The notes: generated from the sequence alone by a model not told the origin. A DNA stretch of 41,888 nucleotides from a virus (IMGVR_UViG_3300045240_000066:1-41888), one strand, 5' to 3'. Positions 1 to 41,888 are shown, counted from the first letter of the stretch. A program made the numbers and translations.

Positions 1-222
1 GGTCGCGCCGGAACAGCCGTCGCTGATCGACCAAGAGTTCAATGCGCTGCTGTTCGGAAACCGCGGGACGTTAAACGTACCGCCCAGCTTCATCTCGTTT
101 GGGGCCGCGCGCGGCTTCACGCAGGGCCGCGGCGACCTCGTGCAGCCGGCCTTCACCGAGCAGACGAACCAGGGCAAGGGTGACTTCGGCGGTGAGGCGG
201 GGCAGGGTGCCGAGGGTAAGGG
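1..222. repeat. Terminal redundancy, left copy
   Basis: The first 222 bases match 41667-41888 with a single difference (T at 95, C at 41761). The contig therefore closes into a circle of about 41,666 bp. The repeat lies inside one open reading frame, and the difference changes a Ser codon (left copy) to Pro (right copy). It could be a true direct terminal repeat, or the overlap of a circularly permuted genome assembled from slightly variable phages. The mismatch argues against a simple identical k-mer overlap. Confidence 0.97.
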
Positions 223-850
223 CGACTTCGGCGGCACCACCTATGGCGACGAGTTCGGAGGCGGCACCCACGGCGGGCAGTCCTCGCCCGGCTACGGCGT
301 CGAAGGCTTCGGCACCGGCGCCCCCAGCGGCGTTGGCGCAGCCCCGGGCGCGCCCGCGGGCGGCAGGGGCAGCGCCGAGGTCACCATCGGCGACCCCGAA
401 ATATCCTCGACACCAGCCGCCCCGGAGACGCCAGACGCGCCCGAGACGCCCGAGAGTGCCCCGCTGACCGACGATGAGTTGTCGGCACTCTCGGAGGCCT
501 ACGGCAACGCCTACGCCAGCGCCGACGTGCCGGGCGGCTACAGCGGCTACAGCGGCTACACCGGAGACGTGCCCGGAGACGTGACGGGCGGCTACAGCGG
601 CTACACTGGTGATGTCACCGGCGATGTCACCGGCTCGGCAAGCGTCACTGGTGATGTCACCGGCGATGTCAGTGGCACGGCGCCATCAGGTGATGTCACT
701 GGCGATGTCAGCGGCGAGGCGGGCGTCGACGGCTTTGATGATGGTTTCGGCGATGACGCCGCAGGCGATGACGCCGCAGGCGATGACGCCGCAGGCGACG
801 ACGACGGCGACGGCGGCGACGGCGGCGACGGCGGCGATGACGACAGCTAG
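2..850 (+). CDS. Gly/Asp-rich low-complexity protein, C-terminal part (gene begins at 41167)
   Basis: This is the 3' part of the gene that begins at 41167 and runs through the contig end; joined, it encodes about 449 residues. The frame is open from base 2 to the TAG at 848-850. No family is recognised. This half is very rich in Gly, Asp, Ala and Thr. It contains GYSG/GYTG repeats, a run of GDVT/GDVS tetrapeptides (about 540-715) and a GDDAAGDD repeat (about 745-815), and ends in an Asp/Gly tail. The N-terminal half is Pro-rich. Its position after the tail nozzle gene and before other late genes suggests a virion or tail-associated protein. The repeats look partly collagen-like (Gly every third or fourth residue) but are not a regular Gly-X-Y helix. 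The next gene, a prolyl-hydroxylase-like oxygenase, starts 4 bases after the stop. Confidence 0.85.
   Translation, partial: VAPEQPSLIDQEFNALLFGNRGTLNVPPSFISFGAARGFTQGRGDLVQPAFTEQTNQGKGDFGGEAGQGAEGKGDFGGTTYGDEFGGGTHGGQSSPGYGVEGFGTGAPSGVGAAPGAPAGGRGSAEVTIGDPEISSTPAAPETPDAPETPESAPLTDDELSALSEAYGNAYASADVPGGYSGYSGYTGDVPGDVTGGYSGYTGDVTGDVTGSASVTGDVTGDVSGTAPSGDVTGDVSGEAGVDGFDDGFGDDAAGDDAAGDDAAGDDDGDGGDGGDGGDDDS
540..830 (+). repeat. In-gene tandem repeats (GDVT and GDDAA units)
   Basis: Short direct repeats lie inside the Gly/Asp-rich gene. A ggtgatgtcac-ggcgatgtcac pattern recurs about four times between 605 and 715 and encodes GDVTGDV blocks. A 15-base unit (ggcgatgacgccgca) is repeated three times between about 748 and 795, followed by ggcggcgac triplets. 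Each gatgtcac block is embedded in a near-palindrome (ggtgatgtcacc). Repeats of this kind can change length by slippage. Confidence 0.85.
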
Positions 851-853
851 GCC

Positions 854-1450
854 ATGCTCGACACCACGACCGCGGCGGACAGCGACACTTATGTGATCGA
901 CAACCTGTTCACGCCGGAACGCCAGCAGCGGGTGCTGGCGTTCCTGCGCGACGGCGGCTGGGAGTTCGGCTGGAAATCCTCGCGCAAGACTGACCGCTAC
1001 TCGTTCTGGCATCGGCACTTCGCCGGGCATCGCAACTCACGCGACGAGACGCAGTATGACTGCGCCGAGGAGCTCGCGCAGACGACGCCGCTGATTGCCG
1101 AGCTATGGACGCTGCTCGCCGCCGACATCTTCGCCGGCTACACCCTGGTGCGCTGCTACGCGAACGGCCACGCCTACGGCAGCGACGGCACCGTCCACAC
1201 CGACAGCAAGTCACCGCGCAGCTACACGGCGGTCTACTATCCGCATATGGTCTGGAACCCGTCATGGGGCGGCGAGACGGTCGTGTTCAATCCCGAGAAG
1301 ACCGACATCATCGCCGCTGTGTATCCGCAGCCGAATAGACTTGCAGTGTTCAGAGGTTCGCTGCCTCATGTCGCGAGAGGCGTTGCGCGCATATGCCCGG
1401 TGCTGCGGATCACGCTGATGTTCAAGGTCGAGCGGCGCGATGATCAGTGA
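854..1450 (+). CDS. 2OG-Fe(II) oxygenase, prolyl 4-hydroxylase-like
   Basis: This 198-residue protein has the core signature of the 2-oxoglutarate/Fe(II) dioxygenases of the prolyl 4-hydroxylase (P4Hc) type. The iron ligands are visible as H115-x-D117 (VHTD) and H172 (LPHVARG). R185 (LRITLMFKV) is a plausible 2OG carboxylate ligand. GGET at 139-142 and the R-Y-x-N-G stretch before HxD fit the double-stranded beta-helix fold. Such enzymes hydroxylate protein side chains or nucleic acid bases using O2 and 2-oxoglutarate. The flanking genes encode Pro-rich proteins (41167-850 and 2359-2766), so a virion protein substrate is plausible but not shown. The stop overlaps the next start at 1440, implying coupling to the DUF6817 gene. 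Confidence 0.9.
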   Translation: MLDTTTAADSDTYVIDNLFTPERQQRVLAFLRDGGWEFGWKSSRKTDRYSFWHRHFAGHRNSRDETQYDCAEELAQTTPLIAELWTLLAADIFAGYTLVRCYANGHAYGSDGTVHTDSKSPRSYTAVYYPHMVWNPSWGGETVVFNPEKTDIIAAVYPQPNRLAVFRGSLPHVARGVARICPVLRITLMFKVERRDDQ

Positions 1451-1889
1451 GCGGCGCCGTGAATTCCTGCTCGACGCCGGCACTGATCGTATCAAGCACT
1501 CCGGGCGTTCGCTCTACGACCACCTCTGCGGCACCTACGACTTGTTGTTCGCCTGGGGCTGTCCCGAGGCGACCTGCCTCGGCGGGCTATTTCATTCGAT
1601 CTACGGCACTAACCGTTTCACGCACCGGACACTGCAGCTGGACGCGCGCGACGTGGTGCGGAAGCTGGCCGGGCCGACCGCCGAGGAGCTGGCCTATCTG
1701 TTCGGCACCAGCGCCCGCCCGCGCGCCTTCTTCCTGACGCCTGACAGCGACATGCTGCGCGCGCTGCGCGAGATCGAGGCGGCCAACCTGATCGAGCAGG
1801 GCAGCTCGTCGAAATGGCTGCAGCGTATCGCCGACAGTCGCGTCGGCGCTCCCGTCAGGCACGCCGTGCTCGATTATCTGAAGCGATGA
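1440..1889 (+). CDS. DUF6817 family protein
   Basis: The 149-residue protein begins with a helix followed by IKHSGRSLYDHLCGTYDLL (18-36) and GLFHSIYGTNRF (48-59), the conserved His-rich pattern I associate with DUF6817. Its spaced His and Asp residues recall the HD phosphohydrolase fold, but no biochemical function is known to me. The start overlaps the oxygenase stop by 11 bases, and the TGA overlaps the next ATG as ATGA, so the oxygenase, this protein and the GNAT-like gene are probably translated together. Members of this family often sit near 2OG oxygenases (recollection, not checked). A role in the same modification step is inference. Confidence 0.8.
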   Translation: MISERRREFLLDAGTDRIKHSGRSLYDHLCGTYDLLFAWGCPEATCLGGLFHSIYGTNRFTHRTLQLDARDVVRKLAGPTAEELAYLFGTSARPRAFFLTPDSDMLRALREIEAANLIEQGSSSKWLQRIADSRVGAPVRHAVLDYLKR

Positions 1890-2359
1890 GCCTGGATTAT
1901 CTCTATGGCCATCCGGCTGTCGGCGAGTTCGTGGCGGCGCACATCCCGCACGCGCGCGGTCGCGGCTTCGGTCCTGGCGCCGCGATGATGACACTGGGGG
2001 TGCTGCGCGGCGACGAACTGATCGGCGGCCTGATCTATCACAACTGGGATCCGGTCGCCGGCACCATTGAGATCTCCGGCGCAGCGACTGACCCGAAATG
2101 GCTTACGCGCGAGACGATCCGGCGCATGCACGCCTACCCGTTCGAGGCCTGCGGCTGCCAGATGGTGTATATGCGGGTGCCGACCGATAATGACCGATTG
2201 CTGCGCCAGCTCGCGATCGCCGGTTATCGGTTCACCGTACTGCAGCGTATCTTCGGACGCGCCCGCAATGGTATCGTTGCCCAGCTCATGGTCGAGGACT
2301 GGCAAGAGGGCCGACTGCTGGCGCGCTGCCGCGGTCCACTGCAACAGGAGGCGACGTGA
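1886..2359 (+). CDS. GNAT-like N-acetyltransferase
   Basis: The protein has 157 residues from the ATG at 1886, which overlaps the previous stop (ATGA). An upstream in-frame start at 1814 would add an Arg-rich run read against the DUF6817 gene and is less likely. The layout fits a GNAT acetyltransferase: a central beta segment (TLGVLRGDELIGGLIYHN), then EISGAATDPKWLTRETIRR, then the late NDRLLRQLAIAGYRF segment that resembles the 'N..a..-..-GF' end of GNAT domains. The acetyl-CoA loop Q/R-x-x-G-x-G/A is not clearly visible, so activity is uncertain. In phages these proteins are often found among late genes, where they may act on virion proteins or in maturation. Confidence 0.7.
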   Translation: MSLDYLYGHPAVGEFVAAHIPHARGRGFGPGAAMMTLGVLRGDELIGGLIYHNWDPVAGTIEISGAATDPKWLTRETIRRMHAYPFEACGCQMVYMRVPTDNDRLLRQLAIAGYRFTVLQRIFGRARNGIVAQLMVEDWQEGRLLARCRGPLQQEAT

Positions 2360-2766
2360 TGGCGTACCGATACGGCGGCCCGCAGCAGCCCGGCTACGGC
2401 GCGCCGCGGCAGGGCTTCCCGCAACGCCCAGGCTATGCCGGCGCACCACAACAAGGCGCGATGCCCGGACGTGACAGCATCACCCAGGCGCTGATGCAGA
2501 TCGCGGCGCCGCCGCCGGTGCCGAACTATCAGACGCCGCCGATGGGTATGGGCGCGATGCCGCCGCCGCAGCCGGCCTCACCGAACGGCCCGCCCACCGG
2601 CCTACCGACTGGAGCGCCGATGGCGCCCGGCGCAGCCAACGCCGCCCCGTCGAGCATAGGCGCACCGCAGATACCGCAGATGCCGATGCCGGGGGCCCCG
2701 ACGCCGGGGATGGGTCAGACGAACCCGCTGCAGCAGCCGCAGCAGAACCCGCTCAATCAGTACTGA
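2359..2766 (+). CDS. Pro/Gln/Gly-rich low-complexity protein
   Basis: This 135-residue protein is dominated by Pro, Gln, Gly, Ala and Met and has no recognisable domain. The ATG at 2359 is chosen over the in-frame GTG at 2356 because it overlaps the previous TGA and follows a strong caggagg at 2345-2351. Composition and position suggest a disordered virion or assembly protein. With the protein spanning the contig ends it is one of two Pro-rich proteins flanking the 2OG oxygenase, and so is a candidate substrate. It could simply be a disordered linker or scaffold component. Confidence 0.75.
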   Translation: MAYRYGGPQQPGYGAPRQGFPQRPGYAGAPQQGAMPGRDSITQALMQIAAPPPVPNYQTPPMGMGAMPPPQPASPNGPPTGLPTGAPMAPGAANAAPSSIGAPQIPQMPMPGAPTPGMGQTNPLQQPQQNPLNQY

Positions 2767-2779
2767 TAAGGGGGCTTCC

Positions 2780-4183
2780 ATGGGTGGCATCTTCGACGCT
2801 CCGCAGCCGCCGAACCCGATTACCACAGCGGCGGCGCAGACCGGCAGCAACGTCTCGACCGCGGTCGCCAACGCCAACCTCAACAACGTCAATCAGGTCA
2901 CGCCGCAGGGCAATCTGACCTACGACCAGACTTCGACGTTCCAATGGACCGACCCGACCACCGGCTCGACTTATTCAATCCCGCGCTACACGGCGACGCA
3001 GACGCTGCCGCAGATCGGCCAGGATACGCTCGACCAAGCCAATCAGGCGAAGTTCAATCTAGCTTCGATCGGCAACATGTCGTCGGCGCAGCTTCAGCAG
3101 CTCCTCGGCTCCGGCATCAACCTCTCCAACATTCCGCCCGGCGGCGACGCCAGCTATGGGCTGGGAAACATCGGACAGGCGTCAGGCACGATCGACTACA
3201 ACGGCCCCGGCCCGCAGATGACGTTCGGCGATGCCGGCGCGATCACGCGCGACTACGGTGACGACGCGGGCGTCTTGCAGGACCGCGCCAACGTCGAGAA
3301 CTCGCTGTTTCAGCGGTTCCAGCCGCAGAACGATCGTGATCTCGCTAATCTGCAGTCACACCTCAACGACCAGGGCATCAAGTACGGCAGTCCTGCGTAT
3401 CAAGCCGCCATGGACAACTACAACCGCGGCATCACCGACCAGCGCCTCGGCATCACGGCGCAAGGCGGCGCCGAGCAGAAGCTCCAGAACGACATGCTGG
3501 CGCAGCGCGCCGGCTTCCAGAACGCCGCGCAGCAGCAGCAATTCACGGAGAACCAGCAGAAAGGCACCTTCTTCAACAACGCGCAGACCAATGCATTCCA
3601 ACAGGGCGCGACGCGCACGCAGGCGCTCAACGCCGCGCTGGCGCAGCAGCAGTCGCTGCAGGAAACCCGGTTTAATGCCGAGCAGGCGCAGCGCTCGCAG
3701 GCGCTGGCCGAGCAGTATGCATTGCGCGACCAGCCGCTCAACGAGATCAGCGCGCTGCTCTCTGGCTCCGCAGTGGGGCAGCCGAACTTCGTCAGTTCCA
3801 CCGCCAACAAGATCCCGACCACCGATGTCGCCGGAATTATCAACAGCAACTTCAGCCAGAGCCTGGACAGTTATAAACAGCAGTCGACGCAGTACAACAA
3901 CCTGATCGGCGGCCTGTTCGGCGCCATCGCCGGGCTCAAGTCTGACGCGCGCAGCAAGGAGAATATCCACAAGGTCGGCAGCGTGTTCGCGTCGACGCCG
4001 CAGAAGGTGGCCGAGCTACCGATCTATCAGTACAGCTACAAGGATGATCCGGCTTCGACTGCGCATGTCGGCCCGATGGCGCAAGACGTCGAGAAGATCG
4101 ACCCGGCCGCGGTCAAGGAGCGCGCCGGCACCAAGTATATCAACCCCGCCCGCGTCATGGGCTCAATCCTGAAGGCAGCGTGA
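2780..4183 (+). CDS. Virion protein with C-terminal S74 chaperone (tail fibre/core)
   Basis: The 467-residue product is Asn/Gln/Ala-rich over residues 1-380, with a probable coiled coil around 200-320. It ends in a peptidase S74-type intramolecular chaperone domain (about 385-467). The KSDARSKENI stretch contains the expected Ser388 and Lys393 at the autocleavage site, followed by PIYQYSYKDD and HVGPMAQDVEKIDPAAV, typical of this domain. S74 domains trimerise beta-rich fibres and then cut themselves off. The ATG at 2780 follows an aaggggg Shine-Dalgarno. The N-terminal part is not a standard tail fibre, so the protein may be a core or tail-tip component. Confidence 0.85.
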   Translation: MGGIFDAPQPPNPITTAAAQTGSNVSTAVANANLNNVNQVTPQGNLTYDQTSTFQWTDPTTGSTYSIPRYTATQTLPQIGQDTLDQANQAKFNLASIGNMSSAQLQQLLGSGINLSNIPPGGDASYGLGNIGQASGTIDYNGPGPQMTFGDAGAITRDYGDDAGVLQDRANVENSLFQRFQPQNDRDLANLQSHLNDQGIKYGSPAYQAAMDNYNRGITDQRLGITAQGGAEQKLQNDMLAQRAGFQNAAQQQQFTENQQKGTFFNNAQTNAFQQGATRTQALNAALAQQQSLQETRFNAEQAQRSQALAEQYALRDQPLNEISALLSGSAVGQPNFVSSTANKIPTTDVAGIINSNFSQSLDSYKQQSTQYNNLIGGLFGAIAGLKSDARSKENIHKVGSVFASTPQKVAELPIYQYSYKDDPASTAHVGPMAQDVEKIDPAAVKERAGTKYINPARVMGSILKAA

Positions 4184-5916
4184 TGGCCGCAATCCAACCG
4201 CTTGCTCGCCTCGGACAGGGCGCGCCGGCCCCCGACGATCCGGGCGATCCCGCGAGCCCGAGCTATCAAACTCTGCTGCTGCGCAAGCAGATAGCCGAGA
4301 TGCTGGCCAAGCGCGGCGACGCCGGCCAGGGCGGCAACCTCTCGATCGGCGGCGGCATCCGCGAGCTCGGCTATGCGTTCGGCGACCAGCAGCGGCAGGC
4401 CGCACTGCTCCAGCAGGCGCAGCGGCAGGCCACGCTCGAGGACCAGCGCATCAACGCCGTGCCGACGCAGCCGCAGGGCACGATCCCGCCGATCCAGATG
4501 CAGCCTGGGGCGCCGCTGCCGGATGTAGCGACACCGCCGGCACCGGCGCCTGCGACGCCGGCACCAGCGCCGCAGGCGCAGGCCTCGCCGCTGTTCATGC
4601 AGTCGGCTAACGCGCACCCGTCCTACGACGTGAGCGACGACAGCTCGACGCAGCCTTCGCCGGAGACGCTGATGGCGCGCGACCAGATCACGCTCGCGGA
4701 GATGGCCCGCCGACAAGCCGCCGAACCCGCCGGAGGCGGGGCGCCGCTCCCTTTCAGCCCCGGCCCATCTACCCAATCGGAGGCGCCTACTAACGCCCCG
4801 GTCATGGCCGCCGGTGATGACGGTGACGCTGGCACGCCGCCGATCATCCTGGCCGGCTTCAGGGACACCCCGCCGCGGCCGTCGCAGCAGCCGATTGCGC
4901 CCGCGCCGGCCCCGCGGGATGTGGGGCTCGAGCCGATCCAGCCGAGCCCGGTGCCGCTGTTCCCCGAGCAGCTCAAGCTGATGCAGATCATGCAGAGCGG
5001 CAGCTACTCACCGGAGGCGCGCGCGGCGGCGGCCGAGAAGTTCAAGATCTGGGAGAAGTACCGCACCGATCAGCAAGAGCTGCAGCAGCAGCAATTCAAG
5101 TATTTGCGCAGCCAGCGCGACGATGCACTGGAGAAGAACCGCGGCGAGCCGATCGAATACCAGACCAAGCAGCTCGGCATCGAGAAGGCGCAGGCCGATC
5201 TTGCGGACCAATACTACAAGCAGGGCCTGCCGCGGCAACAAGCCGAGACGAAAGCCGCGCTCGATATTCAGGAATTGCAGAACAAGCTCGCCGGGCCGGC
5301 TGACGTGCGCGACCTCAATGGCGCGATCTACACCCGCCGGCAGGGCGAGCAGGGCTACGCCCGCGCCCCAGGCTCGCCAGCGCCCGTGCTCACGGCGCAG
5401 CAGCAGGACGCCGTCAACTTCGCGACCAGCGTGCGCCCAGACCTCGAAGACCTCAAGAACAGCCTCGACAACGGCAAGGCGCTGACCGATCCGAAACAGG
5501 CCGCCTACTCGCATCTGCCGTTCGGGCTCGGCCGGGCTACGACCTCGCCGGAGTTCCATGCGTCCATGGACAAGCTCGGCAATTTCGCCGCCGCCTTCCT
5601 CAAGATGCGCAGCGGCTCGGCAGTGTCACCAAGCGAAGCGATGCGGACGCTACCCTCGATCATGCCGCAGGTCGGCGACACCGACGCCGACCTCGCCGCC
5701 AAGGCGCGCCGCCGCGACCTACTGGTTGACAGCGCGACCGGCGCGGCCGGTCCTGAAGCTAAACGCATCGCCGACGAGGTCGTGGCCGAATACAATCGCA
5801 ACCGGCCGCCGCCCACCGGCGCGATCCACGTCAACACGCCGGATGAAGCGCGACGGCTTCCCCCGGGTACGCCGATCATCCTCCCCGATGGCCGCCACGG
5901 TATGGTGCCACGGTGA
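4183..5916 (+). CDS. Large Pro/Ala- and Gln-rich probable virion protein
   Basis: This 577-residue protein has no family I recognise. Residues about 100-260 are Pro/Ala-rich and disordered. Residues about 275-385 are Gln/Lys/Glu-rich and likely form a long helical or coiled-coil segment (EKFKIWEKYRTDQQELQQQQF). The C-terminal 180 residues look globular. The ATG at 4183 overlaps the S74 gene stop (TGATG), and its own TGA overlaps the GTG of the next gene. Size, composition and position between fibre-type genes fit an internal or ejection protein, by inference from podovirus gene order. Confidence 0.75.
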   Translation: MAAIQPLARLGQGAPAPDDPGDPASPSYQTLLLRKQIAEMLAKRGDAGQGGNLSIGGGIRELGYAFGDQQRQAALLQQAQRQATLEDQRINAVPTQPQGTIPPIQMQPGAPLPDVATPPAPAPATPAPAPQAQASPLFMQSANAHPSYDVSDDSSTQPSPETLMARDQITLAEMARRQAAEPAGGGAPLPFSPGPSTQSEAPTNAPVMAAGDDGDAGTPPIILAGFRDTPPRPSQQPIAPAPAPRDVGLEPIQPSPVPLFPEQLKLMQIMQSGSYSPEARAAAAEKFKIWEKYRTDQQELQQQQFKYLRSQRDDALEKNRGEPIEYQTKQLGIEKAQADLADQYYKQGLPRQQAETKAALDIQELQNKLAGPADVRDLNGAIYTRRQGEQGYARAPGSPAPVLTAQQQDAVNFATSVRPDLEDLKNSLDNGKALTDPKQAAYSHLPFGLGRATTSPEFHASMDKLGNFAAAFLKMRSGSAVSPSEAMRTLPSIMPQVGDTDADLAAKARRRDLLVDSATGAAGPEAKRIADEVVAEYNRNRPPPTGAIHVNTPDEARRLPPGTPIILPDGRHGMVPR

Positions 5917-7499
5917 GCGAGCGCGACGCCTGGGATGAGTTCGTAGTACCGGCCGCCGACCCATGGGCCGGCTTCAACCCGGTCGTGAAGCCGGCGCCGC
6001 TGCCAGACCTGCCGCTGTCGCAGCGTATCGTTGGCGGCCTGGACGATGCCGCACGGGCGGCGTCCAATGCCGCCACCTTCGGCATGGCCGACCGCGTCGC
6101 CGGTGGCATGGACGCGCTGACCGGGCGCGCGCCGAGCTACAGCGCCGGTACCGACGCCCAGGTGCGGCAGTCGCAGGCGGCGCGCGAGCGCAGCCCCTGG
6201 CTCTCGGCCGCGGGCGATGTGACCGGCATCGTCGGCAGCTCGATCGCCGCCGGCCCGGCCCGCGTCGCCCCCGCGATCGCGGATGCATTGGGCGGCGGGG
6301 CGCTTGCCCGCGCGCTGGGCTATGGCCTCGGCGGCGCCGCCACGGGTGCGGCGCAGGGCGCCGGCAACACCTACACCGGAAACCCTGCGGACTACGCCCG
6401 CAACGCCACCATGGGCGGCGTGCTCGGCCTCGCTTCCGGCGCTGGAACCGGCGCCGCCTTCGCACCGCGGCCGCGCGTCTCCGGCGCCAAGACGCCAAGC
6501 TATGGCGAGCTCGGGGCCGAGGCAGATGCCAAGTATGCGGCCGTGCGCGCCAACCCGACCGCCTACAGCGCCAACGCCGTCGCCAACATGGCGGGCGACG
6601 CCGAGCGGCATCTCTACGATGAAGGTTACGGGCCGCGATACAGCGGGCAGACCTGGGACACCTTCAACATGCTGCACGGGTACCCGCCCGGTGCGGTGGT
6701 CACACCGGCGAACCTTGATTACGCCCGCAAGCAGCTTAACCGCATTCCCTTCAGCGATATTTCGGCGACTGACCGATCGAGCGGCCGTATCCTCAAGGAC
6801 CGCATCGACGACTTCATCGCCAACCCGCCGCCCGGCGCGGTGTTGCCGAGCTCGCCGCCGGGCGCCGCCGCGGAGGCCAGCCGGCAATTACAGGCGGCGC
6901 GCGGCAACTACGCGGCCAGCAAACGCGGCGAGGTCATGGACGACATCAAGGTAGCGGCGCAGGACGCCGCGGCCTCCGCTAATTCCGGTTTGAACGTCGA
7001 GAACGTGATCCGGCAGAAGGTGAAGAACCTGATTAATCCGCTATCTGCCGGCTACGAAGGCAAGATGGCCGGCTTCACGCCCGCCGAAGAAGACATGCTG
7101 CGGCAAAGCATTGTGCGCCGCGGCCCGACCGCCAACATCGCGCGCGCAGTCGGCAACATGATGGGCGGCGGCGGCGGCATCGGCGCGCCGCTGGTGGGAC
7201 TGGCGGCCGGGGCCGGTGCCGGCGGCACCATCGGCCACTATTTCGCTGATGATCCCTCGACCGGCGCGGCGGCCGGCTTCGCTGTGCCGGCGATCGGCAT
7301 GGGAATACGCATGGCCTCCAATCGTTCGGCGGCCAATGCCATCGCGCGCGCCACTGATACGATCCTGCAGCGCTCACCGCTCTACATGGAACGCGCAGCG
7401 ACGGCGCCAATGGTGCCGGGACCGAGTATGCTATCGGCAACTAACACCGGGCGCGTGCGTGACGCCCTGGCGCTCGAGATGCTGCGCCAGCAGCAATGA
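5913..7499 (+). CDS. Large Gly/Ala-rich probable internal/ejection protein
   Basis: The 528-residue protein starts at a GTG overlapping the previous stop (GTGA). It contains two Gly/Ala-rich amphipathic or weakly hydrophobic stretches, about residues 100-190 (GYGLGGAATGAAQGAG) and about 410-470 (GGGGGIGAPLVGLAAGAGAG). Between them is a polar helical region. Such sections are common in podovirus internal virion proteins, which enter or cross the host envelope during DNA ejection. No lysozyme or transglycosylase motif is visible. The role is inferred from composition and position, not homology. Confidence 0.75.
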   Translation: MSERDAWDEFVVPAADPWAGFNPVVKPAPLPDLPLSQRIVGGLDDAARAASNAATFGMADRVAGGMDALTGRAPSYSAGTDAQVRQSQAARERSPWLSAAGDVTGIVGSSIAAGPARVAPAIADALGGGALARALGYGLGGAATGAAQGAGNTYTGNPADYARNATMGGVLGLASGAGTGAAFAPRPRVSGAKTPSYGELGAEADAKYAAVRANPTAYSANAVANMAGDAERHLYDEGYGPRYSGQTWDTFNMLHGYPPGAVVTPANLDYARKQLNRIPFSDISATDRSSGRILKDRIDDFIANPPPGAVLPSSPPGAAAEASRQLQAARGNYAASKRGEVMDDIKVAAQDAAASANSGLNVENVIRQKVKNLINPLSAGYEGKMAGFTPAEEDMLRQSIVRRGPTANIARAVGNMMGGGGGIGAPLVGLAAGAGAGGTIGHYFADDPSTGAAAGFAVPAIGMGIRMASNRSAANAIARATDTILQRSPLYMERAATAPMVPGPSMLSATNTGRVRDALALEMLRQQQ

Positions 7500-7508
7500 G
7501 GAGGCGAC

Positions 7509-8798
7509 ATGCCGCGCGATGGTTCCGGCGTTTATACGATCCCGAGCGGCACGCATGGAGTGCCCAACACTACCATCTCGTCAACCGCCTATAACGCCTA
7601 CGTCGACGATGTCGCGACTGACCTCAACGCCAAGCGGCCGATCGTGGCCGGCGGCACCGGCGCCAGCAACGCGCCGGATGCTCGCGCGCTGCTCGGCACT
7701 GATACCGCAGGGCAACTGGTCGCGGACTACAATGCCTTCGTGTTCTCGCCCGGCAGCTTCTACTCGGCGGTGGCGGCGACCAATTCCCCGGTCGCCGGGC
7801 ATGCCTTCTCCGGCATCTGCTATTCCGGCGACCCCCTGCCGGTCCCGCCGGCCGCGCCGGCAAACCTCAACCTCGTCATCGAGGCGCGCGACCAGAGCGA
7901 CACGGTGGTGCCGGGCACGCTGTATATCCGCGAGCGTAAGGCCGGCGTCTGGGGCGCCTGGACCAATCCGGCCGCCGTCGCGATCGCCGCCGCCATCAAC
8001 ACCTTCACGCCGCCACCGTGCGGGCGGCTGGCCTGGGTCAGCGCCACATCACTGAGCTACAAGCCGCAGCTCGGCAATATGCTGCGGATCAACGGCCAGA
8101 ACTACGTCATCCCCAGTGCCGGCATCGCCGGCCTCAGTAATACCGGCGTATTCGTCAACGGCACCGGCGGCGCTAACCTTGTGGCGAGCACCGATTACTG
8201 GGTCTATGCCTTCGTCAATTCCGGCGCGGTCACGGCCGACTTCCGCACGGCTTCGACGCATGCGCCGAGCGCAACGCCCGGCAACGAAGGCGTCGAGATC
8301 CTCACCGGCAACGACACCCGCACGCTGATCGGGCTGGTTCACACCAATTCAGGCGGCCAGTTCGCCGACAGCGTGACGCAGCGCTTCGTACTGAGCTGGT
8401 TCAACCGCAAGCGCCGGCACATGCTCAACACCTTCACGGTGTCACGCACCACCACGTCAGCGGCGCAGATCGAGGTCAATACCGAAATCCGCTGCGAGTT
8501 CATGCTGTGGAACGACGACACGCCCTACTTCTCGGTCAACGCCATGACGTTCCCCGGCGCCGCGGCGGGTAACCAGACGTTCACCACGATCGGCTTCAAT
8601 ACCGGCTATGAACGCGCCAGCGTCAACAACCAGGGCGAAACCAACTTCCAGCCCGGCATGGGCGGTAGCGTCTCGATCTGGAAGGCGCCGCTCGGCGAAG
8701 GCTACAACTTCGCCACCCTGGTCGGCTGGGTCGCGCCCGGCGGCACCACTGGCACATGGCTGGCAAGCTGCACGCTCACCGGCTCGGTCACCGGGTGA
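7509..8798 (+). CDS. Tail fibre / receptor-binding protein
   Basis: The 429-residue protein opens with MPRDGSGVYTIPSGT and, at residues 22-58, a TTISSTAYNAYVDDVATDLN ... RPIVAGGTGAS pattern, a common N-terminal anchoring module of phage tail fibres. The rest is beta-rich and Asn/Gly/Thr-rich, with WGAWTNPA and GSVSIWKAPLGEGYN segments typical of fibre or spike domains. There is no obvious catalytic site or chaperone domain at the C-terminus. The start is supported by gaggaggcgac just upstream. The lysis-like genes follow directly, the first start overlapping this stop as GTGA. Confidence 0.88.
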   Translation: MPRDGSGVYTIPSGTHGVPNTTISSTAYNAYVDDVATDLNAKRPIVAGGTGASNAPDARALLGTDTAGQLVADYNAFVFSPGSFYSAVAATNSPVAGHAFSGICYSGDPLPVPPAAPANLNLVIEARDQSDTVVPGTLYIRERKAGVWGAWTNPAAVAIAAAINTFTPPPCGRLAWVSATSLSYKPQLGNMLRINGQNYVIPSAGIAGLSNTGVFVNGTGGANLVASTDYWVYAFVNSGAVTADFRTASTHAPSATPGNEGVEILTGNDTRTLIGLVHTNSGGQFADSVTQRFVLSWFNRKRRHMLNTFTVSRTTTSAAQIEVNTEIRCEFMLWNDDTPYFSVNAMTFPGAAAGNQTFTTIGFNTGYERASVNNQGETNFQPGMGGSVSIWKAPLGEGYNFATLVGWVAPGGTTGTWLASCTLTGSVTG

Positions 8799-8968
8799 TC
8801 CTCTCCACACCTAAGGAGACGATCGACGCCCTCAAGGGGACGCCAATCCTGCTCGCGGCGATGATCCTCAACGTGATTGTGCTGGCCGGCTTCGGCTGGA
8901 CCATCCACCAAGTGTCGTCCTCGATCGAGCGTCGCGACGCGCTGATCAAGAGCTGCCTGGAGAAGTAA
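8795..8968 (+). CDS. Small single-pass membrane protein, holin candidate
   Basis: From the GTG at 8795, which overlaps the fibre stop, the product has 57 residues. A short polar N-terminus is followed by one hydrophobic segment (about residues 16-35, TPILLAAMILNVIVLAGFGW) and a charged tail ending IERRDALIKSCLEK. The layout fits a small phage holin or a spanin-like helper, and two more lysis-type genes follow immediately. A farther upstream ATG (8756) would read through the fibre gene end. No named family is certain. Confidence 0.75.
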   Translation: MILSTPKETIDALKGTPILLAAMILNVIVLAGFGWTIHQVSSSIERRDALIKSCLEK

Positions 8969-8969
8969 G

Positions 8970-9137
8970 ATGTCGACGGTCGGTCTTATCCTGCTTGTCC
9001 TGCTCGTGCTCGCGCTGCTCGGCGGCTTCGGCGGCTGGGGCGGCGGCCCGTTCTACGGCACCGGATATTACGGCGGCGGCGTGCTCGGCGTGCTGCTGGT
9101 GATCCTGATCGTGCTGGTCGTGCTCGGCAAGATCTGA
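8970..9137 (+). CDS. DUF3309-like two-helix membrane protein
   Basis: This 55-residue reading frame has ATG at 8970, one base after the previous TAA, and TGA at 9135-9137. It begins MSTVGLILLVLLVLALLGGF, continues with a Gly/Trp/Tyr-rich turn (GGWGGGPFYGTGYYGGG), and has a second hydrophobic helix (VLGVLLVILIVLVVLGKI). This hydrophobic-Gly/Tyr-hydrophobic layout matches DUF3309, a small membrane family common in Alphaproteobacteria. In this position it may serve as a holin or pinholin with its neighbour. The stop overlaps the next ATG (TGATG). Confidence 0.8.
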   Translation: MSTVGLILLVLLVLALLGGFGGWGGGPFYGTGYYGGGVLGVLLVILIVLVVLGKI

Positions 9138-9712
9138 TGGTCACCATCTGCATTTCGGCCGGCGAGCGCGGCCACGCCGTCAACGCCGCATGGTGCCGCG
9201 CGCTGCGCGCCGCGCTCATCAGCCGGGGCCTGCGCGCCCATATGCTGGGGACGCCGTCAGGCCACGAGAACGCGCACACGCAGTCCCTGATCGACTGGCA
9301 CAACAGCATGGCCCGCGATCTTGATGTCTGCATCAGGCCCGAGCGCCTGCGTGAGGAAGGCGCCGAGAACACCGGCGTCCAAGTATTCTTCGCCGATGGC
9401 GAGCGTGAACTCGCAACCGAAGTGGCAGCAGCAATCGCGCAGCGCGGCGGCGTGGCCGACTGCGGCGCGCACCTGAGCGCGGGCCCGTTCCTCGTCGGTA
9501 CACATCAGCACGCTCTCCTCATCGCCCTGGCGCAGCCGCCGCACGACGCCGCCTGGGGGGCGGTCGCCGACGCCCTGGTGCTCGCGCTGCCGCTGCCGGC
9601 GGCGCCCCCGGTGATTGCCTTGCGGCCCCATGTTAAGGTCGAGCTGACACTGCCGAATGACGTCGAGCTGCGGCTGTTCATAAATGGTGAAGAACTACTG
9701 CTGCCGGATTGA
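9137..9712 (+). CDS. Degenerate amidase_3 paralogue (probably inactive)
   Basis: The 191-residue protein aligns by eye with the N-terminal amidase domain of this phage's endolysin (23241-24248). Shared blocks are DxxxxxHN...RDLDVxI (about 53-66), GVxV (80-83), ELAxxVxxAIAxxG (91-104), FLxGT (118-122) and AxLI (126-129). The zinc and catalytic positions are lost: the endolysin's GHG becomes GER (9-11), SIH becomes CIR (R67), and LIEVCF becomes LIALAQ (A130). Hydrolase activity is therefore unlikely. It lies after two small membrane proteins, where an endolysin is often found. It may bind cell wall, regulate the lysin or be a relic. The last 40 residues are unrelated. Confidence 0.8.
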   Translation: MVTICISAGERGHAVNAAWCRALRAALISRGLRAHMLGTPSGHENAHTQSLIDWHNSMARDLDVCIRPERLREEGAENTGVQVFFADGERELATEVAAAIAQRGGVADCGAHLSAGPFLVGTHQHALLIALAQPPHDAAWGAVADALVLALPLPAAPPVIALRPHVKVELTLPNDVELRLFINGEELLLPD

Positions 9713-9770
9713 CGGCGCCGGCCAAATCAGTGCAACACCGCGTGAGTAAGCGTTGCGTCCTGAGTTCCAG

Positions 9771-9796
9771 CGCCCGCCGGGCCCCCTCGGCGGGCG
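9771..9796. terminator. Putative bidirectional terminator hairpin
   Basis: A perfect 9-bp stem (CGCCCGCCG at 9771-9779, CGGCGGGCG at 9788-9796) with an 8-base loop lies between the end of the rightward late genes (9712) and the end of the leftward block (9875). There is no clear T-run, so intrinsic termination is uncertain. A second weaker GC-rich inverted repeat follows at about 9811-9842. The gap 9713-9874 holds nothing else I can identify. Confidence 0.5.
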
Positions 9797-9874
9797 TCCT
9801 GCTGCTTGGACCCGAGGCGGGGAGGATTGGGACAACCCGCCCCGGGCCCGCAGCGCACCGCCCAGGCACCACGG

Positions 9875-10090
9875 CTAGGCGGGACGGTTGCGCACTATGG
9901 ATAACCGCTTCGGCTGGCCGGCGGCTATGAAGGACAGCAGCAGCTCGGCGCGCGTCACCAGTCGGGACAGCTCGCGCGTATGCGCCGCCACGACCGGGTA
10001 CGTCGCAGGTTCGAGCGCCATGATGATCAGGCGATCGAGCACCTGCAGGGTGGTGTCGGCGGCCTGCTTGACCGTCTCATCGGGTGACAT
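9875..10090 (-). CDS. Small helical protein of unknown function
   Basis: The start is taken at the ATG at 10090 (MSPDETVKQAADTTL), preceded on its strand by gaggag at a 5-base spacing; the product has 71 residues. An in-frame start at 10114 would add eight residues with weaker support. The protein looks all-helical, with Asp/Thr/Leu heptads and no recognised family. It is transcribed divergently from the HTH gene at 10188 across a 97-base gap carrying repeat and palindrome elements, so it may share their control. Confidence 0.6.
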   Translation of the reverse strand: MSPDETVKQAADTTLQVLDRLIIMALEPATYPVVAAHTRELSRLVTRAELLLSFIAAGQPKRLSIVRNRPA

Positions 10091-10119
10091 GGTGGGCTCC
10101 TCTTCCGCCGCCACCTTAT

Positions 10120-10141
10120 CTCAAGTATTGTGAAGGACAAT
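10120..10141. promoter_or_regulatory. Overlapping palindromes, possible operator
   Basis: ATTGT-gaagg-ACAAT (10127-10141) is a 5-bp inverted repeat. The overlapping CTCAAGTATTGTGAA (10120-10134) resembles, at about 10 of 15 positions, the TTCACAT-A-ATGTGAA palindrome at 22517-22531. The site sits between two divergent genes, one encoding an HTH protein, which suggests an operator or promoter region. No clear -35/-10 pair was assigned. Confidence 0.4.
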
Positions 10142-10174
10142 CATTTCCCGGACATTTCCCGGACATTTCCCGGA
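10142..10174. repeat. Three perfect 11-bp tandem repeats (iteron-like)
   Basis: CATTTCCCGGA occurs three times head to tail at 10142-10152, 10153-10163 and 10164-10174, ending 13 bases before the ATG of the HTH gene. One helical turn per repeat would place bound protein molecules on the same DNA face. This may be an operator array for the adjacent HTH protein, or iterons. Confidence 0.9.
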
Positions 10175-10187
10175 GCAAGGTTAGCAA

Positions 10188-10520
10188 ATGGCGAAGCGGC
10201 AGACGGTCGGCGGCGTGGTCGAGGCATTGGGAGGCACCCGCGTCGTCGCCGAGATCCTGCGCACGACCCAGCCCGCCGTGTGCAACTGGCGGGCTCGTAA
10301 CCAGTTCCCGTCAAACACCTACGTGGCGCTGCGCACGCTCACGGATGATATTGGCATTCCGGCGCCGGCCGCGCTCTGGGGGATGCGGACGCTGCTCGGT
10401 GATACTTCGCCATATCCGCCAAGTAAGCCTCGAAGGCGGCCTGCCGCGACATCTTGTAGTGAACCCGGTTCAGCTTCAGATCATCCACTGTGTGATCCGC
10501 CACGCAGACCCGAATCGTGA
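10188..10520 (+). CDS. HTH regulator, carph-isopro type
   Basis: The protein has 110 residues. Its first 65 form a helix-turn-helix domain (VVEALGGTRVVAEILRTTQ, then AVCNWRARNQFPSNTYVAL) ending in APAALWGM. This matches small alphaproteobacterial phage HTH proteins described as carph-isopro domain proteins, which probably act as repressor/Cro-like regulators. Upstream are three 11-bp tandem repeats and palindromes that could be its operators. The C-terminal 45 residues are Pro/Arg/Ser-rich and antisense to the end of the helicase gene, with which this gene overlaps tail to tail (10339-10520). The conserved part ends near 10390. Confidence 0.7.
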   Translation: MAKRQTVGGVVEALGGTRVVAEILRTTQPAVCNWRARNQFPSNTYVALRTLTDDIGIPAPAALWGMRTLLGDTSPYPPSKPRRRPAATSCSEPGSASDHPLCDPPRRPES

Positions 10521-11793
10521 CTTTATCGGCTTGGCCGGGGCGGTGCAGCCGGGCGATGGTCTGTTCCCAGTATTCCGGCGACCACGTCGGCGCGACCCAG
10601 AGCTGGGTGCTGCCGCCATGCTGCAGGTTCAAGCCATGTCCGCCCGAGGCCGGGTGCATCGCCAGGAACGGCAGCTCGCGCGCATTCCAGGCCTTGATGC
10701 GCTCGTCTGATACGCGATCACCTACGCCAGGGCCGAGCCAGGGCAGCTTCGCGCCGCACACTCCGAGCATCATGTCGAGGTCTTCGACGAACTCATAGAT
10801 CAGCAGCAGCGGCTCGTCGGCGCCCTCAACGAGCTCGGCAAGCCACTCCATCTTCACAGTGTGAACATGGCGCGCGATCGGGGCGAGCTTCGGTTCGTAG
10901 AGGAAGCCGTTAGCGATCTGCGCGAGCTTGCCGGTGGCGACCGCGGCCGACACCGCGACGATATCCTCTTCACCAGGGCCGCCGCGCACGAACAACTCCT
11001 CGTGCATGGTGTCGTAATCCGCGCGCGCGGCCGGCGGCAATTGGATGCGATCCTTGATCACGGTGAGCGCCGGCATCTGCGGCATTTCATCGGGCGCGAG
11101 CGCGATCACCAGCGGCGCGAGCTCGGCGTTGAGCTTGTCCTCCGCACCAGGGAGCGGCGCCCAGCGGTAGCCGTTGAAATCAGTCGGATAGAAATGCTCG
11201 CGCTGCCATTTGTAGAAGCTCTTGCCCCATAGCCGCGCGTCAGTGACGATGCGCGCCGGCATGAACAAGTCTTCCGCTGAATTTGGCCGCAGCGTCCCTG
11301 ACAGGCCCCAGATGCCGCCGAAGCGCCAGCTATGCTTGGCCAGGAGCTGCGCGCGCTTGCTGGTCGGATTGCGCAGCCGCGACACTTCGTCGATGACCAG
11401 CAAGTCAAACAGCGCATGGTCCTCTGGGTACTCCAGCAGCTCGGGGATGAGCCACTGCACGATGTCGAGCCCGCAGATTGTGATATCGCGCTCATGCGCG
11501 GTCGCGAGCTGCGCCTTGCGCTTCCCTGGCGAGCCCATCAGCACTTCGTATTTCAATCCGGCCAGATGCGCCCAGTCCGCGATCTCTTCCGGCCAGACGT
11601 TGCGCGCCACGCGCTTCGGCGCCAGCACCAGAGCATGGCGCGTCGCCTTAGTCTGTATCAGCGTAGCGATCGCGGTGAGCGCGGCGGCGGATTTCCCCGC
11701 GCCCATCCGCGCGACGCAGAACGCCTCGGTGTTGTCGACGAGCTGCTCGGCGAAGCGGCGCTGGTAGGCCCGCAGCTCAGTGTTCTGGCGCAT
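10339..11793 (-). CDS. SNF2/SF2-family DNA helicase
   Basis: This 484-residue ATPase starts at the ATG at 11793, which overlaps the previous stop (TGATG); a GTG three bases upstream is possible. Superfamily 2 motifs are clear: motif I MGAGKS (30-35), motif II DEVS (135-138, a DEAH variant), motif III GLSGT, and motif VI QTIARLHRPGQ near residue 405, the R-H-R-x-G-Q typical of SNF2-like helicases. It is the last gene in a leftward replication operon with polymerase, DNA-binding protein and nuclease, so it probably remodels or unwinds replication intermediates. The last ~20 residues are low-complexity and overlap the convergent HTH gene. Confidence 0.92.
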   Translation of the reverse strand: MRQNTELRAYQRRFAEQLVDNTEAFCVARMGAGKSAAALTAIATLIQTKATRHALVLAPKRVARNVWPEEIADWAHLAGLKYEVLMGSPGKRKAQLATAHERDITICGLDIVQWLIPELLEYPEDHALFDLLVIDEVSRLRNPTSKRAQLLAKHSWRFGGIWGLSGTLRPNSAEDLFMPARIVTDARLWGKSFYKWQREHFYPTDFNGYRWAPLPGAEDKLNAELAPLVIALAPDEMPQMPALTVIKDRIQLPPAARADYDTMHEELFVRGGPGEEDIVAVSAAVATGKLAQIANGFLYEPKLAPIARHVHTVKMEWLAELVEGADEPLLLIYEFVEDLDMMLGVCGAKLPWLGPGVGDRVSDERIKAWNARELPFLAMHPASGGHGLNLQHGGSTQLWVAPTWSPEYWEQTIARLHRPGQADKVTIRVCVADHTVDDLKLNRVHYKMSRQAAFEAYLADMAKYHRAASASPRARPAPECQYHP

Positions 11794-12140
11794 CACTCGC
11801 CCTCATGGCGGATGTGATCCTCAGGATCTTCTTCTTCCTCATCGGCCTCATGGCGGATGTGATCCTCAGGCTCTTCTTCTTCTTCCTCATCGGTCGGTGG
11901 TCGTGGCGACCACTCGTCAACGTCATGCTCAGTCTCTAATATCTTGACGGCGGCCTCGATCATCCGAGCCGGTACTGTGCCGGCGAATTGCTCGTCCAGT
12001 TCCTCGCGCGCGTCGACCGGGCCGCCATAGATGTACTGATAGCCACCTTCGGCCGTTTCATACGGCAGGCACTCGGCCGGGCTCTCGTAGTTATCCAAGA
12101 ACCACTTCACCATGTCATTGACAGTCAGGCGCAGCGTCAT
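11793..12140 (-). CDS. Small acidic protein with duplicated PEDHIRHE tail
   Basis: The start at 12140 (MTLRLTVNDMVKWFLDNYES) overlaps the polymerase stop as ATGA, giving 115 residues. The first 85 residues look globular, with no family recognised. The tail is very acidic and carries two copies of (E/D)PEDHIRHE separated by a Glu run, encoded by an exact 25-bp direct repeat. The stop overlaps the helicase ATG. Lying between the polymerase and helicase genes, it may be an accessory replication factor or DNA mimic; this is inference from position and charge. Confidence 0.75.
   Translation of the reverse strand: MTLRLTVNDMVKWFLDNYESPAECLPYETAEGGYQYIYGGPVDAREELDEQFAGTVPARMIEAAVKILETEHDVDEWSPRPPTDEEEEEEPEDHIRHEADEEEEDPEDHIRHEGE
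11801..11870. repeat. 25-bp exact direct repeat in acidic tail
   Basis: The same 25 bases, beginning cctcatggcggatgtgatcc, occur at 11801-11825 and 11846-11870, separated by 20 bases. They encode the duplicated PEDHIRHE peptide of the 11793-12140 gene. The exact identity suggests a recent duplication. Confidence 0.9.
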
Positions 12141-14320
12141 AGCGGCCTCGCGCTCTTGGAGTAGTACGGATAGATCGTCTCTTCGCTCATCAGCGGCAGG
12201 CCGGCTGACCATGCGAAACCGCGCTGCATCTCGGCGCGCAGCGCCTCGGCCGTGATCTCGGCCATGTCCGCAGCAACTTCGAGTAAGACTTCGTCATGGG
12301 TATGCAGACGCACGCGCGCGTCCTTGAGCCGCACGAGTGTCCCGCGCAGGATGTCCGCCGACGCGGCCTGCGTGACGTTCTCAGCCAGCATGCCCGGCCA
12401 CAGCTTGACGCGGGCGCGCCCGCGCGAGAACCGCAGATGCCGGGTGTAGCTGATGATGTTATCGTCGTCGTCGAGATCAGCCACCATCTCATGCTTGGCG
12501 TGCCGATAGGTCAGTATCCGCCCGGACGGCAGCACGCACAGCAGCGAGCCCTGCAGGTATTCCGGCAGGAAGATGTAGGAGATCCGGCCGGCGGACTGCA
12601 CTCGGCGTGGGTTCATCAGGGCGCGCAACGCGGCGCCCCAGAGCCCATACGAGGCTCCGGTATTGTCGTCGTGGCGACCCCAGAATTCTACGCACCACGC
12701 ATTGTGATCGCGCCAGCGAGTGACCACAGCTTTACCCTCGAGGTCGCTGATATACAGCCCATAGCCGGCGCCCATGCTCTGCAGCGCCTTGACGCCGCCG
12801 CCGTAGCCGAGCGCCAGCTCGGCGACCTTGCCGCGCTGCCGCAACGCCTTAGTGACCTGACCGATCGGGATGCCGGAGAGCGCCGCCGCGGTGCGGGTGT
12901 AGAGATCCGGCTGCTTGGGATCGGTATCGACGCGGCGGAAGATGTCGAGGCGGGCCTCGCCGGTTTTACCAGCCAACCAAGGGAGAACCCTCGCCTCGAT
13001 CTGGCTCCAGTCTGACCAGACGAAGAGATTGCCCGGATCCGGCACGAAGGCGGTGCGGATCAACAGCGATAGCTTACGGGACACGGGCACGTCATCACCG
13101 AGGGCGGCCAGTTCGTCATAGCTGCAGCCGGCGAGGATCGCTTCGATCGCCTCATGCTCATAGGGCAGCGTGTCTCTTGCGAGGTTATGCACCTGCGCAC
13201 CGCGCGAGGAGGCGCGCCCGGTCTGCCCGGCGCCTTCGAACACGTATTGCCCCAGCAGCACGCCATCGACCGCACTGTTGGCAATCCTGGTGAACTTGGC
13301 GGGGGTCTTGGAGCCGCCCCAGCGGCGCAGCTCGAGCACGCGCCGGGTTATTTCAGTCCCAGCCGGTATCGCCGAGGGGATCTGATTGAGGATGTCGTCC
13401 AAGAGGACAATCAGGCTGACCACCCGGTTGCGGGTGAGCTGCATCTTCGCAGGACGGGTGATCTCGCCGGCTTCGTCACGCTCCTCCTCGCGGGTGAGCA
13501 GCTTGGCGCGGCCTTCGGGCGGAAGCCGCGGCAGCAGCCACGTCACCAGTCGCGCAATCTGGTCGATCGTGGTCACGGCGCCGCCGGTCAGCCGCTCGAG
13601 CTCGGCGCGCACTTTAACCCGATCAATCTCGGCCAGCTTGGCGGCGTGCGCGACCATGCTCATATCGACCCTAGCGCCGCACTCGTTGATGGCCTCCATG
13701 GCCCAGTATTCCTGCCACTCCTCGATCGGGAGCTGGCGCGTGCTCTCGAACACCGCGCGCATGGCGTCGACATCGCGGCGGGCGTAGAGCACGAATTGCA
13801 TCCATTCATCCGGGTGCGATACCGGCGAGGCGGTCGAGGCCGGCAGCGCAAACAGCTTGATCAGCTCACGGCCGCTCTCGTACTTCGGAACATTAGTGCC
13901 GGCGTAACGTGAGGCGGCGTGCAGGTCGGTGGGCAGTCCCGCCGCGCCGGCCTGCGCCATCGCGTCAATCATGTAGCGCGGCTCCATGAACGGGAACCCG
14001 ACCGTGCTGTAGTTCCAGATCGCACGGTCGAAGGCGGCGTTCCAGGCGCACCAGACTGCCTCGCCGCGCTGCACCCGCGCGTGATGCGCCTTCAGCGCAT
14101 CCGGCATCTCGTCCCAGGACAGTGGCCGCCGCGTTGTCTTGAGGGCGACCGCGGCGGTGTCAGCCCGGCCGATCGCATAAGCCAGCACAGTGGCAAACGC
14201 CTCGCCAGCGAAGCGGTAGGCGCCGACCACCGTGAGATCATGCGGCGACCACGTCTCGAAATCGAGATAGCCGACGTTCGCGAGGGCGAACGCCGGCTTG
14301 TACATGCGCTGCCCGATCAT
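12137..14320 (-). CDS. DNA polymerase, family A
   Basis: The 727-residue protein is a DNA polymerase I-type replicative enzyme. The N-terminal 3'-5' exonuclease domain shows D20-F-E22 (YLDFET), NAAFDRAIW (about 94-102) and YARRDVDAM (179-187). The polymerase domain shows motif A SDWSQIEARV with D437, motif B RQRGKVAELALGYGGG with K498 and Y506, and motif C H675-D676-E677. All catalytic residues are present, and there is no 5'-3' exonuclease domain, as usual for phage enzymes. The ATG at 14320 overlaps the previous stop as ATGA. It sits within the leftward replication operon. Confidence 0.97.
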   Translation of the reverse strand: MIGQRMYKPAFALANVGYLDFETWSPHDLTVVGAYRFAGEAFATVLAYAIGRADTAAVALKTTRRPLSWDEMPDALKAHHARVQRGEAVWCAWNAAFDRAIWNYSTVGFPFMEPRYMIDAMAQAGAAGLPTDLHAASRYAGTNVPKYESGRELIKLFALPASTASPVSHPDEWMQFVLYARRDVDAMRAVFESTRQLPIEEWQEYWAMEAINECGARVDMSMVAHAAKLAEIDRVKVRAELERLTGGAVTTIDQIARLVTWLLPRLPPEGRAKLLTREEERDEAGEITRPAKMQLTRNRVVSLIVLLDDILNQIPSAIPAGTEITRRVLELRRWGGSKTPAKFTRIANSAVDGVLLGQYVFEGAGQTGRASSRGAQVHNLARDTLPYEHEAIEAILAGCSYDELAALGDDVPVSRKLSLLIRTAFVPDPGNLFVWSDWSQIEARVLPWLAGKTGEARLDIFRRVDTDPKQPDLYTRTAAALSGIPIGQVTKALRQRGKVAELALGYGGGVKALQSMGAGYGLYISDLEGKAVVTRWRDHNAWCVEFWGRHDDNTGASYGLWGAALRALMNPRRVQSAGRISYIFLPEYLQGSLLCVLPSGRILTYRHAKHEMVADLDDDDNIISYTRHLRFSRGRARVKLWPGMLAENVTQAASADILRGTLVRLKDARVRLHTHDEVLLEVAADMAEITAEALRAEMQRGFAWSAGLPLMSEETIYPYYSKSARPL

Positions 14321-15189
14321 CGCGCGGCGGGCCGGCGCCGCTGCCCGGCATAGGCAGCGCCACCATGCGGCGGCATGGCCGCCGGGGCGGGCGGCTCGGT
14401 CTGCGGCGTGACGGGTGCCGCAGGAGCCGGCGGCACGGCGGCCACAGCGGGGCGGCGGCGCCGTGTCGGGGGCGCCTCGACCGGGGCCGGCGGCGTCTCG
14501 GCCGCAGGAGGCCGCGGCGGCTTCGGCGGCGGCGGCGGCGCCTTAGGCGGCTGCGGCTGGGGCGTGGCCGCGACGGCGATGGGCGGTGCGCCGGTATTGC
14601 CGTGGACATCGCGCCAGCCTGTGACTTCAAGCACAGGCTTGGCGATCTCCCCGTATTTGGGGTGGTCGTACCACTCGCAGCCGAGCTGCAGGACCGGGAA
14701 GCCGTGCAGCGGATCCCTGGTCAATTGCCGATGGATTGCCAGGATCAGGGCGTCCATCGCCTTCATCCCGCCATCGGAATTGGTGCGGTAGAGCACTTGG
14801 ATGTCGGCGTCCTCGCCTTCCATGCACTTCAATTGCATGCCGCGCTGTTTCTTGTAGGGCGTCCCCTTGATGTCGGGCGGCGCGGGCGGCATCGGCTTGG
14901 TGACGCTGACCATCACCTCGCCCTCGAGCTTGTTCTTGTCGGAGGAACTGCCGCTGTCGACCCAGCAGCACCAGCCGTGCTCGAGCGTGGTGATGTTGAC
15001 CAGCCAGGGTGCGCCTTCCTGCACCTCCTCGTTCTGCGGGCCATAGATCCACTCGCCTTGCTTGGACATCCGCAGGAACGGCAGGCCGGTGCCGACTGCA
15101 TTGTCCATGCGCGAGCGTTCGATGCCGCCCATCAGGGCGGCGGCGAAATCATCCGGCAGCGCCGGCAGGTTGGGGTCATTGTCGTCCAT
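14317..15189 (-). CDS. Replication-associated, probable ssDNA-binding protein
   Basis: The start at 15189 (MDDNDPNLPALPDDFAAAL) is preceded by an aaagga Shine-Dalgarno at 7 bases; the longer frame to 15252 lacks support. The protein has 290 residues. Residues 30-205 form a conserved-looking domain (LPFLRMSKQGEWIYG, EEVQEGAPWLVN, VMVSVTKPMPP, LQLGCEWYDHPKYGE) that I recall from phage replication modules, but I cannot name the family. Residues 210-290 are Pro/Ala-rich and disordered, as in many ssDNA-binding proteins. The ssDNA-binding role is inferred from its place between the DUF2800 nuclease and the polymerase. Confidence 0.7.
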   Translation of the reverse strand: MDDNDPNLPALPDDFAAALMGGIERSRMDNAVGTGLPFLRMSKQGEWIYGPQNEEVQEGAPWLVNITTLEHGWCCWVDSGSSSDKNKLEGEVMVSVTKPMPPAPPDIKGTPYKKQRGMQLKCMEGEDADIQVLYRTNSDGGMKAMDALILAIHRQLTRDPLHGFPVLQLGCEWYDHPKYGEIAKPVLEVTGWRDVHGNTGAPPIAVAATPQPQPPKAPPPPPKPPRPPAAETPPAPVEAPPTRRRRPAVAAVPPAPAAPVTPQTEPPAPAAMPPHGGAAYAGQRRRPAAR

Positions 15190-15214
15190 AGTCAGTCCTT
15201 TCAGGGGGTTGCAT

Positions 15215-16453
15215 TTAGGCGAGACGGCTAAGTGCAAGGGTGAAAGCCGCACTCAACTCCTCGCTGTTCATCACCGGCGGCGCCGGGTCGTCAGAGGTAG
15301 TGAGGGTTGTCTCAGTCGTGACTTGAGCGATGCGCAGGTCATCAGGAATGGTGACCTTGCGGCGCTTCGCGGTGCGGTCGGCCTCGGCGAAGGTCGTCAG
15401 CTTCGCCGGCTGCCAGATCTCTTCAGGCGCGAACCCGAGCGCAGTCAGGCCGGGCGCCACGACATCGGGCGGCGCCCAGACCCGCGGCAGGCTCTTGAGT
15501 TTGAGGCGCCAGCCGGGGATGTCGCCGCCGGCCGCCAGATAGGCGTGCATCTGCTCTTCGATCGACTTCTTGATCAGCAGCGCGCTGTCGACCAGGGCCT
15601 TGGCGTAGGCGAGATAGGCCCCATAAGCCTCGCCATCCGTAGCGGTCGGCGGCTCGGCCGGCATGCCGAGCGCAGCCAGATCGAGCAGTGGCCCGGTCCA
15701 TAGCGGGCAGGCGACCTTGCAAGGCGCGAAGCGGCAGTGCTCGCCGCGGCGTCGGGGAGGATCGCGCTCCTGCGCCGCGGCGACGGCGCGGGTGAGATCG
15801 GCGCGGAACATCTTGATCTCGGCGCGCGTCACCAGCGTGTGGGTCAGCGGCTCGAGGCCGCGCGGCTGGATGATGGCGACAACGATACGACGAGTGCGGC
15901 CTGTGTAGTAACGGGTCGGCAGCGCCGAGAGATAATACATCAATTGCGGATTGACGATGTCGCCATCGTCGAAATGATAAGTCGCCTTGACGCCGACACC
16001 GGCGCCGAACTTCCAGTCGACCATGATGGTGAGATCATTCTCGAGCGAAGCGAGAATAAGATCGGCAGTGCCGTAGGCGCCGGGCACGCCGGGAAACTTG
16101 ACGAGCATCTCGACGCCGGTGACGTAGCAACACTCTGGACGCGGGTTATAGATACGCTCGAGCTCATCAAGCGCGTCGAGCGCCGGCTGTATCATTTCGT
16201 CGATGTGACGCTTGGTGATCTCACGGTCATACGCATGAATGCCGACAAGGCTATCGACATCGTACGGCATGCCAGCGGCGCGACGCTTCATCAGATGCGT
16301 CATCACATGATGCGCGAACGTGCCTTCCTCGGCGTATTCAGAAGTGGTCTGCACGCTGGCGCCCGGCAGCGCCATGGTGGCTTGCCAGGAGGCGGGACAT
16401 TCAATCAGCCGGCCGGCGGTCGAACCGCCCACGATCGAGGAATGCGCCGCCAT
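15215..16453 (-). CDS. DUF2800 nuclease, Cas4/RecB-like PD-(D/E)XK
   Basis: From the ATG at 16453 (GGAGG upstream) the protein has 412 residues; a TTG at 16486 would add 11. It matches the DUF2800 type of phage exonucleases: EGTFAHH (43-49), then the PD-(D/E)XK core E115, D131 (GTADLIL) and D146-W-K148, followed by NPQLMYYL (168-175). C19 together with C240, C245 and C249 recalls the one-plus-three cysteine Fe-S arrangement of Cas4 and AddB, although C-x4-C-x3-C spacing differs from the usual C-x2-C-x5-C. It probably processes DNA ends in replication or recombination with the polymerase and helicase of the same operon. Confidence 0.88.
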   Translation of the reverse strand: MAAHSSIVGGSTAGRLIECPASWQATMALPGASVQTTSEYAEEGTFAHHVMTHLMKRRAAGMPYDVDSLVGIHAYDREITKRHIDEMIQPALDALDELERIYNPRPECCYVTGVEMLVKFPGVPGAYGTADLILASLENDLTIMVDWKFGAGVGVKATYHFDDGDIVNPQLMYYLSALPTRYYTGRTRRIVVAIIQPRGLEPLTHTLVTRAEIKMFRADLTRAVAAAQERDPPRRRGEHCRFAPCKVACPLWTGPLLDLAALGMPAEPPTATDGEAYGAYLAYAKALVDSALLIKKSIEEQMHAYLAAGGDIPGWRLKLKSLPRVWAPPDVVAPGLTALGFAPEEIWQPAKLTTFAEADRTAKRRKVTIPDDLRIAQVTTETTLTTSDDPAPPVMNSEELSAAFTLALSRLA

Positions 16454-16503
16454 TGTTCCCAAGTCCTCCAGCTCAATCCAAACCAAGCAGAAGGCGGTAG
16501 CAC

Positions 16504-16788
16504 ATGGCTAAATCGACTGTCAAGGAATGTGAAATAGAAGCCGAATTGGTGGAGCGCGTCGAGGCGCTGGGCGGCGTCGCGCTGAAGGCGCGGGTGATCG
16601 GTCAGCGCGGGTTCTTCGATCGGCTGGTGCTGCTGCCGGGCGCGCGGGTGCTGTTCGTCGAAGTAAAACGCCCGAAAGGCGGACGTATGAGCGCGCACCA
16701 GCGGCAGTATGCGATGCGGGTGTCGACGCTAGGGCTAGCGGTTGCCGTTGTGAGGAACTCGGCGGATATTGACGCGCTGCTGAAATAG
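16504..16788 (+). CDS. VRR-NUC domain nuclease
   Basis: The 94-residue protein is a single VRR-NUC domain, a compact PD-(D/E)XK nuclease. The core is visible as RGFFDRLVLL (D39), FVEVK (E53, K55) and the helix AHQRQYAM (Q66). Stand-alone VRR-NUC proteins occur in phage replication modules beside DUF2800 and D5-type primases, and in several systems they act as structure-specific nucleases. The gene is divergent from the DUF2800 nuclease across a 50-base gap and is the first of the rightward replication block. A hairpin follows directly after its stop. Confidence 0.92.
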   Translation: MAKSTVKECEIEAELVERVEALGGVALKARVIGQRGFFDRLVLLPGARVLFVEVKRPKGGRMSAHQRQYAMRVSTLGLAVAVVRNSADIDALLK

Positions 16789-16792
16789 CGAA

Positions 16793-16823
16793 GAGCCGGT
16801 CAGGGTGCGGCCCCAACCGGCTC
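16793..16823 (+). terminator. Hairpin after VRR-NUC gene (terminator/attenuator candidate)
   Basis: GAGCCGGT (16793-16800) pairs perfectly with ACCGGCTC (16816-16823) around a 15-base GC-rich loop, 5 bases after the nuclease stop. There is no T-run. It lies just before two tiny reading frames that precede the primase, so it may be a weak terminator or mRNA processing site. Confidence 0.45.
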
Positions 16824-16859
16824 CGATAGCGTCCTGCGAAGGATCACGGCATCTGCGTC

Positions 16860-16936
16860 ATGACCAACCCACCACCCGAGAAGGCTAGATCACTATGACC
16901 AAACCCACCTCCCAAGAAGAGAAAGGCTAGATCACT
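16860..16936 (+). other. Duplicated translation-start region with two mini-ORFs
   Basis: Two short reading frames precede the primase and copy its start. The first runs 16860-16898 (MTNPPPEKARSL), the second 16895-16930 (MTKPTSQEEKG), and the primase itself begins MTNLPPKKST at 16937. The first stop overlaps the second ATG as ATGA, and aaggctagatcact precedes both the second and third ATGs. The spacing is 35 and 42 bases. The arrangement looks like tandem duplication of the initiation region. The mini-ORFs may act as upstream ORFs that couple or limit primase translation. Confidence 0.75.
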
Positions 16937-19447
16937 ATGACCAACCTACCTCCTAAGAAATCAACCGTCTACCGCAATTCCGGCGTCTGGCTGAAGCTCA
17001 AGCAGCTCGGCTACGACGTGATCCCACTGGCGCAGGGTAAGGCGTTCCCGTTCAAGGGCTGGCCGAAGACGCCGAACGACACCGCCGAGATCATGAAATG
17101 GAGTGGCCGCAGCGCCGCCATCCGCATGTCCGGGTCGGATGCGCTGGTGGTCGACCTTGATACCCAGGTGCCGGAGGCGCTCGCCGCCATCATCGCGATG
17201 ATGACGCAGCGCTGGCCGGAATTCATGGCCGGGTGTCTGCGTCGCCATAGCGGCGGCGTGAAGCTCGCCCTGATCGGGCGCTGCCTCGATCCGCCGCCGG
17301 GACCGATGGCGACGGCGCGTTACTACCCGAGCGGCCACATGGACGAGAAGGCGTTCGAGAACCGGGTCGAGATCTTCCACAAGCATGTCGGCACCCGCTA
17401 CGTGGCGGTGCATGGCATGCACTCGCCCGGGCGTGAATACGGCTACCACGGGACGAGCATTCTCGACGTGCCGCTGAGTGAGCTGCCGGTGTTCCCGGGC
17501 AAGGACATCGGCGCCCTGGCGGACGCCTGCGAGAAGATCATGGCCGGCCTCGGCTATGACAGCGACCTCGCCGGGGCGCTGCGCGGGATGAGCGAGGTCA
17601 CGGTCTATGACCTGACGCCCGAGCTGATGTTCCGGCTGAAGGAAGGCGATCGCGTCACCATCGCCGAGCTCGCCGACATGACCCGCCAGCACGGCAAGCA
17701 TGAGGGCTACGCCAGTATCTGGGACGCCGGCACCGACTGCCCTGACCGGATCAAGGCCAATTGGTCGGCGGAAGGCTTGTCGCTATGGGACAGCCACACC
17801 CAGATCCGACATCGCATGATCGGCGCCGAGCGGCCGAAGGAGGCGCCGGATCTGACGACGTTCGCCGGATTGATCGGCGGGATGGCCGGCGAACCTGACG
17901 GCGAACCTGCCGCGGACCTGCCGCGAACCTGCGGCGAACCTGCCGGGCCTGACCGCGAACCTGACCGCGAACCTGCCGCAATGCGGGCGCCGCCGATGCC
18001 TGCGTTCGGCGCGCCACTGGCGAGCAAGGTGCAGTGGCTGCTGGAGACGCGCGCCTATCACGAAACCAATGACAGCGTGGTCGAGCTCTATAGGGCGGAC
18101 GACGAGTGTCAATATCGCTGGGTCGCGTTCCAGCACGCCTACGCCTCCATGTATGAAATGCACGTCGGGCCGCGTGGCGGGCATCACATGACATACGCGA
18201 CGACGTGCTGGCAGACCGACCCGCGGCGGATCAATCTGGCGGGCGTGCGCATGCACCCGGCGCGGTCGTTCCCGCTCTACCGCGAGAACGGCGCGATTTA
18301 CAAGAACACCTACCAAGCGGTGCAGCATACCGGCGACGGTGACATAAACCCCTGGCTTGAGTTTATGTCACATCTGCTGCCGGATCCGATCGAGCGCGCC
18401 TACTTCCTGAATTGGCTGGCGCACAAGTATCAGCACCCGGAGATACCAGGGGTCGGACTGGTGATGGTGGCGGCTACGCTCGACGGGCGGCCGGTGTACG
18501 GCTGCGGGCGCGGCATGCTGTTCGATATCCTGGCGTACCTGTTCGGGCGCCACTACGTGAAACCCGTCGACTTCGACATCTTCATCGGCCGGTCGTCGCA
18601 GGGCATCTATACCGACTGGGCGGCGTATGCGCTGCTGGTCACGGTGAACGAGGCGCGCGACGCCGAGGCCGGGCGCTGGTCCGAGCGGCGCGCAGTCTAC
18701 GAGCGCATCAAGGAGGTGGTCGACCCGCGGGTGATGACGCGAACCTTCATCGCCAAGGGCCGGCAGGCATTCCAGGCCACGTCCTTCGCCTCCTACCTGA
18801 TTGCGTCCAACAACAACGACGCATTCCAGATGCCGGCCGACGATCGGCGGCTCGCGGTGCTGCGTAATGGGCTACGGCTCCCGGCCGAGCAGGCCGTCGC
18901 GCTGCGCGCCTGGATGGAGCAACCCGGCAACATTGCCGCGCTGGCGCGCTGGCTCGGCGCGCGCCACCTCGGCAGCTTCGACCCCTACCTGCCGCTGCAC
19001 ACCGCCGCCAAGACCGTGATGCAGGATATTGCGCGCAGCGACCTCGACGAGTGGTTCGAGGGGCTGCGCGGCAAGCTTGACTGCCGGTCCATGTTCACCG
19101 GCGACCAGATGCGGCAGGCGATCGAGCTGGAGGCCGGCCGCGAGGAAGTCGCCCAGTGGCGCCACGCTATCCAGCGGCTGATCCGGGCGCGCTGCATGCA
19201 GGTGCCGTCGACGGTGGCTAACCTGCGCACACCGCGCGACGCGACCGGGCGCCGCCACAAGATATTATGCTGGCGCGACTACAGCGGGCCGCCGGTTGGC
19301 AACACCCCGGCGGCGGTGGCGGCGGTCGAGCGCAGCGGCCGGGTGCTGTTCGAGGACAGCGACGAGCCGGCAGCGCCAGCGGCGAGGGCGGGGCTGCACA
19401 CAGTGGGTTCCGAGGAGGACACCGAGGCCGAGGGCGGCGCCGATTAG
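16937..19447 (+). CDS. Primase-polymerase/helicase fusion (AEP + DUF5906/D5-like)
   Basis: The 836-residue protein starts with an archaeo-eukaryotic primase (Prim-Pol) domain: WLKLKQLGYDVIPL, then DALVVDLDTQ giving the metal-binding D73-x-D75, then RRHSGGVKL with H104. A repetitive Glu/Pro/Asp/Arg linker (about 317-355) joins it to a D5/DUF5906-type helicase domain (ERAYFLNWLAHKYQHP, IGRSSQGIYTDW, VVTVNEA-like block, SYLIASNNNDAFQMPADDRR). The P-loop reads G522-CGRG-M527, so the usual GKS/T lysine is replaced by Arg. It is probably the replicative primase-helicase. Two mini-ORFs copying its N-terminus lie directly upstream. Confidence 0.92.
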   Translation: MTNLPPKKSTVYRNSGVWLKLKQLGYDVIPLAQGKAFPFKGWPKTPNDTAEIMKWSGRSAAIRMSGSDALVVDLDTQVPEALAAIIAMMTQRWPEFMAGCLRRHSGGVKLALIGRCLDPPPGPMATARYYPSGHMDEKAFENRVEIFHKHVGTRYVAVHGMHSPGREYGYHGTSILDVPLSELPVFPGKDIGALADACEKIMAGLGYDSDLAGALRGMSEVTVYDLTPELMFRLKEGDRVTIAELADMTRQHGKHEGYASIWDAGTDCPDRIKANWSAEGLSLWDSHTQIRHRMIGAERPKEAPDLTTFAGLIGGMAGEPDGEPAADLPRTCGEPAGPDREPDREPAAMRAPPMPAFGAPLASKVQWLLETRAYHETNDSVVELYRADDECQYRWVAFQHAYASMYEMHVGPRGGHHMTYATTCWQTDPRRINLAGVRMHPARSFPLYRENGAIYKNTYQAVQHTGDGDINPWLEFMSHLLPDPIERAYFLNWLAHKYQHPEIPGVGLVMVAATLDGRPVYGCGRGMLFDILAYLFGRHYVKPVDFDIFIGRSSQGIYTDWAAYALLVTVNEARDAEAGRWSERRAVYERIKEVVDPRVMTRTFIAKGRQAFQATSFASYLIASNNNDAFQMPADDRRLAVLRNGLRLPAEQAVALRAWMEQPGNIAALARWLGARHLGSFDPYLPLHTAAKTVMQDIARSDLDEWFEGLRGKLDCRSMFTGDQMRQAIELEAGREEVAQWRHAIQRLIRARCMQVPSTVANLRTPRDATGRRHKILCWRDYSGPPVGNTPAAVAAVERSGRVLFEDSDEPAAPAARAGLHTVGSEEDTEAEGGAD
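17889..17985. repeat. Degenerate gcgaacctg repeats in primase linker
   Basis: The 9-12 base units ggcgaacctgac, ggcgaacctgcc and cgcgaacctgac recur about seven times. They encode GEP/REP repeats in the linker between the primase and helicase domains. The repeat looks like slippage-expanded linker sequence and does not break the frame. Confidence 0.8.
18339..18371. other. 11-bp perfect inverted repeat inside primase gene
   Basis: GTGACATAAAC (18339-18349) and GTTTATGTCAC (18361-18371) are perfect inverted repeats around an 11-base loop. The sequence is AT-richer than its surroundings and encodes part of the INPWLEFMS segment of the helicase region. It may be a protein-binding site or RNA hairpin, or chance combined with coding constraint. 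Confidence 0.6.
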
Positions 19448-19539
19448 TGGGCACCGATGTACTGACGCGGGGCGCCGCTAGGTCGGTGCCCTGCAGTCGG
19501 TGGCCGGAAGATGACATCGTAAGATCAACAGCTTAGGTG

Positions 19540-19640
19540 GTAGGTGGTACTAATGGGTACTGATATATCATATAAGATTATATACTATACATATAGTATG
19601 TATATACCACTCTGTGTATGTGTATGTACGGCTATAGAGC
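19540..19640. other. AT-rich island with palindromes, candidate replication origin
   Basis: The gap 19448-19678 after the primase contains a stretch of about 100 bases far richer in A/T than the rest of the genome. It includes the perfect palindrome TGATATATCA (19561-19570), the hairpin ATACTATA-ca-TATAGTAT (19582-19599) and gtatatac/tgtatgtgtatgtac runs. The location beside the primase-helicase gene and the low duplex stability make this the best origin candidate; it could also be a strong promoter region. No protein-coding gene is supported there. Confidence 0.55.
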
Positions 19641-19678
19641 CGGCCGAATTTGTTGGTACCCTAGGCCCCCGGACCCAG

Positions 19679-19972
19679 ATGGCCTCTGCAGCCTCGCCCG
19701 CACACCCCGTCCGCGCCCTCAAGGCTGACCGCGCCGACGCGCCCGCCAGCTTCTACGCGGCGGGCCCGCCCGCCAGCTTCACGGAGCGGCTGGCGGCGGT
19801 GGACGCGATCCCCCTGCCCAACCCCCGCCCGGTCGCCGAGGACGCGCCAGCGGCCATCCCTGAGGGGCTGGAGCGCCATCGGCGCGGCACGCGCGGTTCG
19901 AGCCTGTGCGGCCGTCACGGCATGCACGTCGTGTGGTATGACAACGGCCGCCGGTGGCATTGCCGGCGTTGA
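19679..19972 (+). CDS. Small Ala/Pro-rich protein with Cys/His C-terminus
   Basis: The ATG at 19679 gives 97 residues. The frame is open upstream to 19544 but would read the AT-rich island as Tyr/Ile/Cys-rich sequence unlike anything else here, so the later start is preferred even though its Shine-Dalgarno is weak. The body is Ala/Pro-rich. The last 23 residues (SLCGRHGMHVVWYDNGRRWHCRR) contain paired Cys and His residues that could bind zinc. The family is unknown. The next gene starts 17 bases downstream. Confidence 0.55.
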   Translation: MASAASPAHPVRALKADRADAPASFYAAGPPASFTERLAAVDAIPLPNPRPVAEDAPAAIPEGLERHRRGTRGSSLCGRHGMHVVWYDNGRRWHCRR

Positions 19973-19989
19973 ACCAGGGAGTGGTCCCC

Positions 19990-20400
19990 ATGAGCATGCA
20001 TGACGGTAACGGCCGCGGGCCGATCGGGCTCGCCGCGATCGCGGCGGCGCAGCAGGCGCCGCAGGAGGATTTAAGCGAGCACCGCCGGCAGGCGGTCGAG
20101 CACGGCCTCGTGCAGTATCAGCGCCTCGCCCATGAGCGCGACGATATGGCCAGGGAGGTGTCGCGGCTGCGCCAGGAGCTCGCCGAGCTGCGGGTGATGG
20201 TCGACGCCCATGACGGGCTGCAGGCCGCGATGGAGAGCCGGGCGCAGTCCGCCGTGCTGGCGCGCGATCAGGCGATCGCCGACCGGGTGAAATGGGAAGG
20301 CCTGTTCACCATGATCAATGCGACGCTGCGGGCGTTCGAGGTGCCCGCAGCGCCGCTGATTGTGGAGGCGCGTCCTACTGCGGCGTCTGCTAGCGGATGA
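19990..20400 (+). CDS. Coiled-coil protein of unknown function
   Basis: From the ATG at 19990 (agggag at 8 bases) the product has 136 residues. Residues about 35-105 form a strongly predicted helical/coiled-coil segment (ERDDMAREVSRLRQELAELR) rich in Glu, Arg and Leu heptads. There is no enzyme motif. It ends the rightward replication block and overlaps the convergent zinc-ribbon gene by 11 bases. Similar short coiled-coil proteins are common in phage early regions; the role is unknown. Confidence 0.75.
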   Translation: MSMHDGNGRGPIGLAAIAAAQQAPQEDLSEHRRQAVEHGLVQYQRLAHERDDMAREVSRLRQELAELRVMVDAHDGLQAAMESRAQSAVLARDQAIADRVKWEGLFTMINATLRAFEVPAAPLIVEARPTAASASG

Positions 20401-20602
20401 CGGGCAGCGTGAACAGCAGCTCGTCGGCGCCGTAGACCTCGCGCGCGCCGCAGCTCTCGCACGTCCCCTTACGCATGTCGGGCTCGCAGTCGTGATGCTC
20501 GCAGCCACAGGCGTTGCAGAACCCGGGATTGTCGAGCGTCAGCATGCGGCGCTCGACGGCCTCGACGATCACATCATCGGTCAGCTTGGGATGTAGTTTC
20601 AT
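20390..20602 (-). CDS. Small zinc-ribbon protein
   Basis: This 70-residue protein carries CNACGCEHHDCEPD followed by GTCESCGAREVYGADELL. The CxxC...CxxC pairs (residues 29-32 and 48-51) suggest a zinc ribbon. The VYGA(D/E)ELL ending is typical of a small orphan family I know from rhizobial phages and genomes, with no assigned function. Its start overlaps the stop of the upstream gene. It is the last gene of the leftward accessory operon. Confidence 0.82.
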   Translation of the reverse strand: MKLHPKLTDDVIVEAVERRMLTLDNPGFCNACGCEHHDCEPDMRKGTCESCGAREVYGADELLFTLPVIR

Positions 20603-20802
20603 TTGAACGCCTCGCTCGTGCGGAGCATCCGCTCGTTCTCGCGGATCACCGCGCGCTCAAGTGCGGCGACCGTACGATAAGGGCCTCCGATCCTACGTTT
20701 CTGGTCACGCTTCTCGAACAACGTGAACGGTCCGTGACGCGGACCGCGCGTCGACAGGGCAAGGTGAGATGCATACGCTCGAACTCTCTGCTCACGTGTC
20801 AT
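20599..20802 (-). CDS. Small basic protein of unknown function
   Basis: The ATG at 20802 is chosen (gaggattgaac upstream) over the TTG at 20808, giving 67 residues. The protein is Arg-rich, begins MTREQRVRAYASHLALSTRG and is probably helical. No family is recognised. It overlaps the preceding gene by 3 bases and the following start by 4, as part of a tightly coupled leftward operon of small genes. Confidence 0.7.
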   Translation of the reverse strand: MTREQRVRAYASHLALSTRGPRHGPFTLFEKRDQKRRIGGPYRTVAALERAVIRENERMLRTSEAFK

Positions 20803-21004
20803 GTTCAATCCTCACGGCCCCTGCATCAGTCCAGCGATGGGTGGCCGGCTGTTTCACCTCGACGGTGCGCCAGCCGGTGACGAGCGTCCAGCGCATCATC
20901 AGATCGTGGACGTAGGCGTCGGCCTCCTTGCGGGTGGCGAAGGCGATGCCGTTGCCGGTCCATTTGCCGGAGCGGTCGGCAATGACTTCAGGCTTCCAAC
21001 TCAT
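20792..21004 (-). CDS. Small conserved phage protein (MSWKPEVIAD type)
   Basis: From the ATG at 21004, overlapping the preceding stop as ATGA, the protein has 70 residues. It begins MSWKPEVIADRSGKWTGNGI, followed by FATRKEADAYVHDLMMRWTLV. I recognise this pattern from many short alphaproteobacterial phage and prophage proteins of unknown function. The fold is probably a small alpha/beta domain. The longer frame to 21079 would read into the membrane protein gene. Confidence 0.78.
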   Translation of the reverse strand: MSWKPEVIADRSGKWTGNGIAFATRKEADAYVHDLMMRWTLVTGWRTVEVKQPATHRWTDAGAVRIEHDT

Positions 21005-21276
21005 TGGTGTTGCTCCGTGAAGGCCCAGCGCTGCGAGAACGGCATGATGAGCTGCTGCTGGTAGGTTGGTTGCGGCCACGGTCGCGGCGGCGACGGCGGC
21101 GTGAGCGCGCTCAGCAGCATGAAGGCCAGGAAGCCGAGCAGCGTGATGGCGGGCACTGGGTTATCGCGGGCGCTCTGGTACAGCCACACGATGGTTATCG
21201 GCACCACGCAGAAGATCGTGCCGAAGATGATCATGAAGCCGTAGGCGAAGAAGCTGTAGAGGATGAAATGATACAT
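21001..21276 (-). CDS. Small inner-membrane protein, two TM helices
   Basis: The 91-residue product has two hydrophobic segments, about residues 8-33 (FFAYGFMIIFGTIFCVVPIT) and 42-58 (AITLLGFLAFMLLSALT), joined by a charged SARDNP turn. A Pro/Gln-rich cytoplasmic or periplasmic tail follows. No family is recognised. It lies inside the leftward accessory operon, so an early membrane role such as superinfection exclusion is conceivable but unsupported beyond location. Confidence 0.75.
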   Translation of the reverse strand: MYHFILYSFFAYGFMIIFGTIFCVVPITIVWLYQSARDNPVPAITLLGFLAFMLLSALTPPSPPRPWPQPTYQQQLIMPFSQRWAFTEQHQ

Positions 21277-21278
21277 GG

Positions 21279-21569
21279 CTAATCCATCCTCGCGACTTCG
21301 AAGGCGCCATCCTTCTGCACGATCGCCACGAAGGCGAACGGGTAGAACACGACCATCTCGTCGCGCAGCCGCATGAAGGCGATTGGTGACAGCTGCGGAT
21401 CGCCAGGGAATTTAAGATCGCCGCTCTTAGGGTCGCGGGTGAAGCCCGCGACTGGCACCCAGCCGCCGCCGTGCTGGTAGTTGGCGTCGAGCTGCTCGCG
21501 CGCCGGCCGTGGGTCTTGCGGGTCGATGAAATACGGTAGCAGCCCGAGCTGCTCGGTGATCATGCTCAT
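21279..21569 (-). CDS. Small protein of unknown function
   Basis: The start at 21569 (MSMITEQLGLLPYFIDPQD) has gaggt at 6 bases, giving 96 residues; a second ATG lies two codons in. The protein contains a DPRPAREQLDANYQHGGGW stretch and a hydrophobic beta-rich C-terminus. The WxPxxGF...DP-x-L-x(F/Y)PGDP pattern recalls small phage hypothetical proteins, but no function is known to me. It is coupled to the zinc-ribbon gene upstream, whose stop lies one base from this start. Confidence 0.72.
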   Translation of the reverse strand: MSMITEQLGLLPYFIDPQDPRPAREQLDANYQHGGGWVPVAGFTRDPKSGDLKFPGDPQLSPIAFMRLRDEMVVFYPFAFVAIVQKDGAFEVARMD

Positions 21570-21570
21570 G

Positions 21571-21786
21571 TCAGACCTCGATGTCGGCGCCATCCCACTG
21601 GTGCTCGCAGCCCAGGCAGATGAACGCGGTGCCGTTAGAATTGCCGTCGATGTCGGCGCCAGAGCACTCCGGGCAGCGGGTGCCGGTGGCGCAGCGCGCC
21701 AGCATGTCGATGCGGGTGAGCTCCTCCTGATCGTTGTCGAGCAGTGCGCGCAGTGCGAGAGCGTCCCAGTTCGGTCGGTAGGTCAT
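21571..21786 (-). CDS. Small zinc-ribbon protein (CPEC/CLGC)
   Basis: From the ATG at 21786 the protein has 71 residues. A helical N-terminus (NWDALALRALLDNDQEELTR) leads to a zinc ribbon with CPEC and CLGC pairs around a beta hairpin (GADIDGNSNGTAFICLGC). This resembles TFIIS-type or transcription-factor ribbons, a common fold for small phage nucleic-acid-binding proteins. The actual target is unknown. It is one of three zinc-binding candidates in this leftward operon. Confidence 0.8.
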   Translation of the reverse strand: MTYRPNWDALALRALLDNDQEELTRIDMLARCATGTRCPECSGADIDGNSNGTAFICLGCEHQWDGADIEV

Positions 21787-21787
21787 G

Positions 21788-22234
21788 TCAGCCTCCCACA
21801 TGCTTGATGCATTCCGGGCCAAACCCCGAGGCGATGCTCTCGGGTACGGTCAGCCGGCGGCCGCAGCGTCCGCACATGCCCTCGTGGTAGACCTCGACGG
21901 TGTCGGGCAGGCTGTCGCGCCCGAGCTGCTCCCACAGCCAGTGGAAGGCGCGTGCGCACGGTGCGTCAGGGCTGATGTCTCCAGCCCTGGGGTGCTTGCG
22001 CCCGAGCCAGAGGCGCTCGGCGTTGGCGATGCGGCCGAGATACTTGTAGTTGCGGGTGTTGTCGGGGCCGAACAGGACGTTAACGAAGTGCGAGTTGCCG
22101 TCATCCGAGACGTTCACCTTGAACGTGAAGCGGGTGCCGGTCTTGCGGCTGACGATGGTGGCGATGGCGGCGCCGCCGAGCAGGAAGGCGCGAGCCTCCC
22201 CGGCGGTGGCGAAGGGTTTGCGCTCGTCGGTCAT
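21788..22234 (-). CDS. DUF6011 zinc-finger protein
   Basis: The 148-residue protein ends with CGRCGRRLTVPESIASGFGPEC, the hallmark CxxCGRxLxxPxSixxGxGPxC of DUF6011, a probable treble-clef zinc finger. The N-terminal 80 residues form an alpha/beta region (GTRFTFKVNVSDDGNSHFVN, FGPDNTRNYKYLGRI) that often accompanies it. DUF6011 is widespread in phages and of unknown function. The start overlaps the stop of the first gene of the operon as ATGA. Confidence 0.88.
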   Translation of the reverse strand: MTDERKPFATAGEARAFLLGGAAIATIVSRKTGTRFTFKVNVSDDGNSHFVNVLFGPDNTRNYKYLGRIANAERLWLGRKHPRAGDISPDAPCARAFHWLWEQLGRDSLPDTVEVYHEGMCGRCGRRLTVPESIASGFGPECIKHVGG

Positions 22235-22434
22235 TGGCCGGCCCCCGCTTCAGTGCGGGCCGCGGCGGCGTTGCGGTCGAGGACCATGCCGGCGATCCAA
22301 TCGCGGTTGAATGACATGAACCCGAGCGCATCGACGTGGCGCTCGAAATCAATGGATTGCAGCTTGCTGTGGGTGCGGGTGGTGGCGTCCCAGGTGCGGC
22401 CGGTGACGGTCCAGATCGGCTTATCGGTGGTCAT
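22231..22434 (-). CDS. Small protein, first gene of leftward accessory operon
   Basis: The 67-residue protein begins MTTDKPIWTVTGRTWDATTR. The TxDKPIWTVTGR and MVLDRNAAAARTEAGAGQ ends are not part of a family I recognise. It is probably a small alpha/beta fold. It begins the operon of eight coupled leftward genes that ends at 20390, and lies about 80 bases from the palindrome at 22517-22531 that may control it. Confidence 0.7.
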   Translation of the reverse strand: MTTDKPIWTVTGRTWDATTRTHSKLQSIDFERHVDALGFMSFNRDWIAGMVLDRNAAAARTEAGAGQ

Positions 22435-22611
22435 CTTGTCGGCTCCAATCAGTGGCCGGCCACAGGCGGCCGGGACACCTTCCTCGCACGGCCATAATGG
22501 CCGGTCAACAACTTATTTCACATAATGTGAATAATCGCTTGCCGGCCAATATGGCCTGTGCGATGGATGTGGACCGGCGGCAGTCGCCGCCGGCCAGGAT
22601 TGGAGCTGAAC
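22435..22611. promoter_or_regulatory. Divergent control region with three palindromes
   Basis: This 177-base gap separates the leftward accessory operon from the rightward gene at 22612. It contains GGCCATAATGGCC (22490-22502, perfect), TTCACATAATGTGAA (22517-22531, perfect) and GGCCAATATGGCC (22544-22556, nearly perfect), evenly spaced at about 27 bases centre to centre. A leftward promoter can be read from TTGGCC and CATTAT with a 16-base spacer overlapping the middle palindrome. The region is probably a divergent promoter under repressor control. Confidence 0.6.
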
Positions 22612-22992
22612 ATGACGACTGACCTGCGTTACATCCGTGACATCGTTCGCACTGACATTGATGCCGACTTCACGGACTTCGGGATGCGTGATCACCTCGG
22701 CCGCGCCATTGGCTGCCGCTGGTTTCTGCAACACTGCGCGGTGGTCTATCTGACCGACGCGGAGGCGGCGGCGCGCCGGGCTCAGGGCGACTGCCTGTGG
22801 GTGGGGGATGCTGCGGGGGCTGATTATGTCGAGCTGAACACGCAGCCGACCCGCAACAGCCAGCGCTACGGCCCCTCGATGCGGCGCAAGTTTGCCACCG
22901 AAGCGGAGGCGCGCGCGGCTTTGTTCAAGCATCTGGTCAAGGCGTACAAGTACAACGCGAAGGTGAATGCGCGCGCGCCGGTGCCGGCATGA
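22612..22992 (+). CDS. Small early protein of unknown function
   Basis: From the ATG at 22612 (tggagctgaac upstream) the product has 126 residues; the 22558 start would read the control region. It is a mixed alpha/beta protein (MTTDLRYIRDIVRTDIDADF, then GCRWFLQHCAVVYLTDAEAA) with no family I recognise. The C-terminus is basic (KAYKYNAKVNARAPVPA). It overlaps the following HTH gene as ATGA, so the two are co-expressed from the divergent control region. Confidence 0.75.
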   Translation: MTTDLRYIRDIVRTDIDADFTDFGMRDHLGRAIGCRWFLQHCAVVYLTDAEAAARRAQGDCLWVGDAAGADYVELNTQPTRNSQRYGPSMRRKFATEAEARAALFKHLVKAYKYNAKVNARAPVPA

Positions 22993-23240
22993 AATGGCAG
23001 TATCGGCGCGAGATGGCGCCCGGCGAGCTGGCGGACTTCCTGCGCGATCGCGGGCTGCGGCAATTGCAGCTCGCGGATTATCTCGACATCGGCGAGCGCA
23101 CGCTGCGTCGCTATCTGACCGGCGAGGCTCCGATCCCGGTGCCGATCGTGCTGCTGTTGCGGTCGCTGATGTGGCACGAGGAGGCGCCGGTGGCGCCAAT
23201 CCTGCCGCCACCCAAGTACCGCCAGGGTCTGCCCGATTGA
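22989..23240 (+). CDS. HTH (Xre-like) DNA-binding protein
   Basis: The 83-residue protein carries a helix-turn-helix: FLRDRGLRQLQLADYLDI followed by GERTLRRYLTGEAPIPVPIV, the pattern of Xre/Cro-type domains where the second helix reads the operator. The C-terminus is short and Pro-rich. It is coupled to the preceding gene and adjoins the three-palindrome region, so it may be the regulator of that region or of the similar site at 24258-24272. Its stop abuts the convergent endolysin gene. Confidence 0.85.
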   Translation: MKWQYRREMAPGELADFLRDRGLRQLQLADYLDIGERTLRRYLTGEAPIPVPIVLLLRSLMWHEEAPVAPILPPPKYRQGLPD

Positions 23241-24248
23241 TTACGGCGTGTAGGGGAACACCACTTCGACCTCATCATCAGTCTCGATGCCGAGGTCTGC
23301 CAGCAGACTGGGCGAGAGGTCAGCCACTCGCCCGGTGTCCTCGTGCGGGCCCCAGTCGGCCGGGATCGCGGTGAGCTCGACGCCGGTCTTGATGGCGCGC
23401 ACCAGCGCGACGTGTTCGAGCATGTCGGCCTTCGGGATGTCATCGTAGTCCCAGCGGCAGGCAATGTAGTGAACGTATGGATTGAGGCGCCGCGCCAAGC
23501 CTGTGGTGCCGCTTGGCTGTTCAGGCAGAAACAAGTGCGGCGCCTGCTCGATGTCGCTGATGAAGGCGAGGCCTTCGCTGGCTGACACGCCCTCATCCTT
23601 CGGGCCGCCGAATTGGCTGCAGGGGCCCTGCACGCGCAGGACTTCGCTTGGTGGCTGCACTGGCGGCCGGGGCGGCCGGGGCGGCCGGCCTGGGACTGCG
23701 CCGCCGTCGTCAGCGCCGGTGCTTTCATCCTCGCCGCCGAGCACGTCGGCGATCGCCTCGCAGATGTCGGCGAATTGCCGGGCGTAGACATCGCAGTCGG
23801 CCTCGCTGTCGACGAAGCAGACCTCGATCAGGATCGCTGGCATTTCGGTGCCATTGAGGAAGGCGAGATCGGTGCGCTTCTTGGCGCCGCGGTTGATGAA
23901 GCCGCAGTCGGCAATGGCCTGCGATACCTTGCTGGCCAGTTCCGGCTGGGTGACGTAGAGCACCTCGACGCCCATCGGTTTCTCGACCTGCTCGTAGGCG
24001 TTGAAGTGGATGGATACGTCCAGATCGCGCTCTTCGGCGTTGTGCGCGTCGACGATCGCGTCCAGATTATCGGACTGGCTGTGGCTGACATTGTCGTGGA
24101 ACTCGACCACGCCGACATCACGGGCGCGCAGCTCACTAGCGAGCGCCTCGACGACACGTCTCGCCTCGTCGACCTCGTCAATGATGCCGGCGGCGCCGCG
24201 CACATACTTGCCGTGACCGGATGAGATAACGACGCGGGCATAGGCCAT
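23241..24248 (-). CDS. Endolysin: N-acetylmuramoyl-L-alanine amidase (amidase_3)
   Basis: The 335-residue lysin has an N-terminal zinc amidase_3 domain (1-175) with all key residues: H12 (SSGHGK), E25, H81 (SIHFNA) and catalytic E142 (ILIEVCF). A Pro/Gly-rich linker (about 176-200) leads to a C-terminal domain (205-335: QGPCSQFGGPKDEGVSASEG, RLNPYVHYIACRWDY, EDTGRVADLSPSLLADLGI) that I have seen in rhizobial phage lysins and which resembles a double-psi barrel. There is no signal peptide. It cleaves the bond between muramic acid and L-alanine in peptidoglycan. The gene is leftward, isolated from the holin-like genes, and preceded by a palindrome at 24258-24272. Confidence 0.92.
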   Translation of the reverse strand: MAYARVVISSGHGKYVRGAAGIIDEVDEARRVVEALASELRARDVGVVEFHDNVSHSQSDNLDAIVDAHNAEERDLDVSIHFNAYEQVEKPMGVEVLYVTQPELASKVSQAIADCGFINRGAKKRTDLAFLNGTEMPAILIEVCFVDSEADCDVYARQFADICEAIADVLGGEDESTGADDGGAVPGRPPRPPRPPVQPPSEVLRVQGPCSQFGGPKDEGVSASEGLAFISDIEQAPHLFLPEQPSGTTGLARRLNPYVHYIACRWDYDDIPKADMLEHVALVRAIKTGVELTAIPADWGPHEDTGRVADLSPSLLADLGIETDDEVEVVFPYTP

Positions 24249-24257
24249 TGGCTGTTC

Positions 24258-24272
24258 CTCACATTATGTGTA
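24258..24272. promoter_or_regulatory. Palindrome CTCACATTATGTGTA, possible operator
   Basis: The core CACATTATGTG (24260-24270) is a perfect palindrome, and the 15-base site matches the reverse complement of 22517-22531 at 13 of 15 positions. It lies between the divergent endolysin (start 24248) and small terminase-region gene (start 24304). Its centre CATTAT also resembles a -10 element, so the site may be an operator overlapping a promoter or just a promoter. Confidence 0.5.
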
Positions 24273-24303
24273 GGGTCAGCATAGCACGGGGGTAGGAGCG
24301 TAA

Positions 24304-24549
24304 GTGGCCAGAAATAAACGATCAATTGATCTGCGGTCCCTGTGCCGCGGCTACACCGAGCAGTCAGTGCTGGCGATGGCGGGCATTGCACTATCACCAC
24401 AGACGCCGCCGGGCGTGCGCGTGCAGGCGATCGAAGCGCTGTGGAACAGAGGCTTCGGCAAGCCGGCGCAGCCGATCACCGGCGAAGATGGTGAGAACAG
24501 CATACAGATAACCATCAGGAATATCATCGAAGAGAGAAAGGCGAAGTGA
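24304..24549 (+). CDS. Small protein upstream of terminase
   Basis: The GTG at 24304 is supported by a taggag Shine-Dalgarno at 5 bases; the product has 81 residues. The sequence RDLRSLCRGYT-like N-terminus, then SVLAMAGIALSPQTPPGVRVQAIEALWNRGFGKP, is a helical repeat type common just before phage terminases. It is a candidate small terminase or terminase-associated protein, but no HTH is obvious, so the assignment is by position. It begins the rightward late transcription unit. Confidence 0.7.
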   Translation: MARNKRSIDLRSLCRGYTEQSVLAMAGIALSPQTPPGVRVQAIEALWNRGFGKPAQPITGEDGENSIQITIRNIIEERKAK

Positions 24550-24767
24550 TGGTTGGCTCTGATTACGACGGCGTCGTGTCGACGAAGGAACTAACAATTG
24601 AACGACTTAAGGCGTCAGCTAGGATGCCGCGTAAGGTTATTCAGGTCGCGGTGGATGTTTCGAGTATCCTCGCGGTTTGTGATGATGGCACGGTGTGGCG
24701 AATACCCGATGGCCGGGGCCGGGGCGGGGGCTGGCAGCAGATGCCGCCAATTCCGCAAGACGACTGA
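24549..24767 (+). CDS. Small beta-propeller-blade-like protein
   Basis: From the ATG at 24549, overlapping the previous stop, it encodes 72 residues. The C-terminal half (RKVIQVAVDVSSILAVCDDG, then TVWRIPDGRGRGGGWQQMPP) resembles a single RCC1/propeller-blade hairpin found in many orphan bacterial and phage proteins. No function is known. A 12-codon frame (24767-24805, MAEALTRAKLAN) begins at its stop and ends over the terminase TTG start, extending the chain of coupled starts. Confidence 0.72.
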   Translation: MVGSDYDGVVSTKELTIERLKASARMPRKVIQVAVDVSSILAVCDDGTVWRIPDGRGRGGGWQQMPPIPQDD

Positions 24768-24801
24768 TGGCTGAGGCGCTCACCCGGGCGAAGCTCGCGA
24801 A

Positions 24802-26163
24802 TTGATCAAGATCAAGCTGCCATACAACGGCTGGATGCCGCACGACCATCAGATGGCGCTGTGGCGCTATCTGCAGAACGGCGGCAAGCGGGCGATCGCG
24901 GTGTGGCACCGGCGCGCCGGCAAGGATGAGATTGCGTTGCACTACAGCGCCGTCGCCGCGATGCAGCGGGTCGGCAATTATTGGCATTGTCTCCCGGAAT
25001 ATGCGCAGGGCCGCAAGGCCATTTGGACCGCGGTCAACGCGCACACCGGCCGGCGCCGGATCGACGAGGCGTTCCCGCTCGAGCTGCGCACGCACACCAA
25101 CGATAACGAGATGTTCATCCGGTTCGTGAACGGCAGCACTTGGCAGGTGATCGGCAGCGACCGCTACGATGCCACGGTCGGCGCCGGTGTCGCCGGCATC
25201 GTTTACTCCGAGCATGCGCTGTCCAACCCGTCAGCCTGGGCCTATCACCGGCCGATGCTCGAGGAGAACGACGGTTGGGCGATCTTCATCACTACGCCGC
25301 GCGGGCACAATCATGCCAAGCAGATGTTCGACTACGCTCTGCAATCGTCCAATTGGTTTGCCGAGCGGCTGACTGTGCGCGACACCGGCATGCTGACCGA
25401 CGCGCAGATGGGTGAGGCGCAGAAGGAATACGCGGCGCTGTACGGCGCCGACATGGGCCGCGCTCAATTCGAGCAGGAATATCTGTGCTCGTTCAACGCC
25501 GCGATCCTCGGCGCCTTCTATGCGCACGAGATGGCGGCGGTGCGCAGCGAGGGCCGCGTGCTGCGGATCGAGGCGCTGCCTGAGGCTTTCGTGCATCGCG
25601 CCTGGGATCTCGGCGTGACCGACGACACCGCAATCTGGTGGTTTCAGGTCCAGGGCGCGCAGGTCTGCCTGCTGGATTATTACTCAGCGTCAGGCGTCGG
25701 GCTCGAGCATTACACCGGCGAGATTGCCAAGCGCGAGCGCGAGCACGGCTGGCGCCGCGGCACCGAGCATGTGCCGCACGACGCCAAGATCAAGGAATGG
25801 ACCAGCGGGAGGACGCGCGTTGAAACCATGCAGAGCCTTGGGTTTAGACCGATGCTGGTGCCGCACGCGACGATCGAGGACGGCGTCAATGCCGCTCGCC
25901 GAACGCTCCCACTGTGCGTATTTCATCCGCGGTGCGAGGCCGGTATGGCCGCGCTCGAGCAGTACCGGCGCGAGTGGGACGACGACAAGAAGACCTTCAG
26001 GGCGAGCCCGCTCCATGACTGGGCCTCCCACGGTGCCGACGCTTTCCGATATCTCGCGCTGGCTTGGCGATCTATACCCGGACAACCTATGATGACCGAG
26101 CCGCGGCGCGACGGCTGGCGCATCCCGCCGCCGGCCGAGCCGCGCAAGGGCATGCAGTTGTGA
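24802..26163 (+). CDS. Terminase large subunit
   Basis: The 453-residue packaging motor starts at a TTG whose TTGA overlaps the stop of a 12-codon mini-ORF. The ATPase domain shows the Arg-rich Walker A variant WHRRAGKDE (35-43, with GKD instead of GKS/T) and the Walker B-like GIVYSEHA with E137. The RNase H-fold nuclease domain shows RAWDLGVTDDTA (D269, D274/275) and HDWASHGADAFRY (about D413), which fits metal-binding Asp positions. The protein cuts and translocates concatemeric DNA into the prohead through the portal encoded next. The short N-terminus and the sequence pattern favour a podovirus-type terminase. Confidence 0.95.
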   Translation: MIKIKLPYNGWMPHDHQMALWRYLQNGGKRAIAVWHRRAGKDEIALHYSAVAAMQRVGNYWHCLPEYAQGRKAIWTAVNAHTGRRRIDEAFPLELRTHTNDNEMFIRFVNGSTWQVIGSDRYDATVGAGVAGIVYSEHALSNPSAWAYHRPMLEENDGWAIFITTPRGHNHAKQMFDYALQSSNWFAERLTVRDTGMLTDAQMGEAQKEYAALYGADMGRAQFEQEYLCSFNAAILGAFYAHEMAAVRSEGRVLRIEALPEAFVHRAWDLGVTDDTAIWWFQVQGAQVCLLDYYSASGVGLEHYTGEIAKREREHGWRRGTEHVPHDAKIKEWTSGRTRVETMQSLGFRPMLVPHATIEDGVNAARRTLPLCVFHPRCEAGMAALEQYRREWDDDKKTFRASPLHDWASHGADAFRYLALAWRSIPGQPMMTEPRRDGWRIPPPAEPRKGMQL

Positions 26164-26172
26164 GGCGGGCGT

Positions 26173-28509
26173 ATGGCTGGCAGCTATGGCGGTTCTGGCG
26201 ATGATCCCCGGCCGCTGACGGCGCCCGCGCCCAATGACGCCGATGTCAGCCACGACGAGCTCGAGTTTGACCCCTCAGTCGAGCCGCGCCAAGCCGGCGC
26301 TTGGCTTAACCTGCTGCGCGAGAGCCAGCAGGCGTTCGAGGACTGGAACACTCATTGCGACCGGATCGACGAGCGCTTCGCCTCGCTGGCGCGGCTCGCC
26401 AACATGGCGCGGAACAAGGAATATCAATTGTTCTGGGCCAATGCCGAGGTGCTCAAGCCGGCAATTTACGCCACACCACCTCGTCCAGTCGTGGTGCCGC
26501 GCTTCAAGGACAGGCGCCCGGTCTATCAGGCGGCGAGCGAGCTGCTCGAGCGCTGCTGCGATGTGTCCTTCGAGATCGGCCGCATCAACGACGTGATGAT
26601 GCACGCGCGTGATGACCTCGCGCTTAACTCTCGCGGCGTGATCTGGTGCCGCTACCAGAGCAAGAAGGATGATCGGCAGAGCTACTACTCTCGCTTCGAG
26701 CGCGTCTGCTACGACTACAAGGACCGTCGCGACTTCCTGCATTCGATCTCGCGCACCTGGGAGGAGGTCTGGTGGGTCGCGGCTGCGTCCTACCTGACGC
26801 GCGACGATGCGCGCAGGCGGTTTCATCAGTACTCAGGCGACGCCTACCAGCAGGCCGAGTATCGGGTCGATCGGGATACGCAAACGCTCGGCGGCGCCGA
26901 CGCTCGCGAGCGCGCCTGCTTCTGGGAGATCTGGAACAAGAACGAGCGCCGCGTGGTCTGGGTCGCCGAGGGTTGCGAGCTGATCCTCGACGAGGACGAT
27001 CCGCATCTTGACCTCTCCGACTTCTTCCCGTGCCCGAAGCCGGCCTACGGCACGGTGCAGCGGCGCAGCCTCGTGCCCGTGCCTGACGTGCTGCAGTACA
27101 AGGATCAGCTCGACGAGATCGACATGCTCACCGGGCGCATTCACGCCCTGAGCGACGTGATCGAGGCGAAGGGCTTCTACCCATCCGGCGGCGGCGAGCT
27201 CGCTGAGGCAATCAACACCGCGGTCGGCATCAAGACGCCGGGGCGCGTGCTGGTGCCGATCAAGAATTGGGCGGCGTTCGGCGGCTCCAAGGAAGTGATC
27301 GTGTGGATGCCGATCGACATGATCGCGCAGGTGGTCACGTCGCTGGTCGATCTGCGCAAGCAGGTGATCGAGGATGTCTATCAGATCATGGGTCTGAGCG
27401 ACATCATGCGCGGCGCCACCGACGCGCGCGAGACGCTCGGCGCGCAGGAGCTCAAGACGCAGTACGGCTCGAGCCGCATCCGCGACAAGCAGTATGAGCT
27501 GGCGCGCCTCGCCAAGGACTTGGTCAGCATCACGGCCGACATTCTCACGTCGACCTTCGCGCCTGATACGCTGATCGAGATGTCGCAGACGCAACTGCCG
27601 ACGCAGCAGATGCAGCAGGACAAGATCACGCAGATCGCGCAGCAGGTCGCGCAGCAGCAGCAGGCGATGCAGATGGTGCAGAACCTGCCGCAGATGCAGC
27701 AAGTGCAGCAGCAGAACCCTGACGGCGTCGCGCAGGCGCAGCAGGTCGGGCAGAAGGCGGTGCAGGACGGTCAGGACGCGATCGAGCAGCTCAAGACGCA
27801 GCCCACGGTCGAGCAGGTGCTCGACTTCCTGCAGGATTGCCGCGCCCGCGCCTTCACGCTCGATATCGAGACTGACAGCACGATCGTGGTCGACGAGAAC
27901 GCTGAGAAGGAGCGCACCACAGAGTTCGTGCAGATGCTCGGCGTGCTGCTGCCGCAGCTCGCGCAGATGACGGCCTCGGCGCCGCAGACCGCGCCGTTCT
28001 GCGGCGAGGTGCTCAAGTTCGCGGTCAAGCCATATCGCGCCGGCCGTTCGCTCGACGGCGCGGTCGACGAGCTGGTCGAGACGACGAAGCAGATGGCGGA
28101 CCAGCCGCGGCCGGATGATCCGACCATTGCCCAGAATAAGACGGCGCTGCAGATCGAGCAGATGAAGCAGCAGCGACAGGCGCAGCAGGACCAAGCGACT
28201 AACCAGCTCAAGGCGCAAGAGCTGCAGATGAAGGATCAGCACGAGCGTATGAAGATCCAGAGCAACGAGCAGCTCAAGATGCTGGAGCTGAATGCGCGCG
28301 GCACTGCCGAGCAGGCCAAGGCGCGCCAGAGCAACCTGCAGAGCATGGCCGAGGGGCAGGCGCATCAGGCCGACATGCTCGGCAAGTTCGCCCAGGCCCG
28401 CGCTAAGGAAACCGAGGCGCTGATGAAGCAGCGCGAGCTGGCGGCGCGCACGCAGGCGCATCAAGCCGCCGCGATGCGACCGCCGGCACCACCGGCGAGG
28501 CCGTTCTGA
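26173..28509 (+). CDS. Portal protein
   Basis: The 778-residue product directly follows the terminase. It has an Asp/Glu/Trp-rich N-terminal region, a central domain with LNLLRESQQAFEDWNTHCDR, EKGFYP-like and VYQIMGLSDIMRGATDARET segments typical of podovirus portals (P22-like rather than T7-like in size), and an extended Gln/Lys-rich coiled-coil C-terminus (about 460-770). The C-terminal helix may form a long barrel as in P22. The ATG at 26173 has gaggcggg upstream. A 543-residue antisense frame over this gene is a composition artefact. Confidence 0.93.
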   Translation: MAGSYGGSGDDPRPLTAPAPNDADVSHDELEFDPSVEPRQAGAWLNLLRESQQAFEDWNTHCDRIDERFASLARLANMARNKEYQLFWANAEVLKPAIYATPPRPVVVPRFKDRRPVYQAASELLERCCDVSFEIGRINDVMMHARDDLALNSRGVIWCRYQSKKDDRQSYYSRFERVCYDYKDRRDFLHSISRTWEEVWWVAAASYLTRDDARRRFHQYSGDAYQQAEYRVDRDTQTLGGADARERACFWEIWNKNERRVVWVAEGCELILDEDDPHLDLSDFFPCPKPAYGTVQRRSLVPVPDVLQYKDQLDEIDMLTGRIHALSDVIEAKGFYPSGGGELAEAINTAVGIKTPGRVLVPIKNWAAFGGSKEVIVWMPIDMIAQVVTSLVDLRKQVIEDVYQIMGLSDIMRGATDARETLGAQELKTQYGSSRIRDKQYELARLAKDLVSITADILTSTFAPDTLIEMSQTQLPTQQMQQDKITQIAQQVAQQQQAMQMVQNLPQMQQVQQQNPDGVAQAQQVGQKAVQDGQDAIEQLKTQPTVEQVLDFLQDCRARAFTLDIETDSTIVVDENAEKERTTEFVQMLGVLLPQLAQMTASAPQTAPFCGEVLKFAVKPYRAGRSLDGAVDELVETTKQMADQPRPDDPTIAQNKTALQIEQMKQQRQAQQDQATNQLKAQELQMKDQHERMKIQSNEQLKMLELNARGTAEQAKARQSNLQSMAEGQAHQADMLGKFAQARAKETEALMKQRELAARTQAHQAAAMRPPAPPARPF

Positions 28510-28511
28510 CC

Positions 28512-28709
28512 ATGATCACCGCGCAGCAGCTCGACGAGATGTATGAGCGTTCCAAGGATGACCGCGCGGTCTTCGTCGGCAGCGAAATCAGGCAGCTGAT
28601 CGGCATGATCCGGCGGCTGCAGGATGTATCCGAGCTCGCCGATGACGAATTCATCGCGCTCTACGACGAGATGACTAAGCGCCGTGCGACCTTGCGGAGA
28701 ACGCGCTGA
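28512..28709 (+). CDS. Small helical protein after portal
   Basis: The 65-residue protein (MITAQQLDEMYERSKDDRAV...) is acidic and helical with no family recognised. It starts two bases after the portal stop, and its own stop overlaps the following ATG (TGATG). Location suggests a minor virion or assembly role. Its size and charge recall small chaperone or head-completion proteins, but that is inference. Confidence 0.7.
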   Translation: MITAQQLDEMYERSKDDRAVFVGSEIRQLIGMIRRLQDVSELADDEFIALYDEMTKRRATLRRTR

Positions 28710-29137
28710 TGGCCGCCTTCACCAAGTTCAACAGCTTCATCGACGAGGTGTCGAATGCCGGCCACAACCTGCGGACCTGCATCTACAAGGTCGCGCTGAC
28801 CAACACGGCGCCCAATCCGGCCTCGGACACGGTGTGGTCCGCCGCGGTGTATCCGCCGCCCGCGGCGGCCAATGGCTACACCGCGGGCGGCAACACGCCG
28901 GTCGTGACGAGCGCCGTGACCACAGCCGGCACCTTCGCGGCGGTGCTGGCAGATACGGTGTTCACGGCAGCGGCCGGCGGTATCGGGCCGTTTCGCTACG
29001 TGATCCTCTACAACAGCACCGCTGGTAACAAGGTGATCGGGTTCTACGATGCCGGCGCCAGCGTCACGCTGCCGAATGCCGGCGACAACTTCACGGTCGA
29101 CTTCGACAACGTCGTCGGGGCGTTCACGCTGTCATGA
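28709..29137 (+). CDS. Small beta-rich virion protein (decoration/fibre type)
   Basis: The 142-residue protein (TKFNSFIDEVSNAGHNL start, then ANGYTAGGNTPV, GGIGPFRYVILYNST and GDNFTVDFDN) matches a widespread class of small phage structural proteins with a beta-sandwich look, often annotated as head decoration or tail proteins. It overlaps the following gene as ATGA. Its placement after the portal and before repeat proteins supports a virion role; the exact part is not determined. Confidence 0.78.
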   Translation: MAAFTKFNSFIDEVSNAGHNLRTCIYKVALTNTAPNPASDTVWSAAVYPPPAAANGYTAGGNTPVVTSAVTTAGTFAAVLADTVFTAAAGGIGPFRYVILYNSTAGNKVIGFYDAGASVTLPNAGDNFTVDFDNVVGAFTLS

Positions 29138-29715
29138 CGCGCGTTCCCGAGCGCTGGGATATCGGTCAATGGGACGAGGCGCACTGGGACGGTCAGCTCG
29201 GCCTGGATGCGGCGCCCGGCGCCTTCGTCCTGGCTGGCCGCCCGATCGCGCTGACCTACGCCGACCGCATCGGCTTGCTGCCGGGCAGTTTCGCCCTGAC
29301 CGGCAGAGCGGCGGCGCTGCGGCTGGCTTACCGGCTGACCGCAGCGCCCGGCGCCTTCACGCTGACCGGCAGCCCGGCCGGCCTGTTTACGACCTCGGCC
29401 GGCGCTGCCGTGCTGCATGTCACGCCGGGCGTGTTCCGACTGCTCGGCGCGGACGCTGGTTTGACGGTTGCCTTGGTGCCGCCGGTCGGCACTGTGCTGC
29501 ACGTCACGCCGGGCGTGTTCCGGCTGCTCGGCGCGGACGCTGGTCTGACGATTGCCCTCTCGCCGCCGCCGGGCGGCCTGCAGCTTCTCGCCGAGCCTGG
29601 GCGCTTCGTCCTGGCCGGGCGCTCGGCGCGGCTGGTGGTCGCCAAGGCGCCGCCGAGCGAGCCGCCGCCCGGACGTATGCAATTCGGCACCCGCGCCTTC
29701 ATCCCGCACTGGTGA
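29134..29715 (+). CDS. Repeat-built virion protein with WD-motif N-terminus
   Basis: The 193-residue protein opens with ERWDIGQWDEAHWDG, a WDxGxWDxAxWD motif also present twice in the tail nozzle protein (39455). The rest is about six copies of a 22-28 residue unit, xPGxFxLxGxxAxLxxxx, each probably a beta hairpin. Two adjacent copies are nearly identical at DNA level (29410-29472 and 29494-29556). This suggests a beta-solenoid or repeat fibre. The product is likely a virion surface or tail protein, and repeat number may vary between phages. Confidence 0.75.
   Translation: MTRVPERWDIGQWDEAHWDGQLGLDAAPGAFVLAGRPIALTYADRIGLLPGSFALTGRAAALRLAYRLTAAPGAFTLTGSPAGLFTTSAGAAVLHVTPGVFRLLGADAGLTVALVPPVGTVLHVTPGVFRLLGADAGLTIALSPPPGGLQLLAEPGRFVLAGRSARLVVAKAPPSEPPPGRMQFGTRAFIPHW
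29410..29556. repeat. 63-bp near-exact direct repeat within repeat protein
   Basis: 29410-29472 and 29494-29556 are nearly identical (four differences, 84 bases apart). They encode consecutive HVTPGVFRLLGADAGLT units. The high identity compared with other units of the same protein points to recent duplication. Confidence 0.85.
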
Positions 29716-29827
29716 GGCGCATTGAAATGCGCGTGCAAAATGCGTGCAACCACACGCAAACGGTCGGAGCGGAATGGAGCGTAATCAATTACGCTCCGAT
29801 GGAGCGTAAATCGGGCGGGTACATAAA
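29716..29827 (+). promoter_or_regulatory. Gap with hairpins and repeated start-like sequence
   Basis: This 112-base gap separates two late genes. It holds a short hairpin (GCGCAT-tgaa-ATGCGC, 29717-29732) and a perfect 10-bp inverted repeat around a CA centre (29776-29785 with 29788-29797). The sequence atggagcgtaa occurs at 29774-29784 and 29799-29809, resembling the real start atggccgagcgtaa at 29828. The gap is AT-richer than its surroundings. It may hold a promoter or processing site and looks like a decayed duplication of the gene start. Confidence 0.55.
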
Positions 29828-30133
29828 ATGGCCGAGCGTAATCCGTACTCGATGGGCGAGCTGCTGGCGTTGGATGCTTACGACATGGCGCCGCTGCGGG
29901 GCCTGCCGGATGCCACTAAGGCCAGCCCCGCACCATTTGACGCGCCCGGCGCGCCGAGCCCCTATGACTTGCCAGTGCCGCACCTCGGCGCTTCCGGCAC
30001 TAATGTCCGCACGCCCTACCTGAGCGGCAGCCTCGACGTGCCTCTGGCCGGCGGGACGCTCGGCGTGCGCGGTGGTCGCACGGTGGGCTCGCCCGGTTAC
30101 AATGCCGGGCTCTCATACCGACGGGGCTTCTGA
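29828..30133 (+). CDS. Small virion-region protein of unknown function
   Basis: The ATG at 29828 gives 101 residues (MAERNPYSMGELLALDAYDM...). The N-terminal 30 residues are helical, the middle is Pro-rich, and the C-terminal 40 (YLSGSLDVPLAGGTLGVRGG) is Gly-rich and beta-like. No family is recognised. Its stop overlaps the next ATG (TGATG). Two upstream near-copies of its start sequence lie in the 112-base gap before it. Confidence 0.7.
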   Translation: MAERNPYSMGELLALDAYDMAPLRGLPDATKASPAPFDAPGAPSPYDLPVPHLGASGTNVRTPYLSGSLDVPLAGGTLGVRGGRTVGSPGYNAGLSYRRGF

Positions 30134-32139
30134 TGGATCCTGACAGCCTGGAATACTACCCGCTGCCGGAGGGTTACGGCGCCGAGCCGACTGCTCGCAT
30201 CAGGGTCGGACCCCAGGCGCTCGGCGAGATAGCGTCGACTGATTACCAGCCCGACGCCTTCGAGGCCGCCGCCGCGCGCACTCAGGCGCGCTACCCGAAT
30301 GTGCCGCGCGCGATCCTGCCGGAGAGCGCGACTGAAGGTCTACTCCCCGGGCTGACGGAGGCCGGCCGCGGCTTCGCGGCGGCGCCCGGCAATGTCGGCC
30401 GCATGGCGGAGAGCGCCATGGGGGCGCTCGCCAACCCAGCCAATTACGCCACCAGACCGTGGGCGACGGGCGATGACATGCAGGCGCCGCCCTACGTGGC
30501 GCCCGGCCAGGGCAGCCGCGCCGCGCAGCTCGGCGCCGCCATCCTGGCGCGGCCGGCGGCGCGAGCCGTCTTCCTTGCCAGCCAGCCGCATGAGGCTTGG
30601 AACCAGCAGGGCGCCTTCGCGCCCGGCGCCGACCCGACCGAGGCTGCGGACATCGCCGCCGAGGCGGCGACCTCGTTGGTCGGGCAGGGCATGCGGTTCG
30701 CGCGGCCCGGCGGTTTCGGCATGGCCGGCGGTCGCGCGGTACAGCCGGCGCGGCTGGCGCCGGATACGCCCACGATGGGCAGCATCGCAGAGCCGCGGCT
30801 GGCGACGCCCGAGGAGATTAATCGCGCGGCGCGCGCGAGCCAGCGGGGCAAGGGCGTCACCGGCCGGCAGTTGCAGCAGACCTATGCTGACCTGGGGCTC
30901 ACCGGCCGCTCGCCGGTCGCCCTGGCGCAGCCATCGCTGGCCAGCGCGTTCACGCCCGAGCAGCGGGCGCAGGCGACCAACCTCAAGCTGGCGGACCTTG
31001 CGGTGGTCAATCGCTTCACGCCGGAGCAACGCCGTATCTATCGTGAAAAGCAGGAACTACCCGAGGGTGTGTCGCTGCCGTCGCAGCTTGCGGTGCTGCC
31101 GCAATTACAGGAGGCCAATCGCATCAAGGCACAGGTTGGTAAGGCCGAGACTGCGTTCGACGCCGCGACCGCCGCGGGAACGGCCCCGCCGCCGCTGTTT
31201 GACCTCTCAGCGGAGACGCTGCGGCGCACGCCTGATGTCCCGCAATTCAACCTGCCGCGGCAGGCGCCCAAGCTCACCGAGCGGATTGACACGGCGCGCA
31301 GCGGCGGCTTGCGCCGGCTCGAGCGCGCAGCCGCCAATGCGCCGATGTCGAACTGGGGTTGGTACAACCTCATGCAGACGCGCGACTTGTTCCACGCGAT
31401 CCATGGCTCGGAGCGCGGCGAGCAGGCGTTTCAGACGTGGTTGGATGGCGTGGCCGGCACGTCCATGGTCAACCCGATCGACAATAATGTCCGATCATCT
31501 ACGTGGTATTTGCAGCAAGTCTTGCAGGGCAAGCCGCTGCCGGAGACGTTCTCAGTGATCGATCCGGAGACGGGGCGCACTACGCGCGCCATGGTCGGCG
31601 GGCCGCCGCCAGGGTATGGCGCCAAGGCCCAGATCCAGCATGCGGATCGTGTTCGTGAGTTCATCACCAACGATTACGATCCGGTGAAGAACCCGAAGCC
31701 GATCTCCTATCGCATGAACCTCGGCGGCAACTGGATGCCGCGCACGGTCGACACGCATGATATCCGCAACATGGTCGGCATGCCGTACGGCGCCGGGGAA
31801 GCCTTCACCAAGCAGAGCTCATTGCTGCCGGGTGAGTACACCTACCTCGAGAACCTCGGCCGCCGCGCTGCGGTGCGTGCGCAGGCGCCGCAGGCGTCGC
31901 AGCAGGCGGCAACATGGATCGGCGGCGGCGATTATACTGGCCTCAAGTCGTTCCCGGCGCCGCTGCAGGAAGTGATAAACCGGCGCGCACATGTCACCGG
32001 CATGGTGCGCGGCATCACACCGGAGCAGGCGCTTCACGACGCCTTCACCGGTAAGGCGCCGCTGCTTGGTATCGGTGGCGCAGCGATCGGTGCGCCGGCT
32101 ATCATGGGCGGCCTCGCGCAGCAGGACAACTATCAGTAG
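30133..32139 (+). CDS. Large Ala/Pro-rich protein of unknown function in late region
   Basis: This 668-residue protein shows no motif I recognise. It is rich in Ala, Pro, Arg and Gln, with mainly helical segments (ARPAARAVFLASQ, NLKLADLAVVNRFTPEQRRI) and a Pro-rich middle. Near its C-terminus the NLGGNWMPRTVDTHDIRNMVGMPYG stretch looks like a small globular domain. Its position among virion genes suggests an internal or minor structural protein, possibly ejected with the DNA. The last 15 residues look hydrophobic-polar. Confidence 0.72.
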   Translation: MDPDSLEYYPLPEGYGAEPTARIRVGPQALGEIASTDYQPDAFEAAAARTQARYPNVPRAILPESATEGLLPGLTEAGRGFAAAPGNVGRMAESAMGALANPANYATRPWATGDDMQAPPYVAPGQGSRAAQLGAAILARPAARAVFLASQPHEAWNQQGAFAPGADPTEAADIAAEAATSLVGQGMRFARPGGFGMAGGRAVQPARLAPDTPTMGSIAEPRLATPEEINRAARASQRGKGVTGRQLQQTYADLGLTGRSPVALAQPSLASAFTPEQRAQATNLKLADLAVVNRFTPEQRRIYREKQELPEGVSLPSQLAVLPQLQEANRIKAQVGKAETAFDAATAAGTAPPPLFDLSAETLRRTPDVPQFNLPRQAPKLTERIDTARSGGLRRLERAAANAPMSNWGWYNLMQTRDLFHAIHGSERGEQAFQTWLDGVAGTSMVNPIDNNVRSSTWYLQQVLQGKPLPETFSVIDPETGRTTRAMVGGPPPGYGAKAQIQHADRVREFITNDYDPVKNPKPISYRMNLGGNWMPRTVDTHDIRNMVGMPYGAGEAFTKQSSLLPGEYTYLENLGRRAAVRAQAPQASQQAATWIGGGDYTGLKSFPAPLQEVINRRAHVTGMVRGITPEQALHDAFTGKAPLLGIGGAAIGAPAIMGGLAQQDNYQ

Positions 32140-32148
32140 GACGCACCC

Positions 32149-33291
32149 ATGGGACGGCCAGTCATCACGGTGCCGAAGGGCGGGCTCGCGGTAGTTCTCG
32201 CGCCTAACGGCCTGCCGGTCGAGGAGAGTAGCAGCGGCTTCGGGCTGGCGGTGACGCAGGTGCCGGCGTTCGGCCTGCCGGTGACTTACGCCGGTGGTGG
32301 CGTCGCGCCGCCGGACCCTGGCCCGCTGGTGCGCAAGTCGCCCGACAACATGACCGACATGAACGTGCCGGCTCCTTACGTCGTGACCGGCTCGGAATGG
32401 TACGTCTGGCAGCCGCCCTATTATTGTTTCAACAGCTCAATCAACAGCGGTTGGCAGACGAATGATCCAACTCCATTCCCAGCGTGGGTGGCCATTGACC
32501 TCGGCGCGGCGTTAAGCGTCAAGGAATACACACTGCAGACGCATCCGATATCAAACATCTCCTGGCTGGACTGGACCTTGCAGGGTTCGCCGGATGGCCG
32601 GAATTGGACCCTGCTCGACACTCAGGTCGGGTTCGACCTCGGCGTGGCCGGCACCTACACGACGTTCACATTGCCGGCCTCTGTCGTCTACCGTTTCTGG
32701 CGCTGGAATATCACCAAGAGCAGCTACCCGACGCGGGTTGACTCCGGCAACATTGGGCTCTGGGGCTTCCAGAACCTCGACCCGGTGCGGGTGCGGGTAT
32801 CACCTAACAATATGACAGCTGACAATGCGCCGCCGCCGTTCGTGGCCTCGGCGCAGTCGGTCTATGACGCGACACATCACGCCTATAATAGTTTCAGCGG
32901 CGTCCCGGGCGCCTTCTGGGCGGCGGGCGGTAACGTGCCGCAGTGGTATCAGATCGACCTCGGCGCCCCCACCAAGGTGTCCGAGTATGAAATCACGTCG
33001 CGCGCCGATGGCATCTATCATCAGTGGCTGGATTGGACGTTCGCCGGCTCGCCGGACGGCAGTGTCTGGACCACGCTCGACACGGTGTCGCTGTCCGCCA
33101 CGGTCGGCTTGAATGTCTCACAGGTATTCGCGCTGGCCGCCCCCGCGACCTTCCGCTACTGGCGCTGGAACATCACGCGGTCAAATCTGGCAAGCGCGGA
33201 CTGTGGCCCTATTGGTTTATTCCGCTATGATCCGCCGCCGATGCTAGAGCGCATCCGCGACCGGCTTACGGCGCGACCCTCGGGGAGATGA
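32149..33291 (+). CDS. Tandem F5/8 type C (discoidin-like) virion protein
   Basis: The 380-residue protein has a short N-terminal module (GGLAV...GLPVTYAGGG) repeating a Gly-Leu-Pro-Val pattern, then two related domains of about 150 residues (61-210 and 214-361). Each begins RxSPxNMTxxN, continues through WxxIDLGA, a W-L-D-W-T segment and (G)SPDGxxWT, and ends FRxWRWNIT, the layout of F5/8 type C/CBM32 domains that bind sugars or lipids. It is probably a receptor-binding or capsid-surface protein recognising host polysaccharide. The two domains are clearly homologous and so arose by duplication. Confidence 0.88.
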   Translation: MGRPVITVPKGGLAVVLAPNGLPVEESSSGFGLAVTQVPAFGLPVTYAGGGVAPPDPGPLVRKSPDNMTDMNVPAPYVVTGSEWYVWQPPYYCFNSSINSGWQTNDPTPFPAWVAIDLGAALSVKEYTLQTHPISNISWLDWTLQGSPDGRNWTLLDTQVGFDLGVAGTYTTFTLPASVVYRFWRWNITKSSYPTRVDSGNIGLWGFQNLDPVRVRVSPNNMTADNAPPPFVASAQSVYDATHHAYNSFSGVPGAFWAAGGNVPQWYQIDLGAPTKVSEYEITSRADGIYHQWLDWTFAGSPDGSVWTTLDTVSLSATVGLNVSQVFALAAPATFRYWRWNITRSNLASADCGPIGLFRYDPPPMLERIRDRLTARPSGR

Positions 33292-33295
33292 GACG

Positions 33296-33889
33296 ATGGC
33301 TCAATCAGCACTGACGGTAACACCGCCCAATCCGACGCCGCCAACAAACTTCTCGTTCCTGGGCACGACGCCGCCGACCGCGCCCGCGCAGCTGGCGGTC
33401 GACGACGGCGCCGCCGGGCCGCTGACCGCGTTCGCGGCGAAGCTCGCCTCGGTCGACAACGCCAACTTCCCGAGCCTTGATGCGGAAGGCCGCGGCACCG
33501 AGGTGGTGGTGACGCAGACCTACAGTCCGAGCACCTTCCTGCCGGCCGGGCCGCTGGTCACGGTGTCGGACCTCGGCAACTACACCACCACGCCGAATGC
33601 GCAGCACGCCTCGAGCCTGTCGCCGGCCGTCAATCCTACGGCGGCCAGCCTGGGCACGCCGAGCACCACCTCGGGCGTCGGCAACACCACACAGACCGTC
33701 ATTGGCACCGGCTTCACCAAGCAGTCGGTGGTGTTCGTCAATGGCGCTCCGGTGCCGACCAACGTGATGACGCCGTCGCTGCTGTCGTGTCCCACGGTCA
33801 CCAAGCGGCCGACTGCCGGCACTTGGCCGGTGACAGTCGTGACCGGCGGCAGCGTCGTCACGGCGCCGCTGACATGGACATTTACCTGA
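33296..33889 (+). CDS. IPT/TIG-like virion protein
   Basis: The 197-residue protein is Thr/Pro/Ala-rich. Its C-terminal 65 residues (GTGFTKQSVVFVNGAPVPTN...GTWPVTVVTGGSVVTAPLTW) fit an IPT/TIG immunoglobulin-like domain: the GxGF turn, an Asn-Gly hairpin and a terminal beta strand. Such domains occur in phage surface proteins. The N-terminal section (20-130) resembles a beta-sandwich. The stop overlaps the next ATG, and the next gene has the same domain type, suggesting duplication and divergence. Confidence 0.8.
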   Translation: MAQSALTVTPPNPTPPTNFSFLGTTPPTAPAQLAVDDGAAGPLTAFAAKLASVDNANFPSLDAEGRGTEVVVTQTYSPSTFLPAGPLVTVSDLGNYTTTPNAQHASSLSPAVNPTAASLGTPSTTSGVGNTTQTVIGTGFTKQSVVFVNGAPVPTNVMTPSLLSCPTVTKRPTAGTWPVTVVTGGSVVTAPLTWTFT

Positions 33890-34299
33890 TGGCAACGAAA
33901 CCCCCGCCTCCCGGCCAGAGCATCAACGAGCCGGATGATCCGTCACGTGCGCCGATCCGCGGCGGCAGCATCAACGAGCCGGCGACGGCGCCGAAGCGCC
34001 CGGTGATCACCGCGCTGGAGCCTGACAGCTGCGCCATCGGCGATCCGGATTTCACCCTCTACATCCAGGGTGAGAACTTCACCGCCGACAGCGTGATCCA
34101 TTTCGCCGGCCACGACGAGCCGACGACGCATAATGCGGACGGCAGGCTGTCCACCGGCGTCAAACCCTCGTTATGGGGCGCCCCGGTCGAGGTGCCGTGT
34201 ATTATCCGCAACGGGCAGCTCCAATCGGAGCCTGCGACGTTTACGTTCACGGAGGCCGCCGGTCGATCGGCGCGACCACCTGGGAGAACGCAGCGATGA
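33889..34299 (+). CDS. IPT/TIG-like virion protein (second copy)
   Basis: From the ATG at 33889, overlapping the previous TGA, the protein has 136 residues. A Pro-rich N-terminus carries two SINEP repeats (residues 10-35). Residues 50-130 form an IPT/TIG-like domain: PVITALEPDSCAIGDPDFTL, IQGENFTADSVIHFAG, APVEVPCII and PATFTFTEA. Phage Ig-like domains commonly bind carbohydrates weakly or decorate the capsid. The stop overlaps the next ATG. Confidence 0.78.
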   Translation: MATKPPPPGQSINEPDDPSRAPIRGGSINEPATAPKRPVITALEPDSCAIGDPDFTLYIQGENFTADSVIHFAGHDEPTTHNADGRLSTGVKPSLWGAPVEVPCIIRNGQLQSEPATFTFTEAAGRSARPPGRTQR

Positions 34300-35243
34300 C
34301 CAACAAGCACGAGCACGACAAGGACAAGCACGAGCGCGAGCAGGCGGAGCAGCGCCGCCAGAGCCAGAGCCAGCAGCAGCAACAGCGCGAGCGTGAGCAG
34401 CGCGAGATGGCCGAGCAGCGCCAGCGGCAGGCGGAAGGCGGTGAGCATGCCGAGCAGCGCCAGCGCGAGCAGGACGAGCAGCGCCGACGGGCGCAGCAGG
34501 GCTCGGACCAGTACCCGCGACATGGGCAGGACGAGCAGCGCCAGCAGCACGAGCGCGAGCAGAAGGAGGCGAGCGAGCAGGAAGCGCAGCGCGACACAGC
34601 CAAGCACCAGCGCGAGCAGGAGGAGAAGCGCCAGCGCCCGCAGCAGGGCCGCGGCGACCACGCCCAGCAGCAGCCTGATGATCGGCTGCAGCGGCAGCAG
34701 GAGGACGAGCGCCGCCGCGTCGAGGAGGTGCGTCACCAGCTCGACGAGCAGCACAAGCGCAACGAGCTGGCGCAGAAGGCGGCCGACGAGCGCATCGACC
34801 GGGACCAGCTCGATAACATGGTGAAGGCCGGCTACGAGCACATGGACCAGCCCGGCCTCGATCCGCGCAACCGCCCGAGCGACATGCTCGACCTCAAGGA
34901 GGGCGAGCGCGCGCCGCACAAGTCGATCCGCGATCTTGAGGATATTACCGGCAATCCCGGCCACCGCGGCGTGACGCCGTACGCGCCGGCGACCTCGATG
35001 AACCCGGCGCCCGGCCTGTACGATATGCCGCAGTCCATCAACGAGCCGCCCACGATCGCCGACGAGAACTTGCCGGAAGGCGCTCGCGGCGCGCAGCAAC
35101 CACCATGGCAGCTGCCGGAGGACGCCCGCAGCCGCGACGGCGCGCCTGGGCGTGGTCCTGGCCGCGGCCCGCAGGGCAGTCAGTACCCGGCCGACAACAA
35201 GACGTGGGGCAACGATGCCGACCCCAGAGCACCGCGACGGTGA
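34296..35243 (+). CDS. Gln/Arg/Glu-rich coiled-coil protein
   Basis: From the ATG at 34296 (ATGA overlap) the product has 315 residues. Residues 1-170 are almost entirely Glu, Gln, Arg and Lys, a long charged single helix or coiled coil. Residues 180-315 are Pro-rich, with a short conserved-looking DRDQLDNMVKAGYEHMDQPG segment. The C-terminus contains another SINEP motif like the IPT gene before it. It may be a scaffold or head-associated protein; the family is not recognised. Confidence 0.72.
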   Translation: MTNKHEHDKDKHEREQAEQRRQSQSQQQQQREREQREMAEQRQRQAEGGEHAEQRQREQDEQRRRAQQGSDQYPRHGQDEQRQQHEREQKEASEQEAQRDTAKHQREQEEKRQRPQQGRGDHAQQQPDDRLQRQQEDERRRVEEVRHQLDEQHKRNELAQKAADERIDRDQLDNMVKAGYEHMDQPGLDPRNRPSDMLDLKEGERAPHKSIRDLEDITGNPGHRGVTPYAPATSMNPAPGLYDMPQSINEPPTIADENLPEGARGAQQPPWQLPEDARSRDGAPGRGPGRGPQGSQYPADNKTWGNDADPRAPRR

Positions 35244-35571
35244 GCTGATCGAGATTGCACCGGGTCGCTGGCGGTTCGCGCGGCCGAGCCTACCGCCAGC
35301 GCGCTCGGACTTGCCCAGTCCGATGATCATTCGCGACGAGATGCCGCCGACCGAGCAGGTGGATGGTCGCTTCTACACCAGCAAGGCCAAGTTCCGCGCG
35401 GTTGGCCGTGCCCTTGGGCTGATCGAGGTCGGCAACGAGAAGCCGCGTCAGAAGGTGCGCGCGACCGCGTCAGCTGCTAACAAGCGGGCGAGACGCTTGG
35501 CATTCCAGCGTGCCGCTGCGCAGCACCGCGCCGGTCGCCGCCCGCGTCAGGGAGGACAATCCAATGGCTGA
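35215..35571 (+). CDS. Conserved small late protein (upstream of scaffold)
   Basis: From the ATG at 35215 the protein has 118 residues. The segment DGELIEIAPGRWRFARPSLPP and then PMIIRDEMPPTEQVDGRFYTSK, AVGRALGLIEVGNE recurs in rhizobial and other phage genomes just before scaffold genes, with no known function. It is basic and helical at the C-terminus. The first 29 bases lie inside the previous gene in another frame. Role in head assembly is inferred from position. Confidence 0.7.
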   Translation: MPTPEHRDGELIEIAPGRWRFARPSLPPARSDLPSPMIIRDEMPPTEQVDGRFYTSKAKFRAVGRALGLIEVGNEKPRQKVRATASAANKRARRLAFQRAAAQHRAGRRPRQGGQSNG

Positions 35572-36853
35572 TGCACCCGCTCCGGCGCCAGCACCGGCGC
35601 CGGCACCCGCACCCGCATCCGCACCCGCGCCAGCAGCGCCACCGCGCGAGGTGGTGATCGACCAGAATCCGGTCAATACGCCGGCCCCGGTCGGCGCGCA
35701 GGCGCCGCCGCGTCCACCGGAGAAGCCGTCAGACCGGGCGTCGAGCCGGCGCGAGAGTATCGCCAACGCCTTCAAGAAGTCGCGCGAGGGTGTCGAGATC
35801 CCGGCTGCCAAGCCGCGCATTGGGCATAATCAGCCGCCCGAGGCGATCGACGCCGAGAAGGCTGCGGCGCCGCCGCGGCAGCAAACCTCCACGATTGACT
35901 TGCGCAGACCGCCGCTGCGTGGCCGCGGCGGCCGGTTCGCGCCGCAGGCGCCGCAGCCCGGTCAGCAGAGCGGCCAGCAGCCCGGTCAGCAGCGGGCGCC
36001 GCAGCAGTATGCCGAGCTGCCGCACAATGCGCCGTACCGTCAGGTGCCGTCGCGGATGAAGCCGGAGGCGCAGCGGGCGTGGCACGCCACGCCCGACCAT
36101 GTGCGCGGTGAGGTTCACCGCATGCTGAAGGAGTTTCACGGCTTCTACCAGAAGGCCAAGTCCGACATCGACGTGATGCAGAGCATCCGGCCCTACCATG
36201 AGCTGGCCAAATCGCAGGGTACCAGCCTGGAGCGGGCGCTCTCGAACTACGTCACGATGGAGAACAAGCTGCGGGAAGATCCCATCGCGGGATTGGACGT
36301 GCTGATCCACAATATGAACCTTCGCACCAGCGATGGTTATCAACTCACGCTGCCGGATGTCGCGCGCTACGTGCTCTCGCGCACGCCCGAGCAGCACGCG
36401 CTGACGCAGTCCGGTAACGTCCAGGGCGCGCACAATGCCCAGATCGCGCAACTGAACCAGCAAGTGCAGCAGTTGACCAACGCGCTGCACCATATGCATA
36501 ATCAGCAGCAATTCGCGCAACGCTACACCCAGACGCGGCACGGCGTTGATCGGTTCGCCGAGACGCACCCTCGAACGGATGAGCTGGCGCCCGCCATCAC
36601 GCAGGAGCTGCGTGCCGGCTATTCGCTCGAGCAGGCGTATCAGCGTGCGACGCTGCTGCACCCGCACCCCGCGGCTCAAACCCGCGGGCCCTCCCCGCAG
36701 CCGGCTCAAACCCGGGCGGCCGATCGGTCTATCTCCGGCGCACCAGCCGGCGCACCCGTGAGCGGGCGCGCGGCTCGTCGTCCGGGCGTGCCGCCACCAA
36801 GCCGCCGCGACATCATCGCCAACGCCGTTCGGCGCGTGAATGGGTCGCTGTAG
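35564..36853 (+). CDS. Scaffolding-type protein
   Basis: The start at 35564 follows a strong agggagg. The 429-residue protein begins with an Ala-Pro repeat tract (residues 4-24), continues with a Pro/Gln-rich disordered region, and has a helical central domain (about 160-320: PEAQRAWHATPDHVRGEVHR, ALSNYVTMENKLREDPIAGL). The C-terminal part is Gln/His-rich and coiled. It lies immediately before the major capsid gene, where scaffold or protease-scaffold proteins sit. No protease motif is seen. Confidence 0.8.
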   Translation: MADAPAPAPAPAPAPAPASAPAPAAPPREVVIDQNPVNTPAPVGAQAPPRPPEKPSDRASSRRESIANAFKKSREGVEIPAAKPRIGHNQPPEAIDAEKAAAPPRQQTSTIDLRRPPLRGRGGRFAPQAPQPGQQSGQQPGQQRAPQQYAELPHNAPYRQVPSRMKPEAQRAWHATPDHVRGEVHRMLKEFHGFYQKAKSDIDVMQSIRPYHELAKSQGTSLERALSNYVTMENKLREDPIAGLDVLIHNMNLRTSDGYQLTLPDVARYVLSRTPEQHALTQSGNVQGAHNAQIAQLNQQVQQLTNALHHMHNQQQFAQRYTQTRHGVDRFAETHPRTDELAPAITQELRAGYSLEQAYQRATLLHPHPAAQTRGPSPQPAQTRAADRSISGAPAGAPVSGRAARRPGVPPPSRRDIIANAVRRVNGSL

Positions 36854-36874
36854 TTCATTCTGGGGAGCCCCACG

Positions 36875-37897
36875 ATGCTGAATATCACGAGTAATGCCTC
36901 CTACCAGCAGATCCTGTCGATGACGCTGGAAGACCGTTCATCCGACTACATGGACCTTGTCAGCAACAATAATGCCTTGCTTGCAGTGATGCGCCGCAAG
37001 GGGCTGTGGCAGACCTATCACGGCCCGCTCATTCGCCAGACGCTGCAAATCGGCAAGCAGAACGCGCAATGGTACTCGGGCTATGATCAGCTCCTGAACC
37101 CGGCGATCGACCTGTTCAACGATGCGCTGTACTCGCCGAAGATGGTTGTCGTGCCGATTGTTCTCTCCATGCAGGAGATCCTCGGCAACGAAGGCGAGGG
37201 CCAGCTGATCGACGTTTACGACGCCTACATCGACGCCGCCGAGCGTGCGCTCGAGGATACGATGGACGCCGGCATCTACAGTGACGGCACCGCCAATGGT
37301 GGCAAGCAGATCACTGGTCTTGCGACAGCAGTGCCGATCGTCAACAACTCTGGTGTTTATGGCGGCATCGACCGCGGCACCGCGGTGATCTGGCGCACGC
37401 AGACCTTCGACGCGCAGACCATGAACACCGCGATCGGGACGCAGGTCAACAGCACCACGATCCGGCCGTTCCTCAACGCCATCATGACGCGGCAGTCGCG
37501 CGGGCGTGACTACGCCGACCTGCTGCTGATGTCGCCAGAGCACTACGCCGCCTATGACGCGGCCACGGTCGCGATCCAGCGCCAGACCAACGACACCAAC
37601 CTCGGCAAGCTTGGCTTCTCGGCGCTGGAATATATCGGCGGCGGCAAACGCGCCGAGATCGTGATGGACGGCGGCATTGGAAGTAATATGCCGGCCAACA
37701 CCACGTTCGGCCTCAACACTGATAGTTTCCGGGTGCGCTACCACCCCAACCGCAACTTCGACAAATTGTTCGACGGCGACGGCCAGATGCCGATCGACAA
37801 GGACGCAGTCGCGCAATTTATCGGCTGGATGGGCGAGCTCACGCAAGTCAACCCGCTGTTCAATTGGCGGTTCTACGACAGCAATCCGGCGGCTTAA
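36875..37897 (+). CDS. Major capsid protein
   Basis: The 340-residue protein begins MLNITSNASYQQILSMTLED and includes LMRRKGLWQTYHGP-like and RQTLQIGKQNAQWYSGYDQL segments, LSMQEILGNEGEGQLIDVYD, and a C-terminal ATTFGLNTDSFRVRYHPNRN stretch. This resembles podovirus HK97-fold capsid proteins that follow a scaffold gene. There is no evident prodomain, so maturation may not involve a protease. RBS ggggagccccacg precedes the ATG. The gene ends before a hairpin region. Confidence 0.9.
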   Translation: MLNITSNASYQQILSMTLEDRSSDYMDLVSNNNALLAVMRRKGLWQTYHGPLIRQTLQIGKQNAQWYSGYDQLLNPAIDLFNDALYSPKMVVVPIVLSMQEILGNEGEGQLIDVYDAYIDAAERALEDTMDAGIYSDGTANGGKQITGLATAVPIVNNSGVYGGIDRGTAVIWRTQTFDAQTMNTAIGTQVNSTTIRPFLNAIMTRQSRGRDYADLLLMSPEHYAAYDAATVAIQRQTNDTNLGKLGFSALEYIGGGKRAEIVMDGGIGSNMPANTTFGLNTDSFRVRYHPNRNFDKLFDGDGQMPIDKDAVAQFIGWMGELTQVNPLFNWRFYDSNPAA

Positions 37898-38005
37898 AGC
37901 ACTGCCCTCCTGGCGCGACCACCGCTAGGAAGCCCGCCGCTTGGTCAAGCTCGGGGAGAGCCGCCGCTAGGCGGCGGGCACAACACGTAATTAACGGAGC
38001 TATCC
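37898..38005 (+). terminator. Hairpin region after capsid gene
   Basis: GCCCGCCGC (37932-37940) can pair with GCGGCGGGC (37971-37979), and a smaller alternative GCCGCC-gcta-GGCGGC (37960-37975) competes with it. The two structures are mutually exclusive. There is no T-run. The site may be a partial terminator or mRNA-stabilising element that sets high capsid expression. Confidence 0.5.
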
Positions 38006-38734
38006 ATGCCGCTGCAGAACCCAGACGACGTGCTGATTGTGTTGTTCAAGAACAGCACCAAGCCTAACGAGGCCAAGAGCGTGGCCGCCGGGCGCCCGAT
38101 CGAGGACGACATCGAGATCTGCGAGATCCGCTTCCCTGGCTCGCGTTCCGTGAGTGTATTCCCGGCGCATGAACTGTGTCCGTACAAGCTGAATGATCCG
38201 TATACCGGCCGGCAGCGCGGCATCACCTACGCCGAGCGGTTCCAGTCCCAATACCGCCAGTTCAAGATGCATCACGACCAGACCCGCACTGGGACGCCGC
38301 TCGACTACGTGCCGTTCCTGACTGAGGCGAAGCGCCTCGAGCTGCGTAGTTTGAATATCTACACGGTTGAGGCGCTCGCCCATATCGACGGGCAGGAGCT
38401 CAAGAACCTCGGGCCCGGCGGCCGTGAACTGAAGAACGAGGCGGAAGATTATATCGCCCGCGCCCAGGCCGGCGCCGTGCCGATGCAGATGGAGGCTGAA
38501 TTGTCGGCGCTGCGCGCGCGCAATCAGATGCTCGAAGATGACATGGCGGCGCTCAAGGCCCAGCCGCAACCCGGCACCGAAGGCGAGGCCGACTTCGCCA
38601 ACATGAGCGCGGTGCAATTGCGCAACTACATCACCGCCAAGACCGGCCATCCGCCACACGGCAGTCTCTCGGTGAAGGTGCTGCAGCGTATGGCGATGGA
38701 CGCCGCGCAAGTCGGAGCCGAAGCCGCCGCGTGA
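38006..38734 (+). CDS. Conserved phage protein with helical C-terminal domains
   Basis: The 242-residue protein (MPLQNPDDVLIVLFKNSTKP...) has an N-terminal beta-rich region with PGSRSVSVFPAHELCPYKLN, a helical middle (TEAKRLELRSLNIYTVEALA, RELKNEAEDYIARAQ) resembling a helix-hairpin-helix/SAM-type fold, a coiled-coil segment (160-190), and a C-terminal SAP-like block (SAVQLRNYITAKTGHPPHGS). The position between capsid and adaptor suggests head completion or DNA-contacting function. No named family is sure. Confidence 0.72.
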   Translation: MPLQNPDDVLIVLFKNSTKPNEAKSVAAGRPIEDDIEICEIRFPGSRSVSVFPAHELCPYKLNDPYTGRQRGITYAERFQSQYRQFKMHHDQTRTGTPLDYVPFLTEAKRLELRSLNIYTVEALAHIDGQELKNLGPGGRELKNEAEDYIARAQAGAVPMQMEAELSALRARNQMLEDDMAALKAQPQPGTEGEADFANMSAVQLRNYITAKTGHPPHGSLSVKVLQRMAMDAAQVGAEAAA

Positions 38735-38744
38735 GGTTAAGTTC

Positions 38745-39458
38745 ATGTCGCTGTTGAGCGTGGTGCAGGACGTCTGCGAGGTGGTCGGCGTCGAGCGCCT
38801 CCCCACCATATTCGGCGACGTGGTCAATCAGCGCACGCAGCAGGAGATGCTGGCGCTCGCTAATGAAATGGCGCAGCGCATCGCCTACGACAGCCGCGAC
38901 TGGGTCGAGCTGATCACGACCACCACATTGCATGGCGACGGCGTCACTCCGAGCTTCCCGCTGCCGGCTGATTATCAGCGCCTGCTGGTCGACGGCAATG
39001 TGTGGAGCTCATACTCGGCGTTGATCCCGCTGCGCTTCATTGGCAGCTACGACGAGTGGCTGCGCCGCGCCGCCAACAACTACTGGGACAATCGCGGGCA
39101 GTACATTCTGATCGGCGGCAACATCATGATCCAGCCGCCGCTCGCGGCCGGCGCCACGGCTACCTTCGCCTATGTCCGCAAGCCTATCATCAATCTGGCG
39201 GGCGGCGGCGTCGGCGTGACGTTCACGTCGGATGCGGATACGTTCATATTAGATGAGCGCACGCTCAAGCTCGGCATGATCTGGCAGTGGAAGGCGAATA
39301 AGGGTTCACCATACGCCGAGGACATGGGCACGTTCTCGGATGCGCTGGCAATGAAGATGGGATCGAACCAGCCGGCGCCGGTGCTGATCAATAGCTACCC
39401 GATGTCGACCAGCATCAACGCTAGCATCGCCTATCCCTGGCCGCTGCCCAGCCCATGA
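38745..39458 (+). CDS. Head-tail adaptor / tail tubular protein A-like
   Basis: The 237-residue protein (MSLLSVVQDVCEVVGVERLP, NEMAQRIAYDSRDWVELITT, FPLPADYQRLLVDGNVWSSY) has the helical start and beta-rich C-terminus of podovirus head-to-tail adaptors (T7 gp11-like, P22 gp4-like). These sit below the portal and receive the nozzle. The following gene is a nozzle-like protein, as in this group of phages. The ATG at 38745 follows gtgaggttaa. Its stop overlaps the next ATG. Confidence 0.88.
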   Translation: MSLLSVVQDVCEVVGVERLPTIFGDVVNQRTQQEMLALANEMAQRIAYDSRDWVELITTTTLHGDGVTPSFPLPADYQRLLVDGNVWSSYSALIPLRFIGSYDEWLRRAANNYWDNRGQYILIGGNIMIQPPLAAGATATFAYVRKPIINLAGGGVGVTFTSDADTFILDERTLKLGMIWQWKANKGSPYAEDMGTFSDALAMKMGSNQPAPVLINSYPMSTSINASIAYPWPLPSP

Positions 39459-41158
39459 GCACATACGCAGCATTCCGCCGCCAGTCAGTCCCGCAGCAAT
39501 ACGCCCAGAACCTGCAGACGGTGACGCTGCCGGCGCCGACGCGCGGCATCATCCAGAGCGAGAACGACGCCTACATGCAGCCGGGCGGCGCGGTCGTGCA
39601 GGACAATTGGGTGAGCACGCTGCGCGGCGTGAAGCTGCGCGGCGGCACCGTCCTGTACTGCGATCTTCATGCCGGCGGCGGCGAAGGCTGGGACACCGGC
39701 AAGTGGGACATCGCGCAGTGGGATGTCGATCCAGTGGCGCCGGTGGCGGTGGTGCGCGAGCCGGTCGTGAGCATGTTCAGCTACGTCAATGGCGACAACA
39801 TGCATCGCATGTTCGCCGGCCAGCGCACCAAATTGTTCGACGTGACGCTGCCGCTTGCTGTTCCAGTTAAGTCGGGACAAACCAGCGGCAACTACGCCGC
39901 CACGCAATTGGCCAATCTGTCGGGCGAGCATCTGATCGTGGTCAACGATGCCGGCGACCCGGTCTTACACTTCGACGGCGCCATCTGGGAAACCTTCGAC
40001 GCCGACCAGCTCACCGCGCCGGCCGGGAGCGGCCCCGAGCACGGCCGCGGCCTGACCTACGTCTGGGCGTATCGCGGGCGGCTGTTCTTCATCGAAGGCG
40101 GCACCATGAATGCCTGGTTTCTTAACGTCGACGAGTACCAAGGCGCGCTGCAGATGATCCCGCTCGGCGGTTCTGCAGCGAAGGGCGGCGCGCTGCTGTT
40201 CGGCGCGACTTGGAGCGTCGACACCGGCGACGGTGTCGACGACAAGTGCGTATTTTGCACCACGCAAGGCGAATTGATCATCTTCTCCGGCGGCAATCCA
40301 GGCGACCCCGCCGACTGGGCGCAGCAGGGCCGTTACGCGATCGGCCGGCCGATGGGCATGAACGGTCACATGTTGATCGGCGGCGACCTGCTGATCATGA
40401 CGGTCGACGGCATCGTGCCGACCTCGCAGGCGATCGCCAAGGACAGCGGCACGCTCGATCTCGCGATGGTCACCAATACCATCCGGCCGATGTGGCGCAG
40501 TGAAGTTTCGCTCAAGAGCGACCTGCCCTGGACCATGATCCGGTGGGACAGCTTCGGCGGCATCTTCGTGACGTGGCCGGGCGGGCTCCCAGGCGCGCAG
40601 TACTGCGCGGTGATGAACAACGCCACCACGGCGTGGAGCCGCCTCCCGGGCTACGACGCCCGCGCCTTCGCGCTGATGTACGATGATCTGTACTATGGCA
40701 GCAGTGACGGTCGCATCATCCAGTGCGAGCGCGGCGGGACCGATCTTGGCGCGCCTTACGTGGCGACGCTGGTCGGCGGCTGGGAGATGTTCCAGGCGCC
40801 ATCATCCGAAACGGTCTGGCATCAGGCGAGGGCAGTGTTCGCAGCGCGCTCCGGCCAGCCGTTCGTGCCGCAGCTCAATGCGACGGTCGACTACCTCGTG
40901 ACGATACCCCCGCCGCCCCCGGCCGGGCCCGATCCAGGCGTACAGGACGTTTGGGACCAGGGCCTCTGGGATGTGGCGCGCTGGGACCAGCCGGCCGCGG
41001 CACGGCCGCCAATTCGCAATACGATGTGGGTGAGTATCGGCAAGACCGGCTTTGCCCACGCGCCCGTGGTGCAGGTTACAGTGGCGCAGCAGGCGCCGCC
41101 GGATGTGGAGCTGCTCGCGCTCTCAGCGACCTACGAGCGGGCCGGCGTCAACGTATGA
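39455..41158 (+). CDS. Tail nozzle / tail tubular protein B-like
   Basis: The 567-residue protein begins LQTVTLPAPTRGIIQSENDA and has repeated beta strands with FSYVNGDNMHRMFAGQRTKL, HLIVVNDAGDPVLHFDG, LTYVWAYRGRLFFIEG, CVFCTTQGELIIFSGGNPGD and IGRPMGMNGHMLIGGDLLIM, a beta-propeller pattern of podovirus nozzle proteins (T7 gp12/P22 gp10-like). It carries two WD motifs, GWDTGKWDIAQWDVD (about 78-92) and VWDQGLWDVARWDQP near residue 505, like that in the 29134 gene. It completes the tail tube and likely anchors fibres. Confidence 0.88.
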   Translation: MSTYAAFRRQSVPQQYAQNLQTVTLPAPTRGIIQSENDAYMQPGGAVVQDNWVSTLRGVKLRGGTVLYCDLHAGGGEGWDTGKWDIAQWDVDPVAPVAVVREPVVSMFSYVNGDNMHRMFAGQRTKLFDVTLPLAVPVKSGQTSGNYAATQLANLSGEHLIVVNDAGDPVLHFDGAIWETFDADQLTAPAGSGPEHGRGLTYVWAYRGRLFFIEGGTMNAWFLNVDEYQGALQMIPLGGSAAKGGALLFGATWSVDTGDGVDDKCVFCTTQGELIIFSGGNPGDPADWAQQGRYAIGRPMGMNGHMLIGGDLLIMTVDGIVPTSQAIAKDSGTLDLAMVTNTIRPMWRSEVSLKSDLPWTMIRWDSFGGIFVTWPGGLPGAQYCAVMNNATTAWSRLPGYDARAFALMYDDLYYGSSDGRIIQCERGGTDLGAPYVATLVGGWEMFQAPSSETVWHQARAVFAARSGQPFVPQLNATVDYLVTIPPPPPAGPDPGVQDVWDQGLWDVARWDQPAAARPPIRNTMWVSIGKTGFAHAPVVQVTVAQQAPPDVELLALSATYERAGVNV

Positions 41159-41166
41159 GGTAGGCC

Positions 41167-41888
41167 ATGTCTGACACGTATGCCTCGACCAGCGGGCGCG
41201 ACGGCATCAGTCGCTTCATGTACGACCGCTGCCGCAGCAATCCCACCCTGCCGGAATGCGGCGAGATGGGGTTCGGCGGCCCCGGCGATAGTACCGGCCC
41301 GGCCCCTGGCGGGCCGCCGGCAGACGGCGGCCTGTTCTCGAGCATCGAGATCGGGCCACTCAACGACCCTGGCTACACGCCCCCCGAGGAGGGGCCGTTC
41401 CACAACATGACCACGCCGCCGCCGCCCGCACCCCCTAACGTGCCGCCGGCCTTCGCGCCGCAGCCACCGCAGGGCCGCGGCTTCCCGGCGCAGCCGCCGC
41501 CTCCTGGGCTCCCGGCGCAGCCGCCGCCTCCCGGCTTCCCGGCGGCAGTGCCGTTCACACCGGGAATGGTCCCTTCGTTCGGGCGCGACCCCAATGCGCC
41601 GCCGGCCGTGCCGTTCGGGCAACGCGGCGTGCCGCTGCCGCCGGTTGACCCGCGCAGCCAAGTGCCGGTCGCGCCGGAACAGCCGTCGCTGATCGACCAA
41701 GAGTTCAATGCGCTGCTGTTCGGAAACCGCGGGACGTTAAACGTACCGCCCAGCTTCATCCCGTTTGGGGCCGCGCGCGGCTTCACGCAGGGCCGCGGCG
41801 ACCTCGTGCAGCCGGCCTTCACCGAGCAGACGAACCAGGGCAAGGGTGACTTCGGCGGTGAGGCGGGGCAGGGTGCCGAGGGTAAGGG
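41167..41888 (+). CDS. Pro-rich low-complexity protein, N-terminal part (continues at base 2)
   Basis: The ATG at 41167 (gaggtaggcc just upstream) opens a frame that runs to the window end and continues in frame at base 2, ending at 850. The N-terminal 60 residues (MSDTYASTSGRDGISRFMYD, CRSNPTLPECGEMGFGGPGD) look globular, with two Cys and several Gly. Residues 75-160 are Pro-rich with repeated QPPPPG(L/F)PA units. A short conserved-looking block (SLIDQEFNALLFGNRG, about 175-190) precedes the Gly/Asp-rich C-terminal half. It is likely a tail or surface protein and may be a substrate of the adjacent 2OG oxygenase. Confidence 0.85.
   Translation, partial: MSDTYASTSGRDGISRFMYDRCRSNPTLPECGEMGFGGPGDSTGPAPGGPPADGGLFSSIEIGPLNDPGYTPPEEGPFHNMTTPPPPAPPNVPPAFAPQPPQGRGFPAQPPPPGLPAQPPPPGFPAAVPFTPGMVPSFGRDPNAPPAVPFGQRGVPLPPVDPRSQVPVAPEQPSLIDQEFNALLFGNRGTLNVPPSFIPFGAARGFTQGRGDLVQPAFTEQTNQGKGDFGGEAGQGAEGK
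41667..41888. repeat. Terminal redundancy, right copy
   Basis: These 222 bases repeat the first 222 of the window with one difference (C at 41761 against T at 95). The right copy gives Pro where the left gives Ser in the protein spanning the contig ends. Confidence 0.97.

Follow-up and report, generated by a model that had tools for sequence, protein, structure and literature searches.

What does a phage modify with a prolyl 4-hydroxylase-like oxygenase that is encoded among its virion genes? The question is raised by a 41,888-base virus contig, IMGVR_UViG_3300045240_000066 (the window, by which we mean the whole stretch of DNA analyzed). In this contig, an oxygenase gene lies between the genes for a Pro/Gly/Asp-rich and a Pro/Gln-rich protein, and genes for a DUF6817 protein and a GNAT-like acyltransferase follow it. 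The first-pass annotation of this DNA proposed that the phage hydroxylates, and perhaps acetylates, its own Pro-rich structural proteins. Here, we focus on which of these genes form a functional unit and which neighbor is the likely substrate.

Organization of the locus

Bases 1–222 of the window are repeated at 41667–41888 with a single mismatch (T at 95, C at 41761). This end overlap indicates a genome of 41,666 bp that is either circular or terminally redundant, and it bears out the earlier placement of the gene interval across the contig ends. The ends do not form an exact repeat, which may explain why the record would escape recognition as circular. Genes for the terminase, portal, capsid, a tail protein, and phrog_5107 lie on the + strand, and from these co-directional structural genes the region appears to be a late operon. 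The gene order is phrog_5107, Gly/Asp/Pro-rich protein, oxygenase, DUF6817, GNAT, Pro/Gln-rich protein, and S74 virion protein (Table 1). The position of the oxygenase between two Pro-rich proteins, with DUF6817 and GNAT coupled to it in that order, is therefore as first annotated. The oxygenase/DUF6817, DUF6817/GNAT, and GNAT/Pro-rich junctions all overlap; the likely GNAT start is the ATG at 1886, which overlaps the DUF6817 stop.

Matches to the capsid or phrog_5107 protein point to cultured relatives, among them Rhizobium phage RHph_I3_18, whose capsid protein is 64% identical, and the more distant Sulfitobacter phage pCB2047-A. The phrog_5107 product is labeled 'amidase' in PHROGs and 'neck protein' or 'tubular tail B' in cultured relatives, and the position of its gene suggests a tail or neck protein.

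Table 1. Genes around the oxygenase, in window coordinates.
Feature	Position	Strand	Basis or remark
phrog_5107 gene	39455..41158	+	directly upstream of the Gly/Asp-rich gene
P/G/D-rich protein, N-terminal part	41167..41888	+	ORF runs through the contig end
P/G/D-rich protein, remainder, with C-terminal Gly/Asp tail	1..850	+	likely substrate
2OG-Fe(II) oxygenase, P4H/PHD-like fold, HxD...H intact	854..1450	+	Pfam, alignment, model
DUF6817, HD-superfamily fold	1440..1889	+	Pfam; overlaps the oxygenase 3' end
GNAT-like N-acyltransferase	1886..2359	+	phrog_4470
Pro/Gln-rich protein, GRDSITQALM motif	2356..2766	+	composition; counterpart in oxygenase-free relatives
Virion structural protein, C-terminal Peptidase_S74 chaperone domain	2780..4183	+	Pfam, phrog_6121

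The oxygenase

The oxygenase is a 198-aa protein that matches Pfam 2OG-FeII_Oxy_3 above the cut-off (E=4e-8). Its HxD...H ligands (H115, D117, H172), complete according to the first-pass annotation, are indeed invariant in 28 relatives, as are R100 and R179; R185 is nearly invariant in the 28 sequences. The AlphaFold model (pLDDT 91) has a DSBH fold. The HxD...H triad, an Arg/Lys for 2OG, and this fold are the features of the 2OG-Fe(II) oxygenase superfamily, and the predicted enzyme should be active. Among solved structures, the HIF prolyl hydroxylase PHD2 and bacterial P4Hs come closest, at 16–19% identity. A comparable score is reached by the natural-product hydroxylase PolD, and thus the P4H-like fold alone is insufficient to fix the substrate.

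PADLOC returned a generic CRISPR-associated '2OG' match only and gave no defence reading. PHROG 274 and RefSeq cyanophage records (for example, NC_026924.1 30497–31685) name this oxygenase family 'DNA endonuclease V'. The name is ill-fitting; the profile and the structure model point to a 2OG-Fe(II) oxygenase.

DUF6817 and its altered metal site

DUF6817 (PF20680) is matched in Pfam with E=6.6e-24 and 84.3 bits against a gathering cut-off of 25.2. The model is all-alpha (pLDDT 96). A profile comparison with the PDB returned HD-domain proteins only (Lmo0812, alarmone hydrolases, RelA; best E 0.004), and the structure search placed small alarmone hydrolases first, together with Rel hydrolase domains, in matches that are weak (E 0.13, TM up to 0.62). 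DUF6817 thus has an HD-superfamily fold in which the HD Asp itself is replaced. H28 aligns with the first HD-domain His and H52 with the His of the HD motif. In all 26 DUF6817 sequences, the Asp of this motif is Ser (H52-S53) and the last Asp is apparently Asn (N116); H20, Y55, G56, and T57 are likewise invariant.

As a result of S53 and N116, the H...HD...D metal ligands of HD phosphohydrolases are incomplete. The motif of mixed-valent diiron HD oxygenases is H...HD...H...H...D (PMC8177086). From the diiron motif of PhnZ, TmpB, and MIOX, H20, H28, and H52 are present, but S53 and N116 again depart from it. With Ser and Asn in place of the two Asps, DUF6817 conforms neither to ordinary HD hydrolases nor to PhnZ-type oxygenases, and a strict PhnY/PhnZ-like diiron mechanism was dropped because the required motif is lacking. 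Since the conservation is strict, the alignment suggests a site that is re-tooled and not dead. DUF6817 was not mentioned in the literature searched.

The oxygenase and DUF6817 form the unit

A viral search with the single oxygenase sequence found four distant loci only, and it was the DUF6817 search that opened the family. In nearly all of the 37 viral loci found via DUF6817, the oxygenase is adjacent or fused. A profile search listed 80 loci, new marine T4-like phages among them. The pair spans ~41-kb podophage-like phages, T4-like marine phages, and 172–324-kb phages, the last of which have up to three tandem oxygenase copies. Oxygenase-DUF6817 fusions, in which a single ORF carries both domains, are found in several phage groups and in bacteria (L032-L040, L045, L051, L074, L079, L080, L133, L139, L171). 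Because the two are adjacent in nearly every viral contig and fused in several lineages, the functional unit is the oxygenase plus DUF6817.

In two jumbo-size phages (L022:4104-6501 and L027:4088-6486), three divergent tandem oxygenase paralogues precede DUF6817; the neighbors of the pair in jumbo phages gave no informative match. More distant bacterial DUF6817 genes occur without an oxygenase, several of them within NRPS clusters. This NRPS context, seen at L076, L078, and L082, is a second and separate one for the domain; one of the NRPSs there has a TauD domain.

The Pro-rich neighbor and GNAT

The downstream protein contains 24% P and 13% Q. A Pro-rich protein with a motif like RDAITQALMNI..PPP is found at the GNAT-S74 junction in 18/18 oxygenase-free relatives examined, and Pro-rich neighbors were for this reason rejected as an oxygenase marker. 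GNAT matches phrog_4470 (E=6.4e-28) and has no Pfam GNAT match. It is a core gene of the structural cassette, carried beside tail and S74 genes by cultured phages that have neither the oxygenase nor the Gly/Asp gene, and it was accordingly rejected as part of the module. As both the Pro-rich protein and GNAT are kept without the oxygenase, proline hydroxylation of the neighbors and coupled acetylation are not favored.

The original proposal therefore stands in part. Modification of a protein is still most likely, given the P4H-like fold and the peptide-export and RiPP-like contexts described below, whereas proline as the target and acetylation within the cassette are not sustained. Co-occurrence of the oxygenase with DUF6817 in other phages was found; Pro-rich genes specific to the oxygenase were not.

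The Gly/Asp tail in phages

The upstream protein is 449 aa long and contains 20% G, 14.5% P, and 9.8% D. Its C-terminal tail reads ...GDVTGDVTG...DDGFGDDAAGDDAAGDDAAGDDDGDGGDGGDGGDDDS, and this Gly/Asp tail, rather than proline, is its most unusual feature. The genomes were scanned in stretches of 36 residues for joint enrichment in Gly and Asp. In the window and in G005, G006, G007, and G642, there is one Gly/Asp-rich ORF only per genome, 0–4 nt upstream of the oxygenase gene, the last ~0.4–1.1 kb of some contigs being outside the scan. Elsewhere in the lineage, the pair has other positions: it may adjoin the portal gene, lie close to the capsid genes, follow the fibre gene, or occupy a different region. 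The Gly/Asp gene does not move with it but keeps its place between phrog_5107 and GNAT.

When the pair is present, a Gly/Asp-rich stretch (poly-Asp in G1329) occurs in all 20 determinable genomes. When the pair is absent, the tail occurs in five of 17 near-complete genomes (G1324 judged by eye), and most other pair-free genomes encode a 156–211-aa protein without the tail at that position. A naive Fisher test of 20/20 versus 5/17 gives p = 3e-6. A perfect correlation between tail and oxygenase was considered and failed in one direction, because five tailed phages lack the oxygenase. On the capsid tree, there are seven oxygenase changes and four tail changes, always concordant, with two supported independent pairs, which is not significant. 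With so few independent changes, the coupling is unprovable from the phage lineage alone. Among 41 non-redundant viral loci, which include the window's lineage, Gly-rich ORFs make up 16/247 within three genes of the pair versus 7/433 further away (p = 0.0014), and the one near the pair is often the gene immediately upstream.

An oxygenase-positive phage (L203:14734-15987) has a run of ~25 Asp in place of the Gly/Asp tail. A short RDxI[TA]xALM-like motif is common to the Gly/Asp-rich and Pro/Gln-rich proteins in many relatives and is possibly a common virion docking motif.

Bacterial loci

A co-directional Gly/Asp segment is found within 1.5 kb in 7/14 bacterial oxygenase+DUF6817 loci versus 0/13 DUF6817-only loci (Fisher p = 0.015 with L079 and L080, which belong to the same cluster, counted once). 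At the other seven pair loci, no Gly/Asp ORF was found within 1.5 kb. Six of the seven positive loci have Gly/Asp scores of 0.69–0.81; no score of at least 0.6 occurs in 680 kb of random sequence of related genomes.

Proteins with Gly/Asp-rich stretches at the bacterial loci are of several kinds. For example, the Rhodanobacteraceae precursor (L079/L080) begins with MRELNI[AS]ELSQVYGG..., a double-glycine-type leader, and has a Gly/Asp-rich C-terminus (e.g. GGDGGGGDGGYYADGGG; GGDGGGGDGGYYADGGGYYGDGGGDSGGGDG-like). Its gene adjoins a C39 peptidase-ABC gene and a fused oxygenase-DUF6817, and HlyD is also found in L079. In Herbaspirillum and Polaromonas, they are giant Big_9/cadherin-domain proteins with Gly/Asp stretches. 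In L083, the Gly/Asp protein sits between the oxygenase and DUF6817 genes. In Dyella (L046), the pair occurs with genes for a radical SAM enzyme and a C39-ABC exporter. The traits of a RiPP module, a leader precursor and an exporter, are thus seen in L079/L080 and partly in L046; none was recognized in the phage.

L074:6896-7147 (-) encodes an 83-aa peptide with an MSELELVGG leader and a core of ASEDGDEDPNGG...PPPPPP. Its gene and that of a fused oxygenase-DUF6817 are divergent, and the peptide is a possible uncharacterized RiPP precursor.

Marine T4-like phages

In marine T4-like phages, one or more oxygenases and DUF6817 lie inside the clamp/clamp-loader/RegA operon, between clamp-loader genes, and no Gly-rich neighbor of the pair was found at these loci. 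A reading of the surrounding genes as baseplate genes was wrong; PHROGs gave clamp and clamp-loader genes. This setting speaks against a structural substrate in every case. Synechococcus phage ACG-2014g instead has two oxygenase copies and DUF6817 beside tail-fibre genes, one of which has a long Gly-rich domain. Taken together, the two contexts indicate that the substrate may differ between phages or may be modified in trans. At L164:7733-9420 and similar marine loci, the insertion between the clamp-loader genes comprises DUF6817 and two oxygenases in tandem, and a gene for a RimK-like protein (S6 glutaminyl transferase) follows downstream.

Proposed function and alternatives

Since the pair recurs beside Gly/Asp-rich proteins both in phages and in bacterial peptide-export clusters, it probably modifies such a protein. 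That the pair is one two-enzyme module modifying Gly/Asp-rich segments, and here most likely the tail of the upstream protein, is a reading for which we consider the chances evenly balanced. The 2OG-Fe(II) oxygenase would hydroxylate a Gly/Asp-rich segment that is probably disordered; the modified residue would most likely be Asp (giving beta-hydroxy-Asp) and less likely Gly or another residue. DUF6817 would then act on or bind the hydroxylated product, or it may instead recruit the substrate. The phage substrate would most likely be the C-terminal tail of the directly upstream protein, which is encoded among virion genes. In bacteria, probable targets of the module are secreted peptides, such as double-glycine-leader precursors encoded next to C39 peptidase-ABC exporters, and large surface proteins. 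The possible benefits of a modified tail include metal binding by hydroxy-Asp and control of aspartimide formation at Asp-Gly bonds. More tentatively, a mobile module common to phages and bacterial RiPP/adhesin loci might hydroxylate Asp or Gly in Gly/Asp repeats, and virions might carry the modified tail.

The enzyme could instead be a prolyl hydroxylase for the Pro-rich neighbors, with GNAT acetylating the same proteins. Its closest solved folds are those of prolyl hydroxylases, both neighbors are Pro-rich, and one subgroup has a small Gly/Pro/Met-rich protein between the oxygenase and DUF6817. But the score of PolD leaves the substrate unfixed by the fold, the Pro-rich protein and GNAT are retained in oxygenase-free relatives, and the bacterial neighbors are Gly/Asp-rich and mostly not Pro-rich; we therefore regard this explanation as improbable. 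It is somewhat easier to imagine, though still unlikely, that the position in the structural operon is incidental and that the pair modifies proteins of replication or expression, whether of the host or of the phage, or modulates metabolites, for instance 2-oxoglutarate. The clamp/clamp-loader/RegA location in marine T4-like phages would fit, as would the proposal that cyanophage oxygenases affect 2OG levels and nitrogen signaling (PMC3037559). Such a role leaves unexplained why DUF6817 is an almost constant partner, why the pair occurs in RiPP/C39 and adhesin contexts, and why a Gly/Asp neighbor recurs.

The remaining two alternatives appear very unlikely. In one, DUF6817 is an alarmone or nucleotide hydrolase, similar to small alarmone hydrolases, that counters the stringent response and has nothing to do with the oxygenase substrate. 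Small alarmone hydrolases and Rel hydrolase domains are its top structural matches, but they match weakly, the HS and Asn are in all 26 sequences, and the fusion to the oxygenase and the NRPS/RiPP contexts are ill-fitting. The other, which we judge the least probable of all, is a DNA-modifying (TET/JBP-like) oxygenase. 2OG DNA hydroxylases are encoded by phages, and the T4-like context is a replication operon. However, both fold and sequence comparisons lead to hydroxylases of the P4H type that act on proteins and amino acids, and the bacterial contexts include peptide export.

If the pair does modify the Gly/Asp tail, virion maturation would here include hydroxylation of a structural protein by an enzyme, which would be unusual for a phage. 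For DUF6817, unstudied so far, the comparison supplies a partner and a fold, shows that the active site is altered, and names a class of substrates that can be tested.

Comparison with known systems

PhnY/PhnZ and TmpA/TmpB are two-step pairs of a 2OG hydroxylase and an HD-domain mixed-valent diiron oxygenase (PMC8177086). The present pair resembles them in that a 2OG-Fe(II) hydroxylase is paired with a small HD-fold protein. It differs in that DUF6817 has Ser and Asn for the motif Asps, its fold similarity to PhnZ/TmpB is weak (TM 0.34–0.40) and below that to alarmone hydrolases, and the contexts of the pair are those of proteins and peptides, not phosphonates. With PHD2/EGLN1 and bacterial P4Hs (the Pseudomonas putida P4H was solved with EF-Tu), the oxygenase shares the DSBH fold, the HxD...H iron site, and a likely protein substrate. 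In contrast to these enzymes, to which it is 16–19% identical, the phage oxygenase has no Pro target that tracks with it and has DUF6817 as a constant partner.

In nitrilobacillin, a ribosomal peptide, PesHI hydroxylates Asp stereoselectively at the beta position (PMC13060819); that enzyme belongs to another family, acts without DUF6817, and is not in phages. Mimivirus is reported to encode enzymes that modify its own low-complexity, collagen-like proteins; there the virus is a eukaryotic giant virus, the target is collagen Lys, and the partner enzymes are unrelated. The module would work in a way somewhat akin to 2OG/HD pairs and to RiPP tailoring enzymes, but in the phage no leader or exporter was recognized. 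The comparison connects structural genes of phages to peptide-export clusters of bacteria. Finally, the cyanophage '2OG-Fe(II) oxygenase / DNA endonuclease V' genes (PHROG 274) belong to the same oxygenase family; the sources found name no substrate for them, and the comparison offers a functional lead for this gene family, now labeled 'DNA endonuclease V'.
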